A DNA stretch of 64,000 nucleotides. Origin: Bacteroidales bacterium (lineage in GTDB: Bacteria; Bacteroidota; Bacteroidia; Bacteroidales; UBA932). The stretch is taken from positions 1 to 64,000 of the forward strand of contig JAFPWG010000011.1 in the NCBI GenBank assembly GCA_017395045.1, in the 5' to 3' direction. The stretch's first letter is position 1. Every line of letters starts with the position of its first letter. The notes under the pieces were generated by a model. That model made no database searches. It saw nothing but the letters and a program-made list of their open reading frames with translations, and had not been told where the DNA came from. Position numbers and translations under genes: made by a program. This document shows, in pieces, positions 1 to 64,000 of this stretch.

Positions 1-69
1 GTGGTCAACGTGGCCGATAGTACCGATGTTGACATGCGGTTTGGTTCTCTGGAATGTTTCTTTTGCCAT
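1..69 (-). CDS. tuf: Elongation factor Tu, N-terminal 23 residues (partial)
   Basis: The minus strand from 69 reads [20 protein letters not shown] and then VDH, the invariant N-terminus of EF-Tu, including the start of the GHVDHGK P-loop. The gene runs off the left window edge, so only 23 codons are visible. EF-Tu delivers aminoacyl-tRNA to the ribosome as a GTPase. It is the last visible gene of a tRNA-Thr/Tyr/Gly/Thr transcription unit, the same order as upstream of E. coli tufB. About 47 nt separate it from the nearest tRNA, and no promoter is evident in that gap, so co-transcription with the tRNAs is likely. Confidence 0.95.
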
Positions 70-116
70 AGTTTTATTATTGTTTAAACAATTGTAATTT
101 CTTAGCACCAAAAAAG

Positions 117-188
<72 letters not shown>

Positions 189-204
189 TTAAGTATGTCT
201 GTCG

Positions 205-277
205 AGCGGAAAACGAGGTTCGAACTCGCGACCCTCAGCTTGGAAGGCTGATGCTCTACCAACTGAGCTACTTCCGC
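205..277 (-). tRNA. tRNA-Gly (TCC anticodon)
   Basis: Minus-strand cloverleaf of 73 nt. The acceptor stem is GCGGAAG/TTTCCGC, the anticodon stem is TCAGC/GCTGA with loop CTTCCAA (anticodon TCC), and the T loop is TTCGAAC. It is the third tRNA of the Thr-Tyr-Gly-Thr-tuf unit and corresponds to glyT in E. coli. Confidence 0.95.
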
Positions 278-286
278 TTGTCGTTG

Positions 287-367
287 TGGGAGGTGGTGGA
301 CTCGAACCACCGAACCCTGAGGGAGCGGATTTACAGTCCGCCGCAATTGCCACTATGCGAACCTCCC
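287..367 (-). tRNA. tRNA-Tyr (GTA anticodon)
   Basis: Minus-strand class II tRNA of 81 nt with the long variable arm typical of Tyr. The acceptor stem is GGGAGGT/ACCTCCC, the anticodon stem is GCGGA/TCCGC with loop CTGTAAA (anticodon GTA), and the T loop is TTCGAGT. It is the second tRNA of the tuf unit. Confidence 0.95.
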
Positions 368-387
368 AACAGTTAAATTTCCTTTCG

Positions 388-461
388 AGCCGATAGAGGG
401 ATTCGAACCCACGACCCCGAGATTACAAATCACGTGCTCTGGCCAACTGAGCTATATCGGC
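388..461 (-). tRNA. tRNA-Thr (TGT anticodon)
   Basis: Minus-strand cloverleaf of 74 nt. The acceptor stem is GCCGATA/TATCGGC and the anticodon loop is TTTGTAA (anticodon TGT). The anticodon stem reads CGTGA/TCTCG and so carries one U-U mismatch at its middle pair. It is the first gene of the tRNA-tuf transcription unit. Thr and Tyr anticodons and their order match thrU and tyrU of E. coli. Confidence 0.93.
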
Positions 462-497
462 GAGCTCAACTGAATCCTTCATCGCTGAAAGGGACTG

Positions 498-529
498 CAA
501 AGGTAGAAAGTTTTTCTGAATCTGCAAAA
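498..529 (-). promoter_or_regulatory. Bacteroidota-type promoter of the tRNA-tuf unit
   Basis: Read on the minus strand, TTTTG (525-529) is followed after 19 nt by TACCTTTG (498-505). This matches the Bacteroidota primary-sigma consensus, a -33 TTTG about 19 nt before a -7 TAnnTTTG. It lies 36 nt upstream of the first tRNA and is correctly oriented. Confidence 0.85.
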
Positions 530-538
530 CTTTTTACG

Positions 539-640
539 TTATTTTCTTCCGAAAATGCAAATTTCCTGCAGGACGATGCCGGGGTCCAGAAAATACACCC
601 TGACCTCGTGGGTTCCGCGTCCGAGGCCGGAAGGAGGAAC
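539..640 (-). pseudogene. Relic of the 3' end of a glycoside hydrolase gene
   Basis: Between the GH2 stop and the tRNA promoter, one minus-strand frame ending in a TAA at 539-541 reads GTHEVRVYFLDPGIVLQEIC and then IFGRK. This resembles the C-terminal signature of several Bacteroidota hydrolases, notably the GH115-type C-terminal domain (roughly G-x-H-x-L-x-I-x-M-x-D-P-G-x-V-L-x-x-I-x-I). About 25-30 codons are recognisable. There is no start codon, and upstream sequence in that frame overlaps the GH2 gene in another frame. I read it as the tail of a gene otherwise deleted. A chance resemblance cannot be excluded. Confidence 0.45.
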
Positions 641-648
641 CTTTTTAT

Positions 649-3078
649 TTATCGAAGGTTCAAATTCAAGGTGGAAGGGGCGAGCCCGGTGCCGGAAACG
701 GTCAGGGAGGCCGCCCCGGGGGCACCTGTGCTTTGCAGAAGCACCTGCGCCAGGCCGTTGAAGGTCTTTACGCGGAAAATGCGGGCGTCCGGACCCTCCG
801 GCCGTTCCTTTTCCTGCCACGCCGGGTCGCCGTTCCCGACGCCGAGGATATGGGCGGGGCCGTCCACTTCCAGGGTGACCCACTCGCTGGCGTCCGGGAC
901 GAAACGGCCCTTGCGGTCTTTCAGGGAGACGGTGACGACGGCGAGGTCGCGGCCGTCGGCCTGGAGGACGGTACGGTCGGCTTCCAGCGCGACGGCGGAG
1001 GCCTTTTCCGTCGTTTCCACGGTTTCGACCAGGACCTTCCGGCCCTTCCGGTAACCCGTCGCGACCACTTTGCCGGGCCGATAAACAGCGTCCCAGCATA
1101 GATATCCGTCGCGTTCCATCTTCTTGCGGCCGAGACGCTTCCCGTTCACGGCAAGTTCCACCTCGTCGCAATTGCCGTATACCCAGACGCTGATCCTCTC
1201 TCCTTCGTGCCCCTGCAGGTTCCAATGCGGGAAAACGTGCAGGACCGGCTCGTCGGTCCACCAGGCCTTCAGGTAGAAAGCCTCGTCCTTCGGGAAGCCG
1301 CAATAGTCCAGGATGCCGAATTCGGAGCCCGTGGCCGGGAAGGCCAGCGGACTGGGTTCGCCCCGGTAGTCGAAACCGGTCCACCAGAACAGACCGCCCA
1401 GCCAGGGACGCTCCTGGTAGTACTTCCACCCCCGGCCGATCACGTTGTACGTGCTGTCGCGGGTATCGTCCCGACGGTTGAGGGAGGCCATCCGGCCGTT
1501 CTTCACGTCATCGAAATAAACGCCCCGGGTCCCGCAGCCGGTCGTCTCCTCGGTTCCGACAGCCCTCCTTTCAGGGTACTGCACCCGAAGGTCGTCGATC
1601 CTGTGCTGGTGGAGATAGTTGTAGCCGGCCACGTCGGCCGTAATGAGGATATGCGGACCGGAGCTGGACGCGACGGACATCAGGCGCGTGGGGTCCAGCC
1701 GGTGGCAGTATTCCCGCATGGATTCCGTAATCTTGGTGCCCTTGTCCTTCCATTCGGTCCCCCACTCCTCGTTGCCGATGCTCCAGAGGATGACGGAAGG
1801 ATGGTTCCGGTCCCGCTCGATCATCCGCCTGAGGAGACGGATGTGTTCGTCGTTCACGCCGGTCAGGCGGTTTTCTTCCAGGACGAGGACGCCCAGGCTG
1901 TCGCAGGCGTCCAGCATCTCGGGCGTCGCCGGGTTGTGGCTTGTGCGGACGGCATTAACCCCGATCTTCTTCAGTTCCTTCAGGCGGTACACTTGCAGGG
2001 CGTCGGGGATAGCCGAACCCACTCCGGCGTGGTCCTGATGCAGGTTCACGCCCTTCAGTTCCACCCGTTCGCCGTTCAGCAGGAAGCCCCGGTCCGCATC
2101 GAAGGCTATGCTTCGGATGCCGAAAGGGGTTTCATAGGTATCGAAGGTCTCCCCTTCCGACAAGACCTCGGTCCGGAGGGTATAGAGATAGGGATCGTCG
2201 AGCGTCCAAAGGCGGGGAGAACCCAGATGGACGGAGACCGAGGACGGGGAATCGTCCTTGGCGGGAACCGTCCGGGGCCCGGCAGAAACGGCGGCAACCA
2301 ACCTTCCATCCGCATCCAGGATCGAATGCCTGAGGGTATAGGCCGACTCCGCGGCGGAACTGTTGCGGACGACGGTCTCCAAGGTGATATCGGCCTCGGA
2401 GAGGTCCTGAGACAGGTCGGAGTGGACGAAGGTCCCGAAAGGAGCGACGTGCACCGGGGCGGTCTTTTCCAGCCAGACGTGCCGATAGATGCCGGCGCCC
2501 TCGTAGAACCAGCCTTCCTCCAGGGAAGCGTCCACCCGCACGCAGACGAGGTTCTCCCCGCCGTAGTCCAGGTATTCGGAGATGTCATAGACCTGGGTGG
2601 CATAGCCGCTGGGTTCCTTGCCCAGCCAGAAGCCGTTTACCCAGATGTCGGCATTGCGGAAGATCCCGTCGAACCGGAGGGTGAAGTGCTTTCCTTCGTC
2701 CCCGGCGGGCACGGTGAAGGTCTTCCGGTACCAGCCCACGCTGGTTTCGGGATACTTGAAGCCGACGGTCTTGTACCCATGGCTATGGCTGGCCTCCCGC
2801 GCGAAAGGGAGATCGACCACCCAGTCGTGCGGGAGCGTCACGGACTTCCACCCGGCGGGCCACTTGGACTTGTCGAACCGGGGGCTGTACGGGCCTTCAT
2901 TGTGGATGGAGGCCGCCTTGGTCAGGTAGTTGAAATATTCGGTCCCGCAGCCGAAATCCAGGGCCGGGGAAGAAGCGTTGCCGAAGGCGAACTCCCAGCC
3001 GCCGTCGAAACGGATGCGCTCCCGCGCAGGAACCAGCAGCGGAAGCAGGAAAAGGATCAGGATGAGGATTCTTTTCAT
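649..3078 (-). CDS. GH2 beta-galactosidase-like enzyme, exported
   Basis: A retaining glycoside hydrolase of family 2, 809 aa, probably periplasmic: residues 1-18 form a signal peptide ending VPARE. In order I see a GH2 sugar-binding jelly roll (about 22-205), an Ig-like domain (210-320), a TIM barrel (325-600) and C-terminal beta domains resembling DUF4982 and the GH2 C5 module. The barrel carries GVNAVRTSHNPATP, the acid/base motif SIGNEEWG (Glu437) and a probable nucleophile in VGTEETTGCG (about Glu510). Size and order fit Bacteroidota beta-galactosidases, but GH2 substrates vary and exact specificity cannot be read here. It starts 9 nt after the dxs stop, last in the MFS-MFS-dxs-GH2 operon. 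Confidence 0.88.
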   Translation of the reverse strand: MKRILILILFLLPLLVPARERIRFDGGWEFAFGNASSPALDFGCGTEYFNYLTKAASIHNEGPYSPRFDKSKWPAGWKSVTLPHDWVVDLPFAREASHSHGYKTVGFKYPETSVGWYRKTFTVPAGDEGKHFTLRFDGIFRNADIWVNGFWLGKEPSGYATQVYDISEYLDYGGENLVCVRVDASLEEGWFYEGAGIYRHVWLEKTAPVHVAPFGTFVHSDLSQDLSEADITLETVVRNSSAAESAYTLRHSILDADGRLVAAVSAGPRTVPAKDDSPSSVSVHLGSPRLWTLDDPYLYTLRTEVLSEGETFDTYETPFGIRSIAFDADRGFLLNGERVELKGVNLHQDHAGVGSAIPDALQVYRLKELKKIGVNAVRTSHNPATPEMLDACDSLGVLVLEENRLTGVNDEHIRLLRRMIERDRNHPSVILWSIGNEEWGTEWKDKGTKITESMREYCHRLDPTRLMSVASSSGPHILITADVAGYNYLHQHRIDDLRVQYPERRAVGTEETTGCGTRGVYFDDVKNGRMASLNRRDDTRDSTYNVIGRGWKYYQERPWLGGLFWWTGFDYRGEPSPLAFPATGSEFGILDYCGFPKDEAFYLKAWWTDEPVLHVFPHWNLQGHEGERISVWVYGNCDEVELAVNGKRLGRKKMERDGYLCWDAVYRPGKVVATGYRKGRKVLVETVETTEKASAVALEADRTVLQADGRDLAVVTVSLKDRKGRFVPDASEWVTLEVDGPAHILGVGNGDPAWQEKERPEGPDARIFRVKTFNGLAQVLLQSTGAPGAASLTVSGTGLAPSTLNLNLR

Positions 3079-3087
3079 AAGCGTAAG

Positions 3088-4956
3088 CTACTGCCGCATT
3101 ACGTCCCGCAGAAGCTCGTAGATACTGTCGGTATCCAGGCAGCATTCCGCCCGCTGGGCGGCCTGGGTGTCCTGGGGAATGAAGCGGTCAGGAATGCCCA
3201 GCCCCTTGATGATGGGGGCCCCGGAGCGGCCGGCAAAGTATTCGCTGACAGCGCTGAAAAGACCGCCTTTCAACGCGCCGTCCTCAAGGGTGATGATGAG
3301 CCGGCAGCGGGAAACCTCCTCCAGGATGGCCGCGTCAAGCGGCTTGAGGAAACGCATGTCGTACACCGACGGCGCCACCCAGTAGTCGGCCTTGTGCCGG
3401 AGGGCGGCCTCCAGGGCACGGTTCGCCGACGGGCCGAGGGCAAGGATCGCCACCTCCTTCCCGTCCAGGAGCTTTTCTCCGCGGCCGATCTCCAGACGGC
3501 GGTACGGAGCGGACTTCCAGTCCACACCCTCCCCGCAGCCGCGCGGATAACGGATGATATAAGGGCCTCCTTGCAGGAACAGTCCCGTATACATCATATC
3601 CTTGAGTTCAAGCTCGTTACGTGGGGCCGCAATCATCGCGTTCGGAATGCTCCGGTAAGCCGCGAGGTCGAAGCAGCCGTGGTGCGTGGCCCCGTCCTCC
3701 CCGACCAGGCCGGCCCGGTCGAAGCACAGGATGACCGGCAGGTTCTGGAGCGCCACGTCGTGGATGATCTGGTCGTAGGCGCGCTGGGAGAAAGAGGAGT
3801 AAATGTTGCAGAATGGCTTCATTCCGCCGGCGGCGAGGCCCGCCGCAAAGGTCACGGCGTGTTCCTCCTCGATGCCCACGTCGAAGAAACGGTCGGGGAA
3901 GGCCGTCTCCATGAACTGCATCCCGCAGCCCGTCGCCATCGCGGGCGTGATGCCCACGACTTTCGGATCCTGGCGGGCGAGGTCTGTGAGGACCTGTCCG
4001 AAGACGTCCTGGTAGCGGTCGGCCGGATAAGCCGATTTCACGCGGTGGCCGGTGGCCGGATCGAAACGGCCGGGCGCATGCCAGGTCGTAGGATCGGCCT
4101 CGGCCGGGCCGTAGCCCTTGCCTTTCTTCGTGATGACGTGCAGGATCCGCGGGCCCTTCAGGTCCCGGAGACGCCGGAGGGTTTCGCACACCTGCTCGAT
4201 GTCGTTTCCGTCGACGGGGCCGAAATAGCGGAAGCCCAGCGACTCGAACACGGCGCCGCCGGAGCCGCGCACGAGGTTGGATTTCGTGTCCGTGACGCGC
4301 TTCTGTACCCAGTCGCGGACCTTTCCCTCCCCCAGGCGGTTCCAGATCTGTCCCTTCACCTTATTATATGTGTGGGAGGTGGTTAGCCGGAGCAGGTAGT
4401 CGTGCAGGCCGCCGGTGGCCTGGTCGATGGACATGTTGTTGTCGTTCAGGATCACCAGAAGGTCGGCCTTGGACGAGCCGGCGTTGTTCAGGCCTTCCCA
4501 GGCCAGGCCGCCGGTGAGGGCGCCGTCGCCCACGAGGGCGACCGCACGCTCCTTCGTCCCTTTCAGTCGCGCCGCCTCGGCGAAGCCCAGCGCAGCGGAA
4601 ATGGAGGTGGAGGAGTGCCCGGCGCCAAAGGCATCGTAGGGGCTCTCCGCCCGCTGGGGGAAGCCGCTGATGCCGTCCCTCGTCCGGTTCTTCCGGAATG
4701 CGTCCCGGCGGCCGGTCAGGATCTTGTGGGCATAGGCCTGATGGCCTACGTCAAACACGATCTTGTCCCGGGGGGTATCGAAAACGGCATGGAGGCCCAC
4801 GATGAGCTCCACGGCGCCGAGGCTCGAGCCCAGGTGCCCCGGATTCTTCGCACAGCACTCCACCATATAGCGGCGGACTTCCGCGCAGAGCTCACGCAGC
4901 TGCTCCGTATTGAAGTTCCGGATGTCCTCCGGGCTGTTTACCTTTTCCAGTAGCAT
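3088..4956 (-). CDS. dxs: 1-deoxy-D-xylulose-5-phosphate synthase
   Basis: Condenses pyruvate and glyceraldehyde 3-phosphate to DXP, the first step of the MEP isoprenoid pathway and a thiamine and pyridoxal precursor. The 622 aa length is normal. Visible features are the N-terminal NPGHLGSSLGAVEL and DVGHQAYAHKILTGR blocks, the ThDP-binding GDGALTGGLAWEGLNNA to NDNNMSI segment, the transketolase pyrimidine-binding region with GIEEEHAVTFAAGLA, and DRAGLVGEDGATHHG. It lies 18 nt downstream of an MFS transporter stop and 9 nt before the GH2 gene. An essential isoprenoid gene inside a transporter/hydrolase operon is unusual; no separate promoter is obvious between them. Confidence 0.97.
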   Translation of the reverse strand: MLLEKVNSPEDIRNFNTEQLRELCAEVRRYMVECCAKNPGHLGSSLGAVELIVGLHAVFDTPRDKIVFDVGHQAYAHKILTGRRDAFRKNRTRDGISGFPQRAESPYDAFGAGHSSTSISAALGFAEAARLKGTKERAVALVGDGALTGGLAWEGLNNAGSSKADLLVILNDNNMSIDQATGGLHDYLLRLTTSHTYNKVKGQIWNRLGEGKVRDWVQKRVTDTKSNLVRGSGGAVFESLGFRYFGPVDGNDIEQVCETLRRLRDLKGPRILHVITKKGKGYGPAEADPTTWHAPGRFDPATGHRVKSAYPADRYQDVFGQVLTDLARQDPKVVGITPAMATGCGMQFMETAFPDRFFDVGIEEEHAVTFAAGLAAGGMKPFCNIYSSFSQRAYDQIIHDVALQNLPVILCFDRAGLVGEDGATHHGCFDLAAYRSIPNAMIAAPRNELELKDMMYTGLFLQGGPYIIRYPRGCGEGVDWKSAPYRRLEIGRGEKLLDGKEVAILALGPSANRALEAALRHKADYWVAPSVYDMRFLKPLDAAILEEVSRCRLIITLEDGALKGGLFSAVSEYFAGRSGAPIIKGLGIPDRFIPQDTQAAQRAECCLDTDSIYELLRDVMRQ

Positions 4957-4974
4957 TTCCAGTATCGTTTAATC

Positions 4975-6294
4975 TTACCGGCTGGGCGCGTCCAGGCGCA
5001 GTTCCGGATGCTTCCGGGAATTCCGTGCAAACAGGATGGCGGCGAGGAGCGCGGCGACGCAGAGGCCCGTGAACATCAGTTCCACGGTGACCGGAGTGCC
5101 GCTTTCGCTTCCCAGGATGCCGCCTGCGAGGCGCTTGAAAACCAGCAGGCCCAGGTTCTGGACCCAGTAGATGAGCGCGAAGGTCGTGCCCAGGATCTTG
5201 TCCGGGACGATCTTCGGGACACTGGGCCACAGGGCGGCCGGGACCAGGGAATAACCGAAGCCCAGCATCGCCATGGCCAGATAGCCCCAGAACGGCACGC
5301 CCGATGGAGCGAAGGCCAGCAGCAGGTGCGCGGCGAGGGCCAGGATGGACCCGAAGATCATCCAGCGCGTGCCCTTGCCCACCTTGTCCACCATCAGACC
5401 GAACAGCGGCGCGAAGATGACGGTGGAGAACGGAAGCATGGACACCATCCAGCCGGCGGCCTGGGCGGGAATGTCGAAACGGGGAATCAGGATGGCGCCC
5501 GCGAATTTCTTGAAGGCGATGATGCTGCTGTAGAACAGCACGCACAGCAGGCCCAGCAGCCAGAAGTTCTTGTTGCCCAGCACCTTGAACGCATCCGCAA
5601 AACGGAAGTCGTCGGACTTGTTGGCCGTTCCTCCCAATTTCGGGAAGCGCTTCGCATCCAAGGCCACGAACACCGCCCAGAGGATGAGTCCCACCGCCAT
5701 GAGCCCCATGCCCAGGAGGGCGGGACGGGCGGTTTCGGCGAGGGAATACACATGGTCCGCCTGCTGGACGACCAGCTTCGGGGAGACGACCAGGGCGAAG
5801 GCGGTGCCCAGACGGGCGATCGCCAGGTGCAGGCCCATGGCGAGGGCCATGCCCCCGTCCTTGAACCAGCGGCCGATGGAGCGGTTCACCACCGTCCCTG
5901 CCATTTCACTGCCGAGGCCGAACACCATGCAGCCCGCATAGGCGAGCGTCGCGGAGCTCTTCTGCCCGGACAGGATGGCCCAGGTCACGAGCCCGGCGCC
6001 GGCGACCATCATGCCCACGTACAGCGTACCGGCCACCCGGACGCCCCACTTGTCCAGCAGGATGCCGAAGAGGGCCAGGCCGCCGAAGATGCACAGGACG
6101 CTGTATCCGCTGGTGTATTTCCCGTAGTCGTTCTCGTCCCAGCCGAGTTGCGTCAGCCCGGAATCCTGGAACAGGTACGAGATGCTGGAGAACATGTCGT
6201 CGAAGTAGTACGATGCGAACATCGGTACCACCAGACACAGGAGGGCGATCCAGCAAGCCCCCCTGGAAAGGGATCTGCGGGCGGAAGCTGTCAT
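4975..6294 (-). CDS. MFS transporter (second of a tandem pair)
   Basis: A 439 aa inner-membrane protein with about 12 hydrophobic segments, starting around CWIALLCLVVPMFASYYFDD. It shares distinctive blocks with the gene just upstream (FGLGSEMAGTVVNRSIGRWF compared with FGCGCEMAGITVSRGIVKWF, and GFGYSLVPAALWPSVPKIV compared with GASFSLVPAALWPSVPKLV). The two are therefore diverged tandem duplicates. The start ATG overlaps the upstream TGA by one base (TGATG), implying translational coupling. The substrate is unknown. Pairing with a GH2 enzyme suggests a sugar or a fermentation product, but that is inference. Confidence 0.85.
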   Translation of the reverse strand: MTASARRSLSRGACWIALLCLVVPMFASYYFDDMFSSISYLFQDSGLTQLGWDENDYGKYTSGYSVLCIFGGLALFGILLDKWGVRVAGTLYVGMMVAGAGLVTWAILSGQKSSATLAYAGCMVFGLGSEMAGTVVNRSIGRWFKDGGMALAMGLHLAIARLGTAFALVVSPKLVVQQADHVYSLAETARPALLGMGLMAVGLILWAVFVALDAKRFPKLGGTANKSDDFRFADAFKVLGNKNFWLLGLLCVLFYSSIIAFKKFAGAILIPRFDIPAQAAGWMVSMLPFSTVIFAPLFGLMVDKVGKGTRWMIFGSILALAAHLLLAFAPSGVPFWGYLAMAMLGFGYSLVPAALWPSVPKIVPDKILGTTFALIYWVQNLGLLVFKRLAGGILGSESGTPVTVELMFTGLCVAALLAAILFARNSRKHPELRLDAPSR

Positions 6295-7958
6295 CAGTGC
6301 TCCAGGTTACCCTCGGCGATTTCCTCCGCAGGCGCCTGGATATTGGGTTCCTCGAGGCCGAGGTGCTTCTTCTTGTCCACGACCTTCAGGTACAGGCCGA
6401 TGAGCATGGCTGCCACGCCCAGGCAGGCGAGCATCACCAGGGCCCACGTGTAGTTGAGCTGGTCCGGGGGCGTACCGGGAGCGTTGGTCTTCGTGAGGAC
6501 GTTGCCGATCAGGATCGGGAAGAGCCAGAGGCCGATGTTCTGGATCCAGAAGATGAGGGCGTAGGCGCTGCCGATGACCTTGGAGTCCACGAGCTTCGGG
6601 ACGGACGGCCACAGGGCGGCGGGCACCAGGGAGAAACTGGCTCCCAGGACGAGGATAGTGACATAGGCCACGACGGTTCCGCCGACGGCGCTGCCCTTGA
6701 ACAGCGGAAGGATGAACGCGAAGGTCAGGTGGCAGATCACCAGCAGGATGGAGCCGATGAGCAGCATCGAGGCCGCCTTGCCCTTATGGTCGACATAGCT
6801 GCCGAGGATCGGGGTGATTGCGACGGCGAGCAGCGGGAACACTGCGAAGATGGTCTCGGCGGTGCCGCGCTTGAAGCCCATGAAGCAATAGACGACGAGC
6901 GCCACGACGGCGACGGCCATGAGGCCGTACTTGAGGAACTTGTTCTCCTTGATGAAGTTGCTGGCGAACGAGCAGCCCGCCACCACGAGCATAATCACGT
7001 ACTGCACGATGGTGACCGCCTCGCCGGCCCAGAAGGAGCCGGCCGCAGGCTCGGTGAGCGTCAGGTTGCACTGGAGCATGTTCACGGCATACTTCTGGAA
7101 CGGGAAGATCGCCGAGTAATAGAGCACGCACAGCAGGGCAACCAGCCAGAAACCGAGGCTCGCGAGGATGGTGCCGATATCCTTGACCTTGAACGGGTCG
7201 TCCTTTTCCTCGGCTTCGCCGGTCTGGCTGTCGAGCTTGCGGTCCATGAAGAAATAGGTGATGAACATGATCAGGCCGATGCACAGGAGCACCACGCCGA
7301 AGGCCACGGAACGGCTCACGTCGATGCTGCCGCCGAACTTGGCGAAATACGGCGAGAAGATCATGCAGGTGGCTACGCCAAGGCGCGCCAGGGCCATTTC
7401 GGAGCCCATGGCGAGGGCCGTCTCCCGGCCCTTGAACCACTTGACGATACCGCGGCTCACCGTGATGCCCGCCATCTCACAGCCGCAGCCGAAGATCATG
7501 AATCCGATGGCCGCCACCTTGGCGGATGCGGGCATGTTCTGGTAGAAGGGCAGGACGTCGTCGATGAATCCCACGCCGGTATGCCAGTTCAGGTTGTTGG
7601 TGAACCAGGTCTCCAGGCCGGTTCCGATGAATGCATCGCTGACGGCGTACCACTTGATGAGGCCGCCGATGAACATCACCGCACCGGAAAGCACGGCCGT
7701 GAACCGGACCCCCATCTTGTCCAGGATGATTCCCGCGAAGATGAGGAAGAACACGAATACGTTGAGGAACACCTCAGACCCCTGCATCGTTCCGAAAGCC
7801 TTGGAATCCCACCCGCGGGTGGACTCCATCAGGTCCTTGATCGGGGACAGGATGTCCATGAAAATGTACGCACAGAACATCGCCAGCGCGAGCAGCAGGA
7901 GTGCTGTCCAACGCATCGCTGCCGAATCACGCAGCGTCTTCTTTACAGTATCTGCCAT
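6294..7958 (-). CDS. MFS transporter (first of a tandem pair)
   Basis: 554 aa inner-membrane major facilitator protein with about 12-14 hydrophobic segments, longer than its partner because of an extended central region (NKFLKYGLMAVAVVALVVYC). Diagnostic blocks are FGCGCEMAGITVSRGIVKWF in the first half and ASFSLVPAALWPSVPKLV in the second. The C-terminus is acidic. It is the first gene of a four-gene minus-strand operon with its own -7 box at 7980-7987. Both transporters of the pair may act separately or as a complex. The substrate cannot be read from the sequence. Confidence 0.85.
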   Translation of the reverse strand: MADTVKKTLRDSAAMRWTALLLLALAMFCAYIFMDILSPIKDLMESTRGWDSKAFGTMQGSEVFLNVFVFFLIFAGIILDKMGVRFTAVLSGAVMFIGGLIKWYAVSDAFIGTGLETWFTNNLNWHTGVGFIDDVLPFYQNMPASAKVAAIGFMIFGCGCEMAGITVSRGIVKWFKGRETALAMGSEMALARLGVATCMIFSPYFAKFGGSIDVSRSVAFGVVLLCIGLIMFITYFFMDRKLDSQTGEAEEKDDPFKVKDIGTILASLGFWLVALLCVLYYSAIFPFQKYAVNMLQCNLTLTEPAAGSFWAGEAVTIVQYVIMLVVAGCSFASNFIKENKFLKYGLMAVAVVALVVYCFMGFKRGTAETIFAVFPLLAVAITPILGSYVDHKGKAASMLLIGSILLVICHLTFAFILPLFKGSAVGGTVVAYVTILVLGASFSLVPAALWPSVPKLVDSKVIGSAYALIFWIQNIGLWLFPILIGNVLTKTNAPGTPPDQLNYTWALVMLACLGVAAMLIGLYLKVVDKKKHLGLEEPNIQAPAEEIAEGNLEH

Positions 7959-7979
7959 TATCGATAAGGTTTAGATTTT

Positions 7980-7987
7980 CAAATGTA
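7980..7987 (-). promoter_or_regulatory. -7 promoter element of the MFS-MFS-dxs-GH2 operon
   Basis: TACATTTG on the minus strand fits the Bacteroidota -7 consensus TAnnTTTG. It lies 21 nt upstream of the first MFS start and just downstream of the uvrA stop (8009). No good -33 TTTG is seen at 19-20 nt. Confidence 0.6.
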
Positions 7988-8008
7988 GCAATTATTTTAC
8001 GATTAACG

Positions 8009-10801
8009 TCACAGAACGTCCTTCAGATAGGGGCCGGTGACGGAGGCGGGATCGGCGGCGAGGCGCTCGGGAGTGCCTTCGGCCACGATCCGGCCGCCGC
8101 GGCGACCGCCTTCCGGGCCCATGTCGATGAGCCAGTCCACGCTCTTGAGGACGTCCAGGTTGTGTTCGATGATGATGACGGTATTGCCGGCTTCCACGAG
8201 ACGGTCCAGCACGCCCAGAAGCACCTGGATGTCCTCGAAGTGGAGGCCCGTCGTGGGCTCGTCCAGGATATACAGGGTGCGGCCCGTGGAAGGACGGGAC
8301 AGCTCCGCGGCCAGCTTCATCCGCTGGGATTCACCGCCGGACAGGGTCACGGCCGACTGGCCCAGATGCACGTAGCCCAGGCCCACATCCACCATCGCCT
8401 TCAGTTTCGCGGCGATCTTCGGGACGGGCTTGAAGAACTCGTAGGCCTCGGCGATGGGCATTTCCAGCACGTCGTTGATGTTCTTTCCCTTGTAGCGTAC
8501 CGCCAGGGTATCCTCCTTGTAGCGGCGTCCGCGGCACTGGTCGCAGGGCACGTGGACCGACGGGAGGAAGTTCATTTCGATGACCTTGATGCCGGCGCCC
8601 TTGCATTCCTCGCAGCGGCCCCCGGGCACGTTGAACGAGAACCGGCCGGCCTTGAAGCCGCGCACCTTGGCATCCCGCGTTTCCTCGAACAGGAGCCGGA
8701 TATCGTTGAACACGCCGGTGAAAGTCGCCGGATTCGACCGCGGCGTGCGGCCGATGGGCGACTGGTCTATCTCGATCAGCTTGTCGATATGTTCGATTCC
8801 CTCGATCCGTCCGTAAGGGAGGGGCTTCTCCTTGGAACGGTAGAACTTCTGCTTGAGGATGGGCATCAGCGTTTCGTTCACGAGGGAGGACTTGCCGCTG
8901 CCGGACAGGCCCGCCACGCCGATGAAACAGCCCAGCGGGAAGGACACGTCCACCTGCTTGAGGTTGTTGCCCGAGGCGCCGTACAGCGTGAGGCGTTCGC
9001 CGTTCCCCCGGCGGCGGTGCGCCGGTACCGGGATGGTGCGTTTCCCCTGCAGGTAATCCAGCGTCACGGAAGGGCCCACGACCGCGTGCGAGGCGGTATC
9101 CGGGTCCATCGGCTCGCCCCTCAGAAGCGTCCCCAGCGGTGCGCTCAGGCAGATCTTTCCGCCCTGCTCCCCCGCCCCGGGGCCCACGTCCACGAGCCAG
9201 TCGGCGCTGAACATCGTTTCCGCATCGTGCTCCACCACCATCACGGAATTGCCCTCGTCGCGGAGGGCCTTCAGGGATGCGATGAGCTTGCGGTTGTCTT
9301 TCTGGTGCAGGCCGATGGACGGCTCGTCCAGGATGTAGAGCACGTTCACGAGCTTGGAGCCGATCTGCGTGGCCAGGCGGATGCGCTGGCTCTCGCCACC
9401 CGACAGCGAAGCAGTCGCGCGGTCCAGCGAGAGGTAGTCCAGGCCCACGTCCAGCATGAACTGCACCCTTTCACGGAGTTCCTTCAGGATGTCACGGGAA
9501 ACGTTCTGTTCCCGCTGGTTGAAGCCTTCCGGGATGACGTCCAGCCACCGGCGCAGCTCGGAAATCTCCATGGCGGCCACGTCAGCGATGGTTTTCCCGT
9601 CGATCCGGAAGCACAGGGCCTCCTTGCTCAGGCGCGTTCCCCGGCAGTCGGGGCACACGACCGTGTCCTCGATATGGTCGGTCACGCCCGGCCAGGACTC
9701 CATCTCGGACAGGCCGCCGTCACCTACGCGGAACAGTTCGTCGGAACCGTACACCAGCAGCGTCACCGCCTCGTCGGGCAGGGTGCCGATGGGCTCGTAC
9801 AGGCTGAACCCGTATTTCCGGGCGATGGAGCGGACGATGTCGAACTTCCGGCTTTCGCGGATCTTCCCCAAGGGAACGATGGCTCCGTCGGCGATGGACT
9901 TCGTCCGGTCCGGGACGATGGTGTCCACATTCACGTCAATGATGGTTCCCAGGCCCTTGCAGTGGGGGCAGTACCCCTGCGGCGAATTGAAAGAGAAGGT
10001 ATGCGGCTGCGGCTCCTGGAGGGACGTTCCCGTCTCGGGATCCACCAGATGCTTGGAGAAGTGCCGGAGCGCGCCGGTTTCCAGGTCCATCACCGCAACG
10101 GACCCCTTGCCCACGTTCAGGGCGTGGCCCACGGAGTCGCGGACCCGCTTGTCGTCGCCCTGCCCGGGCTTCAGGCGGTCCACCACCAGTTCGATGAAAT
10201 GCGGCTTGTAGCGGTCCAGGGCCTCGATTCCCTGCAGTTCGAGAATCTCCCCGTCGATGCGCACCTGCGTATATCCCCGCTTGCGGAGCTGGTCGAACAG
10301 CTCCCGGTAATGGCCCTTCCGGCCCCGCACCAGCGGAGCGAGCAGATAGCACTTCCGGTCGCGGTACGAGGTCATGATCAGGTCCACGATCTGGGCATCC
10401 GTATAGCGCACCATCTCGCGGCCGGACTCGGGCGAGATGGCCCGGGAACCCTTCGCATACAGCAGACGCAGGAAGTCATAGATTTCGGTGATGGTGCCCA
10501 CCGTGGACCGCGGATTGCTGCCCGTGGTCTTCTGCTCGATGGCGATGATCGGGCTCAGGCCCGTAATCTCCTCCACTTCAGGCTTCTCCAGGATGCCCAT
10601 GAAGTGTTTCGCATAGGTGGACAGCGTGTCCATATAGCGCCGCTGGCCCTCCGCATAGACCGTGTCGAACGCCAGCGACGACTTGCCGCTGCCGCTCAGG
10701 CCGGTCACGACGACGAATTCTCCCCGCGGGATGTCAACATCGACATCCTGCAGGTTGTTCGCCTTCGCTCCGCGTACCTGTATGTACTCCTTCTTGTCCA
10801 T
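8009..10801 (-). CDS. uvrA: UvrABC excinuclease subunit A
   Basis: DNA damage recognition ATPase of nucleotide excision repair; the 930 aa length is normal. Two ABC modules are visible. The first has Walker A GLSGSGKSS near residue 35 with a zinc module (CPHC, then CPDC). The second has GLSGSGKSS in the middle, the zinc finger CEECKGAG to CDQCRGRRY, and signature LSGGESQRMKLA followed by ILDEPTTGLH. The first signature LSGGESQRIRLATQIG is also present. It is preceded by TACCTTTG with only 7 nt before the ATG, so its transcript is probably nearly leaderless. It lies 24 nt downstream of the nucleoside kinase stop. Confidence 0.97.
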   Translation of the reverse strand: MDKKEYIQVRGAKANNLQDVDVDIPRGEFVVVTGLSGSGKSSLAFDTVYAEGQRRYMDTLSTYAKHFMGILEKPEVEEITGLSPIIAIEQKTTGSNPRSTVGTITEIYDFLRLLYAKGSRAISPESGREMVRYTDAQIVDLIMTSYRDRKCYLLAPLVRGRKGHYRELFDQLRKRGYTQVRIDGEILELQGIEALDRYKPHFIELVVDRLKPGQGDDKRVRDSVGHALNVGKGSVAVMDLETGALRHFSKHLVDPETGTSLQEPQPHTFSFNSPQGYCPHCKGLGTIIDVNVDTIVPDRTKSIADGAIVPLGKIRESRKFDIVRSIARKYGFSLYEPIGTLPDEAVTLLVYGSDELFRVGDGGLSEMESWPGVTDHIEDTVVCPDCRGTRLSKEALCFRIDGKTIADVAAMEISELRRWLDVIPEGFNQREQNVSRDILKELRERVQFMLDVGLDYLSLDRATASLSGGESQRIRLATQIGSKLVNVLYILDEPSIGLHQKDNRKLIASLKALRDEGNSVMVVEHDAETMFSADWLVDVGPGAGEQGGKICLSAPLGTLLRGEPMDPDTASHAVVGPSVTLDYLQGKRTIPVPAHRRRGNGERLTLYGASGNNLKQVDVSFPLGCFIGVAGLSGSGKSSLVNETLMPILKQKFYRSKEKPLPYGRIEGIEHIDKLIEIDQSPIGRTPRSNPATFTGVFNDIRLLFEETRDAKVRGFKAGRFSFNVPGGRCEECKGAGIKVIEMNFLPSVHVPCDQCRGRRYKEDTLAVRYKGKNINDVLEMPIAEAYEFFKPVPKIAAKLKAMVDVGLGYVHLGQSAVTLSGGESQRMKLAAELSRPSTGRTLYILDEPTTGLHFEDIQVLLGVLDRLVEAGNTVIIIEHNLDVLKSVDWLIDMGPEGGRRGGRIVAEGTPERLAADPASVTGPYLKDVL

Positions 10802-10808
10802 GGGAGTA

Positions 10809-10816
10809 CAAAGGTA
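10809..10816 (-). promoter_or_regulatory. -7 promoter element of uvrA
   Basis: TACCTTTG on the minus strand sits 7 nt before the uvrA ATG. If transcription starts at the usual 4-6 nt past this box, the mRNA is almost leaderless. No clear -33 element is visible. Confidence 0.6.
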
Positions 10817-10825
10817 CGAAAAAAA

Positions 10826-12523
10826 TCACAGTGTTTGCCCGCCGATGAACTCGCGCAGGATGGAAGTGGGCGGTATGGCGGCGATTTCGTCCGGCTGGAG
10901 GGCCACGATGTAGTCCAGGAACTTCAGCAGGCGGATGGCGTCGGTATAGGCCGGCGACGACGGATGGATGCGCCGCAGAAGCGGCTCCGCATAATATTTC
11001 AGCAGCGGAAGCTCGTACATGAGGGCGGAGTTGAACTGCGCATCGGCATTCTCTTGGAACGGGAAGATGTACTTGTTCTCGCCCCGGCGGACCGAAGGCC
11101 AGCGGAGGATGGTCGCCTCGGGGCTGGTGCCGCGGTAGCGGTAGTCCCGGACCATCCGGCGCAGGAGCCGGTTGTCGGTGGTGGAGATGTTGTTGTTCTC
11201 GTCCACGTTCAGGGAGGTCAGGGCCGATGCATACAGGCGGAAGATGCGGCTCTGGTCCACGGACGGGACCATCGCCGGATCCAGCGCGTGGATGCCTTCC
11301 ATGATCAGGATGTTGTTCTCGTCCAATTCCATGTAGTTGCCCTCGAAGAAGGGCATCCCCCGCTTGAAGTCGTAGCGCGGAATTTCCACCCGCCCGCCCG
11401 CAAGGAGCGTATTGAGGTGGTTCCCAAGCAGTTCCAGATCCATCGCCTCCAGCGCCTCGAAATCCAGCTCACCGTCCTCGTCCAGCGGAGTCCGTTCGCG
11501 GGCGACGAAATAATTGTCCAGTTCGATGACCTTGGGCAGCATGCCCAGGACGCGGAGCTGCTGGGCCAGGCGTAGCGAGGACGAAGTCTTGCCGCTGGAG
11601 GACGGTCCCGCGATGAAGACGATCTTCACGCGGTCGCGCTGGGCGTAGATCTGGTCCGCCACGCGGGCGTAATCCCGTTCCTGCCGCGCCTCGCACAGGT
11701 TGATGAGCTTGACGGCCTTCCCCTCCAGCAGTTTCTGGTTCAGCGTGCCGATACCGCCGATGCCGGTGGTGTGGCACCAGGCCGAATACTCCTTGAAAGC
11801 CGCAGACAGCTTGCCCTGCGGCCGCCGGGGCGTCACCTTGGAGGAATCGCTGTTGGAAGGCGGCTGGAGGCAGAACCCCTTGTGGAAGGGCATCAGTCCG
11901 AACACCTGGAGATAACCCGTCGAAGGGACCAGCGGCCCGTGGAAGGAGTCCACCTGTCCGTCCAGGTAATAGACCCGGCAGAAGTAACGGCCCAGCGACC
12001 GGCGGAGTTCCGCCTTGTAGCGCTGCCCCTGGGCTTCGAAGAGCGCTTCGGCCCGCTCGGAAGGAATCTTCTCGGTCGTGAACGGAAGGTCCGCATCCAC
12101 CATTTCCCGCATCCGGGCGCGGAGGCGCTCCAGGCCCTCGGCATCCGGCCTGAACGCCGGACCGCCGGACCTGCCCTCCCGCAGTTCGCAGTACAGGCCG
12201 CTGGGCAGGGAATGGTCGATTACCAGCACCTTGCCCGGGTAGATATCGCGGACGGCATGCTGCAGCAGGAAGCACAGCGAACGGATATACGTACGTCTCC
12301 CGTCCGGATGGTTATAGCCGATGAAGGTCACCTCATGGGGGAAGAACACGTTGAAACTGAGTTCTTTCAGCTTATGGTCCACCAGGGCGGCCAGCACAGG
12401 ATACCGTTTTCCCGTCTTCGGGTCCACCGCCTCGGTGCAGATGCGCCGGGACAGCTCCAGGAGCGTGGAGCCCTTCTCTGCGGCGTGGCGGCCGTTGTCG
12501 TTCGTGCAAAGGATCTCTATCAT
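10826..12523 (-). CDS. Nucleoside (uridine-type) kinase with ThrRS-like N-terminal region
   Basis: 565 aa, expected cytoplasmic. The N-terminal half resembles the TGS and second additional domains of threonyl-tRNA synthetase (MIEILCTNDNGRHAAEKGST, then FIGYNHPDGRRTYIRSLCF). The C-terminal half is a phosphoribulokinase/uridine kinase P-loop domain: Walker A AGPSSSGKTSSSLRLA near residue 285, then ELDNYFVARERTPLDEDGE, YDFKRGMPF and ILIMEGIHALDP. Such fusions in Bacteroidota are annotated as nucleoside kinases that phosphorylate uridine or related nucleosides; the exact substrate is uncertain. The ATG overlaps the GH97 stop (ATGA), so it is translated as the last gene of the starch operon. Confidence 0.88.
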   Translation of the reverse strand: MIEILCTNDNGRHAAEKGSTLLELSRRICTEAVDPKTGKRYPVLAALVDHKLKELSFNVFFPHEVTFIGYNHPDGRRTYIRSLCFLLQHAVRDIYPGKVLVIDHSLPSGLYCELREGRSGGPAFRPDAEGLERLRARMREMVDADLPFTTEKIPSERAEALFEAQGQRYKAELRRSLGRYFCRVYYLDGQVDSFHGPLVPSTGYLQVFGLMPFHKGFCLQPPSNSDSSKVTPRRPQGKLSAAFKEYSAWCHTTGIGGIGTLNQKLLEGKAVKLINLCEARQERDYARVADQIYAQRDRVKIVFIAGPSSSGKTSSSLRLAQQLRVLGMLPKVIELDNYFVARERTPLDEDGELDFEALEAMDLELLGNHLNTLLAGGRVEIPRYDFKRGMPFFEGNYMELDENNILIMEGIHALDPAMVPSVDQSRIFRLYASALTSLNVDENNNISTTDNRLLRRMVRDYRYRGTSPEATILRWPSVRRGENKYIFPFQENADAQFNSALMYELPLLKYYAEPLLRRIHPSSPAYTDAIRLLKFLDYIVALQPDEIAAIPPTSILREFIGGQTL

Positions 12524-14799
12524 AGCGAGCGGAGTGAAATGGCGAAACCGCCGGAGCGGGCCATCCGGAGCGGGAGGACCGTCCCGGAAGTGACCGTCTG
12601 CCGGGTGATGGTGTAGGCCTGCGGGTTCGTTTCGAAATCGGCATCGGGGGCGTCGGCATAGACGACGGCCTCATAGGAGACGCCGGAAGGCAGGAAACCG
12701 AACTTGACAGACACCTCTCGGGCGTTTTCGTCGGTGACGCCGCCCACGTACCAGACGTCATGTTCGCGGCCGTCGGGATGGACGAACTCCCACACGCTGG
12801 AATGCCCGGAAAGCCGGCCGGAATCCAGGGTGGACATCCTCGGATGGCGGGCCGTCACGATGTATGCGCCCGGTTCGGCTTCCAGATAGACGGACTTGTC
12901 CCAATCGACCGCCACGTCCCTGATGAACTGGAAAGCGTCCATGAAGCGGGCGTAGTTCTCCGGCAGGTCGGCGGCCATCTGGAGCGGCGAATAGAAGGTC
13001 ACGTACAGGCCCAGCTGGTTGCACAGGGTGTGGCGCATCTTCCCGGTCTGGCCGGGCGCGGTGACGGACATGTCGGTTTCGAAGATGCCCGGGGTGTAGT
13101 CCATCGGGCCGCCCTGCAGGCGGGTGAACGGCAGCACCGTCGTGTGGCCGGGATCGATGCCGGCGCGGTACTCGTTGCCCATCGCCGCCTCGTTGCCGAT
13201 GAGGTTCGGCCAGGTACGGCACAGGCCGGTGGGGCGCACCGCCTCGTGGGCATTGACCATGATGTGATGCTTCGCGGCCTCGCGGATCGCGTACAGGTAG
13301 TGGTTGATGAGCGGCTGGCTGTAATGGTGCTCGCCGTACGGGATGATGTTGCCCACGTATCCGCTCTTTACGGCATCGTAGCCATACTGGTTCATCAGCT
13401 GGTACGCCTCCTCCATATGACGTTCGTAATTAACGGTGGATGAAGAGGTTTCGTGGTGCATCACCAAGCGGATGCCCTGACTGTGGGCATAGTCGTTCAG
13501 GGCCGGAAGGTCGAAGTCGGGATACGGGGTGACGAAGTCGAAAACCGCGTCCTTCTGATGGCCGAACCAGTCTTCCCAGCCTTCGTTCCATCCTTCGATC
13601 AGGAGGGCGTCGAAGCCGTTCTCCGCGGCAAAGTCGATATACTTGCGTACATTCTCATTGTTCGCACCGTGCCGGCCGTGCGGCTTGGAAGCAGCGTAAT
13701 CCGTCACGCCCAACTGCACCGAAGGGTAGTCGTATGTATAGGACCACTCGCTCTTGCCGGTAATCATCTCCCACCACACGCCCATGTACTTCACGGGATG
13801 GATCCAGGACACATCCTCCAGGGCGCAGGGTTCGTTGAGATTGAGGATCAGGCGGGAGGCGAGGACGTCCGTGGCCTTTTCACACACCATCACGATGCGC
13901 CAGGGGCTCTTGCAGGGCGCCTGGAGGCGGCCCTTCACCCCTTCCGCATCGGGCGTGAGCCAGGTCCGGAACACGAATGCCTTGTCGTCCAGCAGGAGGT
14001 TCGTCGTGGGATAGTCCACCACTTCCGCCTCGTGGATATTGACATACAGGCCTTCCGCGGTCTTCATCTGCAGGGCGGTCTGGACGCCGGTGGACGAGAA
14101 TCCTTCCGCCGACGCATTGCCCAACCGCATGGATTCGTTCCGGGACCGGATCCCGGACAGCCTGGACTCCGTGTAGTTGTACTCCTGCGTATCGTAGTCT
14201 CCCGGGATCCACCAGGCGGTATGGTCGCCCGTCATCGCAAATTCGGTCAGTTCCTCCTCCACTTTGAAGTAGGTCAATGCGTTCTCCTGCGGGAACTCGT
14301 ACCGGAAGCCCAGGCCGTCGTCATAAAGGCGGAACCGCACCTGCATCACGGCGCCCTTCCCGGACGCATTGCCCAGGTCGCCGGTATAGTCCGGATCCGT
14401 CACGGCCACGCCCTCCCGGGCTGCCCGGACGACCCCGGTCCCCTGCTCCAGGGTAACCAACAGCTCGTTATAGTGGTTGCGGATGGAGGCTTCCTCGCCC
14501 CAGACCGGTTCCCAGGTCTCGTCGAAGGAGTCGAACGCGGTACCCTTGAGGGTGAACCCGCCGTCCAGGCTCTCCCGGTCCAGGAGCGCATAGCCCAGAC
14601 GGGACGGCAGGACGACCGCTTTCCCTGCAAAATCCAGCGAATACTCGGGCACACCGTCCACGACGGCGAACTTCAGTTCCATCTTCCCGTCCGGGCTGCG
14701 GAGAGCCACGGCGTCGGCCGGCATCTTCGGAGCCTTGGGCCCGCAGGCAACGAGCAAAGCCAAGGCACCTGCCCAAAAGAGAATCCTCAATCTACTCAT
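12520..14799 (-). CDS. GH97 alpha-glucosidase lipoprotein (SusB-like)
   Basis: 759 aa with SPII signal ALALLVACG, so probably lipid-anchored. The three GH97 regions appear in order: a beta-sandwich N-domain (about 30-300), a catalytic barrel (about 300-630) with LIEGWNEGWEDWFGH, YDAVKSGYVG and VNAHEAVRPTGLCRTWPNLI, and a C-terminal beta domain (about 660-759). SusB-type GH97 enzymes are inverting and release glucose from malto-oligosaccharides; another subgroup is retaining alpha-galactosidases. The glutamate-rich barrel motif and the GH13 neighbours favour the SusB type. It starts 10 nt after the GH13 gene and overlaps the nucleoside kinase by 4 nt. Confidence 0.9.
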   Translation of the reverse strand: MSRLRILFWAGALALLVACGPKAPKMPADAVALRSPDGKMELKFAVVDGVPEYSLDFAGKAVVLPSRLGYALLDRESLDGGFTLKGTAFDSFDETWEPVWGEEASIRNHYNELLVTLEQGTGVVRAAREGVAVTDPDYTGDLGNASGKGAVMQVRFRLYDDGLGFRYEFPQENALTYFKVEEELTEFAMTGDHTAWWIPGDYDTQEYNYTESRLSGIRSRNESMRLGNASAEGFSSTGVQTALQMKTAEGLYVNIHEAEVVDYPTTNLLLDDKAFVFRTWLTPDAEGVKGRLQAPCKSPWRIVMVCEKATDVLASRLILNLNEPCALEDVSWIHPVKYMGVWWEMITGKSEWSYTYDYPSVQLGVTDYAASKPHGRHGANNENVRKYIDFAAENGFDALLIEGWNEGWEDWFGHQKDAVFDFVTPYPDFDLPALNDYAHSQGIRLVMHHETSSSTVNYERHMEEAYQLMNQYGYDAVKSGYVGNIIPYGEHHYSQPLINHYLYAIREAAKHHIMVNAHEAVRPTGLCRTWPNLIGNEAAMGNEYRAGIDPGHTTVLPFTRLQGGPMDYTPGIFETDMSVTAPGQTGKMRHTLCNQLGLYVTFYSPLQMAADLPENYARFMDAFQFIRDVAVDWDKSVYLEAEPGAYIVTARHPRMSTLDSGRLSGHSSVWEFVHPDGREHDVWYVGGVTDENAREVSVKFGFLPSGVSYEAVVYADAPDADFETNPQAYTITRQTVTSGTVLPLRMARSGGFAISLRSL

Positions 14800-14809
14800 A
14801 ATCAGTAAT

Positions 14810-16801
14810 TTATCGTTTAAACTCCACGATCAGGGCGGAGCGGGGCTCCACGACCAGGCCATCCGAGAGGGTCACCTGCTCGCCGGAAATGACGTCGCGG
14901 CCGTTCACCGGTCCCGATACGAATTCGTCGTAGTGGGACCAGTCGAGGGCGCGGTCTTCGTCGGTATTGTTGATATATACGAACACGGCGTCCGTGTCGT
15001 CATAGCGGAAATAGGCGTAGGTATTGTCCGTATAGTTCACGGCGTCCACGTTCTTCCGGGAGAGGAAGTGAAGCGTCCTGCCATGGTGGATGACCGGGGC
15101 GGCGCGCCGCCAGGTGAACAGGGCGCGGGCATAGTCGTGCAGGCCGGCGGCCGACGTGTAGTCGGCTTCCGGCGTGCGTCCGGCCGCGGCCCGTCCGTCC
15201 TCGGAGAACAGGTCCACCGCATCACCTTCCCAGCCGCCCGGGAAGTCGATGCGCTTGGAACCGTCATGGTTGAAGCCGGGCCGTTCGCAGAACATCATCT
15301 CATCGCCGTAGTACAGCTGCGGAATGCCGCGGAGCGTCGCCAGCAGGGCCAGCGCCAGCTTCATCCGGGAAGGATCGTGCCGGAGCACGTCTCCCGTACG
15401 GGCGTGGTCGTGGTTCGCGAAGAAGATCATCAGGTTCGAAAGGTCCTTGTACGCGAAATCCTGCGCCAGCACGCTGTACACCCGCGTCATTCCCTCGTCC
15501 CACCAGACCTGGTCCTCGCACAGGGCCGACAGGATGGCCCGCTGGAGCGGGAAGTCCATGATGCAGGGCAGGTTGCTGTCGAAACCGTTCGGATTGGGAT
15601 TCCCGGCCTGCCAGTAGGCCAGCTGCGGGATGTTCATGTCCCAGCACTCGCCTACGATGTTCATGCCCGGATACTCCCGGCGGACCGCCTTGCACCACTC
15701 GGCCATCGGCTCGGGTTCATTGTAAGGGTAGGTGTCCACGCGGAGGCCGTCCAGGCCGGCATACTCAATCCACCACACCGCCCACTGCTGGAAGTAACGC
15801 AGCACGTAGGGATTGTCCAGGTTCATGTCCGGCATGGACGGGACGAACCAGCCGCTCTGCTGCCGCTCGCGGTCCTTGACGGAAGCGTGCGGATCCATGT
15901 ACACGGAGAACAGGGCGTTCATCTGCATGTACGGCTTGGTCACGTGGTACCAGTCCGCAAAGGGAGGATTGTCCATCCACCAGTGGGCCGTCCCGCAGTG
16001 GTTGGTGACGATGTCCATGATGACCTTGAGGCCTTTCCCGTGGGCCTCGTCCACCATTTTCCGGTACAGGGCGTTGTCGCCGAAGCGCGGGTCGATGTGA
16101 TAGTAGTCGCCGCAGGCATAGCCGTGATAGGACTCCCGGGGCTGGTTGTCCAGCAGCAGCGGGGTGCTCCAGAGGGCCGTCGCGCCCAGGTCGGCGACAT
16201 AGTCCAGATGGTCGATGATGCCCTGGATGTCCCCGCCGTGCCGGGCTACCGGATCGTCGCGGTCCACCCGGTCAGGCGTCACCGGAACCACCCAGGGGAC
16301 GGCGGAACCGTCGTCATAGATCCCGCCCGGCCAGGCCTCGTCATTCCCGGGGCCGGACGAGGCGAACCGGTCGGGCATGATCAGGTAGATCATGTCGGCC
16401 GGCGTGAAACTCTTCCTGTCAGCGCTTCCCTTCTCCCGCTCCCGGATCAGGTACGGATACTTGACCTCGTTCGTACCGTCGCTTACCACCAGATAGTATT
16501 CTCCGGGTTTCGCATTTGCGTCGATTTCCACGTCCACGAACAGGTAATCCGGGTTTTCCGCCTTATGCAGGTTGCGCACGGACACGCCCTTCCCGCCTTC
16601 CATGCGGATTTCCTTCGTTCCGATACCTTCTCCCTGCACCATCAGCTGCAGCGGGGTTTTCATCCCCGTCCACCAGCTCAGCGGCTCCACGCGGGTCACT
16701 TCCGCCCGCGTCGCATCGGGAACCGTTTCCGGATCGAATGCCGCCTGGCATCCGGCCAGGCCGGCCGCAACGGCCGTCGCCATCATCACTCTCCTTATCA
16801 T
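14810..16801 (-). CDS. GH13 neopullulanase/cyclomaltodextrinase-type lipoprotein (SusA-like)
   Basis: 663 aa with a lipobox (AAGLAGCQA). An N-terminal cyclomaltodextrinase-N type domain (VEPLSWWTGMKTPLQLMVQG) precedes the (beta/alpha)8 amylase domain. GH13 motifs are visible: DIVTNHCG (region I), DGLRVDTYPY with the nucleophile Asp (II), IVGECWDMN with the acid/base Glu (III) and FFANHDHAR (IV). Such SusA-like enzymes cleave malto-oligosaccharides, pullulan or cyclodextrins in the periplasm. It lies 9 nt after one GH13 and 10 nt before GH97, a compact starch operon. No SusC/D partner is adjacent here. Confidence 0.92.
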   Translation of the reverse strand: MIRRVMMATAVAAGLAGCQAAFDPETVPDATRAEVTRVEPLSWWTGMKTPLQLMVQGEGIGTKEIRMEGGKGVSVRNLHKAENPDYLFVDVEIDANAKPGEYYLVVSDGTNEVKYPYLIREREKGSADRKSFTPADMIYLIMPDRFASSGPGNDEAWPGGIYDDGSAVPWVVPVTPDRVDRDDPVARHGGDIQGIIDHLDYVADLGATALWSTPLLLDNQPRESYHGYACGDYYHIDPRFGDNALYRKMVDEAHGKGLKVIMDIVTNHCGTAHWWMDNPPFADWYHVTKPYMQMNALFSVYMDPHASVKDRERQQSGWFVPSMPDMNLDNPYVLRYFQQWAVWWIEYAGLDGLRVDTYPYNEPEPMAEWCKAVRREYPGMNIVGECWDMNIPQLAYWQAGNPNPNGFDSNLPCIMDFPLQRAILSALCEDQVWWDEGMTRVYSVLAQDFAYKDLSNLMIFFANHDHARTGDVLRHDPSRMKLALALLATLRGIPQLYYGDEMMFCERPGFNHDGSKRIDFPGGWEGDAVDLFSEDGRAAAGRTPEADYTSAAGLHDYARALFTWRRAAPVIHHGRTLHFLSRKNVDAVNYTDNTYAYFRYDDTDAVFVYINNTDEDRALDWSHYDEFVSGPVNGRDVISGEQVTLSDGLVVEPRSALIVEFKR

Positions 16802-16810
16802 TCGTGTCGG

Positions 16811-18232
16811 TTATTTCGTCAAGACGATGTACTGTCCCGGAGCAAGGGTGACGGCAAAGGTGCCCTTGGCGATCTTTTCGCCGGAGAACCAGTCGGTAAA
16901 GCCGCGGCCGACCGGAATGGCGACCTCGACCGGTTCGGAACCGAAGTTCAGGAACGGGACCCCGGCCGTGGAGCCGGTGGGACGGTTGTCATTGCCTTCC
17001 TTCGCTTCTTCCGCCACGGGCTCCTGCTCCGGCGCAACGCCGAAGTTGGCGATCACGATGACCTCGTTGCCCTTCACCTTGCGGCTGTAGGCGATGACCC
17101 CGTCAGGAACGTCGAAATACTGGATGGGACCGCCCTTTTCGCCGGCGGCGAGGGCGGGATTGCGATGCTTGAGGTCCACGAGTTTCTTCCAGAAGGTCGT
17201 GAACTCATTGGCGCTCCAGTCCGTAATCGGGTCTTTCTCAAAGAATTCCAGCCGGCGGTTCAGGCCGACTTCCTGGCCGGTGTAGATGAGCGGCTGGCTG
17301 CCCGGGAGGGTGAAGCACAGGACGGCGCAGGCATTCGCCGCAGCGCCCTCGCGCTCGAACTCGGTACCGGACCAGGAGTTCTCGTCGTGGTTGGACGTGA
17401 AGGTCAGGCGGTAGGCCTCCTTCGGGAAGCGGGCGGCGTCGCGGGCAATGTAGTCCTTCAGATCGGCGACGGTCTTGCGTCCCTGTGCGAGGCCGTTCAG
17501 CAGATGATGCAGCTCCCAGGCGTAGTTCGCATCGAACGTCTCCGCCGGATCGGCGAGGTTGTCGCGCTCGGCCTCGGCGAGCAAGTAGATGTCGGGATAG
17601 TCGGCGTTCATCTTGGGCAGGATGCCCTTCCAGAATTCGGACGGGACCTCGCCGGCGGCATCGCAACGGAAGCCGTCCACGCCCTTCTCCAGCCAGAAGC
17701 GCATCGCATCGTCCTGGGCATGCCAAACGTCCTGGTTCTCATAGTTCAGGCTGCGGGTGTCGGTCCAGTCATACTCCCAGATGGCGTTGCCCAGGGAGTC
17801 GCGCTCATAGAACGCATCGGGCTTTTCGGTCATCCACACGTTGTCCGGGGCGGTCTGGTTGGCCACCCAGTCCAGGATGACCTTGAAGCCCTGTTCATGG
17901 GCGGCGGCGAGGAGATGTTCGAAATCCTCCATCGTCCCGAACTCGGGATTCACTTTCTTGTAGTCGGAAATGGCATAGTAGGAGCCCAGGGTGCCTTTCC
18001 GGCCTTCCGTACCGATCTCATACATCGGCATCAGCCAGAGGATGTCCACCCCGAGGTCCTTCAGGCGGGGCAGCTGCGCTTCCACGCCGGCGAAGGTCCC
18101 CTCCGGGGAGAACTGGCGGATGTTCACTTCGTACATTACGGAATCATAGGTCCACTCCGGGTGGGCGGACGGGGTCTGCCGGCAGGCGGCTACGGCCGCC
18201 AGGGCGCCAAGGACGATCAGAAACTTTTTCAT
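16811..18232 (-). CDS. GH13 alpha-amylase lipoprotein
   Basis: 473 aa with lipobox LAAVAACRQ. A single-domain alpha-amylase: MYEVNIRQFSPEGTFAGVE at the start of the barrel, DWVANQTAPDNVW (region I), DGFRCDAAGEVP (II, nucleophile Asp), YLLAEAERDN (III, Glu) and FTSNHDENSW (IV). The short C-terminal beta domain ends APGQYIVLTK. It is the first gene of the starch operon (GH13, GH13, GH97, kinase). It probably acts on maltodextrin at the cell surface or in the periplasm. A -7-like TATATTTA lies about 33 nt upstream. Confidence 0.92.
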   Translation of the reverse strand: MKKFLIVLGALAAVAACRQTPSAHPEWTYDSVMYEVNIRQFSPEGTFAGVEAQLPRLKDLGVDILWLMPMYEIGTEGRKGTLGSYYAISDYKKVNPEFGTMEDFEHLLAAAHEQGFKVILDWVANQTAPDNVWMTEKPDAFYERDSLGNAIWEYDWTDTRSLNYENQDVWHAQDDAMRFWLEKGVDGFRCDAAGEVPSEFWKGILPKMNADYPDIYLLAEAERDNLADPAETFDANYAWELHHLLNGLAQGRKTVADLKDYIARDAARFPKEAYRLTFTSNHDENSWSGTEFEREGAAANACAVLCFTLPGSQPLIYTGQEVGLNRRLEFFEKDPITDWSANEFTTFWKKLVDLKHRNPALAAGEKGGPIQYFDVPDGVIAYSRKVKGNEVIVIANFGVAPEQEPVAEEAKEGNDNRPTGSTAGVPFLNFGSEPVEVAIPVGRGFTDWFSGEKIAKGTFAVTLAPGQYIVLTK

Positions 18233-18265
18233 ACGGTTATGTCGTTTTTCGTGTTATCAATCGAG

Positions 18266-18273
18266 TAAATATA
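18266..18273 (-). promoter_or_regulatory. Probable -7 element of the starch operon
   Basis: TATATTTA on the minus strand fits TAnnTTTG except for the last base. It lies 33 nt upstream of the first GH13 start. No convincing -33 is present, because the upstream sequence is taken up by the terminator hairpin at 18282-18308. Confidence 0.4.
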
Positions 18274-18281
18274 CACATTTT

Positions 18282-18313
18282 ACGGGAGTTCCGGTACGGA
18301 ACCCCCGTTTTTT
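18282..18313. terminator. Hairpin between the epimerase and the starch operon
   Basis: ACGGG(A)GTTCCG and CGGAAC(C)CCCGT pair over 11 bp with one internal mismatch and a 3-nt loop. Six T follow on the plus strand; on the minus strand the hairpin is followed by TAAAAT. It sits 39-65 nt after the epimerase stop (minus strand) and before the starch-operon promoter. The U-tract faces plus, so its efficiency for the minus-strand epimerase is uncertain. Confidence 0.55.
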
Positions 18314-18346
18314 CCGACGAATACCCCGATTTAGGGGGACGGGCCG

Positions 18347-19369
18347 TCAGCGGAGCGAGGCCTTCGCGCCCTCCAGGGCGGCGATGACCCGGTCACACCA
18401 GGCATCGAACGCCGGGTCCGGAACCTGCAGTCCGGGATGGGCCAGGATGCAGGAGACGGTCCGGCGGATGCCCTGCTCGAAGCGGACCGTGGCCTGGAAG
18501 CCGGGTACCGCCTGCTTGAGCTTGCCGTTGTCGAACAGGACCGTATTGGCCTTGTCACCGATGAGTCCGCCGCGGAAGTCGTAGGGGCCGGCCGCATCCA
18601 GGAATTCCGACGAAACATGGTACGCCTTCAGTTCCACCCCAAGGGCGTCGGCGACAGCCTGGTAGATCTGGTTCCAGGTGAGCGTCTCGTCGGAGGTGAT
18701 GTGGAAAGCGTTCCCGAGGGCGTGGGGATTGCCCATCAGGCCGATGAATCCCTTCGCGAAATCCGTATTGTGCGTGAGCGTCCATTGGGACGTTCCGTCG
18801 CCGTGGATGAGCACGGGTTTTCCCTCCAGCATCCGTTTCAGGACCTGCCAGGAGCCTTTGTCGCCATGGACTCCGACGGGGACGCTCCAATCGCCATAGG
18901 TATGCGAAGGGCGGACGATGGTCACCGGAAAACCCTCCGTCCGGTACTTCTCCATCAGGAACTCCTCGCAGGCGATCTTGTTCCGGGAATACTCCCAGTA
19001 CGGGTTCGCGAGCGGGGTACCCTCGGTGATGAACGGACTCACCGGCGGCTTCTGGTAGGCCGATGCGCTGCTGATATACATGTACTGCTGCGTGCAGCCT
19101 TTGAAAAGGCGCCAGTCGCGTTCCACATGGGACGGGACAAAGCCGATGAAATCGCACACGCAGTCCCACCGCCTCCCCGCGAGGAGACGGGCGACGGCCG
19201 CTTCATCGTTGATGTCGGCCTTCAGTACGTGCACGTTGCCGGGGACTTCGTCGTTCCGGTTCCCCCGGTTCAGGAGCGTGAGATCCCACTCCCCTTCCGC
19301 GGCCAGTTGCGCGGTGATGGCGGTACTGATCGTTCCGGTCCCGCCGATGAACAAAGCTTTCCGTTTCAT
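18347..19369 (-). CDS. NAD-dependent epimerase/dehydratase (extended SDR family)
   Basis: 340 aa from the chosen start MKRKALFIGGTGTISTAI, which has the Rossmann glycine motif GGTGTIS at once. An in-frame start 30 codons earlier lies inside the upstream oxidoreductase gene and is rejected. The catalytic elements are SSASAYQKP and YSRNK (the Tyr-x-x-x-Lys pair). The substrate-binding half includes PSHTYGDWSVPVGVHGD. The ATG overlaps the stop of the Gfo/Idh/MocA gene (ATGA), so the two are coupled. The substrate is probably a sugar or sugar nucleotide; which one cannot be read. Confidence 0.85.
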   Translation of the reverse strand: MKRKALFIGGTGTISTAITAQLAAEGEWDLTLLNRGNRNDEVPGNVHVLKADINDEAAVARLLAGRRWDCVCDFIGFVPSHVERDWRLFKGCTQQYMYISSASAYQKPPVSPFITEGTPLANPYWEYSRNKIACEEFLMEKYRTEGFPVTIVRPSHTYGDWSVPVGVHGDKGSWQVLKRMLEGKPVLIHGDGTSQWTLTHNTDFAKGFIGLMGNPHALGNAFHITSDETLTWNQIYQAVADALGVELKAYHVSSEFLDAAGPYDFRGGLIGDKANTVLFDNGKLKQAVPGFQATVRFEQGIRRTVSCILAHPGLQVPDPAFDAWCDRVIAALEGAKASLR

Positions 19370-20364
19370 TTCCAGTCGATTCCGTCCATGGGATAGCGGA
19401 CGCCCCATTGCTTTCTCAGGCCGTCCATCAGTTCCATGATGTACAAGGTTTCCTTCCAAGGCATCTGCGGAGGTTCCAGGAGCCCTGCCGCCATGGCGTC
19501 CCGGCAGGCGACGAACTGGTACTCATAACCCGTAATCTGCTGCGGAACAGCTATTTCCTCCACAAAAACGCGGTCCGGCCCGTTGACCGTGATGCGTTGC
19601 GGATTGTTGACGTTGTCTATAACCAGGTTCCCCTCCGTTCCGGCGATCACGCCGGTGTTGTCGCCCACGCAGGCGGCCGAGGACTGGACGTTGGCAAGGA
19701 TGCCGTCAGCCAGCACGAGGGAGATTGCGTTGGACAGGTCCATCCCCGTATCCGTCTTCACGCACTGCGAGTTCATGGACACGATCGGAGCGTCGCAGAA
19801 CATCCGCACGAAATTGAGGCAGTACACGCCGAGGTCCAGCAGCGAGCCGCCGCACAGGTCCGGCCGCATGATCCTTTCCTTGTTGCCCATGCTGTACCCG
19901 AGGGTGGCCGTGATAAGCCTGGGAGTACCGATGCACCCTTCCCTGATGAGGTCCCTCACTATGGACACGGCAGGCTGGTAGCGGGTCCAGATGGCCTCGG
20001 CCAGGAATACTTTCTTGTGGCGGGCCAGATCGACAATCACCTCAGCCTGTGTCTTGTTGGCCATGAAAGCCTTCTCCACGAGACAGGGTTTTCCCTTCTC
20101 CAGGGCCTCCTTCGTGACATCGAAATGATGCGAATGCGGCGTCGCCACATAGATGAGGTCCACCTCCGGGTCGTCAATCACTTCCGAGTACGACCCGTAG
20201 GCGCGCGCGATGCCCCACTGGGCGGCAAAACCCTGCGCCTTCTCCAGCGACCGGGACCCGATCGCATACGGACGGAACCCGTCGAGCCCGTTGAGCGTGA
20301 TGGCCGCCTTCTCGGCGATCCATCCGGCCCCGACGATTCCGACTTTGAAATCCGGCTTGTCCAT
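19366..20364 (-). CDS. Gfo/Idh/MocA-family NAD(P)-dependent oxidoreductase
   Basis: 332 aa cytoplasmic enzyme. The N-terminal Rossmann fold begins KVGIVGAGWIAEKAAITL. DLIYVATPHSHHFDVTKEALEKGKPCLVEKAF is the family's central block with the EKP/EKA-type lysine. LLDLGVYCLNFVRMF matches the conserved D-x-G-x-Y-x-L region of the C-terminal alpha/beta domain. Members oxidise or reduce sugars, inositols and related compounds. It is translationally coupled to the SDR epimerase (4-nt overlap) and starts 1 nt after a small membrane protein gene. Confidence 0.88.
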   Translation of the reverse strand: MDKPDFKVGIVGAGWIAEKAAITLNGLDGFRPYAIGSRSLEKAQGFAAQWGIARAYGSYSEVIDDPEVDLIYVATPHSHHFDVTKEALEKGKPCLVEKAFMANKTQAEVIVDLARHKKVFLAEAIWTRYQPAVSIVRDLIREGCIGTPRLITATLGYSMGNKERIMRPDLCGGSLLDLGVYCLNFVRMFCDAPIVSMNSQCVKTDTGMDLSNAISLVLADGILANVQSSAACVGDNTGVIAGTEGNLVIDNVNNPQRITVNGPDRVFVEEIAVPQQITGYEYQFVACRDAMAAGLLEPPQMPWKETLYIMELMDGLRKQWGVRYPMDGIDWK

Positions 20365-20365
20365 A

Positions 20366-20548
20366 TTACCGTTTCCTATTCTTTTCCAACCACCGGTTCA
20401 CCAACGTCATCAAGACACCGAACAAGATGCCCGACACCAAGTAATAAATCCAGGTGAAACCGAAATAAAAAATCCAGTTCCCCACCATCTGGAACACCGT
20501 GAACACCACCGCATGCACCAGCGCCGTAATGATAAATTCCTTACTCAT
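20366..20548 (-). CDS. Small two-helix membrane protein, unknown function
   Basis: 60 aa. Two hydrophobic segments (about residues 6-24 and 27-50) are followed by a basic tail NRWLEKNRKR. No family recognised. Support for a real gene is a near-perfect promoter (20580-20611) ending about 31 nt upstream of the ATG and a one-base gap to the following oxidoreductase gene, so it leads that operon. The codons avoid stops and the composition is typical of inner-membrane proteins. Confidence 0.65.
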   Translation of the reverse strand: MSKEFIITALVHAVVFTVFQMVGNWIFYFGFTWIYYLVSGILFGVLMTLVNRWLEKNRKR

Positions 20549-20579
20549 AGCTGTCCTGACCCTTATGGGCCATTCTCTA

Positions 20580-20611
20580 CAAATATAAGAATTTCAATGA
20601 GTTTTGCAAAA
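20580..20611 (-). promoter_or_regulatory. Consensus promoter of the small-protein/oxidoreductase/epimerase operon
   Basis: On the minus strand TTTTG (20607-20611), 19 nt spacer, TATATTTG (20580-20587). Both elements match the Bacteroidota consensus exactly. It reads toward the 60-aa membrane protein at 20548. Confidence 0.85.
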
Positions 20612-20681
20612 TGAAGAGCCCCCCTCTCTCCCCAGCACGGCCGGGAACACGTTTTGCCGCGTCTTTGCTCCCTCTGCCGTG

Positions 20682-22082
20682 CTATCGGGTGCCCATGTGC
20701 CGCTCGAGGAGCCTGCCGTCGCGGAGAAGGTCGAAGCAGTCGGTGCCGTCGGGGAGCGTGACGCGGTGGAAGCGCAGCGAGGGGTCGCGGCGGACGGCCC
20801 GCTTGACGGCGGCGAGAGCCTTTTCGCCGTCGGGGTAGCGGAAAATGAGCGGCCCGGTGTCCGCGGAAGGGGACGGGGCATCCGCAGGGGCTTCGGGCGT
20901 GGATTTCCGCTCGTAGGCGAGGAGACGGGCGTCTTCGGATTGGGCGCGGGCGGCATCGTACTGCCGGTCCCATTCACGATAGTATTCCATTTTCGGGTCT
21001 TCGAAGAGGGACATCTGTTCCACGGTTTCGCGGGTGAGCCGGGAGACGCCGAGGCCCACCTGCCGGAGAGGCGTCACGCCGTCCCAGACCTCGGCGAGCA
21101 TCCGCCGGGCCTCGTTCAGGATGACGGCGGTGATGTCCGTGGGCTGTCCCGTCTGGCACTGTTTCTGGGCGACGGAGAAGTCCTTGTACTTGATGAACAT
21201 GGACACGGTCGAGGCGCGGAATCCGTGACGGCGGATGCGGTGCGCGACGATGCAGGCCACGTTGAAGAGGGCCCGGTCGATGTCCTTCGGATCCGACAGG
21301 TCCTTCGGGAAGGTCCGTTCCGCACTGTAGCTCTTGGCTTCCTGGACCTCCGTCTCCACTGGGGAATCGTCCCGGCCGTTCGCGTTCTCATGCAGTTGCA
21401 TGGCAAACTTCTGCCCGACGATGCGCGTGAGCCGGCCGATGCCGAGGCATGCCAGGTCACCGATCGTATGGATGCCGTAGGCGATGAGCCGCTCTTCGGT
21501 CCTCTTCCCGACCCAGAGGAGGTCCCGTACGCCCAGCGGCCACATCTTTTCGCGGATTTCGCTCTCCCAGAGGGTATGGACCTTGTCCGGTTTCTCGAAA
21601 TCCGAGGCCATTTTCGCGAGGAGCTTGTTCGGACCCACGCCGACATTGACCGTAAACCCCAGGCGGGATTTGATCTCGTCCTTGAGGCGGGTGGCGATCT
21701 CCACCGGATCCCGTTTCCCGCACCGGAGGCTCATGTCGATGAAACATTCGTCGATGGAAAACTGCTGAAGGACCGGGGAATAACTCCGACAGATGGAGAT
21801 GAATGCCTCCGAGCACCGCTTGTACCACTCCCAGTCACCCCGCACGATCACGAGGTCCGGACACGCCCGGAGTGCCATCGACACCGGCGTCGCCACCTTG
21901 ATGCCCCGCTTTTTCGCCGGAATGGACGCCGCCGTGACAATGCTCCGGCGGTCGTTCGGATCCCCCGAGACGACCGCGGGGACCAACCGCAGGTCCTGCT
22001 TCCCTTCCTGCACGAACTTCACCGCCGTCCAGGACAGGAAAGCGGAGTTCACGTCAATGTGGAATATGACCCGGGCAGTCAA
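20682..22082 (-). CDS. dinB: DNA polymerase IV (Y-family)
   Basis: Translesion polymerase, 466 aa from a TTG start at 22082 giving MTARVIFHIDVNSAFLSW. The only longer in-frame start lies inside tRNA-Pro and is rejected. Motifs: the FHIDVNSAFLSW metal site, then RRSIVTAASIPAKKRGIKVATP, QFSIDECFIDMS with the catalytic SIDE-like block (SIDEC), NVGVGPNKLLAKMASDFEKP and LWVGKRTEERL (HhH). A C-terminal extension of about 90 residues beyond the little-finger domain contains a SLRFHRVTLPDGTDCFDL segment. It starts 15 nt after tRNA-Pro, so both are likely one transcript. Confidence 0.93.
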   Translation of the reverse strand: MTARVIFHIDVNSAFLSWTAVKFVQEGKQDLRLVPAVVSGDPNDRRSIVTAASIPAKKRGIKVATPVSMALRACPDLVIVRGDWEWYKRCSEAFISICRSYSPVLQQFSIDECFIDMSLRCGKRDPVEIATRLKDEIKSRLGFTVNVGVGPNKLLAKMASDFEKPDKVHTLWESEIREKMWPLGVRDLLWVGKRTEERLIAYGIHTIGDLACLGIGRLTRIVGQKFAMQLHENANGRDDSPVETEVQEAKSYSAERTFPKDLSDPKDIDRALFNVACIVAHRIRRHGFRASTVSMFIKYKDFSVAQKQCQTGQPTDITAVILNEARRMLAEVWDGVTPLRQVGLGVSRLTRETVEQMSLFEDPKMEYYREWDRQYDAARAQSEDARLLAYERKSTPEAPADAPSPSADTGPLIFRYPDGEKALAAVKRAVRRDPSLRFHRVTLPDGTDCFDLLRDGRLLERHMGTR

Positions 22083-22096
22083 AGCAGCTTCTTCAG

Positions 22097-22170
22097 TCGG
22101 GGTGATGTGACTCGAACACACGACCCTCTGGTCCCAAACCAGATGCGCTAGCCAACTGCGCCACACCCCG
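22097..22170 (-). tRNA. tRNA-Pro (TGG anticodon)
   Basis: Minus-strand cloverleaf of 74 nt. The acceptor stem is CGGGGTG/CACCCCG, the anticodon stem is TCTGG/CCAGA with loop TTTGGGA (anticodon TGG), and the T loop is TTCGAGT. It sits directly upstream of dinB behind a consensus promoter. Confidence 0.95.
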
Positions 22171-22182
22171 AAAGTGCAGTCA

Positions 22183-22215
22183 CAAAGGTACGCGAAAAAT
22201 CGGGAACCGTCAAAA
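22183..22215 (-). promoter_or_regulatory. Promoter of tRNA-Pro and dinB
   Basis: On the minus strand TTTTG (22211-22215), 20 nt spacer, TACCTTTG (22183-22190), about 12 nt before the tRNA 5' end. Confidence 0.8.
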
Positions 22216-22224
22216 ATAAATCAA

Positions 22225-22241
22225 ATTGTATCAAATACAAT
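22225..22241. promoter_or_regulatory. Perfect inverted repeat upstream of the xylose operon
   Basis: ATTGTAT-CAA-ATACAAT, a 7-bp perfect inverted repeat with a 3-bp centre. It lies in the AT-rich region between the tRNA-Pro/dinB and xylose-operon promoters. A second palindrome, AATCAATTGATT, follows at 22247-22258. These are candidate operators for the Nudix-type regulator encoded next door, but their distance from its promoter (about 60 bp) is long for simple repression. Confidence 0.4.
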
Positions 22242-22300
22242 ATATAAATCAATTGATTATCAGCTAATTAAAAATATTGATAATTATTTTTTACGCAGAG

Positions 22301-22334
22301 TTATTGTAAAAAAGAAATGTATTTCATATTTTTG
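22301..22334 (+). promoter_or_regulatory. Xylose-operon promoter with palindrome in the spacer
   Basis: TTATTG (22301-22306), 20 nt spacer, TATTTTTG (22327-22334). The spacer holds the palindrome GAAATGTATTTC (22314-22325), where a bound repressor would block RNA polymerase. The ATG of the regulator follows at 22352, which rules out the in-frame GTG at 22334 inside the -7 box. Confidence 0.65.
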
Positions 22335-22351
22335 TGGAAACGAAACGCACC

Positions 22352-23068
22352 ATGGACAATTCGCTTGCCAAGATTCATCTTTCGGTCGACTGCACCGTCC
22401 TTGGTTTCAACGGAAACCGCCTGGAGGTCCTCCTGATCCGCCGTACCGGCGAAGAAGGTGGAAAAGAGTTCCACGACATGAAGCTGCCCGGCAGCCTGAT
22501 CCTCGACCAGGAGGAACTGGACGATGCCGCGCGACGCGTGCTCACCGAACTGACCGGTTTGAAAAACATCCCCCTGCAACAATTCCGCGCCTTCGGCTCG
22601 ATGAGCCGCACCAAGGACCCGAAGGACGTCCATTGGCTCGAGCGCGCGCAGCAGGCGCACGTCACGCGGATCGTTACGGTCGCATACGTAGCCCTCGTGA
22701 AAATCGGCAGGACCATCACGCGGGACCTGGAAGGCTCCGAGGCCCTTTGGGTGCCCGTGGACGCCCTTCCGCAGCTCGCCTTCGACCATAACGAAATCAT
22801 CGCGGCAGCCCTGGACCATCTCCGGAACGGAGCCGTGACCGACCCCTCCGTCCTGTACGCCCTCCTTCCCCGGAAATTCACCGTCACCCAGCTCCGCACC
22901 CTGTACGAAGTGGTCTTCGGCGTCAAGCTGGACGCCGCCAACTTCTACAAGAAGATGACGCAGATGCCCTATGTCGTGGCCCTGGAAGAGCGTGAAAAGG
23001 GTGTGGCACACCGTGCCGCCCGCTACTTCCGCTTCGACAAGAACGCATATAACAAAACACGCTTATAA
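22352..23068 (+). CDS. Nudix-domain transcriptional regulator of the xylose operon (NrtR/AraR type)
   Basis: 238 aa. An N-terminal Nudix fold (about 8-150) precedes a winged-helix C-terminus (LLPRKFTVTQLRTLYEVVFG ... NFYKKM), the layout of NrtR and of the Nudix-type arabinose regulator AraR in Bacteroides. The Nudix box G-x5-E-x7-R-E-x2-E-E is degenerate: GSLILDQ has Gln for the first Glu, RRV replaces R-E-U, and LTEL keeps only one Glu. The domain is therefore probably a ligand sensor rather than a hydrolase. Its TAA overlaps the xylB ATG by one base (TAATG). Likely ligand: xylose, xylulose or a phosphate ester (inference). Confidence 0.85.
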   Translation: MDNSLAKIHLSVDCTVLGFNGNRLEVLLIRRTGEEGGKEFHDMKLPGSLILDQEELDDAARRVLTELTGLKNIPLQQFRAFGSMSRTKDPKDVHWLERAQQAHVTRIVTVAYVALVKIGRTITRDLEGSEALWVPVDALPQLAFDHNEIIAAALDHLRNGAVTDPSVLYALLPRKFTVTQLRTLYEVVFGVKLDAANFYKKMTQMPYVVALEEREKGVAHRAARYFRFDKNAYNKTRL

Positions 23069-24561
23069 TGTATCTCCTCGGTTACGACGTCGGTAGTTCT
23101 TCCGTCAAGGCCAGCCTCGTGAATGTCGAGACCGGCAAATGCGTCGCAACGGCCTTCTATCCCAAGACCGAAGCGCCCATCATCTCCAAGCAGCCCGGAT
23201 TTGCCGAACAGGACCCCTCCATGTGGTGGGGGAACCTCAAGCTCGCGACCGCCGATATCCTGGAGCAGGTCCGTGGAAAGGCGACCCTCCAGAGCAAGGC
23301 CTTCACTCCCGCCGACATCAAGGCCATCGGCATCTCCTACCAGATGCACGGACTGGTATGCGTGGACAAGGACCATAACTTCCTGCGTCCGTCCATCATC
23401 TGGTGCGACTCCCGGGCCGTTCCCTACGGCAACAAGGCCTTCGAGACCCTGGGCGGAGACTGGTGCCTGGAGCACCTGCTGAACAATCCCGGCAACTTCA
23501 CGGCCGCCAAACTGGCCTGGGTCAAGGAGAATGAACCCGAGCTGTATGAGCGCATCTGGAAGATCATGCTCCCGGGCGACTGGATTGCAATGAAACTCAC
23601 CGGCACCGCCTGCACCACGGTGAGCGGCCTGTCCGAAGGCATCTTCTGGGATTTCCGGGAGAACAAGCCGTCGGACCGCCTGCTCGGTCATTTCGGCTTC
23701 GAGCCGTCCGTGCTGCCGCCGGTGAAACCCACCTTCGGCACGCAGGGCCTGCTCTCCGCCGAAGCGGCCGCCGACCTGGGTCTCGCCCCCGGCACCCCGG
23801 TCACCTACCGCGCCGGCGACCAGCCCAACAACGCCCTGTCCCTCAACGTGTTCAACCCTGGTGAGATCGCCTCCACCGCCGGTACCTCCGGCGTCGTATA
23901 CGGCGTGAACGGCACGGTCAACTACGACCCGCAGAGCCGCGTGAACACCTTCGCCCACGTGAACCACGCGGCGGACCAGACCCGCCTGGGCGTGCTCCTG
24001 TGCATCAACGGCACCGGCATCCTGAATTCCTGGATCCGCCGGAACATCGCCCCGGAAGGCATCTCCTACACCGACATGAACAACCTGGCTTCCAACGTCC
24101 CCATCGGTTCGGACGGCGTGTCCATCCTCCCCTTCGGCAACGGTGCCGAGCGCATGCTGGGCAACAAGGATACCGGCTGCAGCATCCACGGGGTCAATTT
24201 CAACCGCCACGGCAAGGCCCACCTCATGCGCGCGGCGCAGGAAGGCATCGTCTTCTCCTTCCAGTACGGCATCGAAATCATGGAGGAGATGGGTATCCCG
24301 GTGAAGATGATCCACGCCGGCAAGGCCAACATGTTCCTCTCCCCCATCTTCCGGAACACCCTCGCAGGCGTATCCGGGGCCGTCATCGAGCTCTATGACA
24401 CCGACGGTTCCGTGGGAGCCGCCAAGGGCGCGGGCATCGGCGCGGGCATCTACCGCGACAACAACGAGGCCTTCGCCACCCTGGAGAAACTCGCCGTCAT
24501 CACCCCTTCGCACGAAGACGAGTACAAGGAAGCCTACGAAAATTGGAAATCGAATCTATAA
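23068..24561 (+). CDS. xylB: Xylulokinase
   Basis: FGGY-family kinase, 497 aa, converting D-xylulose to D-xylulose 5-phosphate. The N-terminal phosphate-binding motif YLLGYDVGSSSVKASL, the substrate motif GISYQMHGLVCVDKD and PSIIWCDSRA are visible in the first domain. STAGTSGVVYGV and the C-terminal adenosine motif GAAKGAGIGAGIY are in the second. It is coupled to the regulator (1-nt overlap) and lies 21 nt before xylA. Confidence 0.95.
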   Translation: MYLLGYDVGSSSVKASLVNVETGKCVATAFYPKTEAPIISKQPGFAEQDPSMWWGNLKLATADILEQVRGKATLQSKAFTPADIKAIGISYQMHGLVCVDKDHNFLRPSIIWCDSRAVPYGNKAFETLGGDWCLEHLLNNPGNFTAAKLAWVKENEPELYERIWKIMLPGDWIAMKLTGTACTTVSGLSEGIFWDFRENKPSDRLLGHFGFEPSVLPPVKPTFGTQGLLSAEAAADLGLAPGTPVTYRAGDQPNNALSLNVFNPGEIASTAGTSGVVYGVNGTVNYDPQSRVNTFAHVNHAADQTRLGVLLCINGTGILNSWIRRNIAPEGISYTDMNNLASNVPIGSDGVSILPFGNGAERMLGNKDTGCSIHGVNFNRHGKAHLMRAAQEGIVFSFQYGIEIMEEMGIPVKMIHAGKANMFLSPIFRNTLAGVSGAVIELYDTDGSVGAAKGAGIGAGIYRDNNEAFATLEKLAVITPSHEDEYKEAYENWKSNL

Positions 24562-24582
24562 TCATAAAAAACACAAGACAAC

Positions 24583-25899
24583 ATGGCAAAAGAGTATTTC
24601 CCGACAATCGGAAAGATTCCCTTCGAGGGTGCTGAGAGCAAGAATCCCCTTGCCTTCCATTATTATGACGCGGACCGCGTGGTCATGGGCAAGCCCATGA
24701 AGGACTGGTTCAAGTTCGCGATGGCCTGGTGGCACACCCTGGGCCAGGCGTCCGGCGACCCGTTCGGCGGCCAGACCCGCTCCTACGAATGGGACAAGGG
24801 TGAATGCCCCTACTGCCGCGCCAAGGCCAAGGCCGACGCCGGTTTCGAGATCATGCAGAAACTGGGGATCGGATACTACTGCTTCCACGATATCGACCTG
24901 GTGGAGGACACCGAGGACATCGCCGAGTATGAAGCCCGCATGAAGGACATCACGGACTACCTGGTGGAGAAACAGAAAGAGACCGGCATCAAGAACCTGT
25001 GGGGCACGGCCAACGTGTTCGGCAACAAGCGCTACATGAACGGCGCCGCCACCAATCCGCAGTTCGACGTGGTCGCCCGCGCCGCCCTCCAGATCAAGAA
25101 CGCCATCGACGCCACCATCAAGCTGGGCGGCACCGGTTATGTGTTCTGGGGAGGCCGTGAGGGTTACTACACCCTGCTGAACACCCAGATGCAGCGCGAG
25201 AAGGACCACCTCGCCGCGATGCTCAAGGCCGCCCGCGACTATGCCCGCGCCAACGGCTTCAAGGGCACCTTCCTCATCGAGCCGAAGCCGATGGAGCCTA
25301 CCAAGCACCAGTATGACGTGGACACCGAGACCGTGATCGGCTTCCTCCGTGCCAACGGACTGGACAAGGACTTCAAGGTGAACATCGAAGTGAACCACGC
25401 CACCCTCGCCGGCCATACCTTCGAGCACGAGCTCACCGTGGCCGTGGACAACGGCTTCCTGGGATCCATCGACGCCAACCGCGGCGACGCCCAGAACGGC
25501 TGGGACACCGACCAGTTCCCCGTGGATCCGTACGAGCTTACCCAGGCGATGATCCAGATCATCCGCAACGGCGGCTTCAAGGACGGCGGCACCAACTTCG
25601 ACGCCAAGCTCCGCCGCTCCTCCACCGACCCGGAGGACATCTTCATCGCCCACATCAGCGCGATGGACGCCATGGCCCACGCCCTGCTGAACGCCGCCGC
25701 CGTCCTGGAGGAGAGCCCGCTCTGCGAGATGGTCGCCAAGCGTTACGCTTCCTTCGACAGCGGTCTCGGCAAGAAGTTCGAAGAAGGCAAGGCCACCCTC
25801 GAAGAGCTCTACGACTACGCCAAGAAGAACGGCGAACCCGTCGTGGCTTCCGGCAAGCAGGAGCTCTATGAGACCCTCCTGAACCTCTACGCCAAATAA
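24583..25899 (+). CDS. xylA: Xylose isomerase
   Basis: 438 aa, the class II (long) form, interconverting D-xylose and D-xylulose with two divalent metals. Characteristic blocks: [33 protein letters not shown] with the catalytic His and Asp, [33 protein letters not shown] with metal-ligand Glu, [18 protein letters not shown] with the metal-binding Glu/His, and [20 protein letters not shown]. It is followed after 2 nt by xylE. Confidence 0.97.
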
Positions 25900-25901
25900 T
25901 C

Positions 25902-27347
25902 ATGGCCAGTTACAGACAAACAGGTAGCTCCGGCTACCTGTTTTCGATTGTCCTCGTAGCTGTCATCGGCGGTCTGCTGTTCGGGTACGACACCGCCGTC
26001 ATTTCCGGTGCGGAGAAGGGTCTGCAGGCGTTCTTCCAGAGCGCCGGCGACTTCACCTACACCGACGGATGGCACGGGTTCACGACCTCCAGCGCCCTCA
26101 TCGGCTGCATCATCGGCGCCTTCCTGTCGGGCTTCCTGGCGTCCCGCCTGGGCCGCAAGAAGTCCCTCTTCTGCGCCGGCATCCTGTTCTTCCTGAGCGC
26201 CCTGGGATCCTATTATCCGGAGTTCGCGTTCTTCCAGAAGGGCGTTGCCACGAAAAGCCTCCTGGTCGCGTTCAACCTGTATCGCGTGCTCGGCGGCATC
26301 GGCGTTGGCCTCGCATCGGCCCTGTGCCCGATGTACATCGCCGAGGTGGCCCCGGCCAACAAGCGCGGGACCCTCGTGTCCTGGAACCAGTTCGCCATCA
26401 TTTTCGGCCAGCTGGTGGTGTATTTCGTAAACTTCCTGATCATCCGCTCGCACGCGAACGATCCGGCGGTGGTGGAATGGACCAATGCCGTGGGCTGGAG
26501 GGTGATGTTCGTATCCGAATGCGTGCCGGCCGGCCTGTTCACCCTGCTGATCCTCCTCGTCCCGGAAACCCCGCGTTTCCTCGCCCTCAACGGCCAGGAC
26601 GACAAGGCCCTCACCGTCCTTTCCAACATCAACGGAGAAGCCAAGGCCCGCGAAATCCTCGCCGAAATCAAGGCCACGGCGGTGGAGAAGACCGAAAAGC
26701 TGTTCGCCTACGGTTTCATGGTCATCTTCATCGGATGCATGCTCAGCGTGTTCCAGCAGGCCATCGGCATCAATGCGGTGCTCTACTTCGCTCCGCGCAT
26801 CTTCGAATCGATGGGGGTGAGCAACAACATGCTGTTCACGGTGATCATGGGCGTGATCAACATCTCGTTCACCCTGGTCGCGGTGTTCACGGTGGAAAAG
26901 CTCGGCCGCAAGCCGCTCCTCATCACCGGTTCCCTGGGCATGGCCGTGGGCGCCCTGGGCGTGGCCCTGTCCAACGTCATGACCCTGCCCGCATGGATCG
27001 CCCCCCTCTCCATCATGATCTACAGCGCCTGCTTCATGTTCAGCTGGGGCCCGATCTGCTGGGTATATATCTCCGAACTCTTCCCGAACACCATCCGCTC
27101 CCAGGCCACGGCCATCGCAGTGGCGTTCCAGTGGATCTTCAACTTCATCGTCTCCTCCACCTTCGTGCCCATGTACAACATGAAGCTGGGAACGATGGGT
27201 GACAGCTTCGGTCATTTCTTCGCCTATGCCCTGTACGGCCTCGTGTGCATCATCGCCGCCCTCTTCGTGTGGCGCCTGGTTCCGGAGACCAAGGGCAAGA
27301 CGCTGGAAGACATGACCACCCTGTGGCGCGAAAGAATGAAAAAATAA
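25902..27347 (+). CDS. xylE: D-xylose:H+ symporter (MFS sugar porter)
   Basis: 481 aa, 12 membrane helices. Sugar-porter signatures: GGLLFGYDTAVISGAEKGL in helix 1, ASRLGRKKSLF in the 2-3 loop, RVLGGIGVGLASALCPMYIA, PETPRFLALNGQDDKAL, FQQAIGINAVLYFAPRIFE and VPETKGKTLEDM. It closely follows xylA (2 nt) and completes uptake-isomerisation-phosphorylation of xylose. The end of the gene contains the -7 box of the next gene. Confidence 0.93.
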   Translation: MASYRQTGSSGYLFSIVLVAVIGGLLFGYDTAVISGAEKGLQAFFQSAGDFTYTDGWHGFTTSSALIGCIIGAFLSGFLASRLGRKKSLFCAGILFFLSALGSYYPEFAFFQKGVATKSLLVAFNLYRVLGGIGVGLASALCPMYIAEVAPANKRGTLVSWNQFAIIFGQLVVYFVNFLIIRSHANDPAVVEWTNAVGWRVMFVSECVPAGLFTLLILLVPETPRFLALNGQDDKALTVLSNINGEAKAREILAEIKATAVEKTEKLFAYGFMVIFIGCMLSVFQQAIGINAVLYFAPRIFESMGVSNNMLFTVIMGVINISFTLVAVFTVEKLGRKPLLITGSLGMAVGALGVALSNVMTLPAWIAPLSIMIYSACFMFSWGPICWVYISELFPNTIRSQATAIAVAFQWIFNFIVSSTFVPMYNMKLGTMGDSFGHFFAYALYGLVCIIAALFVWRLVPETKGKTLEDMTTLWRERMKK

Positions 27348-27348
27348 C

Positions 27349-27356
27349 TATATTTG
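27349..27356 (+). promoter_or_regulatory. -7 element of the small EF-hand/LEA-like gene
   Basis: TATATTTG, an exact TAnnTTTG match, 1 nt after the xylE stop and 24 nt before the next ATG. No clear -33. It suggests the 108-aa protein is expressed independently of xylose. Confidence 0.6.
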
Positions 27357-27380
27357 TAACAACAAAACACTGACCCTACT

Positions 27381-27707
27381 ATGGAAGAAGAGAAAAAGAA
27401 CCCCATGGACCTCAACGGTGACGGCAAGGTCACCCTGGGTGAAAAGGTCCAGTACTATGCCGGCAAGGCCGGCGAAAAGGTGGAAGAAGGCGTAAAGAAG
27501 GTGTACGAAGGCGTCAAGGAAGACGCCAAGGACGCCCTCGAGGACGCCAAGGTGTTCGCCGGCAAGGCCAAGGAGAAAGCCGGCGAAGTCGCCGACAAGG
27601 CCAAAGCCAAGGCCAAGGACCTCTATGCCGAAGCGAAGGAAGACCTCGCCGAGGCCAAGGACAAGGCCAAGGCCAAGATCGACGAACTCAAGGAAAAGAA
27701 GGCCTGA
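27381..27707 (+). CDS. Small Lys/Glu/Ala-rich protein with an EF-hand-like loop and LEA-like repeats
   Basis: 108 aa, no signal peptide. Residues 10-21 read DLNGDGKVTLGE, which fits the 12-residue EF-hand calcium loop (D-x-N-x-D-G-x-x-x-x-x-E; dockerin-like). The remainder, from about 28 to 108, is one amphipathic, highly charged helix built of imperfect 11-residue units (AGKAKEKAGEV, ADKAKAKAKDL, YAEAKEDLAEA, KDKAKAKIDEL), as in LEA group 3 stress proteins and some bacterial YtxH-like proteins. I recognise no exact family. A stress or envelope-protective role is speculation. It has its own -7 box and a strong terminator. Confidence 0.8.
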   Translation: MEEEKKNPMDLNGDGKVTLGEKVQYYAGKAGEKVEEGVKKVYEGVKEDAKDALEDAKVFAGKAKEKAGEVADKAKAKAKDLYAEAKEDLAEAKDKAKAKIDELKEKKA

Positions 27708-27727
27708 CCTTCTTCCCCACAAACGGC

Positions 27728-27756
27728 AAAGGCCGGCTCTGTGCGAGCCGGCCTTT
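27728..27756. terminator. Strong bidirectional terminator
   Basis: AAAGGCCGGCTC and GAGCCGGCCTTT pair perfectly over 12 bp with loop TGTGC. A and T tracts flank the stem, so it can stop both the plus-strand small gene (stop 27707) and the minus-strand korC unit (stop 27778). Confidence 0.9.
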
Positions 27757-27777
27757 ATTCGTCAATGGCGGTACTGC

Positions 27778-28320
27778 CTACTGCTCCCGGATGATATCCA
27801 TGCCCAGGCGGATCGCCTCCTCATTCATGGGGATGAGGTGGTGATGGCGCTCGGGAAGGGTCTTGCGAAGAGCCTTGAGTACGCTTTCGATGGACACGAT
27901 CGGATGGACCTTCAGCAGGCCGCCGAGGACGATCATGTTGAAGACCTTGATCATGTTCATTTCAGCCGCCTTGTCCATCGCGTCGATCCGGTAGACGTGG
28001 ATGTCCTTGCGGGTCGGGGGGACGTTGATGCCGTAACCGTCGTAGATGAGGGTGCCGCCGGGTTTCACCTTGGGCTCGAACTTCTCGAGGGAAGGCTGGT
28101 TCAGGACGATGGCGGTATCATAGGAGCTGAGGATCGGGGAGGAGACCGGTTCGTCGCTCACGATGACGGTCACGTTGGCCGTACCGCCGCGCTGCTCCGG
28201 TCCGTAGGCCGGCATCCAGGTCACTTCCTTGTCTTCCATCAGGCCGGAATAGGCGAGGATCTTGCCCATCGAGAGGACGCCCTGCCCTCCGAATCCGGAA
28301 ATGATAATCTCGTGTGTCAT
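27778..28320 (-). CDS. korC: 2-oxoacid:ferredoxin oxidoreductase, gamma subunit
   Basis: 180 aa from MTHEIIISGFGGQGVLSMGK, the usual start of the family. An in-frame ATG 5 codons upstream is rejected because GGAGGAAGG just before 28320 looks like the ribosome site. The GFGGQGV motif, WMPAYGPEQRGGTAN and VLNQPSLEKFEPKVKPGG are typical of KorC/VorA-type gamma subunits. It works with KorA, KorB and the ferredoxin KorD to convert a 2-oxoacid plus CoA to acyl-CoA, CO2 and reduced ferredoxin. Last gene of the buk-ilvE-TPR-korDABC operon. Confidence 0.92.
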   Translation of the reverse strand: MTHEIIISGFGGQGVLSMGKILAYSGLMEDKEVTWMPAYGPEQRGGTANVTVIVSDEPVSSPILSSYDTAIVLNQPSLEKFEPKVKPGGTLIYDGYGINVPPTRKDIHVYRIDAMDKAAEMNMIKVFNMIVLGGLLKVHPIVSIESVLKALRKTLPERHHHLIPMNEEAIRLGMDIIREQ

Positions 28321-28334
28321 AATTCCTTCCTCCA

Positions 28335-29102
28335 TTATTTACCGTTGTCCTTCAGGTCGCCGAGCGGGTAGTACGGGACCATGTTCTCTTCCATCCACTG
28401 GTTCGCCTTCGCGGGGGTCATGCGCCAGTTGGTGTTGCAGGTGGAGACGATCTCCACCAGGTTGGAGCCCTTTCCCTGCATCGAATATTCGAACGCCTTG
28501 CGGATGGCGCGCTTCGCCTTCAGGATGGCGGCGACGCTCTGGACGCTCTGGCGGGTGACATAGCAGGTGCCTTCGAGGCCGGCGGCGATATCGGCCATCT
28601 TCAGCGGGTAGCCGTGGAGCTTCGGATCGCGGCCGTAGGGGCAGGTCACCGTCTTCATGCCCAGGAGGGTGGTCGGGGCCATCTGGCCGCCGGTCATTCC
28701 GTAGATGGCGTTGTTGATGAAGATGATGGTGATGTTCTCGCCGCGGTTCAGGGCATGGATGGTCTCGGCGGTGCCGATGCACGCGAGGTCGCCGTCGCCC
28801 TGGTAGGTGAACACCAGGCGGTCGGGCCACAGGCGCTTGACGGCCGAGGCGAGTGCCGGGGCGCGGCCGTGGGCGGCTTCCTGCCAGTCCACGTCGATGT
28901 ATTTGTAGGCGAACACCGCGCATCCCACGGGCGAGATGGCGATGGTCTTGTCCTGCATCCCCATTTCGGCGATGACTTCGGACACCAGCTTATGCACGAC
29001 GCCGTGGCTGCAGCCCGGGCAGTAATGCATGGGCACGTCGTTCAGCAGTTCCGGCTTCTTGTATACCAGGTTCCCGGTCTGGATGATTTCTTCTCTTGTC
29101 AT
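28335..29102 (-). CDS. korB: 2-oxoacid:ferredoxin oxidoreductase, beta (ThDP) subunit
   Basis: 255 aa. Features: CPGCSHGVVHKL near residue 28, SPVGCAVF, and the ThDP/Mg motif GDGDLACIGTAETIHALNRG to NNAIYGMTGGQMAPTT. Together with KorA it forms the catalytic core. The length fits KorB of 2-oxoglutarate synthases and VorA of keto-isovalerate enzymes, so the keto-acid preference stays open. Starts 13 nt after korA. Confidence 0.93.
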   Translation of the reverse strand: MTREEIIQTGNLVYKKPELLNDVPMHYCPGCSHGVVHKLVSEVIAEMGMQDKTIAISPVGCAVFAYKYIDVDWQEAAHGRAPALASAVKRLWPDRLVFTYQGDGDLACIGTAETIHALNRGENITIIFINNAIYGMTGGQMAPTTLLGMKTVTCPYGRDPKLHGYPLKMADIAAGLEGTCYVTRQSVQSVAAILKAKRAIRKAFEYSMQGKGSNLVEIVSTCNTNWRMTPAKANQWMEENMVPYYPLGDLKDNGK

Positions 29103-29115
29103 AAGGCGTATCCGG

Positions 29116-30198
29116 TTAAAGGGTCATTTTCTTCAGTTGCTCCACCACTTCCTCCGGCTCGGGGATAATGCCGCCCAGGCGGCCGTACCACTGCACCGGA
29201 ACCTTGCACTCCACGGCGAGGCGGATGTCCTCCACCATCTGGCCGGCGTTGATCTCCAGGGAGAGGATACCCTTGACCTTCTTTCCGAGTTCGGCGATGC
29301 GCCTGGTCGGGAAGGGCCACAGGGTGATCGGACGCAGGAGGCCCACCTTCATCCCCTGTTCACGGGCGATGGCGATCACCTTCTTGGCGATGCGGGCCGC
29401 GGACCCGAAGGCGACGATGAGGTACTCGGCGTCGTCCGTCATGTATTCTTCGAAGCGGACTTCCTTCTCCTCGATCTCGCGGTACTTGGCCTGGATGCGG
29501 AGGTTGATGATTTCCATTTCCTCGGAACGGAGTTCCAGGGAGGTGATGATGTTGGGTTTGCGCATGCCGATGCGGCCGGTCGTGGCCCAAGGACATTCCT
29601 TCGCGATCTCCTCCTCGGTGCGGCGCGGCTTGAACGGAGGAAGGACCACCTTCTCCATCATCTGGCCGATGGCGCCGTCGGAGAGGATCATCGCCGGGTT
29701 GCGGTAGCGGAACGCCAGCTCGAAGGCGAGGTCCACGAAGTCCGCCATCTCCTGCACCGAAGCCGGGGCGAGGGTGATGAGGCGGTAGTCACCGTGGCCG
29801 CCGCCCTTAACGGTCTGGAAGTAGTCCGCCTGGCTGGGCTGGATCGTGCCCAGGCCGGGGCCGCCGCGGGAAACGTTCACGATGAGGGCGGGAAGTTCCG
29901 CGCCCGCCATATAGGAGATGCCCTCCTGCATCAGGCTGATGCCCGGGCTGGAGGAAGAGGTCATCACGCGCTTGCCGGAGGCGGCGCCGCCGTAGACCAT
30001 GTTGATGGACGCGACTTCGCTTTCGGCCTGGAGGACCACCATGCCGGTGGTTTCCCAGGGCTTCTCGGCGGCGAGGGTTTCCAGCACCTCGGACTGCGGG
30101 GTGATCGGGTAACCGAAGTATCCGTCGCAGCCGCAGCGGATCGCGGCGTGGGCAATGGCCTCATTGCCTTTCATCAAGGTGATTTCTTTCTCTGCCAT
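29116..30198 (-). CDS. korA: 2-oxoacid:ferredoxin oxidoreductase, alpha subunit
   Basis: 360 aa. ITLMKGNEAIAHAAIRCGCDGYFGYPITPQSEVLETLA is the N-terminal pyrimidine-binding domain (written in the sequence from residue 6). SSPGISLMQEGISYMAGAELPALIVNVSRGGPGLG is the CoA/ThDP region, and a transketolase C-terminal-like domain follows (EYLIVAFGSAARIAKK). It lacks the fused gamma domain, matching the split four-subunit arrangement. Spaced 3 nt after korD and 13 nt before korB. Confidence 0.92.
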   Translation of the reverse strand: MAEKEITLMKGNEAIAHAAIRCGCDGYFGYPITPQSEVLETLAAEKPWETTGMVVLQAESEVASINMVYGGAASGKRVMTSSSSPGISLMQEGISYMAGAELPALIVNVSRGGPGLGTIQPSQADYFQTVKGGGHGDYRLITLAPASVQEMADFVDLAFELAFRYRNPAMILSDGAIGQMMEKVVLPPFKPRRTEEEIAKECPWATTGRIGMRKPNIITSLELRSEEMEIINLRIQAKYREIEEKEVRFEEYMTDDAEYLIVAFGSAARIAKKVIAIAREQGMKVGLLRPITLWPFPTRRIAELGKKVKGILSLEINAGQMVEDIRLAVECKVPVQWYGRLGGIIPEPEEVVEQLKKMTL

Positions 30199-30201
30199 GG
30201 G

Positions 30202-30432
30202 TTATTCCTCCTTCTTGCGGTAAACGGTGATACATCCGTCCGGACACACGATGCCGCACGAGGCGCAGCCCGTGCACGTGTCTTCCAGGACGGTCTCGGC
30301 ATAGTTGTACCCCTTCTGGTTCACGTTCTTGGTGGTCAGGGCAAGGACGTGAAGGGGGCAGGCGACCACGCAAAGGCCGCAGCCCTTGCATCGTTCGACG
30401 TCGACAATCGTCGCTCCTTTCATTTTGGCCAT
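30202..30432 (-). CDS. korD: Ferredoxin-type 2x[4Fe-4S] subunit
   Basis: 76 aa with two C-x2-C-x2-C-x3-C-P clusters: CKGCGLCVVACPLHVLAL and CTGCASCGIVCPDGCITV. It is the electron-transfer delta subunit of the 2-oxoacid oxidoreductase and lies directly before korA (3 nt). The unclustered spacer YNYAETVLED is normal for KorD/VorD. Confidence 0.92.
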   Translation of the reverse strand: MAKMKGATIVDVERCKGCGLCVVACPLHVLALTTKNVNQKGYNYAETVLEDTCTGCASCGIVCPDGCITVYRKKEE

Positions 30433-30443
30433 ATAGAGACAGG

Positions 30444-30713
30444 TTATTGGTTATACATATCCTTGTTGTAGAAGTCCAGGATCTCGTTGGCAATGTCCAG
30501 GGCCTGCTTTGCGGGACTTCCGGGGTTCAGGGCGACGGCTTCGAGGTAACAGTTCATCGCCATCTGCCAGTTCCCCTTCTTCCGCCAGGCGTTGCCCAGG
30601 AGGTACCAAAGCGCGTCGTCCATGGTGCCGCCCTCCGTGCGGTGGGAATCCACCAGCGCGATGGCCTCGTCGGCCTTGTGGGCGTCCAGGAGCGCCTTGA
30701 CCCTGTCCTTCAT
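30444..30713 (-). CDS. Small TPR protein
   Basis: 89 aa from MKDRVKALLDAHKADEAIAL; a longer in-frame start lies inside ilvE and is rejected. One clear tetratricopeptide repeat is visible (ALWYLLGNAWRKKGNWQMAM then NCYLEAVALNPGSP). No signal peptide. Its ATG overlaps the ilvE TGA (TGATG), and korD follows 11 nt later. A chaperone or assembly role for the oxidoreductase is plausible but unproven. Confidence 0.85.
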   Translation of the reverse strand: MKDRVKALLDAHKADEAIALVDSHRTEGGTMDDALWYLLGNAWRKKGNWQMAMNCYLEAVALNPGSPAKQALDIANEILDFYNKDMYNQ

Positions 30714-31756
30714 CACTTGGGATCGTTCACGAACATGCACCAGCCGTAGGTATCGTCGGACAGGCCCTTCTGGATGCCGACGATGCGGTTGTACAGCTTT
30801 TCGCTGATAGGACCGCACACTTCCGGATAGCGGTATTCACGGGTGATGGTGCCGCTTTCCAGCGTCACCTTGTCGTCGATGCGGCAGATCGGGGTGATGA
30901 CCACCGCGGTACCGCAGGAGTTCACCTCCTCGAAGGTCTCGAGCTCGTCGATGAAGATCGTGCGGCGCTCCACCTTGAGGCCCATCTCCTCCGCCACCTT
31001 GCGCAGGGACTTGTTGGTGATGGACGGGAGCACGCTGGGCGAGTTCGGGGTGACATAGCAGCCGTGCTTGATGCCGAAGAAATTGGAGGAGCCGAACTCC
31101 TCGATATGGGTGTGGGTGGCGCTGTCCAGGAACAGGAGCTCGCGGTAGCCCATCCGGTGCGCCAGGTTGTAGGCGTGCAGGGACTGTGCGTAGTTGGCGC
31201 CCAGCTTGTAGCCGCCGGAACCGTAGGTGGCGGCGCGGTCGTAGTTGCGGGACAGGACCGCCGTGCCCGGAACCAGGCTCTTCGCACCGGAATAAGTGCC
31301 CACGCCGGAGGCCATCACCACGAACATCACATCCTTGGAGGAATGGATGCCCAGCTGCGGGTTGATGCCGATGAGGACGGGGCGCAGGTACAGCGAGGCA
31401 CCGCTCTCATAGGGCGGGATGTAGTCCCAGTTCGCCTGGACGCACATCACGCACATGTCGATGAACATCTCCAGGTTGGGGGACGGCATGTCCAGGTAGG
31501 CGGCGCTGCTCTGCATGCGCTTGGCGTTCTCGTCCGGACGGAAGAGACGTACCCGGCCGTCCACGCCCCGGTAGGCCTTGAGGCCCTCGAAGCAGGAAGG
31601 AGCGTAGTGGAATACGCCCGCGAAGCAGTGCAGCGTGAGGTTGAAGTCATTGGTGGCCACGGGAGCGCTCCAGCGGCCGTCGATGCACTTGGCATAGACG
31701 ATGGAGTCCGTGGGGTAGAAGTTGAATGATCGCTTGGAGTAATCGATTTCTGCCAT
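30713..31756 (-). CDS. ilvE: Branched-chain amino acid aminotransferase
   Basis: 347 aa PLP fold-type IV enzyme that swaps amino groups between Leu/Ile/Val and 2-oxoglutarate. Visible blocks: FEGLKAYRGVDGRVRLFRPD, SLYLRPVLIGINPQLG, the PLP lysine in GGYKLGANYAQSL, EEFGSSNFFGI and SCGTAVVITPICRI. In this operon, between butyrate kinase and keto-acid:ferredoxin oxidoreductase, it probably supplies branched-chain keto acids, although biosynthesis is also possible. Confidence 0.94.
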   Translation of the reverse strand: MAEIDYSKRSFNFYPTDSIVYAKCIDGRWSAPVATNDFNLTLHCFAGVFHYAPSCFEGLKAYRGVDGRVRLFRPDENAKRMQSSAAYLDMPSPNLEMFIDMCVMCVQANWDYIPPYESGASLYLRPVLIGINPQLGIHSSKDVMFVVMASGVGTYSGAKSLVPGTAVLSRNYDRAATYGSGGYKLGANYAQSLHAYNLAHRMGYRELLFLDSATHTHIEEFGSSNFFGIKHGCYVTPNSPSVLPSITNKSLRKVAEEMGLKVERRTIFIDELETFEEVNSCGTAVVITPICRIDDKVTLESGTITREYRYPEVCGPISEKLYNRIVGIQKGLSDDTYGWCMFVNDPK

Positions 31757-31767
31757 AGTTATCAGTT

Positions 31768-32934
31768 TTAGTCTTCAATGAGATGGTCTTTGTTGTAGGT
31801 GTGGATCTTCGTTTCGCCGGCGAGGATGATGTAGCCGTTCTCCGCGAGGGACTCGAGTTCGTTCTCGCCCGGGTACACGTGCACGGGGGCGACCCAGTCC
31901 ACCTTCTTCGCGATAGCGTCGGTGATGTCCTTGCTGTAGGCGACGCCGCCGGTGAGGATGATGGCATCCACCTTGCCGTCCACGACCGCCGCCTGGGCGA
32001 CGATGTACTTGGCGATGTTCAGCACGAAGGCCTTCATGAACACCACGTACTCGGGAATCCCCTCCTTCGCCTTCTGGACGACGACGCGCATGTCATTCGT
32101 GCCGAAATAGGCGACGGCACCGCCCTGGCCGATGAGCTTGCGCTTGATTTCCTGCTTGGTGTACTGCCCGCTGAAACACATGTCGATGAGCGGATACGGC
32201 GGGCAGCAGCCTGCGCGCTCCGGCGTGATGGGGCCGTCGCCGCCCAGGCCATGGGAGGTGTCGATGACCCGCCCCCCGCGGTGGAGGGAGATGGTCACGC
32301 CGCCGCCCATGTGGCAGATGACCGCCGTCGTGTCCTCGGCCTTGCGGCCGGAGTCGCGGAGGAAACGGCGCATGATGGCGCGGGTGTTCAGGGCGTGGAA
32401 AAGAGTGCGGCGCGGAAACTCGGGGATACCGCCCACGTGGCACTCGGGAAGCATCTCGTCGGCCATCGGCGGGTCCGCCACATAGGCGACGCACTTGCCA
32501 AAGCGGGGCTTGATCCCCTCCTTCTCCCGCAGGGTGTTGATCTCGCCGGCGATGTTGTCGCCGATCAGGGCGCTCAGGTTGCAGGCATGGTTGCCTTCCC
32601 GGCTCCCGGACAGGACCTCGCGCATGTCCGCGTTCACATTGTATACGCCCGTGATGCAGGGTGTGAACAGGCCACCACGGCACATGACGATATCGATGTC
32701 TTCCAGGCGGATGCCTCTTCCCCGCAGCGCATCCAGGATGGCGGCCGTGCGCATCCCGTCCTGATCCATGACGTCGGCGAACTTGGAGAGCGCCTCGACC
32801 GAGTGCTCCAGTTTCTCCTCCAACAGGATCTCACCGTCGCAGTAATACGCGAACTTGGTCGTGATTGACCCGGTATTGACGACCAGGATATTGCCCTTGG
32901 GTGCCTTTCCGTTGATGTTTCCAATCTTACTCAT
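31768..32934 (-). CDS. buk: Butyrate / branched-chain-fatty-acid kinase
   Basis: 388 aa ASKHA-fold kinase, acyl phosphate + ADP to acid + ATP. NILVVNTGSITTKFAYY is the phosphate-1 loop. CRGGLFTPCITGVYNVN, ICHMGGGVTISLHRGGRVID, GDGPITPERAGCCP and IILTGGVAYSKDI match butyrate kinases rather than acetate kinases. First gene of an operon with ilvE and kor genes. No phosphate acyltransferase (ptb) is in the window, so the acyl-phosphate donor step must lie elsewhere. Confidence 0.92.
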   Translation of the reverse strand: MSKIGNINGKAPKGNILVVNTGSITTKFAYYCDGEILLEEKLEHSVEALSKFADVMDQDGMRTAAILDALRGRGIRLEDIDIVMCRGGLFTPCITGVYNVNADMREVLSGSREGNHACNLSALIGDNIAGEINTLREKEGIKPRFGKCVAYVADPPMADEMLPECHVGGIPEFPRRTLFHALNTRAIMRRFLRDSGRKAEDTTAVICHMGGGVTISLHRGGRVIDTSHGLGGDGPITPERAGCCPPYPLIDMCFSGQYTKQEIKRKLIGQGGAVAYFGTNDMRVVVQKAKEGIPEYVVFMKAFVLNIAKYIVAQAAVVDGKVDAIILTGGVAYSKDITDAIAKKVDWVAPVHVYPGENELESLAENGYIILAGETKIHTYNKDHLIED

Positions 32935-33083
32935 AATCAGTTCTTCATAATCGATTACAAGAAAGGGAAAAATCTTCGGAAAAACAAGGTTTTTAGGAGA
33001 TAATTGTTATTAAAAAGTTTAAAATACTTATAAAAAAATTGAAATAACGCGGTTCCTGTTACAATTTTGTAAGGAGTGAAGGG
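32935..33083. other. AT-rich intergenic region
   Basis: 149 nt between the S9 peptidase stop and buk, markedly richer in A/T than its surroundings. It should hold the promoter of the buk operon, but I find no good TAnnTTTG on the minus strand. No hairpin with a T tract is evident. Confidence 0.5.
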
Positions 33084-35087
33084 TCAGAGGTCGACGGGCG
33101 GATACAGGGCGTCCCACCGGGAAGGGTCGTCCTGCAGATACTTCGCGAACCAGGCGAAGATAGTATCCTGCCACCGATGGCGCTTGGCATAGTCCAGGAT
33201 ATGGTGGTCCTGGTCCCTGACGGCCACGAAGGCCGTCTCGCGCCCCAGCAGTTTCAGGGCCGTGAACATCTGGATGCTCTCGCCCACGGGAACGTTCGTG
33301 TCGGCCATCCCGTGCAGGAAGAGGATGGGGGTATGGACCTTGTCGGCATTGAACAGGGGACTCTGGCGGATGATCATCTCCTGCGCGTTCCAGGGGTAAT
33401 TGTTCGCCGTGGACACTTCGCAGTAGGAATAACCCCAGTACCCTTCGCCCCAGTAGCTGGTGATGTCGGAGATGCCGGCATGGCTGATGGCAGCGGCGAA
33501 AAGGTCCGTCTTCGTCACGAGGTACTGCGACATGAATCCTCCGAAAGACGCGCCGATGCAGCCGATCCTGTCCTTGTCCACGAAGGGATGCGCGGCGCAG
33601 AACTTCTCCACGCCCTCGATGATGTCCTCTGCGCCCCCCTCGCCCCAGGTGTTCACGTGCCGGGCGGCGAATTCCTGACCGAAGCCGGTCGCACCGGAAG
33701 GCTGGACGACATACACGACATAGCCCTGGGCGGCATACAGGTGGTGCGGATAGCGGCTTTCGAAATTACGTCCGGTCGGGGAGCATCCGCCGTAATAATT
33801 GACGATCATGGGGTATTTCTTCGAAGAGTCGAAATGCGGCGGAAGGTAATAGCGTCCATAGATGGTTTCCCCGCGGCTATGGGTATAGTTCCAGTCATGG
33901 ACCTCGCCCAGGACGATCCCTTCCAAGAGCTTTGCGGAGCTGTCCTCGAGCAGGGTATTCCGCTCCTTTTTCACATCCAGCAGCCAGGCGCGCATCGAGT
34001 TCGAGACACCCTCGCCCACATAGGCCACCCGGCCGGAGGCGACGTCGAATCCGGTAACCATCTCCTCTTTCACCGGAAGCCGGCCGACCTTTCCATTCTT
34101 GGGATTCAACGAGAAAAGCGCCTGATAATCACGGTCTTCCGCCATGAAGTATACCTGCCCGTCATCCTGGGACCAGACGAATTCGTGCACCGACTGGGGG
34201 ATGCGGTCGGTCAGCGGCGTAACCTTCCCTGTGGCGATATCCAGACGGTAGAGCACCTGGAAGATCATGCTGGAAGTCTGCCCGGGCCTGATATGTTCGC
34301 CCACGCGGTCGAACGCTTCCGGAGAAGCCCGGACGAGAAGCTGTTTCCCGTCGGGAGAGAAGCACATCGTTTCCAGGAAGGGAGCGTCGCGGAGGAGGGT
34401 GTCGGCCTTCAACGTGACCGGATCCATCACGATGACGTCCTCGACGGTGGTGGGACGCTTCTCCAGGCGGGAGCGGGGGCTCGCGATGAGCAGTTTCCTC
34501 CCGTCGGCGGAAATGTCTTCCAGATAGCTGGAATAGCGGCCTTTCGCCAGCACGAGCGTGTCACCTGTCGCGAGGTCCCACTTCACCAGATAAGTGCGGT
34601 CACGCCAGCCGGGCTGCCGGTCGTCGGGCTCCAGGATGCGGAACACGCCGGGGTCCTCTTTCGGGCCTGCCTTCGTGCGGGAGAGGATCAGGTAATCCTC
34701 TGTAGGCGCCATCGTGACCCGGCTGCGTTTCGGCAGGTTCCGGGCCAGGACCGTGGTCCCGCCGGTGACCGGGTCGATGCGCACGAGCGAATCGCCCCTG
34801 TGCAGGAGGAGGGCCTCCGTCACGGGCATCCATTCCACGCGGACGGAGTCGAACCGGGCCAGGGAATCCAGTCCGGGCAGCCTTTTCAGCAGCGTATGGC
34901 GGAGGGTCTTGGGACCGTCCGTGACCGTAAAGTGTTCCAGCACATAGTTTCCGCCATGGGAAAGATTAACGCCGGAAACACGTTCTCCATTCAGGAAATC
35001 ATCCAGGGTGACAGTCCGTTGCGCCCGGGCCTGCGTACTCGCGAGCAGCGCCGCGGCAAGGAGTACAGGAAAGAAAAATCTACGCAT
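33084..35087 (-). CDS. S9-family (prolyl oligopeptidase fold) peptidase, exported
   Basis: 667 aa with a signal peptide (LLAAALLASTQARAQ). A beta-propeller N-terminal region (about 30-420) precedes an alpha/beta hydrolase domain with the serine motif GASFGGFMS, Asp in HGMADTNVPVGES and His in DQDHHIL. It belongs to the S9 acylaminoacyl/dipeptidyl-peptidase-like group; many cleave after or near proline. It lies next to hypE and could be part of the prolyl-peptide set, but its own promoter and the S9 breadth leave that open. Confidence 0.88.
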   Translation of the reverse strand: MRRFFFPVLLAAALLASTQARAQRTVTLDDFLNGERVSGVNLSHGGNYVLEHFTVTDGPKTLRHTLLKRLPGLDSLARFDSVRVEWMPVTEALLLHRGDSLVRIDPVTGGTTVLARNLPKRSRVTMAPTEDYLILSRTKAGPKEDPGVFRILEPDDRQPGWRDRTYLVKWDLATGDTLVLAKGRYSSYLEDISADGRKLLIASPRSRLEKRPTTVEDVIVMDPVTLKADTLLRDAPFLETMCFSPDGKQLLVRASPEAFDRVGEHIRPGQTSSMIFQVLYRLDIATGKVTPLTDRIPQSVHEFVWSQDDGQVYFMAEDRDYQALFSLNPKNGKVGRLPVKEEMVTGFDVASGRVAYVGEGVSNSMRAWLLDVKKERNTLLEDSSAKLLEGIVLGEVHDWNYTHSRGETIYGRYYLPPHFDSSKKYPMIVNYYGGCSPTGRNFESRYPHHLYAAQGYVVYVVQPSGATGFGQEFAARHVNTWGEGGAEDIIEGVEKFCAAHPFVDKDRIGCIGASFGGFMSQYLVTKTDLFAAAISHAGISDITSYWGEGYWGYSYCEVSTANNYPWNAQEMIIRQSPLFNADKVHTPILFLHGMADTNVPVGESIQMFTALKLLGRETAFVAVRDQDHHILDYAKRHRWQDTIFAWFAKYLQDDPSRWDALYPPVDL

Positions 35088-35105
35088 GACAAATCCTTAT
35101 ATGTC

Positions 35106-35113
35106 CAAAAATA
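35106..35113 (-). promoter_or_regulatory. -7 element of the S9 peptidase
   Basis: TATTTTTG on the minus strand, 18 nt before the ATG at 35087. It sits back to back with the activase promoter. Confidence 0.5.
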
Positions 35114-35125
35114 GGCATTTTTACG

Positions 35126-35133
35126 TATCTTCG
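35126..35133 (+). promoter_or_regulatory. -7-like element of the glycyl radical activase
   Basis: TATCTTCG (one mismatch to TAnnTTTG) just 4 nt before the ATG at 35138, so the transcript would be leaderless. Confidence 0.45.
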
Positions 35134-35137
35134 CAAT

Positions 35138-36046
35138 ATGGCTCTGGTATTTGACATCAAACGATACGCCATCCACGACGGACCCGGCATCCGCACCACC
35201 CTTTTCCTGAAAGGATGTCCCCTCCGCTGCGTATGGTGCCACAATCCGGAAAGCTGGTCTCCGAACCGGCAAAGACTCTACAAACAAGCCAAATGCATCG
35301 GCTGTTCCTCCTGCGTGAAGGCCTGCCCGGAAGGGGCCCTGGAACTGACGCCGGACGGCATCAAACCCACCGGGAACCCCTGCATCGTCTGCGGCAGCTG
35401 CGCCGAGGCCTGTCCCGCCCTCGCGATGGAGATCTGCGGCCGGGAATGGCCCCTGGAGGAGCTGATGGCTGAAATGGAAAAAGAGCGCGGTGTCATGACC
35501 GACAGCGGCGGAGGCGTCACCCTGAGCGGCGGTGAACCGCTGCTTCACCCGTCCTACACGCTGGAACTGCTGGAAGAACTGGGCCGGCGGGGTTTTCACC
35601 GGGCCGTGGACACGACCCTTTTCGCCGCACCGGATACAGTCCGCGCCGTCGCTTCCGCCTGCGACCTGTTCCTGGTGGACCTGAAAGTGATGGATTCCGA
35701 TACGCACCGGCGCTATACCGGCGTCCCCAACGAGCCTATCCTGGACAACCTCCGACTCATCGCCTCCCTTGGGAAGCCCTACTGGATCCGCATCCCGCTC
35801 ATTTCCGAGGTCAATGCCTCCGAGGCGAACATCGCCGCCACCGCCGGTTTCCTGTCCTCCCTGGACCGTCTGCCCGACGAAGTGGACCTCCTCCCCTACC
35901 ACGACATCGGCAAGGGCAAGCACGAGCGCCTGGGAACCGTGTATAATCCAGCGGCTTTCCCTCTCTCCGCCCCTTCGAAAGAAGTTCAGGCCCGCTGCAC
36001 CGCACAACTGGAAGCAGCAGGCCTGACGGTCAAGGTCGGAGGATGA
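35138..36046 (+). CDS. hypE: Glycyl radical enzyme activase (radical SAM)
   Basis: 302 aa. Radical-SAM motif C-x3-C-x2-C at residues 27-34 (CPLRCVWC), preceded by DGPGIRTTLFLKG. An inserted ferredoxin domain has two [4Fe-4S] motifs, CIGCSSCVKACP (53-63) and CIVCGSCAEACP (82-92), as in class I activases of the HypE/CutD/GlyRE type. The SAM motif GGGVTLSGGEPLLHP follows. It abstracts H from the glycine of its partner enzyme. It is convergent with the glycyl radical enzyme gene, with only 4 nt between their stops, an unusual arrangement because activases are usually co-directional. Confidence 0.92.
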   Translation: MALVFDIKRYAIHDGPGIRTTLFLKGCPLRCVWCHNPESWSPNRQRLYKQAKCIGCSSCVKACPEGALELTPDGIKPTGNPCIVCGSCAEACPALAMEICGREWPLEELMAEMEKERGVMTDSGGGVTLSGGEPLLHPSYTLELLEELGRRGFHRAVDTTLFAAPDTVRAVASACDLFLVDLKVMDSDTHRRYTGVPNEPILDNLRLIASLGKPYWIRIPLISEVNASEANIAATAGFLSSLDRLPDEVDLLPYHDIGKGKHERLGTVYNPAAFPLSAPSKEVQARCTAQLEAAGLTVKVGG

Positions 36047-36050
36047 TTCC

Positions 36051-38450
36051 CTACAGGTCGTCGTTCTCCGTCCGGGCGATGATCTCGTTCTGGAGCTGCG
36101 CCGTCATGTCGTTGAAATAGTCGGAGTAGCCGGCGACGCGGACCAGGAGGTCGCGGAAGTCGTCCGGATTCTTCTGCGCCTCGCAGAGGGTTTCCGTGTC
36201 CACGATGTTGAACTGGATGTGGTGCCCGCCCAGCTTGAAGTATTCGCGGATGAGCTTGCCGAGTTTCATCACCTCCGCATCGGTCTTCAGCAGGGCCGGA
36301 ATGAAGCGGACGTTCAGCAGGGTGCCGCCGCTCTTGGTCTGGTCCAGCTTGCCCAGGGAACGGACCACGCAGGTAGGGCCCTTCGTGTCGGAGCCATGGG
36401 CCGGGGAGGTTCCGTCGGAGATCGCGAAATGCGCGAAGCGGCCGTTCACGGAGGCGCCGCACACCTGGCCGAAATAGTTGTGGCAGGTGGTGGACAGCAT
36501 GTTCAGCTGGGTCTTGCCGCCCCGGGTGTTGGGCCGCCCTTCGATCGCCTTCACCAGGTCGTCATACACGCGCACCGCGATGTCGTCGGCATACTTGTCG
36601 TCATTGCCGAAGAACGGGGTGTGGTTGCGGATGTACAGACGCATGGGCTCGGCGCCTTTCCAGTCGTCTGCAACGGCCTTAAGCATCTGGTCCATCGTGT
36701 ATTTGCCCGTTTCGAACACGTGTTTCTTCAGGGTGGTGAAACAGTCCGTGATGGTACCCAGACCGGTACACTGGATGTAGGTGGTGTTGTACCTTGCACC
36801 TCCGCTGTAGTAGTCCTTGCCCTTGTCGATGCAATCCTCGATATACAGGCTCAGGAAGGTTGCGGGGGCGTACAGGGAGAACATCCGCTCGATGTAATTA
36901 TTCACACTGAGTTTCAGGTTCACGAAATACACCATCTGCCTGTGCCAGGCGTCGTACAGTTCCTCGAACGTCTTGAAACCGCGCGGATTGCCGGTCTCCA
37001 GGCCGATCTTCTTGCCGGTCTCCGGATCCACACCGTTGTTCAGGGTGATTTCCAGGATCTTCGGGGTGTTCAGGTAGCCTGTCAGCAGATAGGCTTCCTT
37101 GCCGAAAGCACCCACCTCGATACAGCCGGAACAGCCGCCTTCGCGGGCGTCCTCGAGGCTTTTGCCCTGGCGTACCAACTCCTTGACGTAGGTGTCCGGA
37201 TTGAACACCGAAGGGTAGCCGTGGCCCAGGCGGATGACCTTGATGCCTGCGGCAAGGAACTCGTCGGGGGTGTTCTCCGCGATATGGATGCTCAGGCCCG
37301 GCTGCAGCTCGTGCAGTTCCTCCTGGATCTCCAGGATCATGTAGGAGAGGTCGTTCACGCCGCTGTTGCCGTACCGGTCGATACCGCCGATATTGATGTT
37401 CGTAAAGTCGTTGTACGTACCGGACTCCCGGGCAGTGATGCCCACCTTGGGCGGCGCAGGCTGGTTGTTGAACTTGATCCAAAGGCAGCAGAGCAGTTCC
37501 TTCGCCTTGTCATAGGTAAGGGTACCGTCCTCCAGGCCCTTCCTGTAGAAGGGATAGAGGTGCTGGTCGATGTGGCCGGGGTTCATGGAATCCCAGCCGT
37601 TCAGTTCGGTCACCGTGCCCAGATGGACGAACCAGTACATCTGGATGGCTTCCCAGAGGTCGCGGGGGGCATGGGCCGGAACCCAGTGGCACACGGAGGC
37701 GATCTTCTCCAGCTCCGCCTTGCGGACCGGATCGGCGCACTTCGCGGCCATTTCCTCCGCCAGGGCGGCATGGCGCTCAGCCAGCAGGATGGCGGCGTCG
37801 CAGGAGATGGCCATCGCCTCGAGCTCCTGCTGCTTGTCCGTGGCTTCGGGATCGTTGATGTAATCCAGGGCCGCGATATTCTTCCCGATCCGGGCCTTCA
37901 TGTCCAGGAGTCCCTCACGATACATCCGGCCGTCCATCGCCGTGTGGCCGGCGGCGCGCTGCTCCATGAACTCGGTGAAAACACCGGCGTGGTAGGCCTC
38001 CTCCCACTCCTTGGAGACGTGGTTGAAGATCCGCTCCCGCTGCGTCTTGCCCTTCCAGTAAGGAATCACTTCCCGCTCATACGTGTCGATGTCTTCCTGG
38101 CTGATATGGTAAGTCTGCAGTTCGCGGGTATCCAGCACATGGAGGTCCTCCACGCTGTGACAGGTGAGTTCCGGAAACGTCGGAACCGCCTTCGGTTTGG
38201 GGCCGCGCTCGCCCACGATCAGTTCGTCCGGACCGATGTACAGCGTTTTCTTCGCGCAGATCTCGTAGAAGATTTTCGCGCGCAGCACGGCGATCGGGTA
38301 TTTGCCGTAGTTCTCCTTGTAGAACGCGGTCTCGATGAGGGCACGTTCGATGGTAAGGGTAGCCGGCGTTTCCACGCTCTCCCGGCGGAGACGCTTGATC
38401 CTCGGATTCATTCCCCCGTCATTCTCAGGGTGCTTGATGGTGAATGCCAT
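36051..38450 (-). CDS. hypD: Glycyl radical enzyme, trans-4-hydroxy-L-proline dehydratase-like
   Basis: 799 aa. The thiyl motif GGCSGCIEVGAFG gives Cys443 and Glu445, the dehydratase-type G-C-x-E. The glycyl motif RVAGYSDYF gives Gly774. Residues that I recall as active-site positions in C. difficile HypD (Cys434, Glu436, His160, Asp278, Ser334, Phe340, Thr645, Gly765) all have identical counterparts here at a constant offset of +9 (His169, Asp287, Ser343, Phe349, Thr654). HypD removes water from hydroxyproline to give (S)-1-pyrroline-5-carboxylate. Lying 4 nt downstream of an Xaa-Pro aminopeptidase and near P5C dehydrogenase supports this. ATG at 38411 is an alternative start. Confidence 0.85.
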   Translation of the reverse strand: MAFTIKHPENDGGMNPRIKRLRRESVETPATLTIERALIETAFYKENYGKYPIAVLRAKIFYEICAKKTLYIGPDELIVGERGPKPKAVPTFPELTCHSVEDLHVLDTRELQTYHISQEDIDTYEREVIPYWKGKTQRERIFNHVSKEWEEAYHAGVFTEFMEQRAAGHTAMDGRMYREGLLDMKARIGKNIAALDYINDPEATDKQQELEAMAISCDAAILLAERHAALAEEMAAKCADPVRKAELEKIASVCHWVPAHAPRDLWEAIQMYWFVHLGTVTELNGWDSMNPGHIDQHLYPFYRKGLEDGTLTYDKAKELLCCLWIKFNNQPAPPKVGITARESGTYNDFTNINIGGIDRYGNSGVNDLSYMILEIQEELHELQPGLSIHIAENTPDEFLAAGIKVIRLGHGYPSVFNPDTYVKELVRQGKSLEDAREGGCSGCIEVGAFGKEAYLLTGYLNTPKILEITLNNGVDPETGKKIGLETGNPRGFKTFEELYDAWHRQMVYFVNLKLSVNNYIERMFSLYAPATFLSLYIEDCIDKGKDYYSGGARYNTTYIQCTGLGTITDCFTTLKKHVFETGKYTMDQMLKAVADDWKGAEPMRLYIRNHTPFFGNDDKYADDIAVRVYDDLVKAIEGRPNTRGGKTQLNMLSTTCHNYFGQVCGASVNGRFAHFAISDGTSPAHGSDTKGPTCVVRSLGKLDQTKSGGTLLNVRFIPALLKTDAEVMKLGKLIREYFKLGGHHIQFNIVDTETLCEAQKNPDDFRDLLVRVAGYSDYFNDMTAQLQNEIIARTENDDL

Positions 38451-38454
38451 TGAA

Positions 38455-39828
38455 TTATGCTTGTTTTGCAGCGTAGACTTCCTCCAGGGTCATGGGCTTT
38501 TTCAGGGAGCCCAGGACGCGGCAGCCGTCTTCGGTGATCAGGTAGTCCAGTTCGTTGCGGAGACCGCCGAAATCCTTCCAGGCCTCGAACCGGTCGTAGT
38601 TGATGAATTCCTTGAAACGGCCTTCGGCCTTCCAGTAGTCGATGAGCTCGGGCATGAAATAGATGCCGGGCTCCACGGTGAACACGAAACCGGGTTCCAA
38701 CGGACGAGCCAGGCGCAGCGACTTGAATCCGAACTGCTTGCTCTTGACCATTCCGTCGGCATAACCGACGAACTGCTCGCCCAGGTTCTCCATGTCGTGC
38801 ACGTCCAGGCCCATCATGTGGCCCGTCCCGCAAGGGAACACGAGCGCATAGGCGCCGCTCTCCGCGATGTCGCGGGGATTGCCCCTCATCAGGCCCAGGT
38901 CCACCATGCCTTCGGCAATCGCCTCGGCGGCGGCCAGATGCGCATTCCGGTACGGATTGCCGGGACGGAGCTGGTCTACGGCCGCATAGAAGCTGCGCAG
39001 GCACATATTGTATATGAGCTCCTGCCTTTCGGTGAAGCGTTCGCCGACCGGCATCGAGGAAGACAGGTCGCCCGCATAATGCAGCGGATTCTCGGCGCCG
39101 GCGTCCAGCAGGAACATGTCACCCTCCCGAAGCATATGCACGAAACCGTGGTTGTGAAGGACCTGCCCGTGCGTAGTGGCGATGGTCGGGAAAGCCAGGC
39201 TGCAACCCGGCCGGCAGGTGGCCTCCTGCAGCACGGCAGCGGCGATTTCGGCCTCGTGCACGCCCGGGCGGGCCATCCGGTACGCGATGAGATGCATCCG
39301 GGTGGAGATGTCCACCGCCTCTTCGATGGCGGCGACTTCCTCCGGGGTCTTGTGGTTCCGCATGTTGACGACGGCCCTGACGAAGGCCTCATCGGCGCGC
39401 TGCTCCCTGGGAGCGAAGCCCAGCAACTGCTGCAGCCAGACTTCATGGTCGCCCCGGTACGGCGGAAGGAAACGGACCTTGCGACCGGCCAGTTTCCCCT
39501 TCAGGGCCGACAGCGGAAGCGTCTTCCCCACCCCCACCAGGGCCGCATTGTCCTCAAGGGTAGGCATCGTGCCGGTCCAGACGATATCGTCGATGGTCAG
39601 TTCGTCGCCGAAAATGATTTCTTCGTCATGGTCGATGTCGATGACGGCGGCGAGACCGGCCTGGTCCAGGCCGAAGAAATACAGGAAGGTGCTGTCCTGG
39701 CGGAACGGGTACTCGTTGTCATGATAATTCATGCCGACGAGCTGGTTTCCCAGGAACAGAAGGACACCGTCGCCCACCTCTTTCCTGAGGCGGGCGCGGC
39801 GGTTGACGTAAGTTTCTTTGCTGAACAT
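38455..39828 (-). CDS. Xaa-Pro aminopeptidase (M24, AMP_N)
   Basis: 457 aa. An aminopeptidase-P N-domain (about 1-160) is followed by a pita-bread domain with the dinuclear metal ligands: Asp in FLLDAGAENPLHYAGDLSSS (two Asp), His in CGTGHMMGLDVHD, Glu in FTVEPGIYF and Glu in ITEDGCRV. It releases an N-terminal residue preceding proline, and so probably hydroxyproline. No signal peptide, so it acts on imported peptides. Directly upstream of hypD (4 nt) and 1 nt after the metallopeptidase-like gene. Confidence 0.9.
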   Translation of the reverse strand: MFSKETYVNRRARLRKEVGDGVLLFLGNQLVGMNYHDNEYPFRQDSTFLYFFGLDQAGLAAVIDIDHDEEIIFGDELTIDDIVWTGTMPTLEDNAALVGVGKTLPLSALKGKLAGRKVRFLPPYRGDHEVWLQQLLGFAPREQRADEAFVRAVVNMRNHKTPEEVAAIEEAVDISTRMHLIAYRMARPGVHEAEIAAAVLQEATCRPGCSLAFPTIATTHGQVLHNHGFVHMLREGDMFLLDAGAENPLHYAGDLSSSMPVGERFTERQELIYNMCLRSFYAAVDQLRPGNPYRNAHLAAAEAIAEGMVDLGLMRGNPRDIAESGAYALVFPCGTGHMMGLDVHDMENLGEQFVGYADGMVKSKQFGFKSLRLARPLEPGFVFTVEPGIYFMPELIDYWKAEGRFKEFINYDRFEAWKDFGGLRNELDYLITEDGCRVLGSLKKPMTLEEVYAAKQA

Positions 39829-39829
39829 A

Positions 39830-40693
39830 CTAATGCGTACGGCTGTTCTCTTTGGTACACTCGTTCACGAACTTGTGTCTGGAAATCTGCTGGTCCGTGG
39901 CGGGGAAGTATTCCGCAAGAAGCTCGTACAGACCCGGGTCGCGTTCCTTCAGTTCGTCTCGGGTGTTCACGTAATTGTGCTTGCCGTCGGGATGGTCCAT
40001 CTCCGCGTTCACGTTGAACCAGTCCTGGACGCCTTCGGCGAAATACTCGGCGATGTCCGTCAGGCGGTAGGTGTTCCACCAGAGATCCTTCTCCTTGGCG
40101 TTCCGGAGCAGGGCTTCAAGCCTTTCATTGATGTCCGGATCCACCTGCACGATGCCCACGAGGTGGATCGAATGGGCGAATTCGTGGATGAGGATGTCTT
40201 CTGCGTGGTACTTGTCGATCTGGTAGCCCAGCACGTTCTCTTCCGCGCAGGAAGTGAGCGGGAACTCGAGGTCACCGCCCAGGCCGCGGGCCCGGAGGTC
40301 CCAGTTCAGGGTGGTGTCGTTCACGAGGTACCTGTGCTCCGGGACATCCGTCGTACCTTCGTACCGGCCCATCATCGTCACGCGCGTGCCCGCTTTGCGC
40401 AGGGCGTCCATCACCTCGTCCGACAGCATGGAGGTCATCGCCCACAACGTATTGTGGCCGGCGACCAGCGCGCTGTCGGGGCAGCGCCAGGACGAGCACA
40501 GCGGGATGCCGTTCACATCGACATATTTCTTGTACCAGGGATCCAGATGCAGGGAATCCGGCGGGGTCGTGATCACGCACTCCGGGATGCCCAGGGCCTC
40601 CACGAAGTCCACCTCCGCCTGCTTCGGTGCCGTCCTTCCGCAGGAAAAGACGAGCAGCCCGATACACAGGACCGATATTACGGATACTTTCAT
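39830..40693 (-). CDS. Zinc-metallopeptidase-like lipoprotein (HExxH), unknown family
   Basis: 287 aa with SPII signal GLLVFSCGR. The core motif is ILIHEFAHSIHLVG (HExxH, about residues 176-180), and about 47 residues later DIAEYFAEGVQDWF supplies a candidate third ligand Glu, the spacing and flavour of gluzincins such as the anthrax-lethal-factor-like fold, which includes Pro-Pro endopeptidases. I do not recognise the exact family. In a cluster for prolyl-peptide breakdown, a proline-directed endopeptidase is attractive but unproven. Stop is 1 nt before the M24 ATG region, so it is coupled to it. Confidence 0.7.
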   Translation of the reverse strand: MKVSVISVLCIGLLVFSCGRTAPKQAEVDFVEALGIPECVITTPPDSLHLDPWYKKYVDVNGIPLCSSWRCPDSALVAGHNTLWAMTSMLSDEVMDALRKAGTRVTMMGRYEGTTDVPEHRYLVNDTTLNWDLRARGLGGDLEFPLTSCAEENVLGYQIDKYHAEDILIHEFAHSIHLVGIVQVDPDINERLEALLRNAKEKDLWWNTYRLTDIAEYFAEGVQDWFNVNAEMDHPDGKHNYVNTRDELKERDPGLYELLAEYFPATDQQISRHKFVNECTKENSRTH

Positions 40694-40710
40694 CTCTATA
40701 CAATATTTTT

Positions 40711-40790
40711 TTGAGGACGGTTCCTTTCCGGCTCCTGTCGCTTCGCGACCCTATACAGGTAAATGTCGCCGGAAAGGATAGCGTCCTCAA
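40711..40790. repeat. Long intergenic hairpin element
   Basis: An 80-nt imperfect inverted repeat: TTGAGGACG (711-719) pairs with CGTCCTCAA (782-790), then after a 3/4-nt internal loop CCTTTCCGGC (723-732) pairs with GCCGGAAAGG (768-777). The 35-nt apex can form either GTCGC-TTC-GCGAC (737-749) or CCTGT/ACAGG (734-738/755-759), which exclude each other. It lies between pruA and the metallopeptidase-like gene with no U tract after it on the minus strand. Confidence 0.75.
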
Positions 40791-40794
40791 ACTA

Positions 40795-42420
40795 CTACTT
40801 CATGTAGGTGTAGCGGTAGTCAGTCGGGGAAACGAGGGTTTCCTTGATGACTCTGGGGATGATCCAGCGGATGAGGTTGAACTCCCCGCCGGCCTTGTCG
40901 TTGGTACCCGAAGCGCGGGCGCCGCCGAACGGCTGGTTGCCCACAACGGCTCCGGTAGGTTTGTCGTTGATGTAGAAGTTGCCGGCCGCATAGCGGAGGG
41001 CGTCGGTGATCTTCTCCACGGCCAGGCGGTCGCGTCCGAACACGGCACCGGTCAGGCCATACGGGGAGGTGGTGTCGCAGAGCTTCACGGCCTCGTCGAC
41101 CTTGTCGTCATCGTACGGGAATACGGTGAGGACCGGGCCGAAAATCTCCTCTTCCATGGACTTGAAGTGCGGATCGGTGGTCTCGATGACGGTGGGCTGC
41201 ACGAAGTAGCCGACGCTCTTGTCGCGGCCGCCGCCCATCACGACCTTCGCGTCGGGAGACTGCTCGGCGTAGGTGATGTAGCTGTCGATATTGTTCCAGG
41301 AGGCCTCGTCGATGACCGCGTTGATGAAGTTCGTGTGGTCGCGGACGTCGCCCATCTTCACTTCGGAGGCGTACTGTTTCATGATGCCCAGGACCTCCGG
41401 CCACAGGCTCTTCGGGATGTACATGCGGGAGGCAGCGGAACACTTCTGGCCCTGGAACTCATAGGCGCCGCAGAAAGCGGCGGTGGCGACGGCCTTCGGA
41501 TCGGCGCTCGGGTGAACGAAGATGAAGTCCTTGCCGCCGGTCTCGCCCACGAGACGGGGATAGCTCACGTACTTCCCGAGGTTCTCACCCGCCTGGCGCC
41601 AGAGGCTGTTGAAAGTGCCGGTGGAGCCGGTGAAATGGATGCCGGAGAACCACTTGGAAGAGGTCGCGACCTTGCCGATGAGGGCGCCGCTGCCCGGGAG
41701 GAAGTTGATGACGCCGTCCGGAAGGCCCGCTTCCTTGTACAGCTGCATCAGGTAGTAGTTCGAGAGGGTGGCGGTGGTGGACGGCTTCCAGAGGGCGACG
41801 TTGCCCATCAGGACCGGAGTCATGCACAGGTTGGAGGCGATGGAGGTGAAGTTGAACGGGGTCACCGCCAGGATGAAGCCTTCCAACGGACGGTATTCGG
41901 TGTGGTTGATGTTCATGTAGCCGTCCTTCGGCTGCATGCCGTAGATCTTCGCCGCATAGTGCACGTTGTAGCGGAAGAAGTCGATGGTTTCGCAGGCGGA
42001 GTCGATTTCGGCCTGGTAGATGTTCTTGGACTGGCCCAGCATGCACGCAGCGTTCATGATGGGACGGTATTTCGTGGCCAGGAGTTCCGCCATTTTCAGG
42101 ACGATGGCGGCACGGGTGGTCCAGGGGGTCTCTGACCAGACCTTATGGGCCTTCATCGCGGCCTCGACGGCCATTTCCACTTCCTTCTCGCCCACCTTGT
42201 GGAAGGTGGCCAGCACGTGCTTGTGGTCGTGCGGGCATACCACCTTGCCGGTGTTGCCGGTACGGATCTCCTTGCCGCCGATGATGATCGGGATGTCCAG
42301 GACGGTATTCCACTGGCGTTCGAGTTCGGCGTCGAGGGCGATTCGCTCCGGGGAGCCTTCAAGATAAGCTTTCACCGGCTCGTTGGCCGGAACGGGGAAG
42401 TTGAGGATTGCGTTGTTCAT
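40795..42420 (-). CDS. pruA: L-glutamate gamma-semialdehyde (P5C) dehydrogenase
   Basis: 541 aa ALDH-superfamily enzyme oxidising P5C/glutamate semialdehyde to glutamate with NAD+. Motifs: the ALDH4-type N-terminus NEPVKAYLEGSPERIALDAE, GFILAVTPFNFTSIASNL, LVGETGGKDF with the general-base Glu, FQGQKCSAASRMY with the catalytic Cys, and GAVVGNQPFGGARASGTNDKAG. It would consume the P5C made by HypD. Own -7 box at 42451. No proline dehydrogenase or P5C reductase is in the window. Confidence 0.95.
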   Translation of the reverse strand: MNNAILNFPVPANEPVKAYLEGSPERIALDAELERQWNTVLDIPIIIGGKEIRTGNTGKVVCPHDHKHVLATFHKVGEKEVEMAVEAAMKAHKVWSETPWTTRAAIVLKMAELLATKYRPIMNAACMLGQSKNIYQAEIDSACETIDFFRYNVHYAAKIYGMQPKDGYMNINHTEYRPLEGFILAVTPFNFTSIASNLCMTPVLMGNVALWKPSTTATLSNYYLMQLYKEAGLPDGVINFLPGSGALIGKVATSSKWFSGIHFTGSTGTFNSLWRQAGENLGKYVSYPRLVGETGGKDFIFVHPSADPKAVATAAFCGAYEFQGQKCSAASRMYIPKSLWPEVLGIMKQYASEVKMGDVRDHTNFINAVIDEASWNNIDSYITYAEQSPDAKVVMGGGRDKSVGYFVQPTVIETTDPHFKSMEEEIFGPVLTVFPYDDDKVDEAVKLCDTTSPYGLTGAVFGRDRLAVEKITDALRYAAGNFYINDKPTGAVVGNQPFGGARASGTNDKAGGEFNLIRWIIPRVIKETLVSPTDYRYTYMK

Positions 42421-42450
42421 GATTATTAGGATTTTCGTGTTTTGCGGTTA

Positions 42451-42458
42451 CAAATGTA
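42451..42458 (-). promoter_or_regulatory. -7 element of pruA
   Basis: TACATTTG on the minus strand, 30 nt before the pruA ATG. It suggests separate expression from the upstream hydrolase operon; the 27-bp element of that operon is not present here. Confidence 0.55.
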
Positions 42459-42485
42459 AACAATTCCGGCCAAATAAGAAATGAT

Positions 42486-44528
<2,043 letters not shown>

Positions 44529-44538
44529 CCCTCAATCG

Positions 44539-45777
44539 TCATTTGCTGAGCCTTACCATCAGGATGCCATGCGCGGGGATGACCGCCTGCAGACGGTCCT
44601 TCGTCGAGCCGATGTCCTTGTGCTGCCAGAGGTCGCGGACCTTGTAGTCCCATTTGCGAAGGTTCACCTCCTGGGCGAAATACATGGTCTGGTCCCGCCA
44701 GTTGTAATCCAGGTTCCAGGGCGTTTCGCCCCGGTTCATGAAGCAGACGGCGATTTCCCCGCCGGCGAGGGGCTTCGCCCAGATTTCCTTGTCGCCCATG
44801 TCCAGGAAGCGGATGCCCTGCCTGCCGAGGGGGTCCTGATTCACGGCGATGACTTCCTTGTTCGTGAGGATCTGACGTGTCTTGAAGTCCATCTCGCGGA
44901 GGTCGTTGCCGCTCATCAGCGGGGCGGCCAGCATGCACCACATTGAAAAATGCGTCACATTCTCGTCCCAGGTGAGTTCGCCGTTCCCCACTTCCAGCAT
45001 CTCGGCGTCGTTCCAGTGGCCGGGACCGGCGTAAGGATACAGGTCGGCATCCGCGTCGATGCACTGGAGGACACCCACGCCGCCCCAGTCGAACACGCCG
45101 TCATAGACGGCCCGGATGTCCGGAGTGACTCGCCACAGATGGCCGATGCCTTCACCCCACTCCCAGGGCTTGTTCTCGCCCCATTCGCAGATGGAGAGCA
45201 GGATGGGGCGGCCGCTGGCCTTGATGGCCTCGGCCATCGTCTGGTAGGCGGCCCGTGCATTCTGCCCGTCATTGGCACACCAGTCGTATTTCAGGAAGTC
45301 CACACCCCACTTCGCGTACTGCAAGGCGTCCTGGAACTGGTGTCCCTTGCTTCCGGGACGGCCCTGGCAGGTATACGAACCGGCGCAGGAATAGACGCCG
45401 AACTTCAGGCCCAGGTCGTGGATATAATCCGCAAGGGCCTTCATGCCGGAAGGGAAACGTTCCGGATCCGGGACGATGTTGCCGTCGGCATCGCGTTCCA
45501 CCTGCCAGCAGTCGTCGATGACGATGTACTCATAGCCGGCGTCGGCCATCCCGGATGCGGCCATCGCATCCGCCATTTCCTTGATGAGTTTCTCGCTGAC
45601 GTTGCAGCCGAACTTGTTCCAGCTGTTCCAGCCCATCGGCGGGGTCGCCGCCAGGCTGCGGTACAGCGAATCGGAAAGGGGCACGGGTTTTTCCTGGGCC
45701 GGCAGGGAAATCCCTGCAAAAAGGAGGATTGCACTCAGGGAGACGGTAAGCAATCGGTTCATAGGGCCGTATTTCAA
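44539..45777 (-). CDS. GH27 alpha-galactosidase, exported
   Basis: 412 aa with a signal peptide ending ISLPAQ; MNRLLTV at codon 6 is an alternative start. The GH27 barrel starts TPPMGWNSWNKFGCN. Asp165 in LKYDWC is the nucleophile and Asp220 in WRVTPD is the probable acid/base. DDCWQVERDADGNIVPD and NQDPLGRQGIR are also conserved. GH27 enzymes mostly remove terminal alpha-galactose (some alpha-N-acetylgalactosamine or beta-arabinopyranose). The location between arabinofuranosidases and a prolyl peptidase fits removal of Ser-linked alpha-Gal from plant extensins, an inference. Confidence 0.9.
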   Translation of the reverse strand: MKYGPMNRLLTVSLSAILLFAGISLPAQEKPVPLSDSLYRSLAATPPMGWNSWNKFGCNVSEKLIKEMADAMAASGMADAGYEYIVIDDCWQVERDADGNIVPDPERFPSGMKALADYIHDLGLKFGVYSCAGSYTCQGRPGSKGHQFQDALQYAKWGVDFLKYDWCANDGQNARAAYQTMAEAIKASGRPILLSICEWGENKPWEWGEGIGHLWRVTPDIRAVYDGVFDWGGVGVLQCIDADADLYPYAGPGHWNDAEMLEVGNGELTWDENVTHFSMWCMLAAPLMSGNDLREMDFKTRQILTNKEVIAVNQDPLGRQGIRFLDMGDKEIWAKPLAGGEIAVCFMNRGETPWNLDYNWRDQTMYFAQEVNLRKWDYKVRDLWQHKDIGSTKDRLQAVIPAHGILMVRLSK

Positions 45778-45785
45778 AAGGATGG

Positions 45786-48698
45786 TTACAAAGTCTTCAG
45801 GGCCTCTTCCAGGCGGACGCGGGCGCGGTCGATGAAATCCTTCGTGCCGGATCCGTCATTGACATACTGGATCACCATGTCGGCGAAGTCGATGGCCTCG
45901 CGGAGTTCCGTACTCTTGTTCGGAATCTCCTTCGTTTCCACCACCAGGCGCAGCAGGGCATCCAGGTCCTCCGGCTCGGCCAGGTTGCCGGGACGCATCG
46001 TGTTGATGGCGGCGTTCAGGGCCGACGTCGCCTTGGTGACGGCCTCCTGCTTCAGGGAGCGCGGCTTCGCGGCGAACACGGTTTCGGCGGCCGCAAGCTG
46101 CTCCAGCATCCGCGCATAGCCGTTCGGCGCCCAGGGCGCGAAGGCGGGGACCTTGGTTTCCAAGGCATTCCAGGCCTCCTGCGCAGCCACGCGGGAACGG
46201 GCGATCCGGATGGCCTGGTCCAGGTAGGTCTTGTCCACGCCCCGGGTTCTCTTCGCTTTCCGGCCCTCGGTCAGGACATTCAGACGCAGGTAATGCGTAC
46301 TGTGGTCCGTCAGGTAATAATCAGGATAGAAAGTCTTGTCGCCCAGGGTGAGGGTATAAACGTTTCCGTTGGTACCGGCGTCTGCGGTATGGCCTTTCAG
46401 GACGATATCGGAAAGGTCGGGCGTCAGCTCGAACTCCGCCTGCTCCCAGACGGTGATGTCGGGCGTGGCCATCACCAGCGGTCCGTACATCAGCGTTCCT
46501 TCCCACATCGGAGCGAACGGGGTGCGGGCCTCATTGACGCCCGTGGCGGCCAGGTCCATCTTGTCCGGGCCGAAGTTCAGATGCTTGCCGAAAGGCATCG
46601 TCACCACCACGCGGTCACCGGCCTTCCACTCGCGCTCCGGGATCTCCACGTAGGACGAGGGCTGACAGGAGGCAGTCACCTCCTTTCCGTTCAGTTTCAC
46701 GCCGAAACCCTCCGTGGCCCAGTACGGGACGCGGAGTTTCATCGCAAACCGACCGCCCTTGTCCACCGTGATGACGGACTGTTCGGCAGGCCAGGCGCAT
46801 TCCTGACGAAACTCCACTCCCCTGGCCTCCCAACGGGCGGTCGTGGGCAGGTACAAGGCCACCCAGACCGTGTTGTCAGACACAAAATAGGCCGCTTCCT
46901 GGTATTTGACGTGGTTCTCGGAACCCGTGCCGCCGCAACAAGTGGACTGCGGCGTCTCGCTGCCGAACGGTTTCGCGGCGTTCATCCCCACGGCATACTG
47001 GTAGCACACGCCGTATTCGGTCGGATGGACCGACCCGACGATCTGGTTGTACAGGACCCGTTCATAATAATCCATGTAGCGGGCGTCGTCCGGATCGAAT
47101 CCGTTCAGGTCCCGGGTAAGCTTCGCCAGGTTGTAGGCGCAGCAGGTCTCGTTGATGTCCGGGTTCGGGAAGATGTCCCGGTTCCGGTCGGACATCACGC
47201 TGGTGTTCAGGCTCATCATCTGGGAATAGGGCTGGCGGAACATCTCTCCGTTGCCCACGCCGCCCGTCGCATAGGCGTAGCGGCCCTGGACCATCTCCCA
47301 GAAGTTTCTGGCAATGTGGTAGTAATAGGGATTCCCTCCCTCCCGGTACACGTTCAGCGCGCCCACGATCATGGGGATGTGCTGGTTCGCATGACGGGTG
47401 CGGATATCGTCTATGTTCTTCGACAGCGGGTCGTAGAAAGCGGGTGAATCGAAACACAGCGCCGCTTCCAGCAGGCGGGCCTTCTCCGTGGGATCGGCCG
47501 TCAGGGCGGACAGGCGCGACAGGGATTCCTGCATGCCTCCCACCTCGCCGGCGATGTACATGTTCCACATTTCATAGCGGTTGCCGGGCCGGGCCTGGCG
47601 CTCCGCCTTGTCCCCGTCCCGCTTCACGTAGGTGCGGTAGTGCAGGCGGTTCCACACCCAGAGGCCCATGTCCTTGGCGATGAGGAGCGCCTTGGCGGCC
47701 AGGGCTTCGTCGTCCACGTTCAGCGCGATGTCGATGAGGCCCGCCAGCTGCTTGTGGATGGAATAATAGGGAGCCCACACGCCGATCTGGTTATTGTAGG
47801 GAGAATATTTTTCGATGAGGACGGGATGCTGGGCTGGAATCGCATTGATGTAGCCGTAACCGTAAGACCGGCAATCCTTCTTGTAGCGGTCGAAAGCCTC
47901 CCACGTCCCTTCCAGGGCAGGCATTTCCTCTTCCGGGACCAGGTCGCGGGCCTCCCGGTAGCGGCCCAGTTCATCGTCCCAAACGAACGTAAGTTCCTGG
48001 CAGGCACGGAGTTCATCCACCATCCGGCGGATCCGCGCCTTGAGTTCCGCCTTCACGGCGGGGTCGTCCGTGCCGGCATAGGCAAAGGCCAGAGCCGACA
48101 TGTAATGGCCCGAACCGTGCCCCTTGAGCTTGGTGGTCGGGGAATCCCAGCCGTCGGACTCGGTATAACCCTCCGTGCTCAGGCCATAAGTGTCACGATA
48201 GTTGTACAGTTGCTGCGTGATATCCAGCGACAGGAGGTTCCGGACATCCAGGTCCCGGTTGGAGGTGAGGCGGTTGTCTCCGATGAGGCGGACGCTTCCC
48301 AGCGGAAGGGGCGCCGCCACCGGTGCGGAAGCCGGTACGCTCCCCGATCCGGGAACCACCTTCACCTTCGCGTCCAGCGGATAGCCGTTGTCCGTGGTAT
48401 TGTCTCCGATGACATACCCCCGGACGACATATTCCGATCCGACCGGGAGGGAGGCCTCCTCCTCTTCGGTTTCCCGAAGGGAATTGGTCCACTTGACCTG
48501 TCTCCACCCGCCGGTATTGTCGGCATAGGTAACCCATACCAGATAAGGGAGTTGCGGGGCGGTACCCTCCGGCGCCTCGACCATGACGGAAGCCGTTTCG
48601 CGGATGGTCCGCGGGGCTTTCCTGCGGGAACGGGCGGGAAGAGGCGCTGCTGCGAGCACCAGTGCCAGGGTCAGAAAGAGAAGGTGAGAACGTTTCAT
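45786..48698 (-). CDS. GH127/GH146-type beta-L-arabinofuranosidase with Ig-like and helical domains
   Basis: 970 aa, signal peptide ending PLPARS. A bacterial-Ig-like domain (about 30-115; LPYLVWVTYADNTGG) precedes the PF07944-type (alpha/alpha)6 barrel (about 150-640). The zinc-thiolate centre is visible: Glu517-x-Cys519 (NETCCAYN) and Cys587-Cys588 (STCCGGTGSEN), as in HypBA1, where a cysteine is the nucleophile. A C-terminal helical region (about 830-970) is of unknown role. Second gene of this family in the operon. It starts 23 nt after the CotH stop and ends 8 nt before GH27. Confidence 0.88.
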   Translation of the reverse strand: MKRSHLLFLTLALVLAAAPLPARSRRKAPRTIRETASVMVEAPEGTAPQLPYLVWVTYADNTGGWRQVKWTNSLRETEEEEASLPVGSEYVVRGYVIGDNTTDNGYPLDAKVKVVPGSGSVPASAPVAAPLPLGSVRLIGDNRLTSNRDLDVRNLLSLDITQQLYNYRDTYGLSTEGYTESDGWDSPTTKLKGHGSGHYMSALAFAYAGTDDPAVKAELKARIRRMVDELRACQELTFVWDDELGRYREARDLVPEEEMPALEGTWEAFDRYKKDCRSYGYGYINAIPAQHPVLIEKYSPYNNQIGVWAPYYSIHKQLAGLIDIALNVDDEALAAKALLIAKDMGLWVWNRLHYRTYVKRDGDKAERQARPGNRYEMWNMYIAGEVGGMQESLSRLSALTADPTEKARLLEAALCFDSPAFYDPLSKNIDDIRTRHANQHIPMIVGALNVYREGGNPYYYHIARNFWEMVQGRYAYATGGVGNGEMFRQPYSQMMSLNTSVMSDRNRDIFPNPDINETCCAYNLAKLTRDLNGFDPDDARYMDYYERVLYNQIVGSVHPTEYGVCYQYAVGMNAAKPFGSETPQSTCCGGTGSENHVKYQEAAYFVSDNTVWVALYLPTTARWEARGVEFRQECAWPAEQSVITVDKGGRFAMKLRVPYWATEGFGVKLNGKEVTASCQPSSYVEIPEREWKAGDRVVVTMPFGKHLNFGPDKMDLAATGVNEARTPFAPMWEGTLMYGPLVMATPDITVWEQAEFELTPDLSDIVLKGHTADAGTNGNVYTLTLGDKTFYPDYYLTDHSTHYLRLNVLTEGRKAKRTRGVDKTYLDQAIRIARSRVAAQEAWNALETKVPAFAPWAPNGYARMLEQLAAAETVFAAKPRSLKQEAVTKATSALNAAINTMRPGNLAEPEDLDALLRLVVETKEIPNKSTELREAIDFADMVIQYVNDGSGTKDFIDRARVRLEEALKTL

Positions 48699-48721
48699 CT
48701 TTCAGGTTTGTTTGGTGGTTA

Positions 48722-50035
48722 TCAGCGGACTGGATAGTTTCGGATGACCCGGTCCAGGTAGTTAAATCGGTTCGTAAGCCAGGTGTGCAGCTTACGGTAT
48801 TCTTCGGCGTGGCGGTAATTGGTTATCCCCCACCGGTCCATATCCTCCTGCGCCGTCCGGCCGATCAGGGCTTCCGTCTCCTCCAGGCAGGCAAGCAGTC
48901 CGGAAAGGAGCCGTTCATGGTTGTCGGACCATTCCTTCTGCAGCAGTTTTACGAACTCGGGGATGCCGAACAGGTAGCAGAAGAAGTCGGAAGGCGTGCT
49001 GCCGTAGGCTCCGGTATGGTAATAGGGGTCGGTTCCGAAAATCAGGGTCCTGTAGCTCTCGAAGAAGGTATGGCCCCTCCCGTGGTAGTCGTACATGTCG
49101 CCCCAGTTGTAATTGAAGCCGCCGTCGCAGTCCCACAGCGGGCCCATCACCCACAGGGAATCGTCGTCGTGCCGGTGGATGAATCCGCTGCGCATGCTGG
49201 GGTAATTGTCCATCTCCACGTTGGAAATGATCTCCTGGATGAGGATGTAGCGTGCCATCGATTCCACGTCCAGTTCCCGCTTCACAGCCGCCCAGTCCTC
49301 ACTCTCGATGGCCCGCTCCAGGAAGGCGAATTCATCCTTGACGCGGTTCCGGACCGTCTTGTCGGCGTCTTCCGGATACTTCACCGCGGCCGCCATGTCA
49401 AACACCTCGGACCAGAAATTGTTCGTAGCCCGGGGTTCGTCATCCGGCCCGTCGTTGATGTCCAGGGCCAGGAGGATCCCCTCTTTCGGATCCAGCCGGA
49501 CCCGGTGCCCGCCCTCTTCCACCTGCTCCGTGACCATATACAGGCCCAGGTCCTCCCCGTTCAGGGTGACGGTGGCATAGCGGACGTGATTGGCATAGGG
49601 AAGGCCCAGCTCCTTCGCGAGATAAAACCCGACGAGGTTCATCATGTGGGTGACGTCCCGGTAATCGGCCAGCAGGACCCAGTCCTTGTTCGGGGCCATT
49701 CCGAGGAACGACGCGGAAGCGTCCAGCTTGATCCGGTAGGGTTTCTTGGGATACCAGTTCCAGGTAGAGTTGCCCCGGCCGCGGATCCTTCCCCGCGCCT
49801 CCAGGGCATACTCCTCCGACCCCGACACCTTCACGGTGCAGGGACGGTACTTGGCGGGATCCTTGGAATCCACCGCTGCACCTTCGTCCGTCGTGATGTC
49901 GATGCGGGCGATGACGTCCGCGGTGAAACTCACCTCACCGGAGAAAGGCTTCCCTTCCTTCTCGTCGATGACGTCCTTCCCGCAGGAAAGGACTCCGAAA
50001 AGGAACAGGACAGATATGATCTTCCGGAGACTCAT
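48722..50035 (-). CDS. CotH-like protein kinase lipoprotein
   Basis: 437 aa from MSLRKIISVLFLFGVLSCGK; the longer frame lies in the GH51 gene and is rejected. SPII lipobox VLSCGK. CotH_kinase features: ARGRGNSTWNWYPKKPYRIK (ATP-site region), LVGFYLAKELGLP, LGLYMVTEQVEEG and MGPLWDCDGGFN with the metal-binding Asp. CotH proteins phosphorylate serines of secreted proteins, or bind glycans in some Bacteroidota loci. Its ATG overlaps the GH51 stop (ATGA). Function in this operon is unknown. Confidence 0.85.
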   Translation of the reverse strand: MSLRKIISVLFLFGVLSCGKDVIDEKEGKPFSGEVSFTADVIARIDITTDEGAAVDSKDPAKYRPCTVKVSGSEEYALEARGRIRGRGNSTWNWYPKKPYRIKLDASASFLGMAPNKDWVLLADYRDVTHMMNLVGFYLAKELGLPYANHVRYATVTLNGEDLGLYMVTEQVEEGGHRVRLDPKEGILLALDINDGPDDEPRATNNFWSEVFDMAAAVKYPEDADKTVRNRVKDEFAFLERAIESEDWAAVKRELDVESMARYILIQEIISNVEMDNYPSMRSGFIHRHDDDSLWVMGPLWDCDGGFNYNWGDMYDYHGRGHTFFESYRTLIFGTDPYYHTGAYGSTPSDFFCYLFGIPEFVKLLQKEWSDNHERLLSGLLACLEETEALIGRTAQEDMDRWGITNYRHAEEYRKLHTWLTNRFNYLDRVIRNYPVR

Positions 50036-52065
50036 TTCCGATGGAATCTGTACACGGCGAAGGTCCGGCCTCCCAGCCGCCCGCTGAAGGCGATGCGGCC
50101 GCCGTCGAGGTTGCGGACCCCCAGGAGCCATTCATTGGCCGGGTCGGCCACCGGCGTGAGATCCAGCGTTTCCGTGACGGGGACGATCCGGGAAGGTTCG
50201 TCCAGGGTATTCTCGTCCACGGGATTGTCGCTGTGGAGGGTGGTCCTTTCGGCCGCGGTCAGGCCACCGGGCAGTTCGAAGGTGACGACCTGCGAATACG
50301 CGCCCAGGTTGGCGATCTTGATGATCAGGTCGCCCGTGGCGTCGTCCACGGCGCAGGTGGCGTTCAAGTCTCCGGCATTCACGACCGGTTTCCCGCCCAT
50401 GGTCAGGGGAAGCACCCGGCTGCCTTTGTTGGCGGAATAAAGCTGCTGGACGTAGTAGCTGCAGGAGCGCATGACACGCAGGTTATCGAACCAGATGAGG
50501 TCCGGACGCCACTGCCAGCCTTCCACGTGGGCGAAAGTAGGGGCGTAGCTGGACATGTAGACGACATCCGCATTGCGCTCCAGACCGGTCATGAAGGAAG
50601 CCTCCAGGAGGGCGGCATTGAAGTGGTTGAGCTTCCTGCCGTCGGAGCCGTGGCAGGCGTATTCGCCCGCAAAGACCTTGGGGCCGGTGCGGGGATAGCG
50701 GTCATAGCGGTCCGCATTCCGTTCGAAAAAGCGCTCGTTACTGTAATAATGCTCGTCCACGAGGTCCACGTCCAGGCGGCGCATTTCAGCCCAGAGGTCG
50801 TCGAACCATTCCCCGCCGAGGTAAGGTCCCGAAGTACCCACGATCCGGATTTCAGGGTATTTCGCGCGGACAGCCCGCAGGAAGGGTTCGAAACGCTCCT
50901 TGAACCGTTCGCCCCACTGCTCGTTGCCGATGCCCAGGTACTTGAGGTTGAAGGGTTCCGGGTGGCCCATCTGCGCACGGACTTTTCCCCATTTGCTCCT
51001 GACGGGGCCGTTGGCGAACTCGATGAGGTCCAGGGCGTCCTGGATATAGGTGCCCAGTTCGTCCAGCGGGCAGTCGGGATCCGTCGCCGGATCGTTCTCG
51101 AACTGGCAGGCCATGCCGCAGCTGATGATGGGGACCGGCTCGGCGCCGATCTCCTCCGCCAGGCGGAAATACTCATAGAATCCCAGGCCGCCGCTCTGGT
51201 AATAGTCCGGGAACATCCGACCGAACTGGTCGTAGGTCCACCGGTTGACGTTGATGGGACGGTTCTCCACCGGGCCCACGGTATTCTTCCACTGGTAGCG
51301 GTTCTCCAGGGTCGTTCCTTCCACGATGCATCCGCCCGGGAAGCGCAGGATGCCGGGGTGCAGGTCCGCCAGGGCCTGCGCCAAGTCCTTCCGGAGACCG
51401 TTATCGTCCCCGTTGAAGGTATCCGCCGGAAACAGGGAAACATGCTCGACATCCACTGCGGCATCGTGGTTTTCATCCCACAGGAGCAGCCGGAAGGCCC
51501 CTTTCGCTACGGTGCGGGGGGCCGTGAGCATGACCTCGTACTTCGTCCATTTGGATGAAGTCACGGTGATTTCCTCCAAGGCGAGGTTCTGGTCATCCGC
51601 CAGGGTGGAAGGCTCGCAAAGGACGGCCAGGAGGCCCGTGGATTTGGGTTTTCCGGCCGTACGGGCCCAGAAGGTGAGCCGGTACTGCTTCCCCTCTTCC
51701 AGGCCGATGCCGAACCAGCCGCCGTTCTCCAGGCCGCACTGCGCAACCGGATGTCCGGGATACCTCAGCCGGACAAAATGGGGATTCCGGTCGAAGGGAC
51801 CGCCCTGGTCCAGGACCTCCACCTTGCCGAAGGTCTTCCAGCCCTGGAGCGGGTTGTCATACTCGAAGGAGCGGTTGCAGATTTTCTCCGCATACAGGCC
51901 GCCATCCGCCGCGAAGTTGATATCCTCCAGGAAGATGCCGTACATCGTCGGCTGGACGGGGATTCCAGCCGCAGTATCATCTACGACCATATAAGTCCCC
52001 CGCGGCTGGGCCGACAGGGCCGCCGCGGAGAGAAACAGGGCGAGAAAAGCAACAGCCTTTTTCAT
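50032..52065 (-). CDS. GH51 alpha-L-arabinofuranosidase, exported
   Basis: 677 aa from MKKAVAFLALFLSAAALSAQ. The start is chosen because it overlaps the GH127 stop (ATGA) and begins a signal peptide. A carbohydrate-binding-like region (about 40-215) precedes the GH-A clan barrel: Glu382 in GIGNEQWG is the acid/base and Glu468 in VFAGEYACH the nucleophile. A C-terminal beta-sandwich follows. It removes alpha-L-arabinofuranose from arabinan, arabinoxylan or Hyp-Ara4 tips; neighbours favour the last. Coupled to GH127 and to CotH by 4-nt overlaps. Confidence 0.9.
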   Translation of the reverse strand: MKKAVAFLALFLSAAALSAQPRGTYMVVDDTAAGIPVQPTMYGIFLEDINFAADGGLYAEKICNRSFEYDNPLQGWKTFGKVEVLDQGGPFDRNPHFVRLRYPGHPVAQCGLENGGWFGIGLEEGKQYRLTFWARTAGKPKSTGLLAVLCEPSTLADDQNLALEEITVTSSKWTKYEVMLTAPRTVAKGAFRLLLWDENHDAAVDVEHVSLFPADTFNGDDNGLRKDLAQALADLHPGILRFPGGCIVEGTTLENRYQWKNTVGPVENRPINVNRWTYDQFGRMFPDYYQSGGLGFYEYFRLAEEIGAEPVPIISCGMACQFENDPATDPDCPLDELGTYIQDALDLIEFANGPVRSKWGKVRAQMGHPEPFNLKYLGIGNEQWGERFKERFEPFLRAVRAKYPEIRIVGTSGPYLGGEWFDDLWAEMRRLDVDLVDEHYYSNERFFERNADRYDRYPRTGPKVFAGEYACHGSDGRKLNHFNAALLEASFMTGLERNADVVYMSSYAPTFAHVEGWQWRPDLIWFDNLRVMRSCSYYVQQLYSANKGSRVLPLTMGGKPVVNAGDLNATCAVDDATGDLIIKIANLGAYSQVVTFELPGGLTAAERTTLHSDNPVDENTLDEPSRIVPVTETLDLTPVADPANEWLLGVRNLDGGRIAFSGRLGGRTFAVYRFHRK

Positions 52066-54497
52066 TTGACCTCCCACTCGAAGATTCCGGCGGAAAGCTC
52101 CGCAGGCAGGTCGATCTCGATTTTCACGGCCGACGTAATCACCGGCTCGAACTGCACCTCGCAGGCGCGGTCCTTGTCGACCGGATAGCCGGACGGATTC
52201 TGCACCTTCGCCCAGTTGCCGGCGGCATCCTTGTAGTACATGCGCCAGGCCGCCGGAAGGTCGCAGCCGCCCCAGGGCTGGTCTTCAAACCACCATACGG
52301 AACTGCGTGACACCTTTGCGGGTGCGGCGAATTCATAGACGATCCACTCGGTTCCGCCCTGCTTGGGCCACCAGTGGTAATACGGAGCGGAACGGTCGCC
52401 GCCATGCTGGGGAACCAGCTGGTCGTTCACGGAGGTGAGAGCCCGGGTGGGCGTGGAAGCGCTTACCTTGCTCTGGGAAGCGAGAGTGGCGGGCTTGGAG
52501 GGAAGCGTGTAACGCAGGTCCTGCGGCAGCCATACGGCCATCTCGCCGCTGCCCCGATGGCACCAGGCATAGTACGGGATGAGCGTCAGTTCCACGTCCC
52601 GTGTGGCCAGGCGGCCGTCCTTGCCGAAAGAGAGCGTCTGCGCCCGCGTCGCGATCTTGTCGATGCCGTACAGGTCATTCGTATGCCGGACGGCGAACTG
52701 CGGATCCTGGTTCATCAGGACGCTCCGCACGGAAAAGCCCGCGTTGTCAGGCCATTCGGCGCAGTACACCACGGGACCCTTCTCCACGGCGATGCGGCCT
52801 TCGTCGGCCTTCACGCGGCTGTCGGCCTTCACCACACGGGGCTCCATGTCGAAATGGATGGTTACCTTGTCGCCCTGCTTCCACCTGCGGTTAATGGTAA
52901 AATAGCCTTTCTCCAGGGCGCTTTCCACGACGGTTCCGTTCACTTTCACGGTATAGCCGAGACGTTTGCCGTCCACATAGGAGTACAGGCTGGAGGGAAC
53001 TGCCTCGCCGCGGACCCAGCCGGGAATGCGGACCTTGAGGGCCATCTCCTTCCTGAGGGCGGTTTTGTCCACGGTGATCTCCACGTCGCCCTTCCAGGGA
53101 TAGTCCGTCTTCTGGCTCAGGGTGATCTCCCTTCCGAGCACCTTCTGCGTGAGCGTGTTGGGCATGAACAAGTTCACGTACAGGGCATCGTCCTTTGCGG
53201 CATACACGTAACCTGGGACGGACGGAATGAACCGGCAGATGTTGGAAGGGCAGCAGGCGCAGCCGAACCAGGCCTGGCGCTGATGCTGACCGATGGACTC
53301 CAGCGGGTTGGGATAGAAGAACCCGTTCCCCTCCAGGGACACGCCGCTGATCAGGCCGTTGTACAAAGTCCGCTCCAGCACGTCATAGTATTTGGAATCA
53401 CCGTGCAGGAGGAACATCCGGTAGTTCACGTAAACGTTGCCGATGGCGGCGCAAGTCTCGCAGTAGGCGCTCATGTTCGGGAGCTGGTAGTTGTCCCCGA
53501 AGGCCTCGCCGTTGTTCGTGGCGCCGATACCGCCGGTGATATACAGTTTCTTGGAGACGATGTTCTCCCAGATACGGTCGATGGCGTCGATGTAACCCTG
53601 GTCGCCGGTAAGGGCGGCCACATCGGCCATGCCGGCGTACATATAGGCGGCGCGGACCGCGTGGCCCACCGCCTCGTCCTGCTCCAGGACCGGCACGTGC
53701 GACTGGTTGTACGGATCGTTATGGCCCGTCTTTCCACGCTCGTCCAGGAAGAACTTGGCCTCGTCCAGGTATTTTTTCTCGCCGGTGGCGAGATAGAGTT
53801 TCGCCAGGGCCATCTCGGCGATCTGGTGTCCGGGGACCACCCGGGCCTGGCCGGAGCCGGAGCCCACTTCGCGGACCACGCAGTCCGCATAACGGATGGC
53901 GATGTCCAGGAAATTCCTCTTGCCGGTGGCCTGCCAGTGGGCGATGGCGCCCTCCACCATATGGCCCAGGTTGTACAACTCGTGGCTCAGGTCCTCGTCC
54001 TTCACCCAGCGGCGGTCCCCCGCCCACTCGTGCGGATGCTCGGGATTCATCGTCCGGGCCGTGTACAGGTAGCCGTCCGGCTCCTGCGCCGCGGCGACGA
54101 TCACGAGGACGCTGTCGATATAGGCTTCCAGTTTCTTGTCGGGATAGGTCTGGAGCACATAGGAGGCGCCTTCGATGGTCTTGTACACGTCGGTGTCGTC
54201 GAAGGAATAACCCTTCACCTCATAACCCAGGTTCACGGGGGAATGCATCTGCCGCTCCGCCTTCACGAAATTCTCATAGCGGCCCTCGCTCTCGCACTTG
54301 GAGAATGCCAGGGGGATGGTGACCTCGCGGGAAGCCTTCAGGCGCTGCCCCCAGAACGAATCGGGAGCGACTTTCACGCTGGTAAAAGGCACGGGATCGA
54401 TGGGATACCCGCCGGAGGCAGGGGTGGAAGCGGGCTGAGCCGACACCGTCGCGGCGACGAGGACGCCGGCAAGGGCAAGGGAAAACTTATCAGTCAT
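52062..54497 (-). CDS. GH127 beta-L-arabinofuranosidase (HypBA1-like), exported
   Basis: 811 aa from MTDKFSLALAGVLVAATVSA; the 19-codon upstream extension overlaps the promoter and is rejected. Residues 40-420 form the barrel with Glu347-x-Cys349 (YCETCAAI) and Cys415-Cys416 (CACCPSN), matching HypBA1's Glu338, Cys340, Cys417 and Cys418. HypBA1 removes beta-linked L-arabinofuranose from hydroxyproline-linked oligosaccharides. A C-terminal discoidin-like region (SSVWWFEDQPWGGCDLPAAW) may bind carbohydrate. First gene of the hydrolase operon, under the 54520 promoter and the 27-bp element. Confidence 0.93.
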   Translation of the reverse strand: MTDKFSLALAGVLVAATVSAQPASTPASGGYPIDPVPFTSVKVAPDSFWGQRLKASREVTIPLAFSKCESEGRYENFVKAERQMHSPVNLGYEVKGYSFDDTDVYKTIEGASYVLQTYPDKKLEAYIDSVLVIVAAAQEPDGYLYTARTMNPEHPHEWAGDRRWVKDEDLSHELYNLGHMVEGAIAHWQATGKRNFLDIAIRYADCVVREVGSGSGQARVVPGHQIAEMALAKLYLATGEKKYLDEAKFFLDERGKTGHNDPYNQSHVPVLEQDEAVGHAVRAAYMYAGMADVAALTGDQGYIDAIDRIWENIVSKKLYITGGIGATNNGEAFGDNYQLPNMSAYCETCAAIGNVYVNYRMFLLHGDSKYYDVLERTLYNGLISGVSLEGNGFFYPNPLESIGQHQRQAWFGCACCPSNICRFIPSVPGYVYAAKDDALYVNLFMPNTLTQKVLGREITLSQKTDYPWKGDVEITVDKTALRKEMALKVRIPGWVRGEAVPSSLYSYVDGKRLGYTVKVNGTVVESALEKGYFTINRRWKQGDKVTIHFDMEPRVVKADSRVKADEGRIAVEKGPVVYCAEWPDNAGFSVRSVLMNQDPQFAVRHTNDLYGIDKIATRAQTLSFGKDGRLATRDVELTLIPYYAWCHRGSGEMAVWLPQDLRYTLPSKPATLASQSKVSASTPTRALTSVNDQLVPQHGGDRSAPYYHWWPKQGGTEWIVYEFAAPAKVSRSSVWWFEDQPWGGCDLPAAWRMYYKDAAGNWAKVQNPSGYPVDKDRACEVQFEPVITSAVKIEIDLPAELSAGIFEWEVK

Positions 54498-54519
54498 AGT
54501 GGTACATATACGGTCTTCA

Positions 54520-54527
54520 CAAATGTA
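54520..54527 (-). promoter_or_regulatory. -7 element of the GH127 operon
   Basis: TACATTTG on the minus strand, 22 nt before the ATG. No -33 TTTG is present; instead a 27-bp direct-repeat element ends 31 nt upstream, as expected for an activator-dependent promoter. Confidence 0.7.
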
Positions 54528-54558
54528 TTGGTTTCCCCGCGCCCGTGCTGACAAGGAA

Positions 54559-54585
54559 ATCCATTATTCTTGTAAAATCGTCCAA
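54559..54585 (-). promoter_or_regulatory. 27-bp direct-repeat operator upstream of GH127
   Basis: On the minus strand TTGGACG starts at 54585 and ATGGAT at 54564, a 21-bp period (two helical turns). AAGAAT lies just before the second half-site. The same layout occurs before susC (57560-57586), also 31 nt from the -7 box. Probable site for the AraC-type domain of the neighbouring regulator. Confidence 0.65.
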
Positions 54586-54616
54586 GAATAACTCTGGGCA
54601 ATCTGGATTTTTCGAC

Positions 54617-54624
54617 TATCTTTG
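54617..54624 (+). promoter_or_regulatory. -7 element of the transmembrane regulator
   Basis: TATCTTTG 7 nt before the ATG at 54632, so the mRNA is predicted almost leaderless. It overlaps the AT-rich divergent promoter region. Confidence 0.6.
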
Positions 54625-54631
54625 CAGAACC

Positions 54632-57556
54632 ATGAAGAAAGCGCTTGTTTTCCTGTCCCTGCTCCTCGCCGCAACGGCCCACGCCGCTTCCGGCGGGTAC
54701 GCATTCCGCCAGTATTCATCCCGCGAGGGGCTGGCCTCCAATTCGGTCCGCGCCATCATCCAGGACCATATGGGGCTGGTCTGGATCGGGTCTTCCGGCG
54801 GACTGGACAGCTTCGACGGGCGCGATATCATCCATCATCCTTTCCCGCATGGGGAAATCGCCTCGGTCAAGTGCCTGCTGGAAGATGCGGCCCATACGCT
54901 CTGGATCGGAACGGACAACACCGTTTACCGGTATTCCGGGAATCAGATCAGCCAGATACCCGGCATCCGGGAGGCGGACATCACCGGAATGGCCGAAGGG
55001 GAAGACGGGACCCTGTGGGTAACCACCTGGGGCAAAGGGGTTTTCCGCATCCGTGACGGCGTCCCGGAAGGGCTGCTGGACGGGCATATGCTGGAGGACG
55101 TCCTGGTCGCCGCAGACGGAAGGATCTGGGTGGCGGACTCTTCTGAAGAACCCGGACTGCTCGTGTATAATGCCGCGACAGGCACGTTCGTCTCTCCGGG
55201 TCTTTCCTTTGAAGAATGCACGCCTACGCGTATATGCGCAATAGAACAGGATGGGAACGGAGACCTCTGGCTGGGCACCTGGAACCTGGGACTCTACCGG
55301 ATGGATGCCGGCACCCGGACCGTCCGGCCCGCGGCTGCGCCCGAGGCCGGATTCAACCACATCCACTCCCTCACGCACGACGGGACCTGGAAATTCCTCG
55401 TGGGATCCGACGACGGGCTCCTCGAGTTGAATTTCCTGACCGGAGAGCGGACGCTCTACCGGAATGACCGCAAGGACCGGACCTCCCTTTCCGACAAATT
55501 CGTTTACCCCGTGATGCGGGACCGCGAAGGCGGCCTGTGGATCGGAACCTATTATGGTGGAGTGAATTACGCCTCCCCGGACGCGGGGCGTTTCCTGTTC
55601 CGCTCCCTGTCCGACCTGGTGGGCGCGGATGAAGACTATATCGTCAGCTGCCTGTGTGAAGACCCGGACGGCACCCTTTGGTTCGGTTCCGACAACGGAG
55701 GCCTTTTCCATTACGACCCGGTCCGGAACACCGCCGGCCGATGGCCGGCCGCGCCCGGATGGAGCCGCCGGCTGGCCTCCCTCAACGTCCACGCCCTGCT
55801 GCGGTGGGAGGATGACCTCTGGATCGGGACCTACTCGGAGAACCTGATCCGCATCAACCTCCGCACAGGCAGGATCCGGGAATACGGTCCCTCCGACGGG
55901 CTGAACGCCTCCAGCGTCTACGCCCTGCAGCCGGGAGCGGACGGCACCCTCTGGGCGGGCACCAGTACCGGAATCTGCCGCTTCGACGCCGACGCCGACC
56001 GGTTCATCCCGGAACGAACGGCCGATTGGGTGATGGGCATCCTGGCCGGGGCCGACGGGACCCTGTGGTTCACGACGGTCCGGAACGGCGTCCTCTGCCG
56101 CGCCGCAGACGGGTCCTGGCGGTCCTTTACCGTGGACGACGGCCTCCTTTCAAACTATGTCAACTGTCTCGATTCCGCCCCGGATGGCATCTATGTCGGA
56201 ACGCAGAATGGCCTGTCCCTCCTCCAGGAAGACGGTGCGACGACCCTGCTGCCGGATGAAAACATCCAGAAAATCGTTTTCGACGGGAAGCAGCTGTGGA
56301 TATCGACGGTTTCCGGCCTTCTCCGCTATTCACCCGAAAACGGCCGTCACGAGCCGTTCGGCGAAAGCGAAGGACTCCAGACCAGCCTGTTCTCCCAGAA
56401 CGCCGGCCTGCTTGCACGGGACGGAAGCGTCTACCTGGGAGCGGCCGACGGCTTCATCTCGTTCTTTCCCGGTGCCATCAAGACCAACACCCTGCCGCCA
56501 CCGGTCATTTTCACCCGGTTCCAGGCTTCCGGACCCGGCATCTCGGAAAACGTCTTCCAGTCCCAGGGTTTCAACCGCATCGTCCTCCCCTGGCGGATGC
56601 GGGATCTCCGCATCTCCTTCGCCGCCCTCAGCTACAGCGCCCCCGAAAAGGTCCAATATGCCTACCGCCTGGAAGGTCTGAGTCCGGACTGGAAAGAATT
56701 GGGGAACCAGAACTATCTGTCTCTGAACCAGTTACAACCAGGCCACTATCATCTCCAGGTCATCGCCTGGAATGCCGGCGGAACCTGGGACCAGGAAGGA
56801 GCCTCCCTGTCCTTCATCGTCCGCCCGCACCCGCTCGTTTCCAACATCGCCATCACGCTGTACGTCCTGTTCACCGCCGCCCTCTTCTACCTGCTTGGCC
56901 GGTGGTACCTGCGGCGCACGGCCCGCAAATCGGAACTTCAATTCGCCCGGAAGCTGGACGAGGCCCTTTCCCTGGCCAAGGAAGAGGAAAGAGACGACCG
57001 TTACCAGCTCATTACCGCCCTTTCCGACCAGCTGGAAGCGCCCCTGGCCGGCATCGAAACGCAGCTGGACCGGCTGAACAACCGACCCCAGGCCCTGGCC
57101 GAAGCCAAAGGGGAAATCAACCTGATTGAAAAGAACCACCGGATGCTCAAAGGGGTCGCCGCCTCCTTGCAGCAGCTTCGCGGAAACCTTTCTCCCCGGC
57201 ACGGTGAATCCCGGCACGAGCCCACCCGGGAGGAGGACTTCCTCACCCGGCTGGACCGTCTCATCAACGACAACATCTCGAACCCCGACCTGTCCGTTCC
57301 CTTCCTGGCCAAGGAACTGGCCATCTCCCGCTCCGGACTGTTCGCGAAAGTCAAGGAACTTACGGGCGAAACGCCCAACAGCCTCATCAACCAGGCCCGG
57401 CTGAACGCCGCCGCGAAACTCCTGTCCGAAGGAAAACACACCGTGGGGGAGATCTGCTACATGACCGGTTTCTCCTCCCCCAGTTATTTCTCGAAAAGCT
57501 TCGTCAGCCAATTCGGTTTTACCCCTCACGAATGGATGCAGATGCATCGGGGTTAG
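54632..57556 (+). CDS. Transmembrane regulator with HTCS layout but no kinase or receiver
   Basis: 974 aa from MKKALVFLSLLLAATAHA (signal peptide). A periplasmic double propeller of repeats (for example GLVWIGSSGGLDSFDG, TLWAGTSTGICRF) spans about 22-640. A Y_Y_Y domain (about 650-730), a transmembrane helix (about 737-756) and an AraC-type HTH (about 868-974, GFSSPSYFSKSFVSQFGFTP) follow. In hybrid two-component systems a histidine kinase and a receiver of about 400 aa lie between; here only a DHp-like helical remnant stays, with SDQLEAPL where SHELRTPL is usual (His to Asp at about 799). No ATPase domain, no receiver. It is divergent from the GH127 operon and precedes susC. Confidence 0.88.
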   Translation: MKKALVFLSLLLAATAHAASGGYAFRQYSSREGLASNSVRAIIQDHMGLVWIGSSGGLDSFDGRDIIHHPFPHGEIASVKCLLEDAAHTLWIGTDNTVYRYSGNQISQIPGIREADITGMAEGEDGTLWVTTWGKGVFRIRDGVPEGLLDGHMLEDVLVAADGRIWVADSSEEPGLLVYNAATGTFVSPGLSFEECTPTRICAIEQDGNGDLWLGTWNLGLYRMDAGTRTVRPAAAPEAGFNHIHSLTHDGTWKFLVGSDDGLLELNFLTGERTLYRNDRKDRTSLSDKFVYPVMRDREGGLWIGTYYGGVNYASPDAGRFLFRSLSDLVGADEDYIVSCLCEDPDGTLWFGSDNGGLFHYDPVRNTAGRWPAAPGWSRRLASLNVHALLRWEDDLWIGTYSENLIRINLRTGRIREYGPSDGLNASSVYALQPGADGTLWAGTSTGICRFDADADRFIPERTADWVMGILAGADGTLWFTTVRNGVLCRAADGSWRSFTVDDGLLSNYVNCLDSAPDGIYVGTQNGLSLLQEDGATTLLPDENIQKIVFDGKQLWISTVSGLLRYSPENGRHEPFGESEGLQTSLFSQNAGLLARDGSVYLGAADGFISFFPGAIKTNTLPPPVIFTRFQASGPGISENVFQSQGFNRIVLPWRMRDLRISFAALSYSAPEKVQYAYRLEGLSPDWKELGNQNYLSLNQLQPGHYHLQVIAWNAGGTWDQEGASLSFIVRPHPLVSNIAITLYVLFTAALFYLLGRWYLRRTARKSELQFARKLDEALSLAKEEERDDRYQLITALSDQLEAPLAGIETQLDRLNNRPQALAEAKGEINLIEKNHRMLKGVAASLQQLRGNLSPRHGESRHEPTREEDFLTRLDRLINDNISNPDLSVPFLAKELAISRSGLFAKVKELTGETPNSLINQARLNAAAKLLSEGKHTVGEICYMTGFSSPSYFSKSFVSQFGFTPHEWMQMHRG

Positions 57557-57559
57557 TTT

Positions 57560-57586
57560 TTGGACGTTATCGAAAGAATCTTGGAC
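57560..57586 (+). promoter_or_regulatory. 27-bp direct-repeat operator upstream of susC
   Basis: TTGGACG at 57560 and TTGGAC at 57581 (21-bp period), with AAGAAT between. It matches the element before GH127 at 18 or more of 27 positions, and the gap to the -7 box is 31 nt in both. It follows directly after the regulator gene's stop. Confidence 0.65.
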
Positions 57587-57617
57587 TATTCTGTCTATTC
57601 CCAAAGGATAGGCCGTT

Positions 57618-57625
57618 TAATTTTG
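57618..57625 (+). promoter_or_regulatory. -7 element of the susC operon
   Basis: TAATTTTG matches TAnnTTTG. No -33 element is visible; the 27-bp element ends 31 nt upstream. The leader to the ATG at 57688 is about 57 nt. Confidence 0.6.
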
Positions 57626-57687
57626 TATGTCGACCCAAAGCGACCTGAACTGACACAACAACCATAACACAAACCTACATTAACCTT

Positions 57688-60600
57688 ATGTCCATTTCCC
57701 AATTCTTTTCGAAGGCCAGGGCAGCATCCGCACTCCTCGCAGGAGCCCTGCTGCTTTCCGCCTCCGCCTTTGCACAAGGCCTCGCGGACCGTTACCGGAA
57801 CGGTCCGCGAGGCCTCCGGCGAGCCGGTCATCGGCGCCGGCGTCCTGGTCGCAGGAACGCCCTCCGGAGCCGTCACCGACATCGATGGCCAGTACCGGAT
57901 CACCGGTGTCAAACCCGACGCCGTCATCACGGTGACCGCCATCGGCTTCAAGACCATCGAGGAGCCTGTCCGCGGCCGCAACCGGATCGACTTCACCCTG
58001 GAAGGAGACTTCCTGGCCCTGGACGATGCAGTCGTCATCGGCTACGGCACCCAGCGCAAGGGTGACATCACCTCCGCCGTCGCTTCGGTCAAGAGCGAGG
58101 AATTCCTCGCCGGTAACATCGGCGACGCCGCCCAGCTCATCAAGGGCAAGGTGGCCGGTCTGAACGTCACCAAGGGCAACGGTGACCCGAACTCCTCCTC
58201 CACCATCATGCTCCGCGGCGTCACCTCCCTGATGGGCGGCTACACCCCGCTCATCCTGGTGGACGGCATCGAGGGCTCCCTGGAAACCGTCGCTCCGGAA
58301 TCCATCGAGGAGATCTCCGTGCTGAAGGACGCTTCCGCGGCCGCCATCTACGGTACGCGCGGCGCAGCCGGCGTCATCCTCATCACCACCAAGAACGGAA
58401 AGGTGGGCGAGCACTTCGACATTTCCTACAACGGCTACGCCTCCATGTCCAACTTCGCCAAGCGCGTGGACTTCATGGATGCCGACTTCATGCACATGCT
58501 GGAGTCCCTGGGCACCAACAAGAAAGGCGTTTCCTACCTTTCCAAGTACTCCCCGTTCGCCGACCTGGGCTACACCACCGACTGGCTGGACGAAGTCTCC
58601 CGCTGGGGATTCACCCACAACCATAACATCGCCCTGGAAGGCGGCTCCAAGCACATGGCCTATTCCGCCAACGTCACCTACCGGGACAACCAGGGTGTGA
58701 TCATCGGATCCTACACCAAGGACCTGCGTGCCCAGATGGACCTCACGCAGTATCTCTTCGACGACATCCTGAAGGTGAACTTCAACATGCTCAAGACGCT
58801 CTCCCAGAGCGACAACCAGGACAGCTGGACCATGTACCACCAGGCTGTGATCCGCAACCCTACTGCCCCGATCTACGTGAACGGCGACCCGAACGAGGAC
58901 TATTATGAGCAGACGGCTCCGCTGTACTACTACAACCCGGTTCCTTATAATAAGGAGCACATCGGCGACTACCGCATCGAGAGCACCCGCCTCACGGCCA
59001 ACATCACCCTCGAGCCCGTCCGGGGCTGGAAGACGAACCTGCAGCTCTCCACCCGCCGCAACAACTCCGTGAACGAATACTACGACACCGCGAAGATCCA
59101 GGGCAACCGCTGGCGCGACATCAACGGCAGCGCCGGCAAGAGCCAGGGCGACTTCACGGAGAACCTTCTGGAACTCACTTCCCAGTATGACCTTCAGGCT
59201 GGCCGGCACCACGCCACCATCATGGGCGGCTATAGCTGGATGAAGGACTCCAGCGACGGATTCGGCGCCTCCAACTCCGAGTTCCCGACCGACGCCTACC
59301 TGTACAACAAACTGGAAGCGGGCCGTCTCGCCGAACTCATCGAAACCGGCGAAGGGGAGAACAAGACCACCACGCTCAAGACCTACGGCGGCGTCTCCTC
59401 CTGGAAGAACGAGTCCCTGCTGATCGGCTTCTTCGGCCGTTTCACCTATAACTATGACAACCGGTTCAACCTCCTGGCCACCCTCCGTTACGAAGGATCC
59501 TCCAAGTTCGGCGCCGGCCACAAGTGGGGTCTGTTCCCGGCCGTTTCCGCCGGTTGGACCATCTCCAACGAAGACTGGCTCAAGGATGCCGGCTGGATCG
59601 AAAACCTCAAGCTCCGCGCCGGTTACGGTAAGACGGGCGTCATCCCCGGCAGCTCCTACATGTCCCTGCTGCTGTACGACTATGACACCCAATACGGCAA
59701 CTACATCACGCCGGACGGCGTCTGGCGTCCTTCCCTCACCCCGACGCAGAACGCCAACCCCGACCTCAAGTGGGAAAACACCCAGGAGGTCAACGTCGGT
59801 CTGGACTTCGGATTCTTCCACGGCCGCCTGTTCGGCTCCCTGGACGGATACTATAAGCTCACCACGGACCTCCTCTGGGACTACAGCGTCCCGGTCCCCC
59901 CGAACCTGTACGGCAGCACCACCGCCAACGTCGGTTCCATGAGCAACTACGGTGTCGAGCTCATGCTCGGCGGCATTCCCGTCCGGACGCGCAACTTCGA
60001 GTGGAGCACCACCCTCACGGCCGCCCACAACAAGAACAAGCTCGTCTCCCTGTCCAACGAACTCTATGAGACCGAGGACTACATCGACGGTGCCTGGACC
60101 GAAGAGCCTACCTCCATGTGCGTCCAGCGTACCTATATCGGCGGTTCCCTCGGCGACTTCTACATGCTGAAGTCCACCGGCCTCGGTACCGCGCGTTCCA
60201 ACAAGGGTCTGTGGATGATCGAGAACCCCGCCACCGGCGAATCCGACATGTTCGTGGACGGCATGCGCAGCTACGATTCCAGCTACCGTCAGTACCTGGG
60301 ATCCGGCCTCCCGAAGGTCACCCTGGGCTGGACCAACAACTTCCGCCTGTTCAACTTCGACCTGGTCCTGGCCTTCTCCAGCCAGCTCGGACACAAGATC
60401 TTCAACTGCCAGCGGATGTTCTACGAGAACCTGAACATCGGCCTCAACCGCTACAAGAGCGCGGTGCTGCCCGTTTACGGCGGAGTCCTCTCCCCTTCCC
60501 AGCAGCCGGTTGCCGTGAGCTACTATCTGGAGAACGGCGACTACCTGAAACTGGATAACCTCAACCTCGGTTACACTTTCAACACCTCGAAGGCCAAGTA

Positions 60601-61345
60601 CCTCGAAAAGGCCCGTATCTACTTCTCCGGCGAGAACGTGTTCACTCTGACTGCCTACAAGGGCATCGACCCGGAAATGTCCACCAGCGACCGCTTCGGC
60701 TTCGGCGTGGACTACCGCAACAAGTACCCGACCATCCGTACCTGGACCATCGGCGTGAACATCACCTTCGGCGGTGGGAAATCGAAGGAAAGGACCGTCT
60801 CGGAAGTGATCCCCGCCTTCGTCGACCGTAGACCGGCCGAACCCGATCCGCAGGCGCTCGAAAGGGCCCGGAAGGAAGGTGAGCGGATCGCCGCTGAAAA
60901 GTTCGCCGCCGAGAAAGCCGCCATCGAGAAGGCTGCCGCCGAGAAACTCGCAGCCCAGAAGGCCGCTTGCGACGAGGCCCTGAGCAAGGCCGCCCAAAAG
61001 AACGTCTCCAGCGCCAAAGGCCTGCAGATGAACCACGTCGACACGTTCTTCCTGCTGAATTCTTCGGTCATCTCCTCCGAGGAAGCCGCCAAGTTGAACG
61101 AGTATGCCGAGTGGCTGAAAGAGCATCCGGCCCTCAAGGTCCTGGTGACCGGTTATGCCGACCGCAACACCGGCACCCACGAACAGAACGAAGAGCTCTC
61201 CATGGCCCGTGCCAAGGCGGTCCGGGATTACCTGGTCAAGCAGGGCGTGGAGGTTTCCCGCATCTACATGGAGGCCAAGGGCGATTCCGTCCAGCCGTTC
61301 GCCGAGGCGGAAATGAACCGCGTCGCCATCAGCACACTTAAATAA
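57688..61345 (+). CDS. SusC-like TonB-dependent receptor with C-terminal OmpA-like domain; frameshifted
   Basis: Outer-membrane glycan or peptide importer. The signal peptide (MSISQFFSKARAASALLAGA, ending ASAFAQ) is in the frame starting 57688, but the mature part (ASRTVTGTVREASGEPVIGA) reads in the +1 frame. One extra G in AAGG at 57778-57779 explains the shift. Mature domains: CarboxypepD_reg-like (about 57785-58020), plug (VVIGYGTQRKGDITSAVASV; NVTKGNGDPNSSS), and a barrel ending TWTIGVNITFGGG near 60780. Then comes an Ala/Lys/Glu-rich helix (about 60780-61010) and an OmpA-like domain (about 61027-61342; VTGYADRNTGT, LSMARAKAVRDYLV, MNRVAI). As written, the frame is broken; it may be a sequencing error. 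Confidence 0.88.
57777..57815. repeat. Perfect 17-bp inverted repeat in susC
   Basis: AGGCCTCGCGGACCGTT and AACGGTCCGCGAGGCCT pair without mismatch around loop ACCGG. It covers the codons for ASRTVTGTVREAS at the signal-peptide junction and abuts the one-base frameshift at 57778. As RNA it is a very stable hairpin. Confidence 0.9.
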
Positions 61346-61362
61346 TACAGGAGGATTCCATC

Positions 61363-63303
61363 ATGAAAAACATAACCAGACTTTTTGCTGCCGTCGCGCT
61401 TGGTTCCGCGCTCGTTTTCGGAAACACCGCCTGCACCAACCTTGACGAACATATCTACTCCTCCCTGTCGCCGGACAACCTGTCCGGAACCGATGACGAG
61501 GTCCAGGATATGCTGGGCAACCTCTATGTCCAGCTCCGTTTCATGTACTGGTCCTGGGAAGGCTACTTCGACATCAACGAAGAGAGTTCCGACCTGATCA
61601 TGACCCCGTACCGCACCTATGGCGGCTGGGGCGCCCAGTACATCAACCTGCACCAGAACAATCCGTACGCCGGTATCCCGCACCTCTGGCAGGAATGGGA
61701 CTACTGCTACAACGGCATCATGAAGGCCAACCAGCTCCTGGAAACCCCTTCCATCATGGAGAACAAGGAAGCCTTCGCGGAGGTCCGCGCCATCCGCGCC
61801 CTCTACTATTTCGTACTCTTCGACCTGTGGCGCAACATCCCGCTTGAGACAGGTTACGAGGCCACCCTGGAACCCGGCTACCTGCCCGAGCAGAGCGCTC
61901 CGGAACATGTGTGGGATTTCCTGGCCAAGGAAGTGGAAGAGTGCATCCCCGATATGCCCACCACCAAGCTCTACGGCCGGATGAACAAGTATGCCGCCTG
62001 CATGCTGGCCGCCAAGGTGTTCCTGAACCACGACGCCTGGCTCCGCGGTTTCGAGAAGGATGCCGCCACCAACCTCGTGATGAGCGAGCACGCCCGGAAC
62101 AACCGCAACTGGGACAGCGAGTTCTTCGTGACCAATGCGCAGAACGGCAACAAGTGGTACAAGAAGGCCTACGAGTATGCCAAGATCGTCGTCGACGAAG
62201 GCGGCTACACCCTCGCCGAGAACTACCTGGACAACAGCAAGTGCAACCTGAACACCGCCCAGGAGGTCATCTTCGTCCTCCCGCTGGATGGTGCGAAAGC
62301 CAGCCACAACTATCTGGTGAACAAGTGCTTCGTGGGCCGTGGCGGCGCCGCCTTCGGCTACAGCGGAACCCCGTGGAACGGCTCCTGCGCCGTGCCTCAG
62401 TTCATCCACAGCTATGATCCGGACGACTCCCGTCTCACCGACACCTGGGCCATCGGCCAGCAATACTACTTCAGCGACGGTTTCCCGATCTACGAGGCCG
62501 AGCAGAAACGGTCCGACGACGGCCCCGACATGCTCACCGACGCCATGATCGCCGCCGAGCCCAAGCACAAGGAGCACAGCCACGCCGCCGGCAATTATCC
62601 GCTGGTGTACACCGTGGAAGTCCACTCCATCAACAACCCCGGAGCCTTTGACTTCGAGGGCGCCCGCTTCAAGAAGCAGGAGATCGTGCCCGGCAACCGC
62701 GGCACCTACGGCGACGACGTGTGCTTCTACCGCCTGTCCGACGCCTACTTCATCATGGCCGAGACCGTGCTCCGCGCCGGTGGCATCGACGGCAAGACCG
62801 ATGCCGACGCCGCCGCCTGGGTCACCATGGTCCGCCAGCGCGCCTTCAAAAGCAATCCCGCCAAGGCTACCCGTACTGCCGCCCAGCTCCGCGGCGACAG
62901 CGTGTACGACTACGGCGTGCGCGAGTGCTCCACCGCCAACTCCGCGAATCCGTATGCCGACTTCCAGTTCGACGCTTCCGGCAATCCGCTCCCGTCTTCC
63001 TTCACGGACTATTCCAAGGACAACACCGCCACCATCGAACTCGGCGGTCTCCTGGACGACCTCGCCTGGGAGTTCGTGGGCGAGCATCACCGCCGTCAGG
63101 ACCTGATCCGCTTCATGCTGTCCGACGGCCGCAACGTCTACAACGGAAAGACCTGGTTCTGCCGCAAGAACAAGATGGCCGTGGGCGACTGGCACAACAA
63201 CGTGTTCCCCATCTACACGGAATTCGTCCAGTCCAACGTCAAGCTCGTCCAGAACTACGGCTTCTCCGACAACACGGACGAGGAGAACCCTTCCGGAGAT
63301 TAA
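61363..63303 (+). CDS. SusD-like nutrient-binding outer-membrane lipoprotein
   Basis: 646 aa with SPII signal FGNTACTNLD. SusD/RagB features: EHIYSSLSPDNLSGTDDEVQ at the N-terminus, TPR-like helices with WDYCYNGIMKANQLLE and AEVRAIRALYYFVLFDLWRNI, and a C-terminal LAWEFVGEHHRRQDLIRFMLSDG block. It forms the lid of the SusC channel. It lies 17 nt after susC. Ligand not readable; locus context suggests arabinosylated glycoprotein or oligosaccharides. Confidence 0.93.
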   Translation: MKNITRLFAAVALGSALVFGNTACTNLDEHIYSSLSPDNLSGTDDEVQDMLGNLYVQLRFMYWSWEGYFDINEESSDLIMTPYRTYGGWGAQYINLHQNNPYAGIPHLWQEWDYCYNGIMKANQLLETPSIMENKEAFAEVRAIRALYYFVLFDLWRNIPLETGYEATLEPGYLPEQSAPEHVWDFLAKEVEECIPDMPTTKLYGRMNKYAACMLAAKVFLNHDAWLRGFEKDAATNLVMSEHARNNRNWDSEFFVTNAQNGNKWYKKAYEYAKIVVDEGGYTLAENYLDNSKCNLNTAQEVIFVLPLDGAKASHNYLVNKCFVGRGGAAFGYSGTPWNGSCAVPQFIHSYDPDDSRLTDTWAIGQQYYFSDGFPIYEAEQKRSDDGPDMLTDAMIAAEPKHKEHSHAAGNYPLVYTVEVHSINNPGAFDFEGARFKKQEIVPGNRGTYGDDVCFYRLSDAYFIMAETVLRAGGIDGKTDADAAAWVTMVRQRAFKSNPAKATRTAAQLRGDSVYDYGVRECSTANSANPYADFQFDASGNPLPSSFTDYSKDNTATIELGGLLDDLAWEFVGEHHRRQDLIRFMLSDGRNVYNGKTWFCRKNKMAVGDWHNNVFPIYTEFVQSNVKLVQNYGFSDNTDEENPSGD

Positions 63304-63337
63304 CTGATAACCAACCAACAACACAAAAACCAATACG

Positions 63338-64000
63338 ATGAAAAGAATCTTTTGGCTGCTTGCAGCCGCCGCGGTCGCCATCACGGCCTGCAACAAACCC
63401 CAGTACATCATCCCGATCGACGATGATGATGATCCTGAGAATCCCGTCGACCCGATCGACCAAGGATATAAGGAGAAGACCTTCGTGGTGAACATCACCC
63501 TCAAGGACGGTGTCAACAATACCTATGACGGCACCGTGGGCACGATGCCCGGCAACGAGATCCTGGACTTCTTCGACATGACCGCCGAAGAGTTCTACAA
63601 AGGAATGGGCACCTGCACCACCGGCTCCATGGAATCCCAGCAGTCCGACAACACGGTCCTGTTCGGCATGGCGATCAAGAACAGCACCGACGACCTCAAG
63701 TGGGTACCTTCCACCTCCAACAATTTCGGTCACTGGATCGGAAAAGACGGTGAACTGGTCACCTGGGGCGACGACGCCTACTTCTTCACCGAAAGCCTTT
63801 GCGAATGGGGCCTGGACGCTCCCGACGCCGAAACGCTCGAAGACATGTGGAAATTCACGGTGGGCTGCTTCCCCGGACGCACCTCCGCCGGCCAGACCTA
63901 CAAGGCCACGGAAGTGTTCTTCGTCACCGATGAAGACGACGTGGAACTGTATGCCTTCGTCCAGTGGAACGTGACCATCGAGGCCGCCGAAGAAGTGAAT
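63338..64000 (+). CDS. Surface lipoprotein downstream of susD (partial)
   Basis: Open to the right edge, at least 221 aa. MKRIFWLLAAAAVAITACNK is an SPII signal. An acidic spacer IDDDDDPENPVDPIDQ, then a repeated beta domain (FVVNITLKDGVNNTYDG; MWKFTVGCFPGRTSAGQTYK) resembling DUF4859-type modules. It takes the SusE/F-like position after SusCD, so it is probably a surface glycan-binding protein. Start is 34 nt after the susD stop. Confidence 0.8.
   Translation, partial: MKRIFWLLAAAAVAITACNKPQYIIPIDDDDDPENPVDPIDQGYKEKTFVVNITLKDGVNNTYDGTVGTMPGNEILDFFDMTAEEFYKGMGTCTTGSMESQQSDNTVLFGMAIKNSTDDLKWVPSTSNNFGHWIGKDGELVTWGDDAYFFTESLCEWGLDAPDAETLEDMWKFTVGCFPGRTSAGQTYKATEVFFVTDEDDVELYAFVQWNVTIEAAEEVN

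What the first reader, a model, noticed from the sequence alone, without database searches (positions are those of the whole stretch)
35138..54497. Candidate hydroxyproline-rich glycoprotein (extensin-type) utilisation locus
One stretch encodes two GH127/GH146-type beta-L-arabinofuranosidases, a GH51 alpha-L-arabinofuranosidase, a GH27 alpha-galactosidase and a DPP-IV-type peptidase in a single operon. It is followed by P5C dehydrogenase, a metallopeptidase-like lipoprotein, Xaa-Pro aminopeptidase, a HypD-like dehydratase and its activase. Established: plant extensins carry Hyp-O-arabinosides (beta-L-Araf chains with an alpha-L-Araf tip) and Ser-O-alpha-Gal; HypBA1 (GH127) acts on Hyp-linked arabinosides; HypD makes P5C from hydroxyproline. 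Each visible activity maps to one bond of such a glycoprotein or one step from Hyp to glutamate. I know of no described locus that joins sugar removal, prolyl peptidases and glycyl-radical Hyp catabolism. The link is inferred from gene content; pruA and hypD lie in separate transcription units from the hydrolases.
Basis: partly seen in the sequence, partly recalled or inferred. Interest (0 to 1): 0.92.

Follow-up and report, generated by a model that had tools for sequence, protein, structure and literature searches.

The report
Plant cell-wall glycoprotein degradation gene island
A gut bacterium carries, side by side, the enzymes predicted to strip sugars from hydroxyproline-rich plant wall proteins, cut their proline-rich backbone, and turn the released hydroxyproline into glutamate, and related bacteria keep these genes together.

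Summary
The window encodes GH127 and GH127/146-like enzymes, GH51, GH27, two S9 peptidases, P5C dehydrogenase, a zinc-motif lipoprotein, aminopeptidase P, hydroxyproline dehydratase (HypD, above its curated cut-off) and an activase.

The link to hydroxyproline catabolism is more than chance. In 300 same-genus genomes, 19 of 20 with hypD carry GH127b, against 17 of 280 without; an unlinked GH127 of the same genome shows no such link (4 of 20 against 46 of 280). The genomes are related, so p-values overstate. In one relative, GH127-GH51-CotH-M61-GH27-S9-pruA-lipoprotein-M24 run in one direction, at most 12 bases apart if early start codons are used. DUF6055 is fused to GH27 and, elsewhere, to GH97 alpha-galactosidase. 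The lipoprotein's model is nearest, with modest scores, to a Pro-Pro endopeptidase.

Best reading: a locus for extensin-like glycoproteins running from sugar removal to free hydroxyproline and glutamate. Arabinogalactan-protein is the main rival. No beta-galactanase is among the 18 genes of the window's own island. No substrate was tested.

The parts
33084..35087 (-). S9b: secreted prolyl-oligopeptidase-family peptidase
   Evidence: Peptidase_S9 PF00326 2e-43; directly before hypD in another genus (L035) and next to hypE in relatives
35138..36046 (+). hypE: radical-SAM glycyl-radical activase
   Evidence: best model NF043069 T4HPD activase, 318 bits, below its cut-off of 425; TIGR02494 above its cut-off; convergent with hypD, 4 bases apart
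36051..38450 (-). hypD: trans-4-hydroxy-L-proline dehydratase (glycyl radical enzyme)
   Evidence: NF043068 1131 bits against cut-off 1100; nearest solved structure 6vxc, 904 bits, nine of nine checked active-site positions conserved in the printed alignment (read by eye)
38455..39828 (-). aminopeptidase P-like Xaa-Pro peptidase, probably cytosolic
   Evidence: PF00557 + AMP_N PF05195; no signal peptide seen by eye in the sequence
39830..40693 (-). lipoprotein with HEFAH...EYFAE; predicted Pro-Pro-endopeptidase/lethal-factor-like metallopeptidase
   Evidence: H170, E171, H174, E216 invariant in 41 rows; ATLF PF07737 in 25 of 41 members, best 4.9e-5, and Peptidase_M90 in 32 of 41, best 0.0071; Foldseek top hit PPEP-3 9g0j, prob 1.00, E 8.9e-3, model pLDDT 73.9
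40694..40794 (-). 101-base spacer holding a long hairpin (-46.5 kcal)
   Evidence: sequence, fold
40795..42420 (-). pruA: L-glutamate gamma-semialdehyde (P5C) dehydrogenase
   Evidence: TIGR01236 750 bits against cut-off 614
42451..42458 (-). TAnnTTTG promoter-like box before pruA
   Evidence: one of 10 on this strand in 64 kb; the motif's meaning is recalled
42486..44528 (-). S9a: secreted S9 peptidase with DPPIV-type propeller
   Evidence: PF00930, PF00326; GYSAGG at 553; Glu anchor of DPP-IV not identified
44539..45762 (-). GH27 alpha-galactosidase
   Evidence: Melibiase_2 6e-73; nearest solved 6f4c alpha-galactosidase 360 bits
45786..48698 (-). GH127b: 970-aa GH127/GH146-like enzyme, probable beta-L-arabinofuranosidase, with extra N- and C-terminal parts
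   Evidence: PF07944 193 bits; nearest solved 5opj 164 bits; ETC and CC motifs present
48722..50035 (-). CotH-kinase-like lipoprotein
   Evidence: PF08757 7e-41; a CotH gene also in the locus of several relatives and of Prevotella communis
50032..52065 (-). GH51 alpha-L-arabinofuranosidase
   Evidence: PF22848, PF06964; 6zps MgGH51 282 bits
52062..54497 (-). GH127a: beta-L-arabinofuranosidase
   Evidence: PF07944 408 bits; 6ex6 1041 bits, 3wkw (HypBA1, recalled) 345 bits
54632..57556 (+). AraC-type regulator with Reg_prop propeller and Y_Y_Y, no kinase or receiver domain found
   Evidence: its cluster is present in 8 of 18 examined stretches
57770..61345 (+). SusC-like TonB receptor with a C-terminal OmpA domain
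   Evidence: PF00593, PF00691; a similar tail in G436 and G186
61363..63303 (+). SusD-like lipoprotein
   Evidence: PF07980, PF14322
63338..64000 (+). start of a DUF4859 (x3) protein that runs on past the window to contig position 65278; two DUF6055/M106 proteins follow at C13:65346-67649 and 67646-69454
   Evidence: L175

Best explanation
A utilisation island for hydroxyproline-rich plant glycoproteins, most likely extensin-type, that joins three layers. (1) Outside and periplasm: surface lipoproteins (SusD, DUF4859 proteins, M106 metallopeptidases, CotH-like) bind and cut the glycoprotein and SusC imports the pieces; GH51 removes the alpha-L-Araf tip, GH127a and GH127b the beta-L-Araf chain on Hyp, GH27 the Ser-linked alpha-Gal. 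(2) The bared Pro/Hyp-rich backbone is cut by a Pro-Pro-endopeptidase-like lipoprotein and S9 peptidases, and in the cytosol by the M24 aminopeptidase P. (3) Free trans-4-Hyp is dehydrated to P5C by HypD (activated by HypE) and oxidised to glutamate by PruA. Shown here: gene content, family membership, conserved linkage, co-occurrence, domain fusions. Inferred: substrate, order of steps, cell location (signal sequences read by eye) and co-regulation.
For: Families. hypD with GH127b in 19 of 20 same-genus hypD genomes, 17 of 280 without, Fisher p 3e-19; a control GH127 of the same genome 4 of 20 against 46 of 280, p 0.75. In G153 one co-directional run GH127a to M24, gaps at most 12 bases with early start codons (with the caller's later starts up to 153), S9a-pruA-lipoprotein-M24 gaps 12, 3, -1 either way, hypD next but broken in frame and cut by the contig end. 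In G355 and G358 SusC, SusD and M106 precede pruA, M24, hypD and hypE on one strand. A different layout, hypD-hypE-GH127b, in G425 and L129. GH27-DUF6055 and GH97-DUF6055 fusions; HE(I/L)GH in 19 of 19 copies. The lipoprotein gene is found in 42 of 80 named hypD loci; fold nearest PPEP-3. Prevotella communis E15-14 has M106, GH43, CotH, GH127b, S9 and GH127a in one separate locus, and in 150 genomes of that genus hypD and GH127b still co-occur, 9 of 23 against 10 of 127, p 3.5e-4.
Against: No activity or expression data. Genomes are not independent: in a 17-row GH127b tree the 15 hypD-positive rows lie on one side of a branch (only two negative rows), so p-values overstate the number of events. 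In 50 named hypD genomes the listing shows a GH127-type domain within 45 kb of hypD in only 7 and one more at about 123 kb (listing truncated). pruA also occurs in 17 same-genus genomes without hypD. 6ex6, nearest to GH127a, is as I recall BT3674, reported to act on larch arabinogalactan (passage in PMC10850190). GH3 and GH9-like genes lie near hypD in L129, and the GH43 of P. communis was not sub-typed and could be a galactanase. Only 2 of 6 Prevotella stretches fetched show the fuller gene set, and none showed a relative of the window's SusC or SusD. A GH121 enzyme was not specifically searched for. In the window pruA and hypD probably have their own transcripts. The DUF6055 model found no useful fold match.
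Confidence: 0.7

Rival explanations
1. The locus serves arabinogalactan-proteins (also Hyp-rich): GH127a and GH51 trim arabinose side chains, GH27 trims alpha-Gal, and HypD uses the Hyp of the AGP backbone.
For: GH127a is closest to 6ex6, which I recall as BT3674; PMC10850190 (passages) reports that BT3674 helps exo-beta-1,3-galactanases on larch arabinogalactan; locus BT3674-87 is listed for arabinogalactan in PMC3243724 (passages). The Prevotella communis locus has a GH43 whose subfamily was not determined.
Against: None of the 18 annotated genes of the window's own island (S9b to the second DUF6055) is a beta-galactanase, glucuronidase or rhamnosidase by Pfam. Only part of the genes in relatives' islands was annotated.
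Confidence: 0.18
2. Two neighbouring but independent units: a pectin-type arabinan locus and a general proline/hydroxyproline (for example collagen-peptide) operon that happen to be adjacent.
For: Prevotella communis keeps the two about 410 kb apart; pruA has its own promoter-like box; the hypD operon stands without the window's glycosidases in most of the 80 named loci, as far as their 10-kb flanks reach.
Against: Linkage in different layouts, co-occurrence even where unlinked, failure of the control GH127 to co-occur, and peptidases in both units.
Confidence: 0.1
3. The island is a broad peptide/glycopeptide scavenging region with no single substrate.
For: Many different peptidases (M61, C69, S41, M64, M106, S9) in relatives; GH3 and GH9-like genes near hypD in L129.
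Against: In the window's own island the glycosidases are only arabinofuranosidases and an alpha-galactosidase, and M106 is fused to alpha-galactosidases of two families.
Confidence: 0.02

Closest known systems
Bifidobacterium longum HypBA1/HypBA2/HypAA system (GH127, GH121, GH43)
   Same: beta- and alpha-L-arabinofuranosidases for Hyp-linked arabinosides, in one gene cluster (PMC6085000 passages; start of the PMC7263609 abstract)
   Different: here GH51 in place of GH43, GH121 not noticed (not specifically searched), plus alpha-galactosidase, peptidases, SusCD and HypD/PruA
Xanthomonas euvesicatoria XeHypBA1/BA2/AA region
   Same: HRGP-deglycosylating enzymes with an adjacent prolyl oligopeptidase gene, there broken (PMC6085000, passage)
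   Different: no hydroxyproline catabolism in the passages read
Bacteroides thetaiotaomicron arabinogalactan locus BT3674-87
   Same: locus with a GH127 enzyme, probably the nearest solved relative of GH127a (identity of 6ex6 recalled)
   Different: no HypD, pruA or prolyl peptidases known to me; targets arabinogalactan
Clostridioides difficile HypD/HypE (PDB 6vxc)
   Same: same enzyme family, 904 bits, nine of nine checked active-site positions
   Different: C. difficile reduces P5C to proline (recalled); here pruA suggests oxidation to glutamate, and the gene sits by a glycan locus
Pro-Pro endopeptidase PPEP-3 (PDB 9g0j)
   Same: top fold match of the lipoprotein
   Different: 18% identity over 209 columns, lipoprotein of Bacteroidales, substrate unknown
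Latescibacteria HRGP-degradation prediction (PMC4454575)
   Same: GH127 taken as evidence for extensin use (passages)
   Different: no locus and no Hyp catabolic enzyme in the passages read

Membership tests
HypD (trans-4-hydroxy-L-proline dehydratase) | score above curated equivalog cut-off | tested here: met
   NF043068 1131 against 1100
HypD (trans-4-hydroxy-L-proline dehydratase) | Cys434, Glu436, Gly765, His160, Asp278, Ser334, Asp339, Thr645, Phe152 (C. difficile numbers; roles of most from PMC7077986 passages) | tested here: met
   9 of 9 identical in the printed alignment to 6vxc, read by eye with a chain offset of 20
HypD (trans-4-hydroxy-L-proline dehydratase) | dedicated activase nearby | tested here: met
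   35138-36046, 4 bases away; NF043069 is the best model but under its cut-off
HypD (trans-4-hydroxy-L-proline dehydratase) | turns Hyp into P5C | not testable with these tools
   needs enzyme assay
GH127 beta-L-arabinofuranosidase (52062-54497) | GH127 catalytic, middle and C-terminal domains above cut-off | tested here: met
   PF07944, PF20736, PF20737
GH127 beta-L-arabinofuranosidase (52062-54497) | zinc-binding Glu/Cys and nucleophile Cys (motifs recalled) | tested here: met
   ETC at 366 and CC at 434
GH146/GH127 (45786-48698) | close sequence relation to a characterised member | tested here: inconclusive
   PF07944 above cut-off but best solved relative only 164 bits
DPP-IV (42486-44528) | S9 catalytic domain with propeller | tested here: met
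   PF00930, PF00326
DPP-IV (42486-44528) | Glu pair that anchors the substrate N-terminus (recalled) | tested here: inconclusive
   region falls in an alignment gap to 2d5l
Polysaccharide utilisation locus | adjacent SusC/SusD pair with regulator and glycosidases | tested here: met
Polysaccharide utilisation locus | substrate-induced expression | not testable with these tools
   needs RNA-seq
Pro-Pro endopeptidase / M34 (lipoprotein 39830-40693) | HExxH plus downstream Glu | tested here: met
   HEFAH at 170, EYFAE at 216; H170 E171 H174 E216 invariant in 41 rows
Pro-Pro endopeptidase / M34 (lipoprotein 39830-40693) | M34/PPEP fold | tested here: inconclusive
   PPEP-3 rank 1, prob 1.00 but E 8.9e-3 and TM 0.41/0.55; ATLF in 25 of 41 members, best 4.9e-5, but M90 in 32 of 41, best 0.0071
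Pro-Pro endopeptidase / M34 (lipoprotein 39830-40693) | cleaves Pro-Pro bonds | not testable with these tools
   needs assay
M106 / DUF6055 (outside the window) | DUF6055 domain with intact HExxH | tested here: met
   the M106 link is from one passage of PMC11241649

The most novel reading that the evidence does not exclude
The island is a dedicated extensin-to-glutamate pathway that adds two new peptidase roles: a lipoprotein Pro-Pro-type endopeptidase tuned to Hyp/Pro stretches, carried in a hydroxyproline operon across herbivore-gut Bacteroidales, and an M106 (DUF6055) family of surface glycopeptidases that act with alpha-galactosidases (GH27 and GH97 fusions) on Ser-Gal-bearing extensin.
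Probability: 0.35. Interest if true: 0.85.

Novelty: new variant of a known kind. Interest (0 to 1): 0.76.

Why it matters
Hydroxyproline-rich glycoproteins are a structural protein component of plant walls (recalled), and limited information on the pathways that degrade extensins is noted in one paper of 2015 (PMC4454575, passage). A locus that couples sugar removal, backbone cleavage and glycyl-radical hydroxyproline catabolism would give a plant source for the hydroxyproline that gut HypD enzymes use (collagen is the source named in one abstract seen in a listing, PMC9044972), and it names two testable peptidase families. One carrier of both halves, Prevotella communis E15-14, has a complete genome under a strain name, so the idea can probably be tested in culture.

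Tried and rejected
Considered and rejected: pruA as a housekeeping gene that lies here by chance (pruA is in only 32 of 300 same-genus genomes, and follows S9a by 12 bases in G153); aceric-acid hydrolase for GH127b (57 bits against a cut-off of 950); recent arrival of hypD from Prevotella in this genus (the HypD tree puts all 10 same-genus rows used on one 28-row side; root unknown, quick method). Led nowhere: sequence search of the single lipoprotein in the PDB; fold search with the DUF6055 model (no useful match for the catalytic part); paper searches (no paper held all terms).

Errors and choices of mine: the HTCS query was in the wrong frame; its labels were not used, and it was corrected. 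GH27, CotH and GH127a queries were a few residues short or long at the start. The simple gene callers miss genes and starts, so counts from them are lower bounds. The 53% identity line of the control was drawn after seeing the listing (copies at 53-100%, then paralogues at 46-50%); the genome has two GH127-type genes on contig C42 and only one was used as control. G308, with a 50% HypD relative, was left out of the 20. L117 and G358 are the same contig by length, as are L123 and G355.


Full report
What is there. The genome is 2.67 Mb in 42 contigs, of which the window is C13:1-64000. From the left: an S9 peptidase (33084-35087, minus), the glycyl-radical activase (35138-36046, plus), HypD (36051-38450, minus), an aminopeptidase P-like M24 (38455-39828), a lipoprotein with HEFAH (39830-40693), P5C dehydrogenase (40795-42420), an S9 peptidase with a DPPIV-type propeller (42486-44528), GH27 (44539-45762), a 970-residue GH127/146-like enzyme called GH127b here (45786-48698), a CotH-kinase-like lipoprotein (48722-50035), GH51 (50032-52065) and GH127a (52062-54497). 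On the plus strand follow an AraC-type regulator with a propeller but no kinase or receiver domain, a SusC with a C-terminal OmpA domain, and a SusD. Past the window come a DUF4859 protein and two DUF6055 proteins.

HypD is real by sequence. It passes the curated cut-off (1131 against 1100 bits). Its nearest solved relative is 6vxc (C. difficile HypD), 904 bits, and the nine positions checked (Cys434, Glu436, Gly765, His160, Asp278, Ser334, Asp339, Thr645, Phe152; PMC7077986 passages) are identical in the printed alignment (read by eye). The activase is best matched by the HypD-activase model but at 318 bits, under that model's cut-off of 425.

The sugar enzymes. GH127a is a close relative of 6ex6 (1041 bits), with 3wkw (HypBA1, recalled) at 345 bits. 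I recall 6ex6 as BT3674; PMC10850190 (passages) says that BT3674 acts with exo-galactanases on larch arabinogalactan, which is evidence for the AGP rival. GH127b is far from all solved members (best 5opj, 164 bits). Both keep the Glu/Cys motifs. GH51 and GH27 have ordinary relatives. The S9 enzyme is only distantly related to the bacterial DPP-IV 2d5l (190 bits), and the Glu anchor region is in a gap, so 'DPP-IV' should be read as 'S9 with propeller'.

Is the link with hypD more than chance? In 300 genomes of the same genus (own genome included), hypD orthologues (83-100% identity) occur in 20 (one further genome, G308, has a 50% relative and is not counted), GH127b in 36 and pruA in 32. hypD with GH127b: 19 of 20, against 17 of 280 without hypD (Fisher p 3e-19); with G308 counted, 19 of 21. 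hypD with pruA: 15 of 20 (p 9e-13). As a control I took one of the two GH127-type genes on contig C42 of the window's genome: its orthologues (53% identity or more) occur in 50 of 300 genomes and in 4 of the 20 hypD genomes, p 0.75. The genomes are not independent: in a 17-row GH127b tree the 15 hypD-positive rows lie on one side of a branch, with only two negative rows to compare.

Physical linkage. On one contig and within 45 kb, hypD and GH127b are found in 8 of the 19 genomes with both: G000, G436, G375, G361, G186, G153, G358, G425; in G151 the two contigs end inside pruA; in the other 10 they are on different contigs of draft genomes. Layouts differ. In G153 the genes GH127a-GH51-CotH-M61-GH27-S9a-pruA-lipoprotein-M24 follow each other in one direction. 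With early ATG/GTG starts the spacings are -4, 3, -1, 10, 6, 12, 3 and -1 bases; with the later starts of my gene caller some are 53 to 153, but S9a-pruA-lipoprotein-M24 stays at 12, 3 and -1. hypD comes next, broken in frame and cut by the contig end. The only TAnnTTTG boxes on that strand of the run are just before GH127a and inside the M61 gene. In G355 and G358, SusC, SusD and M106 precede pruA, M24, hypD and hypE on one strand, with an M64 gene (G355) or a lipoprotein gene and a second HExxH protein (G358) between pruA and M24; called gaps there reach several hundred bases. In G425 and L129, GH127b follows hypE directly. HypD rows of these genomes fall in several subclades of one 28-row side of the HypD tree.

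Beyond the genus. A core pruA-lipoprotein-M24-hypD-hypE recurs: the lipoprotein is found in 42 of 80 loci; by reading frames hypE is in 64, M24 in 40 and pruA in 23 of 80, lower bounds because contigs end and the caller is simple. In 50 of these genomes a GH127-type domain is listed within 45 kb of hypD in 7 (G441-G444, G465, G471, G473) and at about 123 kb in an eighth (G466); the match list was truncated. In P. communis the nearest of its five GH127-type genes is about 410 kb away. That genome holds, elsewhere, a locus of hybrid regulator, DUF4859 protein, M106, GH43, CotH, GH127b, S9 and GH127a, without a detected relative of the window's SusC or SusD. Of six Prevotella stretches with GH127b that I fetched, two (P. 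communis and G556) show GH127a, S9, CotH and M106 beside it; the other four (some on short contigs) do not. In 150 genomes of the genus of P. communis, hypD is in 23, GH127b in 19, both in 9, against 10 of 127 without hypD (p 3.5e-4); the centre genome is one of the 9 and was chosen for having hypD.

Peptidases and fusions. Islands of relatives add M61, C69, an S41 tricorn-like protease and M64. Close to hypD in L129 there are also GH3 and GH9-like genes. DUF6055 proteins recur (cluster 6 in 10 of 18 stretches). All 19 aligned copies carry HEIGH or HELGH, and one paper places a DUF6055 protein in MEROPS M106, calling the family not properly described (PMC11241649, one passage). DUF6055 is fused to GH27 in G436, and the same cluster is in G361 and G375; in L117 a DUF6055-like part with HELGH is fused to a GH97 alpha-galactosidase (592 bits to 3a24). 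Two different fusions to alpha-galactosidases point to a protein substrate carrying alpha-Gal, as Ser in extensin does (recalled). The lipoprotein: 41 orthologues share HEFxH and EYxAE; the lethal-factor family ATLF matches 25 of 41 members, best 4.9e-5, and Peptidase_M90 matches 32 of 41 but more weakly, best 0.0071; the AlphaFold model (pLDDT 73.9, weak within 111-159) is nearest to Pro-Pro endopeptidase PPEP-3, prob 1.00, E 8.9e-3, then to lethal factor; nothing reached E 0.001. Carriage in a hydroxyproline operon and a Pro-Pro endopeptidase fold fit each other, but no activity is known.

Substrate. The 18 genes of the window's own island include arabinofuranosidases and an alpha-galactosidase but no beta-galactanase by Pfam, which favours extensin over arabinogalactan-protein. 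It does not prove it: a side-chain-only strategy on AGP remains possible, and the GH43 of P. communis was not sub-typed.

Literature. Seen in passages: PMC10850190, PMC3243724, PMC7077986, PMC4454575, PMC6085000, PMC11241649. Others only in search listings. Known: deglycosylation of HRGPs by Bifidobacterium and Xanthomonas enzymes, the latter with an adjacent, broken prolyl oligopeptidase gene (PMC6085000), and a genome-based HRGP prediction in Latescibacteria (PMC4454575). I found no paper joining HRGP deglycosylation with HypD; the searches were made, in an open-access library only.

Verdict. Observation confirmed, interpretation supported in its main claim, with extensin favoured and not shown. 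It is a new variant of a known kind, a polysaccharide-utilisation-type locus extended to backbone proteolysis and amino-acid catabolism.

Noticed in passing
57770-61345: SusC-like TonB receptor ends in an OmpA domain, an unusual fusion to my knowledge; a similar tail is in SusC proteins of G436 and G186. The frame opens at TTG without a visible signal peptide, so its start is unresolved.
   Followed up: partly
54632-57556: Regulator has propeller, Y_Y_Y and AraC-type HTH but no kinase or receiver domain, unlike the full hybrid regulator of Prevotella communis (L176:1638-5498).
   Followed up: partly
40694-40794: Long symmetric hairpin (-46.5 kcal) between pruA and the lipoprotein gene; terminator, attenuator or mobile repeat not decided.
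   Followed up: no
L002:910-4117: A GH127 gene elsewhere in this genome also lies beside a CotH-like gene (28% identical to the window's), 1 base apart, so the pairing recurs.
   Followed up: no
L117:16211-19405: GH97 alpha-galactosidase fused to a DUF6055-like part with HELGH.
   Followed up: yes
L158:17218-19737: GH27 alpha-galactosidase fused to DUF6055/M106; same cluster in G361 and G375.
   Followed up: yes
L166:18471-19703: M64 IgA-type peptidase between pruA and M24 beside hypD in G355.
   Followed up: partly
L035:5331-11105: In another genus (g16) S9b lies directly before hypD (87% identical), with hypE divergent.
   Followed up: no
G293:C20:68449-72090 and G210:C17:29362-32981: pruA lies directly beside a GH127 gene in same-genus genomes in which hypD was not found.
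   Followed up: no
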